Source: Camarhynchus parvulus (lineage: Eukaryota; Chordata; Aves; Passeriformes; Thraupidae). From it: DNA of 64,000 bases. The notes below the pieces were generated by a model, which saw nothing but the letters and a program-made list of their open reading frames with translations, did no database searches and was not told where the DNA came from. The stretch is taken from contig NC_044572.1 in NCBI RefSeq assembly GCF_901933205.1, positions 31,692,001 through 31,756,000 on the forward strand, read 5' to 3'. Of the stretch, positions 1-64,000 are shown piece after piece. Position 1 is the stretch's first letter. Each line of letters opens with the position of its first letter. The position numbers and the translations under genes are program-made.

Positions 1-969
1 AAAAGCCAGCAATGAGGACTAGACATGTCCAGGGAGAAAGAAAATTTTGATGGAAGACTTTTTAGGATACTTCTGAATGAGGGGGGAAGGTAATACTGAT
101 GATGCAGTGCTTTCCTTTATTTATGGCTCTTGAATTCAATCCAAAAATCACTAATCAGGAAGCCTGCAATAATACCATGAAGGACTTGGTGGGCGTTTGC
201 CCTTTATTTCAGTAAGGAAAAAAATTAATTCCAAACATCTGGTATAGCTCCTCTATCACACTTCCACCAGCCCTTCATGTTTGTTCCAAACAACATACTT
301 ATTCACTCTCTCTTATTCTGTTGTGCTGCATTAGGCATTTCTTTTCCTACCCAAACCTGTTTGGTAAGCACTGATTTCAGACATTCCATTTCTATTTTAT
401 TTCATCTCCTTGCAAGCGCCTGTGAGGGGCTGGCACCCAGGAGGTGTGGCTGTGAGATGGCTGCTCTGTGACAGACCCCCTTTAGTGAAGGGGCACTCAC
501 ACGAGAGCTTTGCTGCAGCTGCAGCCCCACTGGGAGCTCCGTGGCTGCCTCTGCCCCTGGAGATGGCCCCATTCTCTGGCTTTTGAGGGCAGCTGAACTA
601 TATTAATAAGATGCCATGGGAATCCTGCTTTAATAATTTTTTTAACAGATAAATACTGATTTATGTTCCAGAAATAGGTGCTCAGAGCATGCAGAAGCAT
701 TGAATTTGCAATATCAGAATACAATGACTTTTATTATATATGATGCATTTTTAACTTTATTGAACTATAAATATTTTTATGAAGTAAATGTCTTAAGAGA
801 AAACACTTTTGTAAAGTCTGTTATAAATATGATAAGCTGCTTCTCGTCACTTTCCTTTCATCTGAAACTCCACAGGGATCCTCCTTACTTTTCTGCCTTA
901 CTTTAATTTATATCCCCCCAGTTGTCTTGTGCAGTGCACTGAGTCATGTCTTAGTGCTGCTGCTTGCTA
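1..969. other. Stretch with no recognised exon
   Basis: I see no splice-flanked coding segment here. By position it should be an intron of the dynein gene that continues to the left of the window, upstream of the first recognised exon remnant. The short open frames have no residue pattern I recognise. Confidence 0.5.
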
Positions 970-1204
970 ACCTTGCTGGATGATAATATTCCACTCTGAT
1001 TCTAAGGCTCCTTTTCCTGAGACAGAAGGCCTGGACCCAGTTGCCACGTTCAGGGATGATGCTACGGCTGTGGCATGGAAAACACCACTGTTCTAACAAA
1101 CTGTGAGTGCTGACCTCTGATGATAGATCCCCAGCAACAGGGAATTAAACGGGTAAAGAATAAATATGGGGCTGACCTTAAAGTCGTATGTCTAGGACAG
1201 AAAG
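970..1204 (+). pseudogene. DNAH11: DNAH11 exon remnant: end of stalk to start of AAA5
   Basis: Segments read TLLDDNIPL, then KAPFPETEGLDP and VATFRDDATAVAW, then [21 protein letters not shown] and [15 protein letters not shown]. These match, in order, the dynein region around LDPL, the conserved NCERWPLLIDPQLQGIKW block and the following GQK. There are frame breaks between the first pieces. About 12 codons are lost near 1074-1080, with a frame change. The tryptophan expected in the RWPL block is TGA at 1111-1113. The splice donor after GQK (near 1204) no longer shows GT. Confidence 0.8.
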
Positions 1205-2216
1205 AATACGTGCATGCTGAAGAATTGGCTTTTGCGTTTACTGCCTTCGAGTTCCCCTAATTTTCATAAGGGATTTTTTGTTGAAATGCACTTACTCAAA
1301 GAATTGAAATATTGCAACAATTCTGCTCATTTATTCATAGCGTCATTTTCCTTTTAAAATTGTGCTTGAAAAAGCACCCTTCTTACGCTGTTTTCAAGTG
1401 AGGAGGAGGAAATTAAGTGCAGGTTGATGTGCACTTCTTGTGTGGGTCAAACCATTTTTTCACCAGGTAAAGTGCAAAGCCTGATGGTAAAACCTTACTT
1501 ATACTCTACAGTTTGGTCAGCAGACCACAGCATGTGCACCTCACATGCATGTGCAGCATTCAAGGCAAAAGCCAATATTGGGTCATTTCCTAGTAAACAA
1601 ACATATTTGTAATTCTTATACTTATGACTGAATTATACGCTAGCTGATAGCACTGGCATGTAACTGATCTTTTCATGTATTTTCTTATCTTTACTTAGAT
1701 TTTGGGACATAATGCTCCATTTCAAAGGGTGTTCAGAGTTTTTTCTTCTGAATTCCAGATATAACACACAATTACACAACACATGAAATGGTCATAGTAA
1801 TACCTGAGTTTTAAAATAGATCTTAACCACCTAGCCTGTCTGTTCATTTGAATCAACTCTTTTCCCTTATCTGTCCTGGTTTTTTTTTTTCTTCTTTTTC
1901 CAACCCTCACAAATAATCATGATTTTTCATTCACACTCAGTAGTACCCTGCTCTGTGAAGATCTATTGTCTGATTACTTATCTTTCCGTTATTATTTACT
2001 CCTTTTCCCATGCCCATTGAAATAGATTTCTCCCAAGTCATTCGGATTCTAATTGTTCTTGAAGTCCTTCAAGGAAGTGTTTATTTTTTAAATGAGGATA
2101 TACCAAAAACTGTCACACAATAATATATATAAGGATATAGAGATAGAGATATGTGCTCCCCCACATTTCTATTTCAGTTCCCTATTTCCATATTTGCTTA
2201 TAAGGAAAACCACAGC

Positions 2217-2238
2217 TATATATATATATATATATATA
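2217..2238. repeat. (TA)n microsatellite
   Basis: Eleven uninterrupted TA units. Confidence 0.9.
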
Positions 2239-2450
2239 ATTTTTAATATGAGGAATAGCAAGAGCATAGGTAGAAAGATGTTGAACTCAAAACTGCCAAA
2301 CTCTTAAACACTGGGAAATTCTTTGTGAACAGTTTTCCATGGTTTAACCACGTGTTTTTAGAAAAACCCTATCATTTATATTATATAAAGGAAATCTTTC
2401 TACAATCAGTATTTATCTAATATTGGAGGCGGGGAAATGATATTTTTCAG

Positions 2451-2578
2451 GTAAAGTTTTCTGAAGACCATTGAAAGAGCTCTGGCTTTTGATAAGACTG
2501 TACAAATTGAAAGCATGTGTGACTCTATTGATCCCATACTTGATCCTCTGCTTGGAAGATATACAGTTAAAAGGGAAG
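2451..2578 (+). pseudogene. DNAH11: DNAH11 exon remnant: AAA5 (open)
   Basis: In one open frame it reads FLKTIERALAFDKTVQIESM followed by CDSIDPILDPLLGRYTVKREG, the AAA5 block IEN.EE.IDPVLDPLLGRNTIKKG of dynein heavy chains with no length change. The donor GTATGT at 2579 is good. The acceptor is either the AG at 2449-2450 or the one at 2455-2456. No lesion is seen inside this exon. Confidence 0.85.
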
Positions 2579-3073
2579 GTATGTATGCTTGAGTAATCAG
2601 AATTTTTTCATGACAACTAGATCTATATTACTTTAATTGCCACATTTTGCTTAGTGCTTCAACTCCTCATGTAACAAATGATTTATTTTTAAATAGCAAT
2701 GGCTAAAATCTGGAGATGAGTGGATATTAAAATGTTAGTATCTGCATCTGATTAGGTAGCAAAATTATGTCCTCAGTTTCCAAATTGAACTCAAAATACT
2801 GTATAGATGTGTGTTTCTCAAACTTGAGTGGAATTCTTTATTACTTCAACAAAAAATTAGTAAAACAAGGAGTAGCATACATCATAATTCAGCTTAAAAG
2901 GAAGGAAAGTATTTCCTTTCCATGTTAGGCATCTACAGCAAGGGAGAAGACATTGGAAATTAAGGGGGATTTGGATTTAACAATAAAGGGTTTTCCAGAT
3001 GCAATATCAGCTTAAGAAAACTGTGCCTTCACTATGCCATAATTGGTTTTTTGGCCACCTCATGAAGCAGTTT

Positions 3074-3121
3074 AAAAAAAAAAACCACCACACAACAACA
3101 ACCAAAAAAAAAAAAAAAAAA
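3074..3121. repeat. A-rich simple tract
   Basis: Two poly-A runs surround a CCACCACACAACAACAACC segment. It could be the tail of an old minus- or plus-strand retrotransposed element, but no element body is recognisable beside it. Confidence 0.7.
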
Positions 3122-4429
3122 CAAGAACCTTGGAAAGTAACACAAATGAGGAAAAACTGATATGGTAGGACACAGGGCAGAAATACATAAGCCAGAGGTG
3201 GGGACTGTTTCTGTTGTTATTGCTGCCAGCCTCCCATGCATCAAACCAGTGCAGCTGATCCTGGTCATGAATTCATCATGGCAGATGTCACAGAGGTGTT
3301 AATGCCTGTTCAGTTTTCTCTCTAAACTTAAAAAATACCATTAAAAATATTTCTTAAGATCTTATTTAGGTGCCTTTTAGATACACATTTTCAGGGTGAT
3401 AATAAGGAAAATAAAGGAGTTTGTACTAGGTGCAAGAGAATTTCAGTCTGTGATGTCTTCCATAACTTCTCACAAAAATTTCGGATTAAATTGTTGAGCC
3501 CTTAATGCAGATGTCAGCCTAAAGAACAATGTTGATTTATGGTTGCTCAAGAGTAAACTTATTAAACCTCATTGAATATTTCATCTGATGAACTGAAATG
3601 CCATGTTTCTGCTCAAATATGAATTTAAGCCTGAAAGTGTTCCTCTCTTCTATTTTTGTTTGCAAGCAACACATCAACAAGCTAGATTTTTCATGTTGGA
3701 GAACGTAATCTTTATTCTGATATAAAGCCAGACATACTCCTGGGGCATTTCTGGATGGATCTCACACGTTAGTCAAAGAGTGGTTACAGCGCTTGCACAG
3801 CTTCACCTTGTTGAAAGTGAAAATATGAAAAAAAAATTATAAATAAAGTTATCTTATTTTTCACAGATTACCCAAGATTTTTCTCCCTCCTTCCCATCCT
3901 ATATTTCAGGCATTGGTGCCTGTACATTAAATCCAAGCAGTAAAAAACAGCTCAAATCTCCTTGTATACATGGATCTCCTGGAAGATGCACTCTTGCCCT
4001 ACACTGTGAGACCTTGGAATGATCCCCCTTTGTTGCATTTTTCTGTAGCTGTATTTGAAGTACTTCAGAGTAAGAGCATACAGCTTGCTTTCCAGAATCC
4101 ATAGTGAAGAAACTTTACTGAAAATTAGCATTATACTGGTCTAAAAGAGAGATCAGAATCTTCACAAGGTAACAGACATCTAAGGAATGGGAGGGTGTGA
4201 AGGGATGTGAAACAACAGAAAGAAGTTGGATTGAAAAGGACAAGGGTCACAGCAACATAGCTTTGCATGTGTTTAACAAAGGCTTCCACATAGCACAATG
4301 AAGCTGTGTATGTGGACACAAAAGTAAACATATGAAATTATTCAGAAATAGGTTATTCTGCTGAATATTTACGCAGCATTCTGTGCCTGATTGAAGATGC
4401 ACAAGTCACCTTTGAGGGGCATATGTGCC

Positions 4430-4472
<43 letters not shown>

Positions 4473-4473
4473 C
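4430..4473. repeat. (GT)n(AT)n compound microsatellite
   Basis: GT units run directly into AT units and end in ACACAC, in the dynein intron. Confidence 0.9.
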
Positions 4474-7400
4474 ACAATAAATATGTACCCACACAATACA
4501 TACCCCATTTATTTCCAAATAAGCAGATTTTGCCTCATTCTTGATTAATTTCTGTTATTTTTCATTTTAGTAGTTCTGTCAGGTACTTTGAATTTTTTAT
4601 TCCTAATAAAGAAAGACTAGAAAGGTATTTGTGATAGATATGGTGCAGTCCAGCAGTTGAAGTTCATTAATAATTGGAATGTTGCAGAGTATGAAGTAAT
4701 GAATACTAATTACTCCTTTCATGTCTGACAGCACCCCATGGACCAATACATCAGCCCAGACTTTAATTTGGTTCTAGTAATGGTTTCATCAATAGTACAT
4801 TAATTCTGTGTTTGAAAAGATGTACAGTTGAACCTGACCCACACAGTAGATACCACTGTCATAAAATGGCCACATACTGACAACAACTGGATAATTACAA
4901 ATAATTAAATCCACTGAGCTTCAGACAATCCTAATTTTAAGTAAAATATATCTTATCATATCAATCGACAGAAAGCATAGCAAGGGAGATTTATCAACTT
5001 GTGTTCCTTGCGAAGCAAATTTACTAGCCTGTTTATTAGAGAACTTGCTGATCTGTGAACCACATCAGAAGAGTACCTCTCCCCTTCCTTCTTTGCAAGA
5101 TGGTTCTTATGTTGCATTCCTGGATATTCTGCAACACCAGCTCTTGGTTTCTGAATGAAGCCTGCAAAAGAAATTCTCAGCCTTGGAGAACTTCAAATGA
5201 ATAAATTTATATTTTCCTCAAAACCAGATCACAATAGGGTGAACTAAAGTACTTGTTATCTCTGAAAAGCAGACTTCATGCTTAAGTGCCTTAGTACATA
5301 TTTAGAAGCCTAACAAATTTTGGGTGTTCATACTTGGATACATTTTTATTTTTAATTTTGGAACTGTAAAGCTGCTCAGTTGTTTCTAATGTGCTTTAGA
5401 CTGTGGCTGTATGTTCAAAATTGCTTTTAAATGCTCAGATTTTTGTTAAAATATTTCATGATATTTGCTTTGAGAAGGAGGAAAAAAGGAAAAAAATAAT
5501 AAAGCAATTTAAGAAAATATCAGTTGTAGTACAAAGCTTTATGTAAGCATGACAGCCACAAGTCAAAAAATAAGTAAAATTTGGGTGCAAAGAATTAGCA
5601 ATGTAGGCAAAAAATATTCAAGATGCAATACTTAGATTTTTTTGGAGCAGAAAAACCAAGGCATAAAAGTAAACAGGTACCAACTCTATGTGGTGTTGGG
5701 TTTCGGCCTTCACCTGCTATAAAAGAAACTGTGGCTTGAAAAGGTTTGGTATGAATGGCCCTTAATATCTGAATTTTTACCTGTGTGTGTCCTATCCTGC
5801 TTTCCCAGCACCTCTCTTTTGGGAATCACTGGCTAGGAGCATTACCTATAAGAGATCAATGTTATTTTGGCTCATAGGAGAGAAGATAGAGGAATAAATT
5901 CATTGTTCATAAGGCTCCTATTTGCATTTGAACGAGGTGTTACCCTTGCTGAACTCCTTTGCACAGTCACAAAGAGGTAGTCATGTCTCTTCAGCTGCAA
6001 GATTAGGTTATTAAGAGGTTTTTTTAAGATTTCTTGAAGTTCGATTTATGTGCAAATATAGCTTGTATGAACAAGTTTCCATTCTTATGACGCATGACTA
6101 TTATTCATGAAACAGCAAGAAAATTCGCTGTTTCTCCACAGGGAGAAGCTTTCCTTGCCTTGAACATCTTGTCAGCTGTGCACTTCAAGGCAGTGCTTTT
6201 CCCACTGAACTAGTTTGACCAACTTGCACAGTTTGCCTACTGAGATTGCCTGGTAACAGCTCTGTTCTACACTTGTTTTCACCTGATTTATTCAGCTTCC
6301 TTCTCTACATTACTTGTTGGGGTTTGCAAATCAGTTCCAGAAGCTTTTAATTTTAAACAGCAGGAACTGAATGAAAGCTCCTCTGGAAAATGTGTTTATC
6401 CCTCTTTCTTCCCACTGAAAAATATTGTTTCCCCCTACTTTCCGGTCCAAAAATTTATCAGTTATTTCATTCTTGCTGAGCTGATCTAAAACATCTCGCT
6501 ACAGGAAGCTATCCCACCATTCTACCATGTAGTGTTATGGTCTGTTTTGGAGAACATCTGCCCTGAAAGGGCAAAAAAATGCTTTAATTTTGTGTTGCAT
6601 GAAAGTGTCCCATAAGAAAAGATGTTGCGTAAACTCTCAAGCCATTTCATTATATGAAGTCATGTTCCTGTATTCAAAATTTCTCACCTTGATGAGTTCC
6701 TGTCTTTGAAAGACCTAGGCATTGTTACCTAAGCCAGAACATACACAAGGGAATAGCAGGTCTTTGTGTCAATCAATCAAGTTTGGCAGGTCAGACAAGA
6801 TGTTACACATGTCCCAGACTTCTCATAGCTGTGAGTGCTCATGTTACCTCCTGGAATTTATTTGTTTTTATATTTGCTTTGGCTAAATATAGTTTATACT
6901 CAAGGCATATACAGGTTTTTTAAAGCTTTTAAAGTCCTTTTTGAATCCCTTAATCTACTTTACTTCAAAATCGATGAGAATTTCAACAGGAAAATAAACT
7001 AGTGGGGAACAATCTCTTTTTAATTTACTTTGTTTGTTCTTAAATACCAGGGAGCTGGGACTCACATGAAAGATGCTGTGTCTATTTCTGGGTAGAGTGG
7101 TGCTTTAGTTCCATCTGTTCTATCTGCCTCAGGTGAGGGAATAGAACATTATGAAGAAAACATTGCCAAAAGTAGAAGTTGTCTTTAGAAATTCCTTTAG
7201 TGACTATTTTTTTATATTCCTTCTATCATGGACTTTCATTATTCATGCCTATTTTGCTGCATTTCTTCATAATCCAGAATTAAACTCTAAACAGATATAT
7301 TTTACTGAAAAAAAATTAAGTCATCCTACTGGGTTTCCCACCTCTCTGTTTATCATTGTTGCTTATACTCTTGAACAGTGGAGAGCAATAACAAAACATT

Positions 7401-9283
7401 TCTTTTTCCCAAATCTGTAATTAACAGAAAACCTACAACAGCTGCAGTAATAAAACCCACCAAGTCATTATGTAGGTTTTGCCTTTCATAGGTGATAATC
7501 ACAGAAATTGGTTATTTATTGCTTCTGTGAATTGAGAACTCCTAAAGGAAATATTTTAATCCAGAACTCTAAAACTTGTTATATTTCCTCTAGATGTTCT
7601 GAAATATAGCATGACTCCCTTAGCAAAGGTTTTTCTCCTGATAAAGCAAACTGAAGAACATGTCTTTTGTCAGATCTCTTGTTTCATCAGTGTGTGTGTG
7701 TGTCTTGAAAGCAAAGAAAAATTGTGTTCTCCATGTCAAGCTCCACAGTTTTTTTTCCCTCTGAAGGCTGTGGAGAGACCATGTTGCAGAACTGGACAGT
7801 GAATTCATGTCCACCTGAGAGAGGCTGTATAATCTGAAGGACATATGGTCATGTGGCTAAATTATTGCAGTGTTATACAAGCATAAGCCTGGAAAACCCA
7901 TCTCCAGTAGTTTGCACGGCAGTATTATACAATATATAGATCTGATGTTGAGTTTTGTAGAATCATGGGTTCCCCAGCACTAGACATAGTAGGTTTCCTT
8001 AAGGAATTCACTTAAAGTCTATCATAAGCAGCTCTCTTTTCTTCCTTCTCCCTGGTGAAATGCAGAAGGGTCTCAGCACACCATTATGTTTAGCCTATGT
8101 CATATAGCTAAGGGCATGTCAGAAGCTGGCAAGGAAGGGTCTTAAGAGCTGAAACTGTGTTCCTGGCTCTGGAAATGCCCTGTGATAGCCTAGAAACAAA
8201 GCAATGTTAAAATTTCTACAGAAAGTACTTGTTTTATTCATGTCCTGATGTGACTTTCATAAATCTCATTTAAGTGTTTAGTATCTATGTTAATGCAATC
8301 ACTTTGAAAATTGAGTTAACAAATGCCAATTTGAATTTTATAAAGAGTTCATGTTCTAAATGTTCTATTAGCCCTTTTTTAAACAGTTTTATTACTAGTA
8401 TTTGAATCTCCTTTCTTGGCAGAGAACATTTAAAACCATTGCTGTACAGAAAATACTGATTTTAGGCTCATGTGGCAAGTGAATCCTGAAAAATGACACA
8501 CTGTTCTCTGGGCAAGTCAATGACAAAGAATTGTGTCACTGGGTCACACCAGACCAGGCTCATGGCACACACTGTAGTCTGCAAGTTATTTTCAATTTTT
8601 TTGTTGTCCACAGAAATAAGTGAACTTCATGTTGCCACCCTGCTGGACCTCAAAATGGCACAGAGTGGCAGGGACAGGCTTCACCCCTCACTGAAGATAA
8701 GGGATCAGGAAATGGCAGCTCTTCAGTAAAGGATTTCAGTAAATAAAAGGTGAACCTCAGATAACTCATTCTTTCATCCAACAAATAATTAATTCAGAAT
8801 TAAACATTTAGTAAATTACCTTAAAATCATTAATTTTGTTGTTTCAGTTGCCAGCCATTCCCTCTCCTCTATCCATTTGTTATAAGTACATGTTCCTGCT
8901 TAGTTTTTTAGGCTTTATATTTAAGAAAAACTATCTCATTGACATTTGTTTGAAAACTTTCCTAAGTTTCTGGTAAGCTATGATGCTAGACATTTATGCC
9001 TAAGCCACAGACTCTTCAGTACAGCATTGAATAATCTCCCTGTGTCTGCTATATATACAAATGAAACTACAAGAATTCAGAAATACTCCATGTATTTGTC
9101 TTATACTTTTGGTGTGTTCAATCATCCTCATTTTGTTTCTTAAGTTGCAGGCACCTAAAGTTTGGTTTGTGTGCATTTGCTATGCTGCTAAGATCATACA
9201 GTACACATTGTTTGCAATCTGACATACCTATGAGGTTTCAATTTAGTGAGATTCCCATTCTTGTGCATTTTATTCTTTTCCAG

Positions 9284-9482
9284 ACGCACCAAGATTGAAG
9301 ACAAAAAATGTGAATTCAAAAAGAATTTTCATCTCATCCTTCACACTGAAGTGGCTAACCCTCACTTACAAGCCACAACTGCAGGCTCAGAACACCTTCA
9401 TTAATTTCACTGTCACCAGGGACAGGCTGGAAGACCAGCTGTTGCCTGAGGTTTTTAATGCAAGACTCACAAAAAATATAAG
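9284..9482 (+). pseudogene. DNAH11: DNAH11 exon remnant: AAA5 end (frameshift)
   Basis: The exon is bounded by a polypyrimidine-CAG acceptor and donor AG/GTAAGG. The first half reads [19 protein letters not shown] then EVANPH. The second half, in another frame, reads [20 protein letters not shown] then LEDQLLPEVFNA. Together these are the dynein AAA5 block [35 protein letters not shown]. One extra T at 9366/9367, between the PH and YK codons, breaks the frame. The phase with the preceding exon is also off by one. Confidence 0.9.
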
Positions 9483-10106
9483 GTAAGGACTATATTTTGA
9501 TTTGTCTGTTGCCTGCTCTGGAATTTTAAGTCAAGAATTAATATGCCTGTTTGAATCCACTGTACTGTAATTGTTAGAAGCCATATTAGGAAGATTTTAA
9601 GAGTCTGGAAAGTGTAGAAGGTTCTTTCACTGATTCATTCAAATCTGCACTCCTAAAGGGCTTGTCTCGACCTAAAGCTCTGCTAGAAATTAAATTTATT
9701 GTGATATTATTCCCACACTTCTCTCTACCACTTGGTTTGTTCTGTGCATTGGATTTGATTTACAGAGCAGGTTTAAAGCCCTCTGCAGTGCTTTGTGCTT
9801 CAGTGATCTTGAGCCAATAAGTGTAAATAAAATTCCATGCCAGTCTGTACAAGGATATAATGGCACTGTTAGGGCATTTGGTTAATAAATCACAATTTAT
9901 TCCTGCAGGGATGCAGTTCAGTGGCTGCTGCAGTCACACCAATATATAGTATGAGGAGAAATGCTTTTATAAGTGGTTATAGGAAGGACTTTGGACAGGA
10001 TGTAATCTATGAGATAAAACATGAATAGAAAATACTTGGGGGTGTGAAATGAATAACAAGAATACCTCCTATTTCTCTAGTGTGTCTTTCCAGTTATCTC
10101 ACTTAA

Positions 10107-10500
10107 TTAACTAACTTCACCCTCAAAGATTTGCTCCACCTGTTTGATGTACTCCTGCTTCATGCAAGGGCAAACTGGGTCAGGGAGTTTAATTACCCCT
10201 TGATGAACAAAAGCCATATACCTGGGAATGAGATCTGAAAACAGCTGTACATTTACCTCTGCATCTGCACTTTGTTCCAACTGGGACTGCATGCTTACAA
10301 GGCCTGTATCACCCAGGGTTTTGGTGTGAATCTGACTGAGGGCTCCCCACAAGACCAGTCAAGCTCTTGCACTGTCAGAAGGTCGGTCCAGCAGAGCAGA
10401 CCATGACAACATTTTCCCACTCTGTTCGCTGCCAAAGAGAGGTTCTTCACCCTTGTGCTATTCTCTGGTTTTCTCAGCTGCCACATACATTACAAGTTGC
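10107..10500 (-). pseudogene. Coding-like segment of unknown origin, possible retrocopy fragment
   Basis: Read on the minus strand, an open stretch ends in FSDLIPRYMAFVHQGVIKLP then DPVCPCMKQEYIKQVEQIFE, with a stop at about 10107. Upstream, in the same frame after one in-frame stop, it reads MLSWSALLDRPSDS. The composition looks like real protein (acidic/basic balance, amphipathic pattern) and it is less AT-rich than its surroundings. I do not recognise the family. It sits in a dynein intron in antisense, so it would be a separate insertion or chance. No poly-A tail or target duplication is clear. Confidence 0.3.
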
Positions 10501-10516
10501 CATCCCTGACATGACC

Positions 10517-10567
10517 ACAGTCCTTTTGTGTAGTGTCAAGACAACAGTCCTTCTGTGTAGTGTCAGG
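10517..10567. repeat. 27-bp tandem duplication (2 copies)
   Basis: The unit ACAGTCCTTTTGTGTAGTGT is repeated 27 bp later with one change. Confidence 0.85.
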
Positions 10568-10799
10568 AGGAGGGGCACTAGGAGAGAGATAAAGTTCTAG
10601 TGCACGACAGCCTAAACCTGCTCACTTTGGGTGCACAGAACCTCAGATCTAGTATACTGGGACAGAAAGTAAACTGGCCTTTCAGAAATTAAATCAAATC
10701 AACTGATGTAATGAAACAGAAAATATAACTCACAAGTGCCATAAAACATTATTTCTTGCTGTGGTTGTTTAAACACAGTGGTTTTTTTCCCTCTGTTAG

Positions 10800-10956
10800 T
10801 CAGTCCTGACCAAGAAGCCAGAACAGTTTCATGACTGAGCTCAGGCAGCTGGAGGATGACAGGCTGTCAGCTGCCCAGGGCAGTCTCCTAGACCACAGTG
10901 AACTTGTAAAGAAAATCAAATCAGCAAAGTCAACTGCAGCAGAAATACAACACAAG
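10800..10956 (+). pseudogene. DNAH11: DNAH11 exon remnant: AAA5-AAA6 coiled segment (frameshift)
   Basis: It reads SVLTKK, then after a one-base shift QNSFMTELRQLEDD, RLSAAQGSLLDHSELVKKIK and SAKSTAAEIQHK. This matches [55 protein letters not shown]. The extra C at 10818/10819 changes frame. Three codons are missing before RLSAA. After the CACAAG codons the donor reads GC instead of GT (10957-10958), which is weak but sometimes usable. Confidence 0.9.
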
Positions 10957-11467
10957 GCAGTAACAATTGAACTGTTTCTAACAACTTAAAGTCACCTGTA
11001 AAATGTCTATTCTTATTATTCTATTATTATTATTTTAAGTGTAACATTTCTATGAGCTAGAATAGGAACAGTCAAATTGCTGCCTTTCCAGAAAGGGCTG
11101 TCCTCCCCGTATTCATATTTTCATACATATAATATGTAGTTGTCACATGTTTGACTTTTATTTTTTTAGGTGTTTTAATGAGTTCTCATAAAATTAATAA
11201 ATACCAACATGAAATTTGGACAAATGTATTAATATATGATTGCCATGTTTTCCCAGGTAAACAGGCATATTTCTGCAGAGGACAGTTATTGCCTAATGAT
11301 TGTCTAAGATAAGAACCTTACTTACTTCAAATATTTGCTACTGCCTGAAAAAAGTCAGTTTTCTAGAGTATATCCATATTCTTTTCTGTATATATAGGAA
11401 TATTTTGGTAATTGTGCAGGATAATTATGACACATTAAAAATAAACAGGACAGCTGTCACCATTCAG

Positions 11468-11620
11468 GTAGCTGAAGCCAAAGAAAATAATGACAAGATG
11501 TCATGTCAGGATGACACAACAAGAGAGCATTACAGACTGACAGCTGGAAGAGCATCCGCTCCTTACTCCGGGAGTGTCAGCCTGGGCAGTGTCAACCCCA
11601 TCTACCAGCTTCCACTGAAG
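11468..11620 (+). pseudogene. DNAH11: DNAH11 exon remnant: segment before AAA6 (open, diverged)
   Basis: Acceptor TTCAG and donor GTAAAA flank 51 open codons: VAEAKENNDKMSCQDDTTRE, HYRLTAGRASAPYSGSVSLG and SVNPIYQLPLK. The family pattern is [46 protein letters not shown]. The start and end are conserved, but the YFVINDL core is replaced and about four residues are inserted before TRE. This is as expected from loss of selection. Confidence 0.85.
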
Positions 11621-12242
11621 GTAAAAGTGTCTCTCAACTCTTTTTTTCAAAGTGCAAGAAACAGAATTCTGCCTCCAGCAGTGATGCCTGATACATTAGT
11701 TATTGCTTGTACCAGATGTTTACATCGGCAGGGCTGCGTGTCAGAGGGAAGAGAACGCGATGTGATCCCCTGCTGCTCTGTACCACAGTGAGTCCCCATG
11801 GGTCTCTTTGTTGGCTGCCTCCATTCTGACAGTGCTTTCTGACTGTGCTTGCAAAAGTTTACCTTCCTCTGTTAAGCCATCCCACAGGGCCAGGAAGGAA
11901 GACTTTGGACGAATTCTGTGTAAACAATTCCCCGTTGTAAACCTACCAAATAATCGAATGCAGTGAGTAAGGGAGATCACCCACTCTAAAATTACCAGCT
12001 AGTTCAAGTGAGAAAGTCTCCATGCTGAGATAAATAAGGAAGCAGAAGAGTATTGCTGTTTGCAGCCCTCACCCCTGGTTTGCTGAAAATTTCCTTTAAA
12101 AGCCTCTTTTCAGCCTCTTGCATTTTACACTGCTTGGGTCAGCTCTTTATGGGAGCCTACAGTAGGAAACCAATTATCTTATGGGTAGTAAAGCAAAAAA
12201 AGCAAAATTCAAATAAATAAAAATAATTGTACTAACTCTCAG

Positions 12243-12411
12243 GCCTTCAATGCATCTTGCACAAAGCAATAAAACAGGTTGAAAAATCAGGAGATATTCA
12301 GTGTTGTATCTCTAACCTAAAAGAAGCTGTCACATATTGGACCTTTCTTTTCACAAGCCAAGGATTTTTGAAAATTATGAGCTCATTTTCCTGGCCCAAA
12401 TGGCTTTTCAG
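12243..12411 (+). pseudogene. DNAH11: DNAH11 exon remnant: AAA6 (two frameshifts)
   Basis: It starts AFN, then a base is missing near 12252 and the frame moves to ILHKAIKQVEKSGDIQ..ISNLKEAV, then TYWTFLFTSQG. A second base is missing near 12365 and it continues FENYELIFLAQMAFQ up to a good donor GTGAGG. The family pattern is AFNVLFHRAIEQA...[28 protein letters not shown], so the two breaks are single-base deletions. Confidence 0.9.
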
Positions 12412-14440
12412 GTGAGGAGAAATTTTCATATTGGTGATGATGACATTTACTGGATTTACTGTTTCTCCTCTGGAAGCTCATGCCTGTGCCCAAACCCTGT
12501 GGTTGTGTAGTTTCTTATACAGAGTGACTGCGACTTCAGTATCAACAAAAATTGCAGAAGTTCCAGAGATGCTATGATGTAATTATTTTCATTTAAAATG
12601 CTGCAATATCTTCATAAAGCTAGTTTCAGGATAAACAGCATGACTTAGCTGCTCGCATTTGGATAATTAGAGTTTAAATTGATCTGCTATATAAGTAAGA
12701 AGTAAATAATACATATACAAATCACATTCAGGACATTGTTTTTCCTTTTTATTTTAGTAACTGTATGCCCTAGAAAAAGGGCTCAGGTGTACTGGGAGTC
12801 AGAGGTGTCTCTGAAGCAGCTCTGATGACCTTTTTCAATTTTGTGTGCCATCATGATTCTTCTAAGTAGTAAAGAGACAGGACTCCTTGAATTGGATTTC
12901 CTTTTTCAGTTCAGAGTTGAACACAAAAGAATCCTGTTGACATTTAAACTACACAGCCATGGAGTATCATTAGAGTAGTTTGGGAAAATTGCTTTTCAGT
13001 TCTATATCTTTTTTGTTATTATTTCTGGACACGTGCCTCACCTAGACACTTTCAGATAAAGTCATGCATTCTATCATAATTTTTTTAGTAGAAATAGTGA
13101 TGTTTTCAAAGTGGAGTTTTCTTCGCTATTTGAGTGCCTTTTTCCTTAAACATCATATACTGTATCTTGTGAGGAAATTCTGTTCTACCATAATTTGTCC
13201 ACTTCCCTAAAATTAGAATTTTAACTCCCTGCCACTCCTTACTTTAGTAAACGTCCCATAGAGGGTTTCCAGTTTGTCATATCTAGATGTTTAACAGTAA
13301 GCAGACAATGGCAATACTAATCAAAGTAAATTCTTACCAATAATATTAATTTTATGTATGCGTACTTGTGTGTATGTATTTAGTATTTTGTTTATGTAAT
13401 TGTGTATTATTTATGTGATTTAGTATTTTTAGACAAGTCCTGATTCCCTTGGTTGCACCAGGGGTTTTTACATACCTCAAAAACTCTTTTCAGAAACTAG
13501 TAATACTGTCCAGGACAGAATGTTGTATGCTCTGAGGTAGGAAATCTGAGGGTTCATTTTTCAGGGAAAGTGTGTGGGAGAGTAATGCCTTGCATGACAA
13601 ATTCAGATCTTAAGAAGAAAGTAAATAACTTCTAGAACTGGGTAGTCAACCAGAATTTGAGATCCATTACTGTGGTCCTTCACAGCCCGTTCTCCTGATG
13701 AAAAGTTTATGAAAATGTAGTGTGGTAAAACATGAGTCACAGCATATTTGAAGAGCTGTGATTGTGATTTCTTTTAGACTGAATATAGATGCCTGAGGAG
13801 AATAGTCATTGATAAATAGACATACAGTAAGCTATCCTCTTAACAACTATAAATGTATTTTTCAGTGTTAGTTCTCATTATGGTATTAGAGCTGGTAGGT
13901 AACCCCACAGGATGACAATTTTTCAGATATCCCTTTTGAAAGTTCTGTGATGCCAAGAAAGATTCTGTATGTCTTCAGCTGTGAATACTGACACATTGGT
14001 TTTCCAGTTGTACTGTTTTTGTCTTTCAGTCCCAAGTGATGGTCCTATAGACCTGTTGCTCCACATCCCATAGTCACCATTTTTACATGACTTGTGAGAA
14101 TGCAAGCTTAGTCCTAGATATTTATTTGGCCAACTGCCCCAGCTTTACGTGACAGTATTGCTTGCATGTAATGAGGTCCTTTTTATTCAGAAGTTTCTCT
14201 CTTCTGTCATATGGTCACTATCCTGCAGGGAAATGGGAAAAATCATTTTCTCTCTTGCTTCCCCACCTGCTTCCCTTCTTGCCTTCAGTTCTCTCTCCTG
14301 ATGATTTCTCTGATGAAATGACCATCAGTCTCAGATACACTCAAGTCTGAGAATGATGCAGACCTGAAGTACTTATCAAGGCACATCTTTTGTGTTTAGC
14401 AGATGTTTGGTCATGTATAGAAATTGTGTGGAAAAAAATC
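12412..14440 (+). other. Region where AAA6 exons are eroded or lost
   Basis: The protein order demands exons for roughly 130 residues here (the LDFLLRF...WRKWVESECPEKE...MRPDRMTYALRNF part). Only faint traces are seen. A WESEVSLKQL-like stretch follows a polypyrimidine tract near 12815. At 14263-14350, SDEMTISLRYT after a TTCAG acceptor resembles PDRMTYALRNF. Both are weak. Confidence 0.35.
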
Positions 14441-14569
14441 TCGTTTCAAGGTACATGAAAAGCACAACGATGGATTTAGCAAAACGCTAAGAAGAGAGCA
14501 GTCCAACCACTCCTGTGTTTTTCATCCTGTCTTCAGGACTAGACCCACTTGAAAATCATGAGACCCTAC
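14441..14569 (+). pseudogene. DNAH11: DNAH11 exon remnant: AAA6 (stop codon, donor lost)
   Basis: It reads TMDLAKR, a stop (TAA, 14488-14490), then EESSPTTPVFFILSSGLDPL and ENHETL. This matches [34 protein letters not shown]. The stop sits where the family has an aromatic residue. The next exon starts with two bases of a glycine codon, so this exon should end G/GTAAG. Here the bases are C/ATAAG, so the donor GT has become AT. The 5' edge of the exon is approximate. Confidence 0.88.
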
Positions 14570-15630
14570 ATAAGCCTCTTATTTGCTTGTGGTTCAAGGA
14601 CCACTTAACTGTCTCCCATTAAAGAAACAACAATTGAGCTCAAAAGTGAAATGGGGCATGCAGGGCTAGAAACGTGTATAAACTGATGTATGATTATATG
14701 CTTGTGTGTATGTGCTTCTAGAAGTGTATGTGTAGTTATATTTTCTTTACTGAACAGAACAAAACCTTCTGGATTCATCTGTCATTGGGATGGGATATGC
14801 ATTACTGTGGGGAAATTGGACACCGTTTGTTTTCAGCAGAAGATTCAAGTTCCGAAGTTTCTCCCACCCCCACCATATTCATGGCAATGGGGTGGATGAA
14901 AAGTGTAAGGCCATAAGCACTACAGTATAAAGAAATTTTTAGAGCATTCCTCTGCTTGCCATAATGCAGGTTTCCTTTGTACTGTTTTCTACCTTTTGAC
15001 TAGATGAGGGCCAGAGGGCAATTTTCTCCATGCTCATGTAATCTTGTGCCCCCTGTGACTAAATAATGGTCATTATACAAACTATATTCAATTGTATAGG
15101 GCTCTGTAGCTTTATATGTAGGATTACTATTCCCCACAGACAATAGTGAGAATACCAGGTTAATACAGCTGTGACCTCACTGTGCTCAATTTAAGCTCAG
15201 GCCCCACAAGGTGAGAGGCTTGTGCATTTACCCACTGAACCAATCAGTTAAAAAACTGATGTGATATCTACCACATGTTGCTCCCTTTTTCATGAGGGAA
15301 TTGCTCTGTACCCCCCATAAGAGTTTCTAAAGCTCAGTAACAATGCTGAGCATCTATCAAAATGTCAAAAGGTTCATTATCTTAAAACCAAGGGAACAGA
15401 TTTCTGCAGGCTTTTTCGAATACCAGCAATAAGGCCACTGTTGAGAGCTCGCAATTTTGCTTGTTGAAATTGTAAGGGTTTAGTGAAGTGCTTCAGAGGA
15501 AGTAATATGCATTGCACAAGTGATAGTGAAATTAATGGGGGCATTATCATTCTTTTTCCTTTCTGCTCTGCTAATTTTCCCATCTCCTCCCCCTCCATCA
15601 CTCACCCTTCCCCAATTATTTCTATTGCAG

Positions 15631-15758
15631 GCAAAAAGCTTGGGTGCACTATAGACTCTGGAAGATTTCATAACATGTCTCTAGGACAAAAGCAGGAGAT
15701 GGTTGCAAAGGAGGCACTCAAGAAAGCTGCCCCACATGGCCATTGGGTTCTTTTCCAA
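15631..15758 (+). pseudogene. DNAH11: DNAH11 exon remnant: AAA6 (open)
   Basis: Between acceptor TATTGCAG and donor GTGAGT it reads GKKLGCTIDSGRFHNMSLGQ then KQEMVAKEALKKAAPHGHWV and LFQ. This matches [29 protein letters not shown].KA...GHWVILQ nearly residue for residue. No lesion is seen. Confidence 0.92.
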
Positions 15759-18346
15759 GTGAGTGTCAAACTGCCTTTCTCATGGGGAATACTTCCTCAG
15801 CTGGGGGGGATGTTCCCAGAACACAAAATATGTGGTGGATTATATCAAAAGTTCTAAACAATAATAGTTCTAAGCTAATAATCTTGTTCCGTTTGCTTTT
15901 GCTTTTGGTTGTAACAGGATAAACATCGTATTAATAGGGTCTATGTCACTTTTTGCTGAACAGTGCACTCTCCCAGGAGGAGCAGGAGAGATAACACAGA
16001 AGGCCCTGGTGGGTGGGTAGGACTGCCCTCAGGCACACCCTTCCCCCGCCTAATTAAGAGCTCCTATTCCATTCAGCAGGCCATAATGGAGACTTTAATG
16101 AAATGGGTCTGGCTGTCCCTGAGGAAGCTGTATAATTAGTCCTGGAGTGCTGCTTTCCTGAGATAGCAGCCACGGCTTTGGCCAGCTTTGTATGGACCAA
16201 GAACCTGCCCTGCAGTGGACAAAGAGATCCGTGGGATGCCCTGGCAAGCCGTGGTTTCCCAGCACAGTAACAGAGTGAACGGGAGCGCAGCAACCATAAA
16301 TGCCACTGAAAAAAGATGCTCCCTCCCCAGTGTTTTCTGCTCAATAGCCAATGTTTGTAAGTGACAGCCTGTCAGCCCTGAAGCCAAACGACAGTGCATG
16401 TTCCAGGCCTTGACATTAAGGTGGTTATGGGAATGGGATGGTTCTCTCCTCTCCTGGTTTAACCTCAGCAGCCTGCTTTGTCTGCCAACCAGGTTGCCTG
16501 CAACAAATGAAGAGATGGGTTAGAGTCAGTGTTTTCTGCCAGATGAAACAAAACCACCATGGGATTAATGAGCGGCCCTGGTGTGCTAGGCACTGTGGGG
16601 GCATGCACAAACTGCCCCCTTCGTCAGCAATGAAACTGGAAGTGTGCTGAACCATATTTCATGTGAGCGAGCTGATCATGCCAGCCTGAGAACAACCCTG
16701 CATAGAAATGTTGTGAAGGGAAGAGTCAAGCTGGTTTTCAGGGAATGTCAGGGTTCTCAGCTGCTCTGGGGGCAGAATGAAAAAATGGGAGATGGCAGAG
16801 GCAGTGATGTGCCTGAAGCTTCAGGGATGGATGGGGAACTTCTGAGAAGCTTCTGGTGTTACAGACCTGCTCCATTTTCCAGCCTGTTATGCCTGGTTTT
16901 TGAGGGAGGAGAGAGGCAGCATTTTTGCTGTAAAGGTTTTTGATAGTGAAGGATTGTGGGAAGTCTGAAAGGAAACTTCATGAAGATGTTGGGCCAAATG
17001 ACTCTAAGCTAGCTAGAGCTATTGGGATTTGGATGCACTCAGTGTTTCTCAAGATTTAGTCTTCTGCATTTGGGCCCAGAAACCCTGTAAGCTTATATTT
17101 CAAAAAAAATTTGGAGCAAAAAGATGAGATACTTTACTATGGATTTTATTGGAGGCTAGAGAGTATATAATTAAATATTAAAAAGAAAAAAACAAACCAA
17201 CCTACATCTGCTATTCTGACTGACCTGGGAAATACTTTTAAAATTATTTTGGCTTCAGATCTTGCAAAAGCAGTTGGCACAGTGGTTGGCAAACTGGCAG
17301 AAGACAGACTGACTTCAGTTTTTTTGGTGTCAGGTTGCACTCTTATGCCAGTCATAGTTAATATCTCAAATTCAGATATCTGATACATTGAATGTTTATT
17401 TTTTTATTATATTAAGGCTTTAATCACTTCCACTTTGCATTCAATGGATGCAGCCTATATGACAATTCAGGTGCTGCCAGAATGCAATCACGTCATGTGA
17501 TATGAAAGTCTCCCTCTCTTTCCATTCCTCTATTCCTTTTTCCATGTGGTGAGGGACAGTTTGGGAATATCTCCCCAGCAGACCTCATGATAAAGTGATG
17601 CAGCAGCCAGGGTGTGAGTGACGTGTTGTGTTCTTTGGCTGTAATTCCTCCTGCGCTGCATGGAGATTGCCAGCACAATCAGGAGGTTCTGGCACATCAG
17701 TGAAGGGCCAAAGAAAAGCTCGTGGATGAGCTGCAATTTGGGTTGAAATGTTAGTACTGTAACAAAGAAATGTGGAGTGTGGGCTGATGGTGTGTTTAAA
17801 ACATCTTTAGCCCAGCCACATTTTAAATCTTTCTCAATATTCCTGTTTTTCACCAGGAGGTGCTTTGGAGGCAGATACTTTTCCATTATCACGCTCTTCT
17901 CTGATCTATCAGTGTCTTTCCACTGTTTTCATGTATTTAGAACTTTAAAGACAGCTACACTCTGAAGCAGTCTAAGACGTATTTCCTAAGGAGCAGGATA
18001 GCTGGAACCATTTTTCTGTCTAGCACTACTGTCTTGCTCCTGGTATGTCTTGAAAATGTTTTGTCCTAGGTCCCAGTTCTACAGAGAATTAATGAGAGTC
18101 CAGATGTCTTCTGAGCTATGCTTTTCTTTGTATGTGATAACACCCACAGATCACTTAAACCTGAGTTTATAATATTTTCATTAGCTTCAGAATCAAATCT
18201 TAAAAGCTAATGGTGAAACCTCAATACATACCAAGAAATGACAATGACTTAACTGTTACCCCATTAAAAAGTCACGATGACAATGCCTTAAGGAAAACAA
18301 ATTTATTTAGTTTTGTAAAATAATCATATTGGCTGTTCTTCAATGG
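15759..18346 (+). other. Dynein intron
   Basis: No element or exon is recognised. The stretch at 16.0-16.95 kb is richer in G+C and carries overlapping open frames on both strands, none resembling a known family. A minus-strand open frame at 17530-17892 was also judged non-coding. Confidence 0.5.
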
Positions 18347-18561
18347 AATATTCATCTAAGTAGCTGAGTGGTTCAAAACCTTGGACAAACTCCTTGAGCA
18401 ATACAATATGTCATCCTGATTTCTGCATCTTTATCAGTGCTAAGCCAGCTCCAACCACAGAAGAGTGCATAATTCCCCAAGGAATACTAGAAATTCAATT
18501 AAAATTACCCCCTATAAGGATGCTGGCTAATTTTCATGCCGCTCTTTATAGTTTTGACCAG
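18347..18561 (+). pseudogene. DNAH11: DNAH11 exon remnant: AAA6/C-terminal region (stop and frameshifts)
   Basis: It reads NIHLSS, a stop (TGA, 18365-18367) plus one extra base, then [14 protein letters not shown] second frame break near 18404-18412 is followed by [27 protein letters not shown], and [14 protein letters not shown] up to donor GTAAAA. The family pattern is NVHLVAKWLGTLEKLLE...SHRDYRVFMSAE.APTPDEHIIPQGLLE...MLANLHAALYNFDQ. About three codons are missing before MLAN. The bases before AAT are GG, so the acceptor AG may be lost. Confidence 0.9.
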
Positions 18562-18869
18562 GTAAAAGTAAGCTATTTTTTACCTTTTATTTGCTTTAAT
18601 TACTCCTTCCCCTGTGGGGACAAGTGGTAGCATTGATGACCATTCTGTGGGAGGCCAAGACTTGGGGCTGTTGTGATTCCAAACTAACCCAACAGCTGCA
18701 GGGTGCCAGCCCTCTGTGCCCTGCACCACCTCTGTGTTTCCCATCAGTGTTGGGCAGGAGGAAAGATGTGGCAATAACACAAACATTTGTACTGTTCAAT
18801 ATAGACATGCACAGGTATGCATACAAAGACAGAAAGAGCATTTATTGCACCAGCTTTAGCCAGTGGTGC

Positions 18870-19077
18870 ACTTACGGAAAAAAAACTATACATGCTCTAA
18901 AGCCAGAGCTCTTTCATTCAATGGTACTCACACATTTTGCTCTGCTCTAAGTTTGCCTAAATGCATGGTCATGACCATTCTCCCACAGAGTGGATTTACA
19001 TACCTGGGTGTTCAGGCAATGGCTCAGTATCCTCTGTATGGGTTCCTGCAGTCAGGCATAAAGAAAGGAATTAAAAA
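18870..19077 (+). pseudogene. DNAH11: Probable heavily eroded DNAH11 exon(s), FGPQGW region
   Basis: Weak but ordered similarity. CSKARA and ELFHSMVLTHF resemble CSKEQEFKS.LF.LCYF. After a TCCCACAG tract at 18981, LGVQAMAQYPLY resembles FGPQGWSRSYPF. A GTAAGG donor follows at 19078. The position, between the FDQ exon and the GGHIT exon, is correct. The LYNYLEANPK part is missing. Confidence 0.4.
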
Positions 19078-22000
19078 GTAAGGATTATGTGCTGTTTGTT
19101 TTGTCTTTTGCTCTTTCCCTGTGTAAAGTTCTTCTTGGTGGGTGGAAAGAAGAAGGAGGAGAAAGAAGACATGAGAATGTGTAGAACAGGCACGTCACAG
19201 GTAGTGTGCAGTCTCCTTCCCTCCAGATCCCTGGTTATCCCTGTGTGCTACCCCAGGAACTTGCAGAAAGATCTTCAAGCCCACTGTGAGTCAGCTTCCC
19301 TGCAGCAGTGGCAGTGCTGGAGCAGTCAGCTTGTTCTCATCAGCAAAGCAGGCCATGATGAAGGCAGCTGTAACTGCACATTTCGCCTTCCAGCAGGGTA
19401 TTCTCATGGAGCTGGTGGAGCACAGCACACGTGAGGGCAGAGCTGGGATGTGAAAAGGGTAAGAGCTCCTTCAGAAAGAAATACTAGCCAATGCCAGGGG
19501 GAAAATAAAAGAAAAAAAAGGAGAAAAGAAATTAAAAAAAAAAAGTTGTGTCAGAGCTACAAATGGATTGATTTTGATGGTGTGGAATGATTTGGAAAGA
19601 TATTTGTGAGAAAAGAAGAATAACTGCAGTTTTGTGGCTGAGCAGCTCACTATTAATACAGCATTTTGTTATTTTTTCCATTTTTTATAACTTACTGTTA
19701 TAATACTTTTAATGGGAAGCTGAAAAATTTAGACTAAGTTTTTAATAAAGGTGGTTCATATACATTGTTGTCCTGCTTCAGTCTGTGTTTAGTGAAAGAA
19801 TACATATGTATATATTTGAAATAACCAATTTCTAAGCTTTACACTTTAGAGAACTCTCTTTTCTCACCCACTATTCTCAGCCATAGGTGTTTGTGGCTTA
19901 CCACAAATTCCTGTGCAGACACTGTCTTTAATATATTTCTGGTTAAGGGGTTGGGTTTTTTTTAAATTACAATAAGAAAATCAAAGTATGCCTAATCCAG
20001 ATGGAATAGATGTCATGGGTTTGCGGTTTTATTCAGGGTAGAAACTTGTGTTGTATTTTTTCATGGTCGAACTCAGTATTCTGATTTAAGGAAGTTTTTT
20101 TGTCAGACATAAAATCTTTCACCTTTGCCCAGATTCTACTACATGTTGTTCAGCTCAGGATGATCTATTTCCTTTTGAAAGACAAGAGTTGATCCCTCTG
20201 ATGTTCCCTCCACACATCGTTATTTTCAAGGGTAACAAAATTAATTTTGTTATGTTTATTACTTCTTAAGCTAAAAGATAAAATATAGAAAAATGTCAGA
20301 GACATAAGGATTAATTTCTGCAGGTTTTACAGGAAAATGACGAATAATTTAAAAACCAGATGAATCCCTGTGCTGAATATCATCTTGCTGAAATTCTCTA
20401 TTAACACGATAAATAATGGAGGCAAAACCAAAAATATTAAACTTCAATTTCAAACATGACTCTTTGGTAAATGGTGTAAAATTTCAAGGAGTTTGAAGGC
20501 TTTCTAATAAATGTTAAACTAGTAAATTTTCTGCTTGGGATAAAGTCTGTGGATGACTTAGCTAAGAAGCTATAGCGGTTATCTGAGTAATATTTATAGA
20601 CTTCTAGGTAAAGACTCTGTTTTTCTTGGTTTCAGTAGCAAACAAAACAGTTCTCCTTTCCTAAGGGACATTTGGGAACTAAAATGTCACTATCAACAAT
20701 TTTGCATCTGGGAATTACTGAAAAAAATACTGTGTAATAGCCTCTGATTCTTTAGAAACCTGTTTCTCACTCTGCTTCCAGCTCCAGCCTTGTGAGTGCT
20801 CCCTTTTGGCAGCCGAGGCTGGCACAGCTCTCAGCAACACTCCCTGTTGCTAGTGCAGAAGTTGCTCCTTTTTTTTTGACAGGGGTCCCCTGACCTGCAT
20901 GCCAGAGAAGGGGAGTTTAAAAGCATCCATTTTCCTCTGTGCAATTTTCACACTTCTGTTCCTGGGAGACTGAAGTTTGGCCCTCGGGGCTGGAATGGAA
21001 GGTTCCAGATCAGCACCTGAGATCTCAGTCTGCGTCGCCATCCTCAGCGTCTTGTGGGCTCAGAGGCCCACAAGAAGGTAGGAAGTGGTCAGGTAACCAC
21101 ACATCAAGGTAATTTCCACTCAGTCATATGTTTATACTGAATAAGGAGGATACTTCCTTCCCTGAATCTGTTATTTAAGTAGCTGGCATTATGTGATACT
21201 GCTGGTGAGTATGAAAATAAACCATATCAAAGGGGGTTGTGGGTTTTTTTCTGGCAGTGGATGGTTGAACTTTGTAATGTAGGTAAAACCAGTTCCACAT
21301 CAGTAGCTAAGGGGAAAAAAATGTCCTTCATTATGTTAACAAAAACAGGGGTTTACATGTGCATATATGCCAAATTCATTAGGCAGGTAATGAAGCATTT
21401 GCACAAATGTAATTACAAACAGCAATTCTGACAGTTCATAACACTGCATTAATAATCACTACAATTAGTTCTGATGATGGAAGCAATTTACAGCACGTCA
21501 CATGTATAAATAATGGTGCATTTCCTGAATGTGTCATTATTATGTATTAAGGATGCCACCTTGTTGTGACTTTCTCTGTAATGTTCCCCTTGAGTCAAAG
21601 TTAAGGATACGAGAGTGATTTTTTTTTTCTGAGCTACCACATATTTCAGACTTGTATAGTTTAAATACCGAGTTGAGGTCATTTGTGTAAGTTCGGTATG
21701 TGAAAATGTGAAATGTCTAAATAAAAGACAGTAATTATTTGTTACTGAATGATATAGGATATTATTGAATAGATCCTCCCATTTGAGTAATCTAAATAAA
21801 TTTCAGAGATATTTATAAAGAAATAAAAGAGACAGAAATGTCACCCCTTGATGATATGGTTTTCTCCCTATCTCCCAGCTTGTATTTACTCAGAGAAATT
21901 AATTTTGTTTTTGTCTTCATACCCCTACTAGTCTTTATTTAGTTAGTAGGACATCAAGCTGTTTTTCCTTTTTGTGGTACTTGGTGTCATAGTGAAATAA

Positions 22001-24289
22001 TTGCTTAATTTTATTATGATGATTTAATAATGCTTCCCATTTAGAAAACAAGTCTATGAAATCAGCTTATTCCAACCCTTAGTTTTCTTTGCTAATAAAT
22101 CTTGCTGCTTTAAGCTGTTCTTTTCAAACCACAATTCATAAGCTGGATAATTCATTTTGCTAATTAATGAGAGGGAGTATTCTGATGGCAGGGAATACCA
22201 GAAAGGTCTGTAAGAGCAAGAATTATTTCTCTCCTCTTGGTAATACTGCTTATTGGCCTTTCTCATTGTACTGCTTAGTGATTCGTTACCCTGTGGTTTC
22301 ACAAGGATTTTTTTTAACGTAGATATTGGAGAGAGAAATAAGACAGCAGAGACAGCAGGTTTTTTAAAATGCCAGTTCCTATGTATATATGCATGTCTGT
22401 GACCTTGTGCATATATATATCTATATATATATATATATAAATATATATATAAATCATATGTATATAATTTATTGTCCTTTGGGAAGAACTTCCTGAAGGC
22501 AATTAAGCATTGACCAGAAAGCATAAACTGGGCAACTTGAGCTAACTCATCAGCCAGTGGAAATTGCCACTACTCTGTTATAACTGCCACCAGTTTATAG
22601 TGTTTTCCCAAGAATATTTAATCTTGTATCTCAGTTTTTCCTGCTTCTAAGACAAACTCCAACACACCAATTTGCAATAGTTAAGGTCTCTTCATGTGAA
22701 GTACAGAATGCCTGGTCCTGCCTCATTGTCCCACTCATGCCCTCCACCTTCTGATCCCCACACACGTGTTCAAGGACTTGTCACTGGATGTTGTTGTGGG
22801 GGGAAGTAGATTCTGTCCTCCCCATTATCCACCCACCCAGCAATGGCTCTGGGGTTTTTTTGGGGTACAATGGCAATTATGTGAACCTGACAGCCCAAAA
22901 TATTTCTAATGCAAACTCCGCAGCTTTCTCACACTCGCAAAAATGACCCTTTTATATCACCAACTTTGATTATCCCCGTATAATCAATGTCCCACAAGTG
23001 TGCAGCTGAATGAGCTTGTACTGCATTAGAATATTGATATACTCTTCCAAAAGACAAAGGAAAAAGCAATTTCTTGAGATAAATATATATGAAATTAGAA
23101 AAACGTTAAATGAGTTTTTGTTGCTGACAAAGAGAAAAGCAGGTTTATTCTGACTACAAGAACGTTCCATTCTAAATCCAAGTTGCTGGCATTTTTCACA
23201 GGGATTCTCTGTTCAGCCTTCTCATCACAAGCATGCAGAACTGCATATTATATTCCAGTGGCTTTTTTTAAATTTTTTTTTCATTTGTTCTTTGAACCAG
23301 TTTAAAATAAAGATGGATTAGCATTTCACATAATCAAATTGCTGCATACAAGTTTATGTAGCAAGCAGGCTGGAATAGCTGCAGCTATTTCACTTGTTCT
23401 GTTCTGTCACATCATGTAATATTTAAAGCCTGTAATTAAGTTTTTACTCGAACTGTTGGGAGGCAAATACTGCCCCCAAGGGCATAAAGGTTCCTGTCTG
23501 CAAAGGTTTCATCACAAACTGGCATATTTTGCAAACCAAAGGGGAGCAAAAAGAAGCTTCAAATGGTGTGAAGCCAAATAAAAGAGAAAGACAGTGGTTG
23601 CTTGAATAAAATGTTTTACCACCCTTAACCACATGCTTTCTCTGTGGCATTATGACTAGAATTCTACAATAAACTTAATGCTTATATGATGGCGCAGTAA
23701 TGGGATTAATATTACTTCAATTTTTACCAAAGTTTTTGAATACTTCCAAATTTCAAATAATGTAGAATTTCAGTAACTAAACATTCCCTGGTGAGGAGAT
23801 ATAAAAGACTGCAATCAGATACAGGTTTTTTATTTCTCCTCCAAGAAAGGCACAGTAGGTTACCTTCCTGTCACTCATGAGGATTATGTTTTTAAAGATC
23901 TGTATGGGAAAATATATGCATTTGTTGATGAAGTTATGTTCTCTCATATAATGTAGCGTTTTGAAAATGTGGTTTTCTCTAAAGTTTTTTATAAGGGCTA
24001 AGGTAGGAAACATAAAGCTTGGATAATGCATTTTATACCACTACTGAATTTTAGTCACAAATTTGCTATTTTTTGCTCAGATACCTCTCATTGGATTGAA
24101 ATAAATCTGGTTTTAATATTATTTGCTGAAAAAACTAAACCCAGCAATGCAAATGTATAACCATGAAGCTTTCTGAAAGGAATTAGTTGGATTTCTTTTA
24201 TGTCTCTTAATAGTGTTTATTCAGAACAGCTTTGATTTTTCCTTTAAGCAGCTGACTTGTTTTATTCAGTGAGGCATTCCGCTCCTCAG
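19078..24289 (+). other. Dynein intron (5.2 kb)
   Basis: AT-rich, with a TA microsatellite at 22411-22465. No exon or transposon body is recognised. Confidence 0.55.
22411..22465. repeat. (AT)n microsatellite
   Basis: Imperfect run of AT units, interrupted by CT and AA. Confidence 0.9.
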
Positions 24290-24400
24290 GTGGGTTCCAC
24301 AGGAACCCTTGGTGAGATCATGTAAGGTGGCCACATCACGGGTGCCTGGGACCGCAGGCTCTGCTGGATCTGTCTGCAAGAATTCCTCAGCCCAGTCCCA
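24290..24400 (+). pseudogene. DNAH11: DNAH11 exon remnant: [10 protein letters not shown] block (stop codon)
   Basis: After acceptor CTCCTCAG it reads VGSTGTLGEIM, stop, GGHITGAWDRRLCWICLQEF then LSPVP before GTGAGA. The family pattern is [35 protein letters not shown]. The tyrosine codon after GEIM is now TAA (24323-24325). Three codons are missing before GEIM. Confidence 0.93.
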
Positions 24401-27400
24401 GTGAGAACCTTCATATGTAACCTAAAAAACTCCGGAACACAGTATGTTTAACCTAAGGGAAAGAGAAGACCACACATTGTCTCATCCATCCTGCAGCAAG
24501 GTCTTGTCTGGCTGTGGGGGAATCAATTTTGTCAATGATTTATCCTGAGCAGATTTTGGCTGAAAGGGTTTGTGAGTTGTCCTACTGCTTGTCTACCTTT
24601 CCAAGTACAATTAATTGAATTCAGTACTTTGTAACACTGCTTGTACAGCGAGCTTAATGACATTGGAAACACTTAGGTCTCCATTTTCCTAGGAAAATTA
24701 TTTTAAGGTGCTTCCATTTAGAAAGTTTTGGGTAGGCATGGGAAAGTATCTCTTATGGAACCGCACTTTAACCAATGTAACTGATAAACTCACCAGTTTC
24801 AGAAGTCCAGAATGGCACTATCCTCAGAACTCAAACTTACTCTTTGCACATTTTCTTCCTCTGAAAATAATGGAAATGTTATACATTTCCTTGCATCTCA
24901 CTCTTTCTAAAATAGGAAAAATAGCTTGTAAGACTGTTTCTAATTTTCCACTACCCTCTCACACATCTGTTTCTGTAGCTTTGTCAGGTTATCACCAGCT
25001 GACATATACTGAATTATTCAAATTTCATTATTGAGTTTTCATCCTGGACAGCAGTGTATGTGGAACATCCATGACTCCAAAGGGCCACATTGCCAAAGTT
25101 GCTTCTAATCAGCAGCAAATGCTAAAATTTTTGAGGCTACAAAAAGAAAATGTTGCTTTAAGTTTAGTTCTAAGAAGTTTTGCCTGGAAACTGCTTTAAT
25201 CTGTTTTCATATACACAAATAACAAATGTGGATGTTTATACAGGGGTGTGTATATATATGTACATACATATACAATATAGATATATATTATATGTATTAT
25301 ATAGTATGTACTTTTTAATATGTATATAAATATTTAAAATGCTGTCTGCTTCTCCTCAGCTGCTGAGGAGGCCACTTTGGAGAACTGTTTGTATACAATT
25401 TGCTAAAAACAGCCAAGAGATTTTTCAAGCGCCCTTTCTAGACTTGTTGTTTTTCATTGTCCAAAGGTAAAAAGCTCATTTATGAGGGAAAAAAAAAAAA
25501 TTATCATGTTAGGTGTGAACAGGCCATTTGTGGAGCCAGGATAAGCTGGGAAAAGTGCCCCTTTCACCCCTGGCAGTGGGTTGAAGCCTGCCTTTCGGCA
25601 GTGAGCGAGAGGAGCGGGCTGGTGTCTCCCTGGTCCCGAAGAAACAGAATTTCATATGTCAAAGAGCCACACTCAGATGAAGGCAATTGGAAGTAACTGC
25701 TCAGAAGAAGATGCCCAAGAGTAAGTTGCCATGGAGATGGAAAGGCTAAACACCACTGTGCTCCTGACCTCCAAAGAGGTTGATTTCTCCACATGACAGC
25801 TGAGGTCGTGGGGGCATGGTGGGAAGCTCATCCTGCTGGCTCCAGCTCTGCCTCTAGCCTATGGATAAGTAAAGAATTACTGCTTTACTACTTTAGGTAG
25901 TCCATTAACCTTCACAAGCCTGAACTTTCATTCAAATAATTGCAAAATAAGTATAGGTGGTGAAACCTGAACAGAATCACTGCTATTTGTATGCCCTTTG
26001 GAAAGTTTAGGCACCCAACTCTTAGTGTGGATCCACTGGCATTTTAATCAGTGAGAATTCTTTCTTAGTTTCTTGCTGTAATTGGAAAAAGTAAAGTCCA
26101 GAATTACCAGCAAAACCAGAAAATCATTCAGTGACTAGCAGCCAAATGAATGGATGGTCCTTCATCAGCAGTGGGGCTTTGTATTCACTGGGGAGATTAC
26201 CTTCTCTTTTTAACTTCTTGCTTTATGATGAGCTCTTTTAGCTACAAATTCATTCCACAGGGTCCATTAGAATAACCCACTGTGTGTCAGCTTTGATAGA
26301 CCTCACCCAGGAACAGCCATAAAGACAGAAGGGCGGCAAGCTCCTGCTTCATACCCCAGTAACCCACAGCCTCCCTCTGTGCACATGACTCCCACAGATG
26401 CAGTAAAACCTGATTTAAGTGCCAGCAGAGAGAGACTGGTAAGTACAGATTGTCTGACAGAATTGATCTTCCACTCGAGGTAAATAACAGGGCTTTTTTC
26501 AAAACCTCAGCACTACTTCAAAGTGGCATCTTAAGATACAGCTTATTGTGGGTGAGGTTAGTGGTGCAAGTTCAGGCACAGGTAAATGGCTGGTTGCAGA
26601 ACCAAAATGACTTCAGAAATAAGTGCTTACTGGTGTTATTTTGAGCAGTAGCTTGTTGTAGACTGTTCTAAATGCCAGAAGCTGTTAAATGTTATTGTGA
26701 TTTTGTGAAGTGGACCCTGCATTAGGAAGAAATAGCTTTTGTGAAAAGTACCATTTAGAGCTAGAAATATTTTTCAGCAAAAACAACTTCAAGCCTCTTT
26801 TAAATTGCAGGCAGCTTTATGACAATAAGTTCAGAGAAATTCTTTGAATTCAGTGAAGTTCTTACAGCACAGGAGATGGGGAGGTCTAGAAAAATAAATT
26901 TGACAGCTACAGCTTTTATTCTTATTTTATTTATTACTTTTTATTTTATTTAGCCCACCGGGCGTATATCTCACCCAAGTCCTGTCTACATAAATCTTGA
27001 TCTGCTCCAAAGTCCCAAGTCTTATCTTAAATATCCTGACAGAGTTAGGGTCTTCCTGCTCTATAGGAACAGTGCAGTTAACAGTACTTGGCTCAATACT
27101 GAGCTGATTAAGACCTTAATTTTTAATCCTGTTAAAATTATCACCACTGTCTATCTCACTGAGGCCAAAGCAGCAGTACAAAACCCCATGCAACACTCCT
27201 GCACTTGGAGAGATGCAGTGAAGTAACAAAATGGCATAAGAATCCTTGCTTGGCTGCTGAGGTGATGCAGACTTGCAGTACTTAAAATACACTCACCTGA
27301 GTAGTGACAGACCTTAAAATACATGCAAAGCATCCTCATGAAGTAAGAAGCAACCCCACAGAAAATGGAAGTGTCCAGAAATTATGCAAATAGTAACTAT

Positions 27401-27554
27401 GGGGGGAATCCTTTAGTAACCCTGTTGCCTTGTATCAGAACATGCAGCTGTCATGTCTAAAAAACTTCAAATAAATTCCTGAAACTTTGTAGCTACAGAA
27501 GAATGTTTCCTGGTGTCAGCATTACCACTAAAGTTATTGATTCTTTTCCTACAG
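24401..27554 (+). other. Dynein intron
   Basis: Contains an AT-rich low-complexity patch at 25246-25330. Nothing else is recognised. Confidence 0.55.
25246..25330. repeat. AT-rich low-complexity / TATATG-type repeat
   Basis: Degenerate GTATAT/ACATAT units. Confidence 0.75.
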
Positions 27555-27776
27555 CTTGGAGGGGAACTTGGCACCATGTTTCTGGGCCTCTCCAAATCTG
27601 GATTATGATTGATACCATGAATACATAGATGAAATACTTCCATCTGAAAGCCCTGTACTGTATGGACTGCACCCCAATGCTGAGATGGGATTCTTGTCAA
27701 CATCAGATAATCTCTTCAAAACTCCTTTGGAAAAGCAAGCCATATCTCCATGGGAGAGGGACCAGGACAGTCTACA
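27555..27776 (+). pseudogene. DNAH11: DNAH11 exon remnant: C-terminal domain, LYGLHPNAE block (stop codon)
   Basis: After acceptor CCTACAG it reads LEGNLAPCFWASPNLDYD, stop, [20 protein letters not shown] then [20 protein letters not shown] and KQ. The family pattern is [50 protein letters not shown]. The glycine codon of the DY.GYH motif is TGA (27610-27612), one substitution from GGA. Another stop follows at 27777. The 3' edge is approximate. Confidence 0.95.
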
Positions 27777-29744
27777 GTGAAAGAGGTGAAGTTCTTCATC
27801 CAATGTGTTGTCAGTTCTTTTAATGACAGGTGGAATACACATCTTGCTGTGTTATTTCAGCAATAGACTTAATTTTGGGGGCTGGAAGATTGGCGGGGGG
27901 AGGGGGGAGAACGCATCAAATTAGAAAAGGTCAAATGAGTGTTAATAGTTGTGACAATGCATCAGCCTGGCCAAGAGGTAATGCACTAGGAAGACATTTG
28001 GACCAATTTCTTTTTCACATTGAATTTATTTGGGGTGCGAAACAAGGTATGGATCTATGCCACTTTTTTTTGTTTGTTTTATTTTGTATACTTTTTATAA
28101 ACAAGTACAGCAAAAATAACTTACTAGAAAAAAGGCATGGTTGGTTGAATTGGTGAGTCTAGTCTTGACCTCTGTCTTTTGTTCCCATCTCCTGCATGAT
28201 AAAACTCCTTAGGGTAGCTTTCCTATGCCTTCCCACTTGTGCCAAGCATAGGAAGTCCCTCCTAGCCTGCACTCCTGACTTTTTCTGCTGCATTCACAGC
28301 CCAGCCTAGCAGTGGTGTGCAGGATTTCCATGCCAGGAAGAGCAGCCTAAGCACATGTTCTCTCACTGCTTCCCTTCCTGGAAACTTGTTCTGAGCAGGA
28401 GCCTTGTGTCTGTTCCAAGACTTCCCTTGCAAGCAGTAAAGGAAGAGGAGGTTTTCAGGCAGTTTTAGTTTTTGGGTAGTCTGAAGAGGTGAGTCCTGGC
28501 CAAGGAGGGTGTCTCACCATCTCTTAGCCTCAGCACCTCACCACAGAACCTGGAGTCTAGCAGAACAATAACATTCATACTGATAAACTATCAGATGCTG
28601 GGTTAAAAGGACCAACCCTAATACCAGGATAAGCTTTGTCACTTCATATGGAGTTGGATGGGACATTGCAGTTCTGTTCATAGTCAAGATATGTCAGACA
28701 CACAGATACATTAGTATAGCCAAACTCCTTCCAGAAAAATTTAAAAGGATGGGTTTTAAGCATGGAACATCACTGGTGTTTAAGAGATTAAATTAATAAA
28801 GGAGCAGGGAAGTAAAATGTAATCACAAATCTTAGCTAGTTCTGTTTTCAGATTTTGCCATCTTCTGCATCCTCCTTTCTGAGTGTAGGTCTGAGAAGCT
28901 ATGTCCAGATGCCCCCAAGCCTGGCACATGATGAGACTGAGCCTTCAGTTCCTTATCCTTACCAGAGTTAATTAAGGTCCCCTATGACTGCCACTCTGGT
29001 TCTGCATTTCTCCATCCCTTTCTTTATTTCCTCCCTTTCCTCTGAGCACTCTTTTTTTAAAATCTTTTTTTTTCCTCTTATCACTATCAGATCATGGAGG
29101 TTTTGCAGGAGGAAATGTGACAGCTCTGCATGCAAGTAGCCAAACACTGCTTCATCTCCTGGTGGGAGCTTGTGCTTTTTATGCTCAGTCCCCCTCCACT
29201 TCAGGGAGTCTGGACCATAACATATGGCATTCATCATTAAGTCTGCCAAAGCTAGGGCTGAAACAGAGGCTGAGCTGCATTAATGCTGTGATTTCAATTC
29301 CTGCTTATTAGCACTGTTATGAATTGTTCTTCATTTATGTTCTGTCTCAGTTCCAGAGCAAGCCTGCGGCGAGAGAGGCTCCTTCTGGGGGTGAGGCATG
29401 TCTGTGCCTGTGCTGTGTTTTGCCTAATGCCAGAGACAGCAAGGACTGTGGGTGGTGGAGGGGGTGATGGAAGCTATTAGGTACTAGAGAAATACAAACT
29501 ACTGACTGAAAAATCAAGGCACACTTGACTGAAAATCAAGACAATTCCAGGGTGTATCCTAGTAACAGCAGTCATCCCAAGTCCAGGACAACGCATTAGT
29601 AGGCTTCAAGGGTCAACGTTACCTGAAAATGTAAAGCTAAATAGAAGCTGCTAAGTGTTAATTGGTTTGCAGTCATTCCTTTCAATACTGTTGCCAAGAA
29701 GACAGCAAAGGTGATGGAGGGAGCATCTCTGTTTTTTATCTAAG
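27777..29744 (+). other. Dynein intron
   Basis: Holds a G-rich tract at 27877-27911. No exon or mobile element is recognised. Confidence 0.55.
27877..27911 (+). other. G-run tract, possible G-quadruplex
   Basis: Runs of five, six and six G separated by short spacers, of the form GGCGGGGGGAGGGGGGAG at the 3' side. A four-stranded fold is possible if a long run is split. Confidence 0.4.
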
Positions 29745-30037
29745 AAAATGAGATATTTGTGCTCTTCTGAAGAAATCAGACACTTGAAAGTAGAAGAGTC
29801 AGAAAGAGTTGATTTGCTGGGACTTCTATTGCATCTGTTGTATTGTCCTGAAGAGGTTAAGAATGTCCTGGGTGATATTCTGGAAATGTTTTCTGAGAAA
29901 CTTAACATAGCAGAAATCATGCAGGAAGACTATTGCCTGGAGACCCTATGCTCTTGTTTGCCTCAAAGAATAAGGTGATGAACCTTTCCCTTTCAGAGAT
30001 GCATAGGTCTTCTAAACAGCTGGACCTCGGTGTGAAG
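29745..30037 (+). pseudogene. DNAH11: DNAH11 exon remnant: [14 protein letters not shown] block (frameshift)
   Basis: The clear part reads CPEEVKNVLGDILEMFSEKL then NIAEIMQEDY, matching [28 protein letters not shown]. A frame break at about 29976-29977 is followed by MNLSLSEMHRSSKQLDLGVK, matching MNILIREIRISLQQLDLSLK. After GTGAAG the donor reads GC (30038-30039). Residues before CPEE do not match the family, so the true 5' edge may be nearer 29850 than the AG at 29743-29744. Confidence 0.85.
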
Positions 30038-30126
30038 GCAAATTACTTATTTCAGGGATTTTTGTGGCTCTTTTGGAAATGAAAGAATAGTTATTCTTTA
30101 TGTTTGCCTTTTATTTTTCTCCAAAG

Positions 30127-30251
30127 GGGGAGCTGATGTTTTCTGCTTACATGGACATGCCACAATATACACAATATACACTTTTCTGTGATGTTGTGCC
30201 AGACACATGGACTAAACCAGCATATCCATCCACACACAGCTCTGTCCACTG
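30127..30251 (+). pseudogene. DNAH11: DNAH11 exon remnant: GEL...VPDTW block (open)
   Basis: Between a TTTCTCCAAAG acceptor and donor GTAAGT it reads GELMFSAYMDM then QYTLFCDVVPDTWTKPAYPS and THSSVHW. The family pattern is [39 protein letters not shown]. A short CAATATACA duplication adds residues in the middle. The frame is kept. Confidence 0.9.
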
Positions 30252-31041
30252 GTAAGTACCCCACAGTGACAGGGTTTAGCTACTATGCAGCTATTCCAGT
30301 GATTTAAGCCCAGCAGCCTTGTTCCATTCTTATTTCTTCCAAATTTCATCCTAATGAAAGTCAGTTTTCTCTTGAAGTGGGTTTTGTAGAAACACCAAAC
30401 ACTTTGCTAAAGCAAAGGCTCTGTTACCTCCCTTTGTCCCAGGTACCAGACGTGCTCAGCATCCTGTGGGATTCCTTTCTGCTAGCCTGCCACCAGCAGT
30501 GGTTAGACATGGATGAAACAGGCATTGTTTCTGGAAATTCTTCTGATACCTCATGGCAATGTATGCTGCATTATGCCATTATTCAGAACCTCTGTCAGAA
30601 TCCCTTATGTTCCTGATTTTTGCACTTTGCTCTGGCTTATTGGAAGTTTAAATATGAATTTTAAATACCAATGAAGATGCTAGCAATTTGCATTTAAGAA
30701 GGCATCAGCTCTTAGCAAATCCTGGCAGCTTCTCATGGTAATGTTCAGGTTTCTCCCCAAGACAGCAAATTTAACAGGACTGAGCATACTCACATTCTCT
30801 GCTGCCAGCAACCCATCCCATACTGATCACCTTCTACAACAGATTTCAGACATACTTACATGAGGGAAACAACAAATTCCACTGAAACAATCACCTTAGA
30901 CTTACATAAGCTTACATTTCTGGTGACTTCAGCAATGTACTTTAGACAAAAGGACTCTACACTTGAAATCTGTAGTTTTTTTTGTCTAAAAAGGCAGTTC
31001 ACACATAGTTAAGGCAGGAGCTACTGATGCTTCTCTTTTAG

Positions 31042-31152
31042 CATTGCTGATTTTCTCATGAGGTGCCAAGAACTTGACATCTGGACACAGGACTTAGTGC
31101 TGCCAGCCGTGGTGAGGTTTTCTGGCTTGTCCCATCCTCTGCTTTCTGACAG
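31042..31152 (+). pseudogene. DNAH11: DNAH11 exon remnant: [10 protein letters not shown] block (frameshift)
   Basis: After TTTTAG it reads [20 protein letters not shown] then [12 protein letters not shown], matching [38 protein letters not shown]. Towards the end, compared with CCTCAGTCTTTTCTGACAG-type sequence, two bases are missing near 31140, breaking the frame before the donor GTCAGC. Confidence 0.9.
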
Positions 31153-31626
31153 GTCAGCAGTGATGGGTGTAGGGCACTAAGCAAATGGTTTCAATATCAG
31201 ACATTTCATCTACTGGTGTTAGCTGTGTTTGTGATGCTGCTTGGAGAGCTAATCACAGCTTAAATAAAAAGATTAAAATCACCTTAACATTAAAATAATC
31301 CTTTCCTGAAAGCAAGGGGAACAATCCAAACTTGTCTTCAGGCTACTCAGAAGTGTGAGGACAAAGCAGCTAAGGAAATAAGAGCTTGATTGTATAGTTA
31401 AAAAGAGGTTTAAGAGTGCAAGTTTTTCTACCATTGTTATTTAACTAATTCCGTGCATATATCATGGTACCAATCTGTTTTCTTCTATAAAAGAATTATG
31501 AGGCTAAGGAGAAAAATAAATCAAGCCTCCCAATCTTCTTTGTGTAGTTGTTGCCTCAGTAGGGGATGGAAAACTTTCACCAGTGTAGTGAATAAAGCAG
31601 TACATCTCATTTCTTGTCACAATCAC

Positions 31627-31770
31627 AGAACATTAGCTCAGTCTGTTAGAGCATGGTGCTAGTAACACCAAGGTTTGTGGGTTCAAACTCCACACGGATC
31701 ATTCATTTAGGAGTTGGACTTGATGACTCTTGTTGGTCCCTTCCCTCAGAATATTCTGTGAATTTGCGAA
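31627..31770 (+). mobile_element. tRNA-Ile-derived SINE with CR1-like 3' tail
   Basis: The head (31627-31697) resembles a tRNA-Ile gene, with an A box TAGCTCAGTCTG, the stem GCATGGTGCTAGTAACACC and a B box GGTTCAAACTC. The isoleucine anticodon position is mutated and there is no processed acceptor end, so it is not a working tRNA. The tail (from about 31699) is the CR1 3' end: GGAGTTGGACTTGATGA, then GGTCCCTTCC and AGAATATTCTGTGAA. This tRNA-Ile plus CR1-tail structure is known as a SINE of songbirds that is mobilised by CR1 enzymes (TguSINE1 type). Confidence 0.8.
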
Positions 31771-32059
31771 TGTATGTTTGCATTTATTCTGAACACCACA
31801 GGAGTGCTTGGTAACAGTGTAACTCAAATTCTGCATGGTCACCAATGGCACTGAGCTAAATGCTTCACTTGGCTAGCAGAAATGTGGCCAGGAGCTCCTC
31901 ACAGGACACTGGCTGGGCTGCCATAATTCTCTGGAGAAGGGCAGACCCCACACAGTCTCAGGCTTGAGCATGATGGCTCAAGAGGTTGACAGTTCTAACA
32001 TCAAACTTACTGTCTGGATATAGAATTACTGAAAGCACTTTTTTTTTTTTTTTATAAAG

Positions 32060-32191
32060 CTGTAATGCAGAGCAGGAACAACTGGCCTTTGGATAAGGTG
32101 TGCCCAATTGCAGATATAACCAAAAAGACCAAGGAGGAGTGAGACCACCCAGCAAGAGAAGGAGACTATATCTGTATGCCTTCTGTGCAAG
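32060..32191 (+). pseudogene. DNAH11: DNAH11 exon remnant: KNEWPLDKM...VTKKTKED block (stop codon)
   Basis: After a poly-T/ATAAAG acceptor it reads AVMQSRNNWPLDKV, ADITKKTKEE, stop, DHPAREGDYICMPSVQ, then donor GTAAGA. The family pattern is [48 protein letters not shown]. The tyrosine codon after KEE/KED is TGA (32140-32142). Two codons are lost after MQ. Confidence 0.94.
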
Positions 32192-32614
32192 GTAAGAAAT
32201 GAACTTAAATTGCTTGATCTCCTAGTTCAGGGACTCTATTAGGCAGTGAAGTTGCATAAAGAGTTGCACTAAAGCATTGTGACCCTATGACCAGCACCAA
32301 GAAGCTTAGGCACGATGCTAGATTGCTGGCACTTGTCACTGTGGCTTTAAATTTCATACCAGCTTGGTGTTCTAATCATTAAATACACTTCCTGCATTTA
32401 AATAACTGTTATGTATGTCTGAACAAGGTCTGCATTGTAGTAAAGCAGCAGCTCTAATCCAACTGAGGTTCAGAAGCTTAAAGACTATTCCAGAAACTAT
32501 AAATTTCACAAAAATGAACTTCTAGACATTTTTTGCAGCTCTCAGAGGTGCAGAATAGGGTTAGTAGTTAGAACATGTTGGCAACCTGGATCAAGTAATC
32601 TACACAACTGCAAT

Positions 32615-32705
32615 TAAAAAAAAGAAAACCACAACCTAACCCCCACAAAAAAACATCAACCAACCTACCAACAAAACCCCCAAACCCCCAAACAAACATA
32701 AAACC
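32615..32705. repeat. C/A-rich simple sequence
   Basis: Degenerate AACCAACC/AAACCCCCAAAC units. Confidence 0.75.
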
Positions 32706-32876
32706 TCACAAAAATTGTCTTTATCCTGTTTTTTTCTTCTACCTTGACTGAAAGTTGCCAATTCTAAATAAACAGTAGAAAGAATTATGAATGTTTTATT
32801 TGCTGGGTCATAATGCTTATAAAGCTTTTGGGGAGACATACCAAGAATAAAGGGAAGTACTTGAGAACACCTGTAT

Positions 32877-32922
32877 TGTGGGTCCGTTCCAACTCAGAAT
32901 ACTCAGTGATTCTGTGATTAGC
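32877..32922 (+). mobile_element. CR1 3'-end fragment
   Basis: GGGTCCGTTCCAACTCAGAA followed by TACTCAGTGATTCTGTGATT is the typical CR1 3' end with its ATTCTGTGA-type terminal repeats. Only the end is present. Confidence 0.75.
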
Positions 32923-33860
32923 ATGAGGTATAATTAGGTGGGCAAAGTGTAAGAATTAAGAGATATTCTTTTCATCTGGACTTTTAAGCAATCAGTTATT
33001 GCAGTAGCTGTAGTAGGGTTGTAGGCTGTCCCTGAATGGAAACCATGTTCACTTTTTGAGCTGCAACTCATCTTTTAACAACCTTCACAAGATAAACATT
33101 GTATTTTGTTCTCTTTAATCTGTATCTTCCTGAGACTGAAGCATTTAGTTCAGGAACAACAATTCTGGCCTGCTGTCAACATGAGATTTTAGTTTTAACT
33201 GAGAAAAGCTGTCAACAAAGCTACAGCTCATTAGAGAAAGGTGAGTGACTCCCAGTGGCAATCAGAGAAACACCATCCTTACTCTTCACCAGACCTGAAT
33301 ATAATAAAAAGAAAGCCACTCTTTTGGAAAGGAGTTGCTACTACAGCAGGTAAACCCCAAGAGGAAAGTTAGGGTGGGGGAATGGAGCAATACAAAGGAT
33401 GTCATTTGAATGCTGCTTTTTGAAATGGGGGCATCAACTTTTTAGAGGTTTTTTTTAGCCATCTGTCAGTCCAAGGGCAATACAGTTCATTCCTCCTCTG
33501 GAGATGAGGAAAGCATCAAGGAACCTTGTGTGTGCAGTTTGGGCTTGTGTTGGTGTTTACATATATAAAATTTCCTATCACTACAGTCTCTGTTTTTAGT
33601 AAAAGGGCTTGTTAATGAATCCACAAGTACAGTCCAGACAGATGCTATGGACTCATCTCTGAATTCAAACAAAGCACAGCAGGCCAACAAAACCTCAATC
33701 TAAATCAACCAAATGTCAAGTCCACGCTACATCTGTGTGTTCAAATGTAGCCTTAACTATTTAGCAACTGTTTAAGCACAAATGATTCTGGTCTTGCACT
33801 ACAGAACAGCATGTAAAGCAGGTGCTACTATTACTGCAGGCACCACACAGGACAGGCCAG

Positions 33861-34077
33861 GAGCAGAAACATGGTTCAGGAGCTGACTTCAGCAATGCCA
33901 GACATTTTTTTAAAGGCTATTCCAGTGGATCAAAGGGAAAACAAGAATGTTTATGAATGTCCAGCTTATAAAAGCAAAAGCAGGAGGACAACTTGTGTTT
34001 TGACTTTCAAGCTGAAAATCAAGTCAGGTAAATGGGTTCTGGCAGAAATAGCGTCACTCCTGTCAGTTTCATACTAA
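33861..34077 (+). pseudogene. DNAH11: DNAH11 terminal coding exon (open, with stop codon)
   Basis: It reads VQELTSAMPDIFLKAIPVDQ, RENKNVYECPAYKSKSRRTT, CVLTFKLKIKSGKWVLAEIA and SLLSVSY, with stop TAA at 34075-34077. The family ends [66 protein letters not shown]. No frameshift is seen, but two residues are lost before KW and the WTF tryptophan is lost. It is the last exon of the decayed gene. Confidence 0.93.
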
Positions 34078-34083
34078 GCTTTC

Positions 34084-34089
34084 AATAAA
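34084..34089 (+). terminator. Poly(A) signal AATAAA of the DNAH11 remnant
   Basis: AATAAA lies 6 bases past the stop codon, implying a very short 3' UTR. Confidence 0.6.
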
Positions 34090-34160
34090 ACATGCTGCTT
34101 TCTCAGTCTCCCTGTTACTAAAAAGAGAGATTTTTCACAGTCAGCTAGAGCAAATCTAGA

Positions 34161-34228
34161 GCATAAGTGTCACATTAAGGATTGTGTTTTTGTCTCACAA
34201 AAACACAATCCTTAATGTAACGCTTACG
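34161..34228. other. Near-perfect hairpin, ~30-bp stem with 3-nt loop
   Basis: The arms 34161-34193 and 34197-34228 are reverse complements. There are 22 uninterrupted pairs next to the CTC loop (core ACATTAAGGATTGTGTTTTT), then one mismatch, seven more pairs including one G-T, another mismatch and a final pair. It lies between the ends of two convergent genes. It could be a small palindromic element, a pre-miRNA-like structure, or a fold affecting 3'-end formation. The sequence shows only the inverted repeat. Confidence 0.85.
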
Positions 34229-34377
34229 TGGTCTATGTTGTTATTTCCTCACCCATCAATGTTGTGCTCATGTGTTTCTCCACATATTGATTATTGATCT
34301 CAAAGCACCATTACACTTGCTACGGGAAAGTAAATGGGAAACATCAGCATCAGAGTGTAGTTTGAATCACAAAACAG

Positions 34378-35300
34378 TCTTCTTTAGATCAGTCTTTATT
34401 CTCTCTACATAAAAAGAAATGTGTATATTACAAGATTTTAACATACTTTAACATGCAATACAAATATCTTGCATTTAAATGAAGTTGTTTGAAAGCCTGG
34501 TTGTACAAATGAAAAAATATCTAAGTATGAACTGTAAGTAAAAAAAATTAACTCTGAACTCTCATATAGACCAGTTACAACAGGCGTGTAGATGCTTCAG
34601 GCAGCAGGTGCCTTACACAAAAACTGCTGGTGAGAAGTTTTGTTGGATTTTTTTACTGGGATATTTTTAAATTCTTTTTAAACACTCTTCTACTTTCATG
34701 TTCCGGTGAATAATTGCACTTTGGAATAAAACTTTCAAAAACCATCCTCACACTGGTTGATTGCATCACCTTTGGCGCTGGAATATAATGGCATTCAGAT
34801 GAAAGTATCTTTTCCTTCTCTGCAAGGACAAGTTCTATAAACTACAGGTGGTGAAACAGGTTCAGAAAGCAGAGCTGGAAAAATGGATCTTTATGGTCAA
34901 GCTGGTAGACAAGGGTGTTTTGTTTCTTTGAAGACGGGGTGCTTTGAAGGTAGTTGTTAAACACCCTTTCTGCAAACTTGCACAATTATATAATTAAAAA
35001 TATTGCTCATTTTGACCAAGCTCTCCATCCTGTGGTTGTGTAGCTCTATTAAAAATTAACCACTCAAGGTTCAAGAGTGCCTTTTCACTTAACATATAGG
35101 TCTGTGCATGTAGATTTCTCTACCAAAACATTTTCCTGAGAGACCTTTTGCATAAGACCATATCAATCAACAAGTTTCCAATAAAGAAATGAATATGCTA
35201 TATACTACAATTCTATTTTATGTAAAACATAGTCATAAACTTCTGAAGTCAAACTGTTAACATATTAAGCAGTTTCAGGCATGGCTTGAGTTCAGTGCTC
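34378..35300 (-). other. CDCA7L: CDCA7L 3' UTR
   Basis: About 0.92 kb, from the TGA at 35303-35301 to just past the minus-strand AATAAA at 34400-34395. No repeat or open frame of note. The cleavage site is inferred, 10-20 bases past the signal. Confidence 0.7.
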
Positions 35301-38300
35301 TCAATTGTCATCCGCCAGTTGTTTTTGTAAACTAGAAGATAAGAGAAAACAGTGTTAGTGCTTTTTAGGAAACTCAGCTTATCCATAAAATTTCCATTGC
35401 TGAAGATGATAATTTCCAAAACAGCACTTCTATACACTTCAGCCAACCAACAGGGATTTCAAAATAGGCAGAAGTCTTTCCATTTTTTTATCAAATTAGT
35501 TGCTTACACAGACAATATACATCACTTCAAATAAGCTGATTTCAGCCAAGGAAAAAATCTGAAATCCAAGAAACTTCTTTTGCACAGGCACAGAATTTGC
35601 CCCAGGGCACAAGAAGCCAAATGTTATTTAAAGGGCTGTAACAGTTTAAAAAAGAATGACCAGAGGGCAGAGCTCCCACCTTTCCAGGTACTCCTTGACA
35701 TTGTTGTAGCCATAGAACTTGGCCAGGTGGATGAGCATGCCGGTGGCACAGCGCCCGTCCCGCCGGCGGCAGTAGCTGCAGTTGCACACCCCACGACAAG
35801 GAGGACAGATCCAGGCCTGCAGGGGGTGAGTGTGGGAGAGGGGGAAAAGCAAGTTATGAAAAATGTTATACTGGCCTTCCTGTTGCTCAGAGAAATGTGA
35901 GTATGGCTTCCCCACCATGTGATTGTTCAGGACAAGGTTTTACAAGCCTCTATCAGCCAGCCAACCTTACTAACATTTTCCATATTCTGCAGGATTAGAG
36001 AAATTATTAAGTGCTTGAATACTTCTTACTCTGAAGCCTCAAGTTTTCTGATGTGCTTAGTATTAATTTTCAAATAGAATGAAGTAATCTGTAATGCCTA
36101 ACATTCATTCCATGCTAGGCTGACTGTAGTCAACTCCCTAGAAAGAGATGGGTATCCACTGTGACAAGTTCCTTTGCCTATCTCTGCCTGCTGGTACATG
36201 ACAATTCCTGGGACTGAATTAACCAGCTGGTACATGAAGTCAGGCACCCCCAAGCTGCCCAGCAGCTGCATATAAAAGCACACGTGCTAATAGAGCAGTC
36301 ACTGCCACATTGGGCTAGCACATCAAGGCCATTAGTTAGTACTACAGATCTGCTCTTGGCAAAAAGGTTTGAACCCCGTTACCATAAGCATATTCTTAGC
36401 ATCACAGATTAGTAACAAGACTGTATTCATTACACTTTCATTGCAGATTCAAGAATGATACTTACTGGATCAAGCAGAGCTGACTTCACATCTTCCCCGT
36501 ATCGATTTCGAAGACAGGGTCCACAGAACTGCCCCCTGACGCCTCCGCAGCCCTGCTTGCGACAGATTGTCTTTGTATCGGTTGTCTTCTGTCGACACTG
36601 GTGGCAAGTACTACCCTAAAGGTGGAATGGAAGAGAAAAACATTCATATGAAGGACATCTTAAATGCCCATTGATGAGCTTCTAATAATAATAAGCACAA
36701 ACTTCAAACCAAAGTAAAATTAAACAATGAACAGCAAGTTCTGTTACTATGATAAATCATATAACGATGCTAGGAATTTTACAGAGACAGTGCCAAGTTT
36801 CAGTTGCATTGGAAGTCTCAAATTACATGAACCTCATAATCATAGTTCTGATCCTTTCTTCTCTCTAGGAAAAACCCAAAACTATTGAGAAAATTATCTT
36901 GTGACTCATCCCTGCCAATACCATGAAGCCTGACATACATGGTAAGATGATCTTTATGATAATCAATAGCCAAATCCAGTGAAAGCAAGGAAGGAGGAGT
37001 TCCATTAAGAATACTGGACACTACACAATCTGTACAGAAATATCACCTCCAGAGGTACAAAGAACAGCAGGGATCACTATTATTTAACACAACATTTTTA
37101 TTAGTGAGAAACACAAAAAGGATGCCAACTCTTACCAGTGGCAAGCAATAGCTATAGCAAATTTGACTTAATAGCTCTGTGGCACAAAACCACTTTTCAG
37201 AGGCAAAAAGCCAGTGGGGAGTATCAACCACCACAGCCAAGCCCAGAAAAGTCTGGCAAAGCTTTCAAAGCTGTACTTGTGTGACATGATGATGAGCTGA
37301 ACTCCCCAGAGTCTCAGGAAAGGGCACCTTTTAGCAAACCCCAGTGAAATAGTGAGAGACTTTCAAGCACAGAGACACACTGAAGAATATGGCAACCACT
37401 TACAAGAACTTTGTCATAGATTTTGTCTCTAACAGTGATTGCAATGTTGTCCAAGTCCTCCTCAGTTATGTCTTCTACCGGGCGATGAGACGAATACTTG
37501 GATGATCTCCTTCTTTTGCGAACTCCACAATCCCCCTGCTAAACAAACTCATCTCAATACCTTTTGTCTGATGTCATGAAGCCTCTGTCACCACACTTGG
37601 TGACAAATTCCTTCATTTACAATGAGTATGCAGTCCATAGCTGGCAAACTACAGGCTGATGCACCACTGGAAGAACAGGGAATAGTTTCCAAATCATCCC
37701 TGCCTCTTTCCCTCCCTCTCCCTCCATAATCTTTGCTCTACTACACTTTTCATTCATTTTATTTAATTCATTTCCTTTATTACTACTTCTATTTGCACAA
37801 ATCCTTCACATGTTTTACTGCTGACTTTTCTTTGCATTCCCTCTCCTCCTCCACTGTAACTCTTCATACTCTATTTCTTCACTCTCAAAATCAAGAACTG
37901 TGATCATCTGCCTTCCCAGGCTTTCATCCTTCAATCTCCTTCTATGTCCTCTAGTTGCTTTCTCCAATGACAATCTCTAATGTCCTGCAAAAAAAAAACT
38001 CTACTGAAGTTTTAGGTTAGTCCTGCCAATCCCAGCCCTTTCTTATTAACCTGTTATTTGGAAGAAAGTACTCCACTCACCATTAAGTGATGTTTTTTAT
38101 CTCCCAAATAATCATTCTCTTTGACCCCTATCCATGAACAAATCTCATCAGATTTTTAGCCTTCCCCATACCTGTCTCTGAAAACCTCATTTGTCCTTCA
38201 CTCTAGATCAGTTCTATTCTGTCCAAAACAGTCATTTACCAGCCCAGGTTCTTATTTGGTGCTACTCCTCTTCTTCTAATAACCGAGTTCCCTCTATAAT

Positions 38301-41300
38301 GCTTTAACTATGCCCAGCACTTGTTCCTACAAGGAGACCTGGGATCCAGCCTGTAAGGATTCAAAGTTAAAGGGTGTTCCTCATAAGGGCTATAAAGAAA
38401 ATATAAGCAAGACAAAGGACCACCATAGGCTAGAGGAGGAAAAAAATGTATTTTTAAGAATAGGAAAGAGTAAAATCTGCAACTTTTTCAATTACTAGTC
38501 TGTATATTAACAGTTTGCTGGTGCAGATTCCCTTAATTCGTTCTCAGTTCAGCCATATAACTCCCATCTTCCTTCTGCTATTTCCAGAGGAGGATTTTTG
38601 CCCTTTTTTTTCTGAGTCTGGTAACAGAGTAGATTTGCTTTGCCACCTCCACCACCCCGCTGCCTTGCCACTCCAAGGTTTTGTACATTACGGGCTCTAG
38701 TAATTTTCAGATGAAGAATTAATAACAGACCAGAAGTTAACTGCCTTGTTATGCCTGAGTAACCCTGGTCACATATAGAGCCCACTTAACAGGTAAAAGA
38801 TGAGACAGAAAGGCCTGGAAATAACTTCTTCTGTAGCTAATCCCAACCAAAGACTTTCAATAACTTTGCATAGGATGCGATGTCTGATCTAAGTGCTGGC
38901 CAACAATTTAAATGTTTCCTAGTTCCTGACTACTGGAAATATCAAAATCTGGCAAATACCACACTGAGTCTCTTCAAGAGGTTTTGCTGTCTGTAGCTAC
39001 AGATGTGTTCTGCAAATTTGACAGCTGACACAGTAAATTTTTCCAAGGCAAATTTTTCTGGTGGACGAGCAGTTCTGGTTGGGTTCATTCGGCGTGTTAT
39101 CTGGCCTTCAGAGAATGTCCTCCTTGGGGTTTTCTTCTGTTTCTACAAAGAGACGAAAATTCCAGTAACTGTCTTTTCAGCTATGTTTGTAGTGTTAAAC
39201 ACTAGAAACAACCTGAAAATATCTGTACCACACTTGTACTACCATGAATTGATCTACTGTTCTCCTCTTCCTTACTTGTTAAGCCAAACCCCACCACCAA
39301 ATATACTCCCTACACACTATACCTTTTTGCTACTTTTAAATCACAGCTTAATGTCAAATTCCGTTCCAATTATTATGACAGAACTATACCAAGATTTAAC
39401 ACATGGCATGTTAGGGTGGAAGCCAGTTCTCACTGCTCTTTGGTAGCTAAATATTCTGATTTTCCCACAATCTGAATATACAATCGAGGAACATTGAGGA
39501 ATACACAGTTTGAGGAACAAGCTGAATTCTCATTAATTTTCTTTTAAACTTTTTTAACTGAAAGGGTATTAAGAAGCTGCTTCCTTTAGTTCAAGATTCC
39601 TAATTTTGGAGATTGTTGGGAGGCACAAGATACCCTCTTCACACTGTCACACCTCCCAATTATTGTGTGATTGAATTCATGCAACAGAAGTCCTGCATGG
39701 ACATCTAGCAAAGACATGGCCCTTCAAGGTTTCTTCAAATCTTTTCAGTTTATAATATACATGGAAAAATGCTACTCTACAGAGAAAGCTGCTAAGCTCA
39801 GTTTCTCAGCTGCTTAAAGCTGAGAAAAATCAATTGAAATAACTACTGTATAATTTCTGTTTGTGTTGAATGGTTCAACTTCATGAGCACAGTTCTATTG
39901 GGAAGGGTGGATTTTAGAAGAAAAGCCTACAAGAGGGAAATTAACAGAATCTAAATCCAAAGCAAAGCAACTACTCTCCCTTATTCCCACGTACTCAGAC
40001 ATTTGTCTAAGATGTCAAATAGTATTTCTGGAGCAAAAAGGATGAAGTAGCATCTTATCTTGGTCTTTCTCTTTCTTCATAAATTATCTTAAAAAATTTA
40101 TTTCCTCACGTAATCTCTGTCACTTCACGAACCATAGTAAATTTATACAAATGAAGTGACCAAACCCAAAGAAAACCAGAACAAACTTGCTGAAAGTTTC
40201 TAATGAGACACATTAAGTCCAACATCTAAGTCTAACAAAAATTACTGTCACCACCAACCAGTACTGGGAACTTACTGCAGGAGTCGAGGAGGGTGTTTTC
40301 ACTGGGAACAGGTCCGGTATGGAATTCAGTTCTGCCAGCAGCTGGGCAAGCTGAAATCAAGTAATATCACATTGAAAACTCACTGCAACTTACAAAACAA
40401 GCAACACCACCTACCATCCATTCCTCACATGCACTTCAAATTACAGCTAAACATGTGCAAGGAACCTTTATGGAAGCACTTAAATAAACTGGAGCTCATA
40501 AAAGGGGTTTATTTACTCTGCCATAAGCAAACAATACTAATTTTATAGCTCCCACTAATTCTTACTGGGAATTAGAACTAGCCAGATTTACATAGTGTCT
40601 TGTCAAAACAGCACCAAAGGAGTGCATTACAACACAGCAATGACTGATAACAAGAAATTAAGTTCATATGATAAGAGGGAGAAAAAAAGACAGGGTGCCA
40701 AAGACAGTAAGATGTTCCCAGTGAGCTTTTACTGACTGCAGACACATCTGTGCTCTCTGCCAGAGAGCTCTGCAGCCCCTTAAGCAGTGCAGACACTTGC
40801 AAAGTTAGAGAGCAACTAAAGTTAGTACACACTCATTGCAAAGTTAGAGAGCAACTAAACCCCACTGGCAGTTTCCCCAACGCATGCATGTTCTGATCAT
40901 GTACAGCATCAGAAGTACTTTAGCAGGATGATGATTTCTTGCACCGTGCACAAGATGTCTTGGAAGTACATTTCCACATAAGCAGTGGCTGATAGGTACA
41001 AAAAAGGCACTGACCTGTTCTGGAATCCCAGAATGAGGCTAACTTCTGAAAAGCCACAGGTAGTGGGGATGAGCCAAGCTGCTAGCTGTCTGAGATTGCC
41101 ACAGCCATCAAGACATTAAAAGCTGAATACAGTATTTCTCAGTAAATACTTCAGTGTGGCATTTATTAAGAGCTATTTAATGCGATTACAGTACTGCTCC
41201 TAGGATGCCAGTGAATTTCACAGTGGTTGAACTGCAAGGAAGAGTGGAAGGTGAGAAGGACCAAGGAGCAGCAAGACCAACACAACAGCAGTGGGAACAC

Positions 41301-44300
41301 ATGACAGATTAGAAGTGCAGGTACAAAGCTGAAGCAAGTTTTTACACGGGAGCTGCAGGCCCACGCCAAGAGGTATTGCTTGAACCCCAAGACTGCTTGG
41401 AAGCTGCAACTTTCCCTGAAACACAGTAAATCTGAAGGAGCTACTAAAGACTGAACATCAGTTTGGATTACATAGCAGGATGATAATTAAAGAGAGCTGG
41501 TGGCATGTTGGATAATAGAGGAAAAAGCATTCGTAAATGATCAGTTGCACTTTTCCAGACCTACAAACACATACACACATGTTCAGCAGTTATATAGTAA
41601 AGCAATACTGTAAAAATCACATCCCACACAGCTGAGAAATTACATTTCTCATCCTCAGCAGCTTTTAGCTGGCTTTCCAATCAGGAACTGCAGCAGATCT
41701 GTCACACACAAACAAAAAGTAGAAACACTATTGTGCAAACGACACCATAAACCACCTGAAAGGACCAGCTGGTTTTCTGACATGTTCTGAAGGCTGCAAA
41801 ACTTGGTCATTTATAACTTTGTTCATATCCACATTAAAAATTCTTAGTTCTACTCTGGTTTTAAACTTGCCCAGGCTAGTCCCTACTTGAGGTTATTTTA
41901 GGGGTAAATGTCTGAGTGCTGAGGGTCCTCCAGGATTTTCCCAGGTAGAAAAATTCACTGTAACATTTTCCCAAAGTTCCAGCACAGCATCAGCAGGGAC
42001 CCTAAAATTCAAGTATGCTAAAGCTAAGTAACTGGATGTAAATGTCAGAGAAAAAAACATTGCTCTTAAGTCTTACCATGGCTTTATTTTCTTTAATATT
42101 TATGGCTCTCTTAAGCAGTGCACTGGAACTTTCCTCCTGTGTTTCTTTAATGTCTTCTTCAGACTCTGAAGCAGAGCCCTCTACTTTGTCCGAACGCTTG
42201 AGGCTTATTTCTTTGGAAAGAGGTGTGAGGGATTCACTGTCCTTTAGAGCTAAATCAGACAAAGCCTGTTCAGGCATTTTTTTCTCAGATGACTTCCTGG
42301 TGGGAAACTGTAAAGCAACACGAAGGCCAAAGCTTCTTCTCTTGGGGGAAACCTTCTTCTTCATCTCTTCCTTCTCGTCTTTCTCATTACCCAACAAATT
42401 ATGGTGTTCTTCATCACTCAAGTCTGACTCCACCATCTGGAAGTAAGAAAAATCCCATGTTACATTATTGGCTCTGACATTAGAGAGTTAATTTTTAAAT
42501 CACTAGTTCTAGACAGCAGTCTTTCCAGCCAAAGGCACCACCATAAATTCACCTAAATTAACATCTTTTTACAAGCTCACAGTACGCAACATATGCCTGT
42601 GCAGAGATCAACAAAACATCTACATATTAGTGCTGTCTGGGATACAGACATGACTGCCTCCAGAGGAACAATCTTGCCCAGTACCATCTACAAGCAGTGG
42701 AAGTAGTTCTCATTTCTAATATGTGATGCTACATTAAATAAAGCATTCTCTCTCTCTTTTAGGAAAACATGTTTTAATTCAGCATGAAAAAAGAGCATCA
42801 TAGTGTATCAGAAAAACTCCTACAAGAACATGAAGTTTACACAGAAGAGACAGAAAAAAAAGAAGTCAACATATACATTCACATGTAGGTGTGACTGCCT
42901 TTACCAGAACTTCTTTCTTGCTCACATGTACCTCGCTTGAAGCGAAGCCCTCAAACACTTCTGTTTCAGAGTCAGTGTCCTCAGTGAAAATCCTCCGCAG
43001 CTCTTCGGTGAGGTATCTGGACTGAAACTGGAGCCCCTGCAAAAACACCACTCAGGAGCTGTGGGAGGCAGTCAGATACAGAGTATTCACACTGCCACAA
43101 TAAACAGGCTTTGAGGGTCAAAGCAGTGCCAACTAAATAGCACACTGTGAAAGCACTTTGCAGGCAAAGCCTGTCAAAAGAAACAAACAACAAGAAGACA
43201 ACATTCCGTTTCAATATTGAGTTGTTTTAACATTGCAAGATTCTTTTTCCTCATTTTGAGGACAGGGCTTTAACTGAGCTACTTCTTGTGGGGGAAACTT
43301 TTGCCTTCACTTCTTCCCTTCTTCATTACTTCATTAAAAATAAACCATTAGTTTTCTTGTATGTAAATTATCATGTTGTTTTATGTATATTCTTCTGTTT
43401 TATGTATTTTCTTCAACAGGCCTTGAATAGAAGAAAATACAAATGAGAGATGGGGTCTGCTCCTCATGTTATTACACCATCACTGAACTGACTGATACCA
43501 ACACAAATGATCAGAGCTTTAAACAGCCTGACCAATATCCTTCCACCTTTCAACTTCTCAGCTCACTGATTTTTTGGTGCAGTTTATCATTCCCTTATGT
43601 TCTAGGGTAGACAGCTCCTCAATTTCAGCCTATAGACCAGGAAGTAAAAAGACCTCATTAAAACATTCTTCATGGTATGTACGTTACATCCCAATTAAAC
43701 ACAAGGCTTTTACTAAATAGAAGTGTATTTCCATACTTCCAACAAGAACTAGTAGAAAACCATTTAATCAACCTGTTCCTGCTAATCTCTTGAGAGACTT
43801 GTTCCTGGTAGGAATATAATCCATGTTCACATCACACCTGCCTCTTGAAAGTCAGCAACATGTAAGTTTATTTCCCCAATTTTCCTCCGTTACTTCTTCC
43901 TCCCACACAAGAAACAAAAATTACCTTTAATACAATGCATTTGCTAAATATCTTTATTCTTCCTTTCAATTCCCTCCCCTCCCTGACTTTAATTACACAT
44001 TTCTTTATTTTAAGATAATATCTGGTGAAAAAAAGATACAATAGATGAGTGGAAAAACTTAGAGGGGAATGGGAGGGGGGAGCCACTGCAAATGCTGTTT
44101 CTTTACACTTAAACATCTACAAATTATTATGGGTAATTGTAATGAGTTTTCTCTGAGGAAAATTACTTTATTCTTTTGTTGATAGCTGCAGTGCAGCTGC
44201 TTGAGAAAGGAATGAACACAATAGGGAAGTTACTTTAAAGTTAAATTGCACTTCTTGGAGGAAACTGAAGATTTTATGTATTCTGTGGTTTTATGAAATT

Positions 44301-47300
44301 CCACAATGAAGGTTGATGGGGGAAATACGCTATTTGTTAGCTAAAGTAACTAAAAATAACAAACCTACAACTATGCTGTTCATCTATGAAGAACAGTCTA
44401 CACCGGGTAAAATACACGCCAGGGATACCTATTGTGGGAGCAATTGTGGGACCTCACAGAAGCGCAGAGATGATCAGAGCAGGACTGCAGAAAGCCCTGA
44501 GGAAAAGCAGGCACACAGAGGTCACTACTTGCGAACTCATTTGCACCTCAGCATCCAAGGGAACACCTGATGCACTAATAGCCCATTTACCACCCCAGCA
44601 GGGCAGCTACCTGATGCAGGGCTCTGATGTGCAAGGACTGCAGATTATGCTGCAGTTGGATGGAACTCAGGGTATTTTTATTGTACCATTTAGTGGTAAA
44701 GAAATTAAATTCAATACTGATCAAGATTTAAAATAATTCTCATCCCAAGGGAAACACAGGAATGATAAGGAAGGTTGCAATGCAAGCTATAAATCTGGAA
44801 CAAGTCTCACTGGGATTCTCAGCAATGCATGTTAAACTAACTATCCATCTCTTCCACAGCATTTTTCATCAGAGGATTTTAAACTGCTTTGCAGAAGAGA
44901 TCATTATCATAAACTCTATTTCACAAGTTGGGAAATCAAGGGAGGAAAAAGTAGTCTAAAGCAGAAGCTCCCACACAAGGTTTCCCCTCCACCACCAATA
45001 CCTGTCCCCACTGAACCTTCTTGATAGTCCGCACAAAAACACAAATTCAAGAGCAAGCTACCACCCGGTTTGCTGAAGCCGACAGTACCGCTCTCTAGCA
45101 ACAAGATTACAAACCAACTTAGAGCCCTTTAATTACATTTTAGACTATCTTTATCCACAACACAGACCGTGGCTCTACCCCCAAAAGGTCTCCACACTCT
45201 CCTGGGGTCAAGTTGCCTATAAAGGCTGAGAAACAGTACATACTTGTAACAAGCCTTATTCTGTCTCTTTCTTTGGCTAACACTAATCATCTTCCTTGTC
45301 ATCAGCACCTCTTAACCAGGCACTGACCTGATGAACTAGGAAAATAAAAGAAAAAAATTTCATTTATCTCATTAATGAAACAGAGGGACCTTTGCAAGAG
45401 CACAAATGACAAAGGTACCATATAACACATTAGCCCATGACTATCAAGCATGTAAGTATATGTTTCCAAAAGACTAAAAACTAAATTTTTTGTCACACAA
45501 GACAAATTCACAAAGCTGTGAATTCAGCTGGTATCTCCAGCTACCAGAGAAGAAAAAATATCAAATGATTGTGCTAATCCAAGCCACTCCATCAAGAGAG
45601 CAAAGACTCTGCACTACTGCAGCGGGAGCTGATGCTTTCTCTGGATTACCACTATCAAGACATAATTTTAATGCAGAGACAGCATGGAGATATTTTGGAA
45701 GAAATACTTTGAAGTCTACATACTCACAAATGCCCATCTAATAACCAGCCACATCTTTCCAGGATGGTAATTCCCTTTTTCCTGTTTGCTACACTTACCT
45801 AATTCATTTAAACTCATCTTCCAATGAAACACATTTTCTTTTTTATATTATGAAGGAGTTTTCAATAGCAACCACTAAACCCTAAATACTAAGTTTGTTT
45901 ACATTTAAGTTTAATATGGGCACTGTAAATTACAGGTTAAGGTTAGAGTTATAATTCACACAGTTTTGACATAAGCTCAGAGTATTACTGCATCCCAAGA
46001 GAATAACTGGACTATGGCAACCTGTTCCTACCTCTTTTCCAGACTCCAGGGAATCAAAACTAGCACAGTTGTTCTCTGACAAGAAGCTCTGTTCGGAAGC
46101 ATCATCTTGGAATCCTGGAAAATCTTCACTGTCACTGGGGGTATTAAAAATGTTTGCCACATCCTTGGGTACCTGCTTCTGATTCAAAACAAGACACAAA
46201 ATACGAGTCACACACACCAACTTAACAGGAAAACTCAAATTTGCAACCATACAACTTATGTTTATATTCCTACGCAAACATGAGTCTGTAGCACAAAATA
46301 TCTATGTGTAAATTGTACCTTATTTAGCTAAACTCCAGGAAAAGTCTGTATAGACTGTTTTAATACCTGAATACAGACTCAGGATCTGGGACTGGGAGGG
46401 GATGCAATACACAGGGTGTTCAGCTCCACAGGAAAGTACTTCAGAGACATAAAAATACATGTGTGCCTCATCTTTGCAAGCAGGAGCTCAGGACACTCTT
46501 ACCCATGGGGAAACCCACCACCCCTCCTGCTCTTCCCAGAGCAATGATGGCTCAGAGGTGAAGAACACAACCTCAAACACAACACAATGCTAAACTACAA
46601 AGGAACCTGACCTTTAGATCCCACAGTACCATTATGGATTTTAGCAGACACTTGGCTAACTCCTAAAACAAAACCAAGGCAACTCGTTCTCCTCTCGGTC
46701 AGTACTGTCACAGAGCTTCTCCTGTGATACTTGCTAAGAGAGTGAAAATGTGCTAACCAAGAACATTTCTCCTCTGGTAAAAGCCCATTTGTGGCCCGCC
46801 AGGAGAGGGGGGAGCACAGCCAAGGGCAGGCAGGAGCCTTCCTGAGGTGACCACGGTCACAGCTTCAGCATTCAAGAAGTCCAGTCCCAGCCTAGGAGAC
46901 TCATAACACCACCTCCAACCATTCCACTGGGCCACACACTTCACAGGAAACACTCTGGATAAGGCTCTGCACGTGCCAGGACAGTAAGAAAGTTCCCATG
47001 TGGGCTGCTTTAGGATCTGGTGTGTGTAAGGATGGCATGAATAAGTCAAGCCTTAAAATCAAGGTAGAAGGCATTTTGCCAAGTTTCAGAACACATTTTC
47101 ACATATCCAAGTATCACCTATAAAACCATTCTGCCAGTCACACAAACACTCTGGGAGAAAAGCATATGCATTCCTCACCAGCATCCAGACACTCATCCCC
47201 CACATCCCCCAGACCATATACACAGCTCACACACACCACTCCAACCTGAAACAAGCCTCTCTGCTCTTTGCTAAAGCCACACTCTCATTAACTCTCGGGA

Positions 47301-50300
47301 ACATGAGATCAATGATTGCCTGGTCAGAGGCCAATTCCTCATCTCAAAGAGCTGTTTTCCAGCCCTGAATATCCACCAGTACATCTCAGAGATGAGGTTC
47401 AGAACTGAGAGCAGACTGCCCTTTTCTACTGTCATAGAAAACCAAGGTTGCTCATACAGGGCATATAATGATGATATCTTTTTTTTCAAAGTTTACTTGT
47501 GGCAAGGCAAGTGACCCAAAGGAAGCTCATTTCTCCAGAAGTAATGTAGCTGCAAAAGTTCCATTTCCATTAAAACAGCAAGCAGTACCTTCACCAAAGC
47601 ATCACTCTCTGAAATAAGCTACAGTAAAGGGTGAACATGGGCCTAATTTTATTCTTGTTCTGACCTTATACAGCTGATGTAGGCTGATGCAAAACCAACT
47701 TACTGTTGCTGGAGCAAGAGTAGAATTCACTTCTGAAAAACTGACCCTCTCAGGCCTGTAATAGCATGATCCAAACTACAGTTGCTAGAGTCATGCTGTC
47801 CATATCCAAACCCCTTTGGATATTCCCTCACTCCTACCTCCTACAGTGAACATCCAGAACCCACTCCCGTTGCTGGGGCAGAATTTACTTAGTACAGAGC
47901 AGTGCTAAAAATGAAGGATTGTGCATTTTAATGGAAAAACATACGAGGAGCTGAGAGTCTTCCTGCTATGAATAAATTGCTTCCAGGAGCCACTGTATTA
48001 GTTCTTGTGCTAATCTACAGCTGAGTTAGCCACTGCTGTGATTACTGTATGCCTGATTTCTTCTTCTTCATGTATTGCTTCTGCATCTGCACCAGAGGAG
48101 TCATTATTTACTGATTTTGAACAACAACAAAAAAATTCTTTCCCAGTAGGAGAATTAATTTTTTTGCATTCCCAAATTCTATGGTACTGGTACTGATTTA
48201 AGTAACTTACTGTAGAGCTCCAAGGATTTTTAGTTTGTGACTTGCTCCCCACAGCCTGAGTAGGAAGAATCTCAGTTTGGTCACTGATGAGTCCCTGTTT
48301 TACCAGAAGGGCTTACATTAATAACAGACAACTGACAAGGTGGACATACTCCAGAAGTTTAGAAAGGGAAACCTCAGGGTGAATCTTGATTAGCGGAATT
48401 ATTAGAATCTATTTCTGCACCTGAAATTGTAAGCCAAATTTATTTCCAAGAAAAGTTCACTGACATAAAAGACAAGCTTGCAGCAAACATCTCTGTCATG
48501 ATGGGTTCATTCACTGTCATTTATTGTGCAGTCCTGGAAGCCACAGACATTTCCATCTTCAACTTTCAATTAAAATACATTCTGAAACTGATTTACAATC
48601 AGCATCAGAGCCTAGGATTTTCACTCTTGTCAACAAATTATTACACACCAAGAAATAAAATACATATTTGTCTAAACAGAAATGTCAAAATGTTAATTTA
48701 TTTAAAACATCTGTAAAACACAGGCACTCCAGCAGAGGATCTTTACACCACTAAACCCCTAAAAAAGTCATGAAGGCAGAGATGTGATGAACATTGCAAG
48801 CTTGCTCAGGGAAAATATTTCAACATGAATAGACCACAATGGACTGCTGAAACGCTACAAGTGTGAGAAATACTGTCTTTTAAATATACCTGTTACAAAG
48901 GCTAAATAGCAAAAGCCTAGTAAAAGGTGGAAATAATTCACAGCTGCTGAAAAAGTCAGTCTTATTTCTGGTAGGAAGTTTTATATCTATTGAACTCATT
49001 TATTTTCGCACATAAAATACACTTAGTTGTTGAAAACCCCTACAAGGTACTATTCAAAAGTATCAGCAAACCTTCCCTGCTACAGATGGCACACGATCCA
49101 ACAACTGCCAGAATAACAAATCATATGTTTCTGCAGAAGTTGTCCAAAGCTCAAGACATCCACAAATCTCAGGTTTTCCTTCTCTAAATTAGACAAAATA
49201 CCACCAGTATACCCAGGAGCACCCTGGGATGTGTTGGGCTGCATGGAGACCCCATTCCCACAGAACCAGGGGCAAACAGCTGGTATGTGCCTGTGGAGGC
49301 TGGCAGGTCTGTCACCAAGGGCACAGGGTGACAGAGCCTGGTAGCATTGTCAAAGCTATTTCCATCACAAGAGCTAATGAAAAATAAAGTACCCAAGGTC
49401 CCCAGCAGTCACAAGAACATTTTTCCAAGCACTATCCCCATGAATTCCACCTTGTTAGTCAATGAAAAATGAAAAGCCCGAGGTGAGCTGTTTTGCCATC
49501 TACATCAACAGGAAGAATTTTCATGTTCCAATTGAAAAGGCAACTTTCCTGACACCAAAGCCAGAAAAGATGCAACTTGTCCTGTAGGCTGTGAGAACAC
49601 TTGCCTGCATGCAAACCCGTGGATTTGGTAGGAAGCAAGTTATTTCTACACTACTTACTAATATGTTTAATTTTTTAAGAGTTATTTGCACACATCACAA
49701 TCCCCGCCTGAACACTAGCGCATTCTTCTCCAATGGTGTTGTATCACGAGAACCTACAGCACAAGAAAGCAGGGCTAGATGTAGTTCTCCATTTTTGCTC
49801 CTACCATGGGGAAAAAAATCAATGGGGCTGTGTTCCCTTAATTCAATTTAGCACAATGTATGGGCATTCCTACTCAAAGCAGAGGACACACAAGTTCAGT
49901 CACATTCAAACTCAGTCAGACTGAAATAACCAAAGTTTAATTCCAAGCAGATACTCACACAAACCAAACCTGTGCAAAGTCACACCTTCAGCACATACTG
50001 GAAAGCCTCTTGACTTGTCCCAGGTTCAGTCCAGAAGCCAACCTAAGGCACACCACCCAAGGGCACCGCATTTGGCTCACATCTCAAAGAAACAACCGAA
50101 CAGGGAAGCACTCCAAGGCTGACAATTGTGGGCAGCAGTACAAGTATAGAGGGGCCCAGCCAGAACGTCAGTAGGTGCCAGACCAATAAACCAGAACTAT
50201 GCAGAAGTCAAGATCCTGGTTTTTCCACTGGAGTCACAAAGGCGAACAGCACTCTAAAAGCTTAATTTTAAGCATCATACAAATGTGTGAAAGACGTGGA

Positions 50301-53123
50301 AAGCACAGAGATACAAAGCCCCAAACTGCAGTGCAAAAGAATTACACAGACTGGATGCATGGTCAAAAAGACTGTCAACCACACAATCAGCCAAAGACTC
50401 CTGGGCATCAACAAAATCTAGGAAGGCAAGGAAGATTGAGGATAACCTCCAGGGTTTCTCAACATCACTAAAGCACAAGAAGCTGAAATCCCCTGGACAG
50501 TGAAGTATATTCCTGGCATAAGCAGTAGGAGATGGCAAGGCAAGCGAGTGTTCTGAAAGAAGAAGGAACAACTGATAGAACGAGTAGTCATCACCCACTT
50601 TCATGATCTTTGCAGGAATAATTTGATTCTAAAGTAAAGACGGATTATGCCTGAGCCTTTAATCTGTCACAGCAACAACTCCTGGGACTTTGAGGGTGCC
50701 TCCTCAAAAGGTTCTGGCAATTTTCACACCAGTAAACCTACTGCTCCATGAAAATTTGGTAAATTGTGCTGTTTTCAGAACAGCCAGCCAAATACAGTCT
50801 CTATATTGCCTTATCTAGACTGATAATAAGCGAATGTCCATAAAGCTACTTTATCCTAAAATAAGGAATGCCCAAGTATCATAACCACATGGCAAATCAT
50901 TTAAAATGTCACCTTCCATAGGCAGTACCTTCCTGCAAACTATTTCCTACTCTTCAAAAATGCTGATAGTACTGTGAGTATCAGCATGCCAGCATATGAA
51001 CACAATCCAAACACTATCAACTGCTACTATTTCTTTGTACCATCTTATCTCTCACCAATCCTAAGAGTTGTAACAACTATTTCTGAATTTATTCTGCATA
51101 ATTCAAGAGCGTCCCATGGTGATGCCAAATTACTCTCCAAGCCCTGGTATTTCAAGGAAAACACTTTTGTACAATACCGTGATGCACGCTCACTTTGTGC
51201 CTGGTCTGCTCAAGTCTAGGATTTGAGTTCAGGCCTTGTGGGTGCAAACACTTAGCCACAGCCAGCGCCCCTTAAACAAGCTCTGTGTACTGAAACTGCT
51301 GTGCCAGGACCTGCCAAATCAGACCCCGGGACAGGAAACGGAGCTGCAGGTCTTGCGATTCAAAACAGTTTTGTACTGCTGATGTCTTCAGCAATTGTTT
51401 TCAAACTGGGGCATGTACTCACAAGCCCATCTGCCTGTCAGCGGTGACAATCTGTGACTTCAGAGGCAAAGAAACCTTCACCACCACATCCTTCTGGCCC
51501 AGCCAGGACTGAACTCACTGCTCACCAATGTATCACAAAGACAAGGCAGAGCCAGCAGAAGGTTGTGCTCAGACAGAAATAAACTCCCATGAGAAACAGG
51601 AAAGCACCAAGAACAGACACGGTCCTTCTGCTCTTTGCTGAGCCTTGAAAGAAACATGATGTGCAGCATTTAGCCGTGTAACAGAAAAGGAACTAGTAGA
51701 CAGTAAGTCTTGTGTTGCAGCACCCGAGGTGAGAACTGAGTGCCATTTGTGTCTATAGTCAAACAGGGCTATCCCAAATTGTTTTACAGCGCCCTTATCT
51801 TCACACTGCCAACGGAGGGCCTGAGGTCATACAGAGGTGGAAAGTCTTTGTGAAGACACAGGTTCTAATAAATACTCCAGCGGCTCTATTACACTCCAGT
51901 TCCACAGAAACCCCTGTAAAGCTCTAACTTTCCATCAGCAAGAGTTGAATGAGATGTTGAACTTCTCCTTGCTCCTTCCCACCACCTGAGAAGCTCAGCA
52001 TGACTTGAAGAGAGTCAATTTAAACTACATATAAGGAGAATGGTAAAACACTGGAACAGCTTGTCTAAAGAGCTGGTAGATGCTCCACCCCTGAAAACAT
52101 TCAAGGTCAGGTTGGATGGCTCTGAGCAATCAGATCTAGTTTAAGATGGCAACACTCCTTCAAGGAGGTTGACTAGATGAGGTCCCTTCCAATCCAAAGT
52201 ATTCTGATTCTATGGCAATACCACCTCCGAAGATTCGAACCACACAATCAGCCTGATGCACCCAAGCATGCGCCCCCAGGCTTGGACCAGACCACAGCGG
52301 ACGCAAGCATGCCTCTCAGGCCACTCAAATATGCGCCAGCCTTTGCATCGCGGCCTTCCAAAAGAAAAAAAAAAGAAAAAAAAAAGGGGACAAAAAGGCC
52401 AGAATTAAAAATAAATAAATGTATTGGCTATTTCTAAAGTGGTATCCCCAGGCTCACAACTAATTAATTGTCAGTGATCCACTCCAGCCTTTATTAGAGC
52501 CGCTACAAGTCCCAGCACAGCTGCAGTTGCCCCACGCTGCTGCTGAGCGTCCCAGGGCCGCCCTGAGGGTGGCTTCAATCCCATCCCGGCCTTTTACAGC
52601 CGCGGAGCCGCCGCGCCACGTGGATGGCTCCCGGCGGGACCGCGGGCCGCCCGGTGTCCCGGACAGCGCGCTGCGCCGGGGGCGGTGCGGGCGCGCCGGG
52701 GGAGCCGCCCCACCGCTGGCGGTCACTCGCCGGCGCTGGCGGGCTGCTCCTCCGACCCCTCACGCCGCGGGCGGCGGACAAAGGCCGCCGCTGCCCCGGG
52801 CAGGCGGAGAGCTGCGGGCCGGTTCCCTGTCCCCGCCGCCCGGCCCCGCTCCGCCAGCCCGCGGGCCGCCTCACCTGCCGCGGGTCCCCGCCGCCGCTGC
52901 CCCCGCCGCCGCCGCCGGCCGCGCCGCGCCATGGCCGCCCGCGCTGCCGCGGGATGAGGAGGAGGAGGAAGGGGCAGGGAGGAGGGGCGCGGAGCGGTGG
53001 CGGGGTGGAGCCGCACGGCAGAGGCGGGAAAGCGGGTAGAGGGACGGGGCACCCTGCGTGGCCTGCCTCGGGATGGACCCGGGCTGCTCGGATGCCGCTG
53101 CGGATCTCCTGGGCACCCAGCAT
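34378..53123 (-). CDS. CDCA7L: CDCA7L, cell division cycle associated 7-like (full gene, 10 exons)
   Basis: Nuclear protein of the CDCA7 family (also called R1, RAM2 or JPO2), reported to bind MYC and the chromatin tether LEDGF/p75. Nine coding exons (46178 down to 35301) join in frame and give about 448 residues, close to the roughly 454 of the human protein, and an upstream exon supplies the start. Order: two acidic F-x-G-F motifs (EDFPGF, EVFEGF), a basic [14 protein letters not shown] segment, the NIKENKAM and [10 protein letters not shown] block, [33 protein letters not shown], then the C-terminal 4CXXC zinc-binding domain (CHQC, CGPC, CPPC, CNCSYC) ending in LQKQLADDN. No lesions are seen. 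Convergent with the broken DNAH11, the same arrangement as in human. CDCA7 was considered, but the C-terminus and N-terminal motifs fit CDCA7L better. Confidence 0.93.
34395..34400 (-). terminator. Poly(A) signal AATAAA of CDCA7L
   Basis: TTTATT on the + strand is AATAAA on the - strand. It is the nearest canonical signal to the hairpin that follows the gene. Confidence 0.6.
35301..35331 (-). CDS. CDCA7L: CDCA7L last coding exon (C-terminus)
   Basis: After acceptor TCTTCTAG, one base completes a serine codon begun in the previous exon. LQKQLADDN and TGA follow, as in the human end LQKELVEDN. This short exon is too small to appear as a long open frame. Confidence 0.92.
35680..35816 (-). CDS. 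CDCA7L: CDCA7L exon: second half of the 4CXXC zinc-finger domain
   Basis: Between acceptor CCCTGCAG and donor GTGGGA it reads [20 protein letters not shown] then [20 protein letters not shown] and KEYLE. It carries the CPPC, CNC and SYC zinc ligands and the [10 protein letters not shown] signature of the CDCA7 family. The final two bases start the serine codon finished in the last exon. Confidence 0.96.
36466..36615 (-). CDS. CDCA7L: CDCA7L exon: first half of the 4CXXC zinc-finger domain
   Basis: Fifty codons between CTTTAG and [46 protein letters not shown] and [10 protein letters not shown]. The zinc ligands are CHQC, C-x5-C and CGPC. The [19 protein letters not shown] core is almost invariant in CDCA7 and CDCA7L. 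Confidence 0.96.
37404..37535 (-). CDS. CDCA7L: CDCA7L exon: basic segment and [11 protein letters not shown] block
   Basis: Forty-four codons: [37 protein letters not shown] and KIYDKVL, with acceptor TTTAGCAG and donor [15 protein letters not shown] may act as a nuclear localisation signal (inference). The second half matches human [28 protein letters not shown]. Confidence 0.95.
37536..38959 (-). other. CDCA7L intron
   Basis: No element recognised; pyrimidine-rich upstream of the next exon. Confidence 0.5.
38960..39142 (-). CDS. CDCA7L: CDCA7L exon: [13 protein letters not shown] block
   Basis: After TTTGTAG it reads [40 protein letters not shown] and [18 protein letters not shown]. The first part matches human CDCA7L closely. 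After KFAE, where human has EFYSFRRRKTIGGK, it differs, so this linker is lineage-specific. Two donors keep the frame: after 38960 (GTATTT) or after 38963 (GTGGTA). Confidence 0.85.
39143..40275 (-). other. CDCA7L intron
   Basis: No element or additional exon recognised. Confidence 0.5.
40276..40350 (-). CDS. CDCA7L: CDCA7L exon: [10 protein letters not shown] block
   Basis: Twenty-five codons, [20 protein letters not shown] then SSTPA, between GATTTCAG and GTAAGT. Human has [23 protein letters not shown]. Confidence 0.94.
40351..42076 (-). other. CDCA7L intron with a 24-bp direct repeat
   Basis: The 24-bp sequence beginning TTGCAAAGTTAGAGAGCAAC occurs at 40797-40820 and again at 40836-40859, identical. 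Nothing else is recognised. Confidence 0.6.
40797..40859. repeat. 24-bp direct repeat pair
   Basis: Two identical 24-bp copies start 39 bp apart. Confidence 0.85.
42077..42436 (-). CDS. CDCA7L: CDCA7L exon: acidic and basic central region
   Basis: 120 codons, starting [16 protein letters not shown], then a Lys/Glu-rich run, [19 protein letters not shown], a Ser/Glu-rich acidic segment ([17 protein letters not shown]) and [18 protein letters not shown]. Human has VVESDLSDDGK..., SSIGLRVAFQFPTKK and [18 protein letters not shown] at the same places. KRRSFGLR is a likely nuclear localisation segment. Acceptor TTCCAG, donor GTAAGA. Confidence 0.95.
42905..43036 (-). CDS. CDCA7L: CDCA7L exon: second acidic F-x-G-F motif
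   Basis: Forty-four codons: [20 protein letters not shown] then [20 protein letters not shown] and KEVL. Acidic residues followed by VFEGF fit the LEDGF/p75 IBD-binding motif known in CDCA7L/JPO2 (human DSETEDFAGF). Acceptor TTTTTGCAG, donor GTAAAG. Confidence 0.94.
43037..46031 (-). other. CDCA7L intron (3.0 kb)
   Basis: No recognised element. A + strand open frame at 44386-44736 ([20 protein letters not shown]...) was examined; it matches nothing I know and is not splice-flanked. Confidence 0.45.
46032..46178 (-). CDS. CDCA7L: CDCA7L exon 2: first acidic F-x-G-F motif
   Basis: Forty-nine codons: [40 protein letters not shown] and FDSLESGKE. Human has IPKEVADIFNAPSDDEEFVGF...[21 protein letters not shown] is the first LEDGF/p75-type binding motif. 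It is phase 0 at both ends (acceptor AATCAG, donor GTAGGA) and has no internal methionine, so translation must start in an upstream exon. Confidence 0.95.
52035..52215 (+). mobile_element. CR1 LINE 3' fragment
   Basis: ACTGGAACAGCTTGTCTAAA, then GAGCTGGTAGATGCTCCACC, CATTCAAGGTCAGGTTGGAT and GGTCCCTTCCAATCCAAAGT ending in ATTCTGATTCTATGG. This is the diagnostic CR1 3' region in sense orientation, truncated at its 5' end. Confidence 0.9.
52359..52385. repeat. A-rich tract
   Basis: [24 protein letters not shown] run in intron 1. Confidence 0.85.
52617..52622. promoter_or_regulatory. E-box CACGTG
   Basis: Canonical MYC/MAX- or USF-type E-box inside the CpG island, about 250 bp into intron 1. 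Confidence 0.55.
52875..53123 (-). CDS. CDCA7L: CDCA7L first exon, start codon unresolved
   Basis: The donor GCAG/GTGAGG at 52874 is strong. The last codons in the frame that joins exon 2 are GGDPRQ, then KQVPKD, comparable with human MELATRYQIPKE. The best-context ATG (52932-52930, GCCATGG) is one base out of that frame. The only in-frame ATG is at 53123-53121, with A at -3, giving 83 codons with poly-Pro and poly-Gly stretches. Alternatives are a non-ATG start near the Gly run, an unseen exon, or a base miscall in the GC-rich run. Confidence 0.5.
53024..53031. promoter_or_regulatory. E2F consensus site GCGGGAAA
   Basis: Exact match to the E2F consensus TTTSSCGC read on the other strand, about 95 bp upstream of the ATG at 52932. 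It fits a cell-cycle-regulated gene. Confidence 0.55.
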
Positions 53124-53334
53124 GGTCCGCTCTTTCCTGCACGCTTTTCGCTAGGCGGCAGCTGTTCGTCTGAAAGGGGCAGGCTTTGGAAGGAAATAGG
53201 CTTTCATCCTCCAAGTAACTTAAAATGTTTATTTACGCATACAGGCGGGAAGTGTAAGCCTCTTGAAAACCTCTAGGAAAAAATGGGGGGGCGGAGGGGA
53301 ATGATGCCACTTTCGAATCAAAATCTTAAGGTCC

Positions 53335-53812
53335 AATCATTAGTTCAGCACTGCACGTTCACCACTAAGCCAAGTTCCCAAGTGCCACATCCATATGATT
53401 TCTAAGCACTTTGAGGGATGGTGATTCCATCACTTCTCTGGGTAGCCTGTTCCAATGGCTGATCACCCTTTAAGTAAAGAAACCTTCCCTGGCAAAATCT
53501 CAGGCCATTTCCTTTTTCCTATCGCTTGTTCCTTGGGAGAAGAGACCGGCCCCTATCTCCTTTCAGACAGTTGTAGTTCTCTATTAAGGTGTCCCCCTGA
53601 GCCATCTTTTCTCCAGGATAAACAACACCAGCTCCCTCAGCCGCTCCTCATCAAACCTGTGCTCCAGGTCCTTCACTAGACCCTTCACCAACTAACTGCC
53701 TTTCTCTGGACATTCTCTAGCACCTCAATGTCTTTCTTGTAGTGAGGAGCCCAAAACTGAAAACAGAACTGGAGCTGTGACCTCACCAGTGCCAAGTACA
53801 GGCAGACTTTAA
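53335..53812 (-). mobile_element. CR1 LINE fragment, minus orientation
   Basis: On the + strand it reads TTCTCTGGGTAGCCTGTTCC, CTTGGGAGAAGAGACCGGCC, CTCAGCCGCTCCTCATCAAA, CACCTCAATGTCTTTCTTGT and CTCACCAGTGCCAAGTACAG, the antisense of the CR1 3' ORF2 region. It lies just upstream of the CDCA7L promoter, truncated at the 5' end of the element. Confidence 0.93.
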
Positions 53813-56800
53813 ATGCATTCCCCAGCTTCCCAAGTCAAGAGCCTTTAACTTCACTGTGAAAGGGATGGGAAGCAGAACTGGTTCCTTGAAACAGCAAGTC
53901 AACAGTTCAAATTTCAAAATATCATGAATGTGGGAAAATAAATCTAATCAGAAAAATGTAATTGGAAAAAAAGGGAATATATCAAATTTTAAAGCACTTT
54001 TCCTCCACACAAGTTCCCATTTAATCATATTTTCCACTGTGCAGCTAGTAGAAAGAAAGATGAACACAAAACCAGGCAAAATATTTTTTCTAGTTTCCTC
54101 CTCTGAATAACCTGTATTCCTCAATTAAGTAGCTTAATTTTTATTAAGAATTTAACAACATTTTATGTGTCCCTTTTTAATCAAGGGGATTGTTACTCGA
54201 TTAGGTACTTTGTGTTATGATTACCCAGTAATTCAGTGAGAAAAGCTACCCTTTGAGCAGAGAGGTGTTCCCAAAGTTGTCTGATGGGTGGGGTGGAAGT
54301 CTGTCCCACTGGTACTGTGCCAGCTGTTCATCATCCATCTCAAAAGGATGGGCTCTGTAGGTGGCTCAGAGGGAAAGAGCTCTCTTGGAATCAGCAGTGA
54401 AGCACCTCAGTGTTTGCAGTACTGTAAAATAAAAGTGTGCCTTTGCCATCCTCCTTATGGGATTTGAGAAAACAGGAGAGTAATTGATGACTATATCTGA
54501 ACTGGGGGATCTCAGTATAAGGTCTCAGGGTATGTTTCACAGCCAGGTTTCTGTCTGGTGTCTTCCACAAGCCCTCCAGTCTGGATAGCTGAAATAGAAC
54601 AGCAAGAAATTGACTTGCACATGTAATCTGGCTGAAATAAACCCGTAATAACTACCTTTATAGTTTTTGAATCGATAAAAGCAAATCAGAACAACCAACT
54701 GTGTTACTCTGTAGCTTACCTTCAAACACAATTGTGAATTGTCATGCTAAAAATAAATTCAGATTGTTTTGACTATTTCAGTACCTTCTGGATGACAGAG
54801 ATGTAAAAGCGTTATGTATTTTGTCATTTATGGGAGTGCTTCAAAATGCAGTCTGCCTACTCTGATGAGTTCCCAGGTCTGACTAGGTATTTTAAACACT
54901 CCACTGTAAATATTGTCTTAAAATAAAAGTTAGAGAAAAGTAACATTTTTTTTGAAAGTGAAGGACAGATGAGATGAGTTCTTCCCCTCTCTCTGAGGGG
55001 AAGAGCCTCTCCATGCAGCATTGCATCTGATCCTCAGTATAACACATGGCAGACTACCCATTTAAGTACTTACAAGCCTTTATATTCCATCCATATGGAA
55101 GGTATTTGTTAAGAGAGAATGTGAGGGAAGTCGTTACATGCAAACAAAGAAGCATTTAGCCAAAGCAGGCCATTTAAACACTGGTTTGCATTGCAATATC
55201 CACTATTGAGGCACCTGCAGTTGTCACTCAGGGTGCAGAAATAAGAAGCTTTGGGCATGAGGTGGGGAGGAGGGAATTCAGTCGAAGACAAAATGTGGGA
55301 ATTATGTATAATATCAGCAAAATTGAAATGCAGACTTCTTAAAATACAAAAGAATCTCTTGTGCAATACATTCCTGAAAAGCTTGTATATTATGTGATCC
55401 TGGGCTTGGTTCTTTCCCTTGTCCCCAACAGTCTATGTTATCAGGCACTTCAGTTTGTTAAAAGCTGTCAAGATGCTATCTTGGAATGCAAACAACAGAT
55501 TTGAAATGGCTGTGTTGACTGTCCTGTGCTAAATTAGAGTGAATAAAATTGAATTCTCTTACAATAGAGATGTGCAGCTATTATGCTGTTACAAATACAT
55601 TATGAACTGTCTGATATCTTCAGCTATTTTATGCAATTTGTTGCTTTGGCTTTGTTTCTCTTCTTTTTCCCCTAACTTTCCACTTCATTTTGTATTTTCA
55701 TAATCATTCTCCTTCTCAGCACTTCAAGCCTTTCTTGTCAATTCTTGTTCTTTATGTTGCCTTATTATAAGTGTGGGGGTTTTAAATTTTTTTTAGTTTA
55801 ATTTTTCTGTGGCTGTAGCTCAAATAGTTCTCAGTGTGGATTTTCCATCACTGAATTCGTGTCCATTTTCTTTACCTCTTGTCATATTATTTCAAAGTTC
55901 TTTTTTCTAACCCACAATCATTTTTGTTTTATTACCTTGTCAGTAGGATCTCATCATTTGCTCAGACGAGGTTTAGCTGAATTCCTGGTACTCTTCAACT
56001 TCAGCCTTACATACTAAGCCTGAATTATTTCGCAATGACTGGATCCAGAATAGTTTCTGACGTTGCTTATCATCTCATGAGAGCGTTGCTGATAATGTCT
56101 CAGTACAACTCTTTGGACTCAAAACTATACAATGAAACTCATAACAATGAGCTCTGTCTTGGGCTCAGTATGACTATTATAATCAGACTAAAGTTTCCAA
56201 ACAGAACAAATGTGTCCTGAAGGAATTATGAACTACTCAAAATATGTATCAGGTATAGCAGATCCATGAGTTTATGGGATGCTCAGTAACAACATGATGC
56301 ACTGTAAAATTACAGGACAGCACCACCACCTCTCTAAAGTGGCCATGTACACAGAAAATTTTTTTCCTATGAAACAAATTTGAAGTTTCAAATTAAAAAT
56401 ACCACTCTAGTTTATAATTTTGCACTTTACCACTGTGAATTAACCAAGCTGGATGAACACCAAAATGAATCCTTGCTCCTGAACTCTGCTTTGACTGCTC
56501 CCTCTAACAGTCTCTAATTTGGGGGCCATTGTAATCACAACTGGGGGCTTTACTCCCATATTCCTGCCACCACGCTTCTCTGAGACCTGTCAAGCATTTT
56601 AAGTAGCATGCACTTTCCCACACTTCTCAATGAATGCTGACATACCTAACTTAAAAGGATTACTTTCTGCTGAGAGGAATTGTAATCTTCTTTTCCTGCT
56701 CTGCAAATCCTCTAGTAAGTGAAAAAGAAAGGCCAAGATCTGTTCTGCTGTGCAGGGCAAATCACCATTGCAGAAGGCATAGAATAGAACAACAAATCTA

Positions 56801-59800
56801 AGATTTACTTGTGGTCACGCTTGTCCAGGAGCTGTGTCCCTGACTATTAACTCATTGGCATCTTCCATCACTATTTCTGGTGCTTTGATACTTTCTGGGT
56901 TAGTTTCTAACAGCTGTATGAATATACACACAATTGCTACCATGAATGGTGTTCAGGACAAAACACTCCTCTCAAAGATGTCTACAAAAAGGTAGAGCCA
57001 GAGAATTGCCTTAACTTGAACCCAATATTATGTATTCTGTTAACAAAACCCAGAAACATACTTTAACTTATATACAAAAACTACTGTTTTTTCAAACTGC
57101 TTAAGGTCAATTTGCAGAATATTTTCAAAAGCTGGCACAGAGGACTGTGTTGGTGGTGAAGGTTTGTGCTCCAGCAGTGGGTTGTGGGTGGTATCTGACA
57201 GAACAACAAAAGCACAAATGTTCCTGCTACCTTGATTTCCACCCAGTGATCTCAAAACCTTTCCTAACACATGGTGGTTGTTGCAACAAATTGGCTTGTG
57301 GGTGAGGCTGAGGGCTTGGGTGATCTTACACTACCAACTGAAAATGAAGCCACAGGTTATTCTTTACAGTAGTCACCTGAATGCTGTCTAAGAGAGCCTT
57401 CCCCATGCTCTCCCATCATTCCCTTAAAATTCCTGCAAAACTTGGGGGGGGAAGTTTGCCAGTAAAGCTTGCATTGCTGAAAATTTAATTTTGTTGTTTC
57501 ATATTGCAAAGCAATATTTTGTTGCCAGTCATTCACAAAGTAGATGAACCAGGATTAGAGTCCACTCCCCCTTTCCATTCACTTATTTGGCAGCCAGCTA
57601 TACTCACAATGTAGATGAACATCAGCTTCAGGCTTCCTCCCATGTGTTTTTCTTTCCATTACTATACTGCAGCAAAAAAATCAGATTCCAAATTGATGAG
57701 ATCTTTGACATACTTTTCTTGATCTAATCCTGAAAATCATAGGTCCAGGTGAACAGACATGTCCTTGGATAATTTATCCTAAAATTCTGCATTGATTATT
57801 GGAGATGTCTGTCATGTGTGTTTTATTAATTCTTAGTTGTATTTCAGCCCTCTCTGATGGATGACTGCTTCCAAACTGCCAGTGAGGGGGCTGTGTCAGT
57901 TGTAGCTAATTCCTCCTTGGGTAAATTCTGCAGCGTCAGCAGGGCTGGAACATTTCAGTTGGACATGGGAAATGCCCTGCTCTCCCCTACATTCTCAGCC
58001 ATTCACGTGGGACAAATGAGTTTTATTGTTTCAGAGAAATGAGCTTTGGATTTTTCCTTCAGAGGAAATGGGGTTTTTTGTATCCTATGAGCTAGGATTA
58101 TCTGACCTTTCTCCTCTTGCTTTCTGTGGTTTAAAAAAAGGCTAGGAACATATGACAAAGACCCATTTAATCCACATCTCTAGTTATTCACTTCCCAATT
58201 TTTTCTCCTTTGTCATCTTTTTAATTTCTTTCTGATGCTTATTTGTCAGTTCCATAAATCCTGCTGAAGATCACCATCATTAAGAACTTCCAGGTTCAAC
58301 AAAGTTTGCCTAGCATAAAATTCCTCAAAAAATTGTCCAATTGCCAATTCACTCTGGCATCAGAGGCTGGGAGAGCCTCTGCTCTTACTTTCATACCCAA
58401 CAAAGTCTTTGCATCAAAGCTATTCTTTTGCATGAAAGTTCATTCTTTATTGCTTTATTGCTGCTATTTTCATTGCCTTTGCAAAGTTCACTTTCAATTT
58501 CAAATATATTAGTCAGTATTTGAGTATTGACTCAATATATTGAGTCAGTATTAATCACTATTGAGTTTTGCAAGTATTGTTATCAACTTATGCAAGAATT
58601 TCTTCAACTCAGTTACAACCTGACTCAATGGGTTTTTCTCCTGGACTTCTGGATCTCCCTTAGAAATCACCTGCATGGTTCAAAATGTGAGTTGAAAGCA
58701 CAGGAAAATACAGCTTGTGTAATTTAGAAGCTGAAAATGAAAATACTGGGCTATGTATTTCTTCGGTTCAGTGCACTTTATTTAGAATGCACTTAAACAC
58801 CATTTTCTGCAATAAAACAGGAAAAAGAAAAACCAGACTATTTGATTCTGCATGGTTCCTCTTCATACATCGCATCTATTTCTTTATCCAGAGTTCACTT
58901 TCTTTTAGCTTGCATTCAGGCCACGTGTCCTCACTGCCTCCTGCCTATGAAACCACTGGAGTACTGTGTTCAAATTCCTGGGAAACCCTTCTCTTTTTCC
59001 CTCTAAGATAATTTTTGCACTGGTGTTTCATATGGCAAACACTTTGGCAGGTGGCCTTTATTGTGTTAACTCATTTAATCCATAAAAGGCTTAATGACTT
59101 CTTTTGCATAGCATGCCCAGAATCTGGCTAGTGCACCCAGCAGCTTCAACCTGTATTAGACACATTTCTTAGCAGCAAACAGTGTATTTCAGCACCACAT
59201 ATGGTGTCACTTGCCATATGGGTTTGATTGTGAATACCTCATCTCTACTCTAGTACTGAAAATATAGTTTATGTATAAATATAGTACTGAAAGGAGAAAG
59301 GAAGAATTTATTTGCTGTCTACATGGTTTCAATTTCAGGTGAAGGGAGCTGTGTCTCTATTCTGTAATCTACCCCTTTCTTTCACCTGAGAGTTCACACA
59401 GGAAAAATATGTAAAATCTGCAAGCAGTAATGTACTATTATTAATGGCACTGCACATTGATTAAATAACATCATAAACAGGTGTATCATTCATGTGTGGA
59501 GCCACAATGGTAGAGGATGTGAAGACAAAGCACAATGCACTATGAGCTAAAAGTGTCAGGATTTGCCTTTCTGTGACCGAGAGTGTCGTGCCACCTGGGT
59601 TCTTCCAGCCAAATTATGTGTCTTACTTCTTTCCACAGCTATTAAACTGGAAGTGGAATGAACTTATTACCAGGACTTGCTAATAGTACTAAATATTTGC
59701 AACAGAAGGAGAAGAAGCCAAGACCACAAGCCAGACTGGACTGGATAAAATGCAAACAGAAGCCACAACTGAGCCAAAGCAGAATGGGTCTGAAGGTGGA

Positions 59801-62800
59801 GAGAACTGGAAGACAAAAACACAGAGGCAGAGAATAAGCTCCTTCTGCTTTTTCTTCTTTTCCACTCTGATAGCCAAAACAAAACATCTTCTGGGATAGC
59901 TAAATAGGATTCAAGCCTAGTCCTGACCATTCTGCCTTGCTGTCACCACCAGCCAGAAACTCACAGTAGAGGCTGCGCTGCCCTGTCCCAGACAGGGTGA
60001 CGTGAGACAAGAGATTCCCAGGATCCCCAGCTCCCCTGCCAGTGGGAGAAAAGGGTAACCCTACTGACAGCCATGGCACTCTACTGTCTCAGGTCTCAGA
60101 TGATTTGCTCTTCCCCATTTGCCTGTGTTTTATATTCTGGTAGCTGGGCTATGCCTTGACAAATGCCTCTGTGTGTGAGAGATAGTCTCTTAAAAAAATT
60201 GTTTTATTTTTGGCTCACATTCAATTCTAACATCTGAGAATAAGATGACTATCCTTAGTATTAAGGACTTCTTTTCAAAAAGCTCCTGAATTAATTTACA
60301 CAGAACACAAAGTGATACTTATGCTGAGGCACCGTCTCCTCGTAGCCCAGTCTTGTGGTAACAGCCTTGTTTCTCCAGTTCTTCTGGACATAGTCTAATA
60401 TCTCAAGGTGCACTCACAGCCAGCTGGCATTGGTCTAGAAGAAACCAGTATCATTAACACTTTCCCCTTTTTGTCTTATAGACTGGACAGAATTGTCAAA
60501 TGATAATCTGGCATCACCACACACTGGCTGAGGGCATCATAAAACCTTCAGCCAGATGTGGCTTCACTACCAAACTGAATAGCCAAGGAGCTGTAGCAAT
60601 CTGTCCAGGCATCTTTTACTTCTGTTCCTTTCCAGCTGAGTCTGTTAGAACTGTGTGTGCCAAAACAACCTACTCACACAGCTCCAGAAGTCCCACATAC
60701 TTATGCAAAATGTCTAAGGTCACTGCCAGGCATCCCGTGTCTGGCTGAGGGTGCAGTGTGTGACTGTGGTGTGATGGGCTTTCCCATCAACAAGGAGAGT
60801 TGCCAAGGTCTCCAGCTCAACAAGGAACCGTACACCCTCCCTCAGGAAGAGCTATCTGGAGGCACACCCCTGAAAAAGGATTTGTCACTATCTTTGTGCT
60901 TTATCTCTGGAGAGAATGAGACCTGTGCCAGTGCTCAGTGGCTAGTGGACAGGACTGCCTGTGTTGGATCTGTCTATGTTTTGTCACTGGCTGGAGCACA
61001 AATTGCAAATACAGAGCTGCACATTGCCCCAGCGGAGTTAGCTTATTTGAATTAACTTTTCCTCCTGGGCTTTATCTGTTCTTCATCTTCTAAAGGAGCA
61101 GATAACCCTTCTCACAATGGATGGAAGAAGTTATCAAGAAATAGTGTATTTCATCAGAAATGCAGTGTTTGGGAAGTAGGTGTTCTGTTCCCTGTTTTAT
61201 AGTCAACTGTTTTATACTCCTTGTAACATGCTGAATGAACTCTATCATAAAAGGATTTTCAATATTGTCTTCCTAGAATAGTTTCAAAACCTCACAGCTT
61301 TCATGAGGACTGCCTGCCTCCCAGAAACATGCTAGAGAATTTTATCCTTTGCATTTAAAAGTTGTACAAGTCAATAGAATTTGTATTCTACTACAGAAAA
61401 CTTGGAAAATATTGTCTACTATGCAAATTAATTTAAATGCAGATTAAATCCAGTTCACAGGGTTGTTGATGCTTCCAGTGATCACTTCAAATCTATTTAA
61501 AGTGAAATTAAAAAGTTATTTTAAAAACACATCAAAGTTCTTTGTAATTCTGACAGTACTTTAGGATTAAGTTTTAAAAGGTACTAACAGCAGTGAGTGC
61601 ATTAAGCTCAATCCCTTGCAAAAGCCTATATGGTAACTTATCAGTACCTGGTGCTGGATTCCAGGGAAATATGTAGATGCAATACTCACTAAGCGGGAAA
61701 TCTAGGTAGAGTCACAGTTTCAAGACATGTCCTGATTACATCTGTGCTCCCAAACCACCATGATTTCCTTTTTGGGGCAAGGAGAGGTTACGTGGCCCAA
61801 AGGGAATAATTTGATGAGTCTACCGTGCTGCATCTGACTTTCTTTCAGTCTTGAGCCCTAGGTACCTAACCTGAGACACAGCTGCTGTTCATGCTGCTGA
61901 CTTTACTGTCAGGCAGAATCTTACTGAAAAAATTGTGTTTGCATTCTTTGACCAAAACAATGGAGCACGGTGGAATTCTACACCTTGTCTTACAAAGCAC
62001 AAAACTGAACTCACTGTAATTATCTCTGTTGCAAAAACATTTTCCTAGTCAGTTGTGTTGCACTGTGGCTCAAGGAAGTCAAGAATGTAAAAACAGAGTC
62101 TAGTGTAGGAATAGCCCCTCTTCTTTCCTTTTATTTTTTGGTATTGATAACTAGAACTATCTTCTCCATTGTATCAGTACAAAGACTCTCCAGATCAGGC
62201 CCTACCTTTAATAAAAGTAATCTATTACTCCAAAGACTTATGGGCATATCTATTAGAGAGAGTTAGGTTTATGCTACCATACAATTAGGAAAGTACTCTA
62301 TATTTAAGGTCTTTCTGTCACTTGTTAAGATAGATCTCCTTTTTTTCTGTTGCTGTTATTGTTGCAGGAGTGAACTCATTATAAATAAAGCTTGCTCCAT
62401 GCTTCCAAGGAGAGCAGGATAGTAATTAAGCAAATTGCACACACTTCTGCCTGCCCTTACCAAAAGTAGAGCTCAAAACAATTGGTAAGGGAGAGACCAT
62501 ATTTCCCACAAACATACAGAATCTCAGTCCTAGGACTCCCTTTGCATGTTCTAGCCTCTTTCCTTCCTTGTGGCTCCTGCTAAGTAGCTGTCACCCAGTT
62601 TTCAAAAAGAACACGTCCCCTTCTCCAGAAGACATGCTGCAATCTGCAAGATTTGCAGGTTCAGGACAAGTCATGACCTCTGTTATGCTCCTAAAGCTGC
62701 CCCCTGTAGGAACAAAGACTGGTTGGTCAGAACAGGAGAAGCCTTTTGATCCTGCCTATCCTTTTTGCAACATAAATAATGCTCAGCTGTCCCCAGTAAT

Positions 62801-64000
62801 CACTGCCCTGTATGTACACCCTTTAAACTGATTGTATTTCTGAGCAATTCATAAAGCAGCAGTACTGATGGAATCTAGTATAGAGAGGAATGGGCTGGAA
62901 GTCCAAACAGAGTTTGAGAGATGTTAAAACACAAGCAAAAACCTGAAAAGAACAGTTATGTACCCTTGGTGGATGGTATGTTCATTACATATTTCAGGTT
63001 AGTTACAGAGCTTTGCCTGATGGTGACAAAACCTCCTACATGTTTAAACAGAACTTCACAAAATAAGGCCTCAGGGCAATTGGCAACACTGTTAACAGCC
63101 ATATATCCAGCTTAAATGACAGAACTTGGAGAGATGGATCGCTGCGCTTGGATTTCGTTCGGGAAGCTCCAGTTACAAAGTGGCAAATCAGTCACCAAAT
63201 CCACTAAAACCCTCAGGACAGCAGACGAACCCTTTGTTCACAGGCCACAGCAAACAGCAATGAGAGCCTGAAATTTTTCCCTAGGGAAGCATGCCACAAA
63301 AAGGGTGGTAATGCCTGCTGGCTGATCTCCAGGACAGGCTCTGTACCTACTCTGCTCCAAGAAAGCAAGGACCCAGGCTGAGGAATAAATACTTAACTGC
63401 CTTTGTGGAACTCAAACTCTTGGCTGCCATTAAATATTTATTCTCAAATGCTACCTCCCTTGGAAACAGGCAGGAACACAAAGGAAGACCACTTCCCTGT
63501 AGCCACATAGAGAATGCAAGCATAGGGACAGGTTTGCATGAGCACTAACTCTCTGCCTTACCCTTCTTTCCTTATGCAGTTTTGGTCTGATTCCAGTTTG
63601 GCTTGCTTTCTTTGCACACCTGGCAGGACACTCTCTCCCTTGGCAGAATGTGAAGGAAGTGGTGGCTGGCTGTTTTTACCTTCCTCTCTTCACTGATCAC
63701 CTTCTTTCCTGCAGTAACTCATCAGCCCAGTGACCCTTTCCCTTCTCTCATTGGTTCTTGACAGCAATTCTCCTTCCATCATCTGAAATGTAACAGCTGG
63801 ACTGGGAAGGTAGGACTTGGTGAGAGGTGTTCTCACATCCCAGCAAAGACAAGGGGGTGACAGCGATAGCAGAAGTCCTGTATCTCCTCAAAATGCCTTG
63901 GCACCAGCAAAATTGTGATTTGAGGTTGTCAGTGCTCATGGGACAACCTGTCAGAAAGGAAGATTTCTTCAAGATAACTCAGGGCCTGTACTGCATACAT
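53813..64000. other. Apparent intergenic region upstream of CDCA7L (10 kb)
   Basis: No exon with matching splice sites and no known protein pattern on either strand. In human the next gene here is RAPGEF5, and I see none of its exons. Notable content is limited to the AP-1 site cluster at 58528-58627 and AT-rich unique sequence. Confidence 0.5.
58528..58547. promoter_or_regulatory. 20-bp palindrome made of two AP-1 sites
   Basis: TGACTCAATATATTGAGTCA is its own reverse complement and contains two consensus AP-1 (TRE) heptamers around ATATAT. A third TGACTCA lies at 58621-58627. Function is inferred from motif identity only. Confidence 0.5.

Follow-up and report, generated by a model that had tools for sequence, protein, structure and literature searches.

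A probable DNAH11 unitary pseudogene in Camarhynchus parvulus and the likely decay of DNAH11 across Neoaves

Introduction

In humans, DNAH11 is a primary ciliary dyskinesia and heterotaxy gene. It corresponds to the mouse iv gene, which is needed for ciliary motility and left-right patterning (PMC10126504 and PMC3866868). According to PMC10126504, the left-right organizer of sauropsid embryos no longer uses motile cilia; organizers without motile cilia are found in turtles, geckos and a chameleon, and chameleon Dnah11 is expressed later, in the ear and kidney. A search of titles and abstract openings on DNAH11, cilia or laterality, outside subscription journals and supplements, found no report of DNAH11 loss in birds. 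Here, a stretch of 64,000 nucleotides from Camarhynchus parvulus (the window) was analysed.

Results

The 3' quarter of a DNAH11 gene in the window

To follow up an earlier sequence-only reading that had described a DNAH11 pseudogene here, the window was compared by spliced, frameshift-aware alignment with a profile built from the DNAH11 proteins of 49 non-birds. The plus strand scored 2160 and the reverse complement 267. Of the 27 blocks found, 20 reached the thresholds of 15 residues in length and 40% identity with the crocodile protein and were retained; seven tiny blocks were discarded. The retained blocks cover 941 residues in the final quarter of the gene, with seven in-frame stops and 13 frameshifts (Table 1), although one block (32965-33009) and the stop at 12945 are doubtful. 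The earlier observation, which gave about 16 ordered dynein exons with introns, six stops and at least eight frameshifts, is confirmed. Three of the stops replace a residue found in 49 of 49 non-birds, namely Trp (TGA at 1111), Tyr (TAA at 24323) and Gly (TGA at 27610). The exons are collinear and dispersed over 33 kb with introns between them, hence this is not a processed copy; the GT/AG joints in the alignment are favoured by the scoring scheme. When the three plus-strand frames of positions 1-36002 were searched against PDB chains using phmmer, ordered dynein heavy-chain stretches were found in six of nine runs, and no dynein stretch in the other three.

Intact synthetic controls, with 36% of residues randomly redrawn and placed in the window's own introns, were aligned in the identical way and gave no stops and no frameshifts in four of four cases, so the disabling lesions exceed the false calls of the method. 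With 20 lesions spread over 941 codons, it is unsurprising that the final exon, of 62 codons, carries none, and a retained product from that exon was set aside as chance.

Table 1. Features in the window. Residue numbers are those of crocodile DNAH11.
Feature	Positions	Strand	Details	Evidence
DNAH11 exon remnant 3394-3480	977..1203	+	frameshift 1079; TGA 1111	spliced alignment, phmmer/PDB
DNAH11 exon remnant 3482-3521	2458..2580	+		spliced alignment, phmmer/PDB
DNAH11 exon remnant 3523-3577	9285..9450	+	frameshift 9366	spliced alignment, phmmer/PDB
DNAH11 exon remnant 3591-3646	10800..10959	+	frameshift 10818	spliced alignment, phmmer/PDB
DNAH11 exon remnant 3647-3692	11498..11620	+		spliced alignment
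DNAH11 exon remnant 3693-3749	12243..12411	+	frameshifts 12252, 12365	spliced alignment
DNAH11 exon remnant 3750-3832	12856..12989	+	37 residues unaligned; frameshift 12925; TAA 12945 (less certain)	spliced alignment
DNAH11 short exon remnant 3833-3854	13479..13534	+	frameshift 13509	spliced alignment
DNAH11 exon remnant 3856-3904	14422..14568	+	TAA 14488	spliced alignment, phmmer/PDB
DNAH11 exon remnant 3906-3947	15633..15758	+	free of detected lesions	spliced alignment, phmmer/PDB
DNAH11 exon remnant 3948-4023	18347..18561	+	frameshifts 18359, 18408	spliced alignment, phmmer/PDB
DNAH11 exon remnant 4024-4073	20883..21032	+	TGA 21018	spliced alignment, phmmer/PDB
DNAH11 exon remnant 4096-4127	24305..24400	+	TAA 24323	spliced alignment, phmmer/PDB
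DNAH11 exon remnant 4128-4203	27562..27776	+	TGA 27610; frameshift 27739	spliced alignment, phmmer/PDB
DNAH11 exon remnant 4207-4268	29856..30037	+	frameshifts 29928, 29971	spliced alignment
DNAH11 exon remnant 4269-4304	30127..30243	+	small in-frame inserts	spliced alignment, phmmer/PDB
DNAH11 exon remnant 4307-4343	31043..31151	+	frameshift 31139	spliced alignment
SINE, TguSINE1-like	31628..31765	+	in DNAH11 intron; tRNA-Ile head	CR1-like tail by eye
DNAH11 exon remnant 4345-4384	32062..32172	+	TGA 32140	spliced alignment, phmmer/PDB
DNAH11 final exon 4409-4472	33883..34068	+	open; tblastn match begins 33874	spliced alignment, phmmer/PDB
CDCA7L exon part	35685..35822	-	zf-4CXXC_R1 positions 54-99 of 99	domain match; AG/GT flanks by eye
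CDCA7L exon part	36469..36618	-	zf-4CXXC_R1 positions 5-54 of 99	domain match; AG/GT flanks by eye

Orthology and genomic context

In a tree built from DNAH11 rows only, the window fell within the bird DNAH11 clade at 100/100, and the bird clade grouped with crocodile at 91/97. At the diagnostic columns the window carries 43 DNAH11-type residues, two DNAH17-type and 22 others. A paralogue origin was rejected on this count and the tree placement; DNAH9 was compared through PDB matches only. Beside the DNAH11 remnants, two minus-strand exons between 35685 and 36618 cover a CDCA7-type zinc finger (zf-4CXXC_R1). We take this gene to be CDCA7L, which is also the neighbour of DNAH11 in the human gene order. 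The claim that the CDCA7L exons are free of lesions held for these two zinc-finger exons, the only ones compared.

Deeply invariant residues are retained in the window at 222 of 294 positions (75.5%) and lost at the other 72. Together with the retained introns, the lesions spread over most exons and the placement in the bird clade, this supports reading the locus as a DNAH11 unitary pseudogene next to CDCA7L, and the gene is almost certainly dead in this genome.

One DNAH11 intron contains a SINE whose head scored best against tRNA-Ile among six tRNA genes. It is a candidate member of TguSINE1, a family that marks passerines except New Zealand wrens (PMC5729268), which it resembles in the tRNA-Ile head and, by eye, in a CR1-like tail; TguSINE1 has four diagnostic tail nucleotides. 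No match was obtained for the CR1 end repeat or for guessed SINE patterns, and no tRNA gene was predicted by ARAGORN.

DNAH11 models in other birds

Seven other birds, all Neoaves, had a DNAH11 model among the best 120 rows of a bird-query protein search, and all seven rows were labelled LOW QUALITY. Among the best 120 rows of the other bird-query search, this label was carried by four of four birds versus 2 of 116 other rows. No ordinary-quality bird DNAH11 was found among the best 120 rows of either search, and the rows listed included no fowl or ratite DNAH11 model. Ordinary-quality DNAH11 models were listed for turtles, crocodile, tuatara, squamates, amphibians, mammals and fishes, and bird DNAH17 models were also present among the rows listed. 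Two Columba guinea rows were closer to DNAH17 than to DNAH11 and were excluded from the DNAH11 count. The data for other birds are predicted protein models, in which frameshifts are invisible, and bird DNA came from the window alone.

Across the whole protein, at the columns that do not vary among 49 other vertebrates, the seven birds retained 82.3-91.0% and 14 non-birds 98.7-100%. A first DNAH17 control, drawn from 22 non-birds that were nearly all mammals, was too loose (nine bird DNAH17 models 87.9-96.5%, the sole turtle 95.5%) and was therefore replaced by the 1024 columns that are invariant in DNAH11 and in DNAH17 alike. In this second test the nine bird DNAH17 models retained 96.9-99.7%, the seven bird DNAH11 models 82.6-91.8% and seven left-out non-birds 97.1-100%, while the window retained 76.7% of 257.

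Selective constraint was measured as the ratio of private changes at invariant over variable columns. The ratio was 0.06 on the bird stem and 0.69-0.94 on the eight bird tips (0.55-0.90 across four filters), with the window at 0.72 (0.69-0.82 across four filters); six functional controls, computed without the local filter and against different reference groups, gave 0.02-0.08. Constraint on DNAH11 thus appears to have been normal along the bird stem and to have almost vanished on each of the eight tips, and the database protein models show almost all purifying selection on the gene to have been lost in the seven other Neoaves. As the tip ratios are less than 1, and without the local filter four of the eight intervals fall below 1, some constraint on part of the tips is possible.

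Signs of hidden stops were also seen. Of 148 single-residue gaps found only in birds, 47 were at Arg, Gln or Trp versus 16.1 expected (p = 6e-12), an enrichment such as hidden stops would give. No stop-like gap common to all seven birds was found among these bird-only gaps. The widest, at column 820, was in four birds, at a place where the alignment is ambiguous. Those at the conserved sites R2061, Q2565 and column 3022 were each in three birds with a patchy distribution, which suggests separate hits. However, since frameshifts cannot be seen in protein models, a shared lesion may be hidden.

Discussion

The loss here stands, but the sequence-only reading of it as specific to this lineage is too narrow, as the seven other birds are similarly relaxed and show signs of hidden stops. 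This pattern indicates either a loss near the base of Neoaves or several losses close together in time. The gene likely became dispensable at about that point and has been decaying since, and it is probably dead across Neoaves, whether through one loss or several. In our preferred explanation, 977-34068 is the 3' quarter of a dead DNAH11 that still occupies its ancestral position next to CDCA7L. Normal selection would have acted on this outer-arm beta heavy chain along the avian stem; near the base of Neoaves an unseen lesion, whether a frameshift or a hit to a splice site or the promoter, or several lesions arising at almost one time, would have inactivated it, and it would have drifted afterwards. 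With no motile cilia in the sauropsid left-right organizer, DNAH11 may have been left with only other motile cilia to serve, and a paralogue may then have taken over its role; DNAH17 models exist in birds. Counting against this explanation, besides the absence of a stop-like gap common to all seven birds and the tip ratios below 1, are two further observations: stops make up 7 of 222 amino-acid changes in the window (3.2%), under the code average of 5.2%, and chicken DNAH11 was treated as a gene in a 2015 paper (PMC4447378).

It is less likely, though still the foremost alternative, that DNAH11 was no more than dispensable in birds and was disabled independently in each lineage, the present one among them. 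The stop-like gaps are largely private to a single bird or patchy, other birds have an amino acid at the window's stop columns where sequence exists, and the tip ratios below 1, with four unfiltered intervals excluding 1, also fit separate losses. However, losses of very different timing predict ratios spread between the 0.06 of the common stem and 0.69-0.94, and high values are seen across the eight lineages at once; the lesion that would unite them may be hidden, frameshifts being invisible in the models. A dead duplicate of a DNAH11 that still works at another place in this genome is very unlikely, as the locus lies at what we take, from the human gene order, to be the ancestral place beside CDCA7L, and an ordinary-quality bird DNAH11 should have ranked high in the bird-query searches, whose best 120 rows held none. 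Reuse of the locus, for example as a transcribed non-coding gene or as the source of a short protein encoded by its open exons, is more doubtful still: some exons, including the final one, are free of lesions, but this is expected by chance at the lesion density found, and constraint is nearly gone. Errors of assembly or sequencing in a working DNAH11 hardly merit consideration, for although some long-read assemblies are rich in indel errors, the seven stops are substitutions, 72 of 294 invariant residues are not retained, 10 of the 13 frameshifts are remote from runs of at least four equal bases (the other three adjoin one), decay is comparable in the models of other birds, and the two CDCA7L exons compared are clean.

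A more far-reaching reading, to which we give a probability of roughly 0.6, is that DNAH11 was lost from all Neoaves, and perhaps from birds as a whole, as their radiation began. If so, most living birds build the motile cilia of airways, sperm and other sites without DNAH11, and would show how outer dynein arms work in the absence of a motor that mammals cannot lose without ciliary disease and situs defects. A bird-wide loss would raise the question of which paralogue occupies the proximal outer arms, and would make the organizer role of DNAH11 separable from its other roles. Bird DNAH11 probes and annotations should be used with caution as they may denote a dead gene or a paralogue.

Comparison with known systems

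The window shares with DNAH11, the left-right dynein and outer-arm beta heavy chain, its orthologous sequence, exon order and CDCA7L neighbour, but the copy is broken. Like other unitary pseudogenes and lineage-specific gene losses, it keeps its introns, carries many lesions and has lost constraint, and no intact orthologue was found among the rows listed for the group. Unlike the usual unitary pseudogene, DNAH11 is a large ciliary motor, and its loss seems to cover many bird orders. The loss of Dand5 in reptiles and birds (cited in PMC10126504) likewise removed a symmetry-breaking gene where the organizer is without motile cilia. In contrast to Dand5, turtles and squamates keep ordinary DNAH11 models, although turtles, geckos and a chameleon are described there as lacking motile organizer cilia; other reptiles have no ciliary organizer and have kept the gene, while birds seem to have lost both.

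Decay of DNAH11 in the window

The three plus-strand frames of positions 1–36002, with stops written as X, were searched against PDB chains in nine comparisons. Ordered dynein heavy-chain segments were recovered in six, with DNAH9 and DNAH17 as the nearest chains, and no dynein match was found in the other three. Exons spanning 983 to 34068 were mapped by tblastn using turtle and bird DNAH11. To call lesions, a profile was built from 49 non-bird DNAH11 proteins and the window was aligned to it with splicing and frameshifts allowed; the window scored 2160 and its reverse complement 267. Retention of aligned blocks with at least 15 residues and at least 40 % identity to the crocodile protein left 20 of 27, and these 941 residues contained seven in-frame stops and 13 frameshifts, whereas neither was called in any of four intact synthetic controls aligned in the same way. 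The decay of DNAH11 proposed in the sequence-only reading was therefore borne out. Three of the stops replace residues conserved in all 49 non-birds, and no homopolymer of four or longer lay within roughly five bases of 10 of the 13 frameshifts. The least certain calls are the block at 32965–33009 and the stop at 12945. The last exon (33883–34068) is open throughout, which is the chance expectation at this lesion density.

Features located in the window, with strand and basis
Feature	Position	Strand	Basis or extent
DNAH11 in-frame stops	1111, 12945, 14488, 21018, 24323, 27610, 32140	+	spliced frameshift-aware alignment
tRNA-Ile-headed SINE, TguSINE1-like, in DNAH11 intron	31628–31765	+	Rfam match and tail by eye
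zf-4CXXC_R1 exons	36618–36469 and 35822–35685	−	profile positions 5 to 99 of 99

The two zf-4CXXC_R1 exons scored 59.1 and 54.6 bits (cut-off 22.7), and inspection by eye found both flanked by AG and GT. The gene carrying this finger, known from these two exons, is taken to be CDCA7L from its location beside DNAH11, the gene order that we assume for the pair.

Orthology

When the exon at about 27.5 kb was compared with a vertebrate protein database, bird, turtle, squamate and amphibian proteins named DNAH11 among the best 120 of 231 matches showed 63–74 % identity and those named DNAH17 58–68 %, so that this exon by itself leaves the paralogue undecided. At columns diagnostic for the two paralogues, the window had 43 residues of DNAH11 type, two of DNAH17 type and 22 others. 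A tree of the C-terminal quarter of 25 DNAH11 proteins placed the window inside the bird DNAH11 clade (support 100/100) and grouped birds with Crocodylus (91/97). The terminal branch of the window, flagged as long, was 0.41, compared with 0.08–0.27 for other birds and 0.03–0.17 for non-birds, and because of this length its pairing with Morus (91/73) is distrusted.

DNAH11 models of other birds

Among the best 120 of 1751 matches scored with gannet DNAH11 as the query, the only bird proteins were from Morus, Ciconia, Sarcoramphus and Spheniscus. All four were labelled LOW QUALITY PROTEIN, as were two of the 116 non-bird proteins (Gastrophryne and Erpetoichthys). A frogmouth query (best 120 of 7976) added Podargus, Phoenicopterus and Aegotheles, and all seven bird DNAH11 carried the label. 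Two Columba guinea proteins (P0220 and P0221) from this query were rejected as bird DNAH11, being DNAH17-like; DNAH17-like C-terminal stretches are repeated inside single models, as tandem duplications or mispredictions. No ordinary-quality bird DNAH11, which should score near the top with a bird query, and no fowl, ratite or passerine DNAH11 was among the matches listed for either query. Both searches admitted only proteins whose length was between 0.55 and 1.75 times that of the query, which leaves brief DNAH11 fragments out of view.

X was absent from the five of seven bird models checked. The seven contained 148 single-residue gaps at columns gap-free in all non-birds, and 47 of these fell at crocodile Arg, Gln or Trp (16.1 expected, p = 6e-12), the pattern that would be left if the models omit in-frame stops. 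None of the 148 was common to all seven birds, which counts against a simple single-stop story. A gap at column 820 was found in four birds but is ambiguous, and gaps at R2061, Q2565 and column 3022 were found in three birds each. The last three fall on crocodile Arg or Gln codons and are perhaps repeated C-to-T hits. Wherever the other birds have sequence at the seven columns of the window's stops, an amino acid is present. The initial lesion may have been a frameshift or have affected a splice site or promoter; alternatively, there may have been several losses.

Constraint and proposed timing of the loss

In the 49 non-bird proteins, 1239 columns were invariant. Fourteen non-birds, each left out in turn, kept 98.7–100 % of these over the whole protein and 98.3–100 % in its C-terminal part, compared with 82.3–91.0 % and 79.4–91.1 % in the seven birds; the window kept 222 of 294. 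At least five of the seven birds were altered at 27 invariant columns. The in-bird control used 1024 columns invariant across DNAH11 and DNAH17 alike. Here nine bird DNAH17 models kept 96.9–99.7 %, compared with 82.6–91.8 % for the seven bird DNAH11, 197 of 257 columns for the window, and 97.1–100 % for seven left-out non-birds (minimum, the pig DNAH17 model). An earlier, looser DNAH17 control gave a less clear picture and was discarded. Bird DNAH17 diverges where the columns were defined chiefly from mammals, to the greatest extent in the passerine Formicarius (87.9 % kept), and keeps at least 96.9 % of those universal to both paralogues.

The ratio of lineage-private changes at invariant versus variable columns was 0.02–0.08 in six functional lineages (crocodile, two turtles and three squamates), 0.06 on the bird stem and 0.69–0.94 across eight bird tips, including the window. 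Across four filters the tips gave 0.55–0.90, the functional-lineage ratios having been computed without a filter and against other reference groups; unfiltered bootstrap intervals lay under 1 for four of the eight tips. Judged from these ratios, constraint was normal on the bird stem and little or none on every tip, which points to loss near the common ancestor of the sampled birds. These are Strisores, a flamingo, waterbirds, a New World vulture and Camarhynchus parvulus, whose ancestor we take to lie at about the base of Neoaves. The description of the loss as lineage-specific was thus too narrow, given the low-quality, relaxed models of seven other birds, and a wider loss would make the finding more interesting.

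Comparison with known systems

Among the open-access titles and abstract openings listed, none reported DNAH11 loss in birds. A paralogue substituting for DNAH11 could have led to the loss. PMC4447378 locates a chicken DNAH11 gene at chr2:30.6 Mb, its thirteenth intron carrying a transgene, in a passage silent on whether the gene is intact. Birds, turtles, geckos and the chameleon are described in PMC10126504 as having a left-right organizer without motile cilia, and chameleon Dnah11 as expressed later, in ear and kidney; non-bird reptiles thus seem to retain DNAH11 for other cilia.

The intronic SINE includes a tRNA-like Rfam match at 31633–31694. Among six tRNA genes, its head scored 62 with tRNA-Ile and 34 with the runner-up, and a CR1-like tail behind it was judged by eye. 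This one putative TguSINE1-like element would point to a passerine genome, with which the faster decay of the window would also be consistent. TguSINE1 is described in PMC5729268 as tRNA-Ile joined to CR1 and as originating in Eupasseres.
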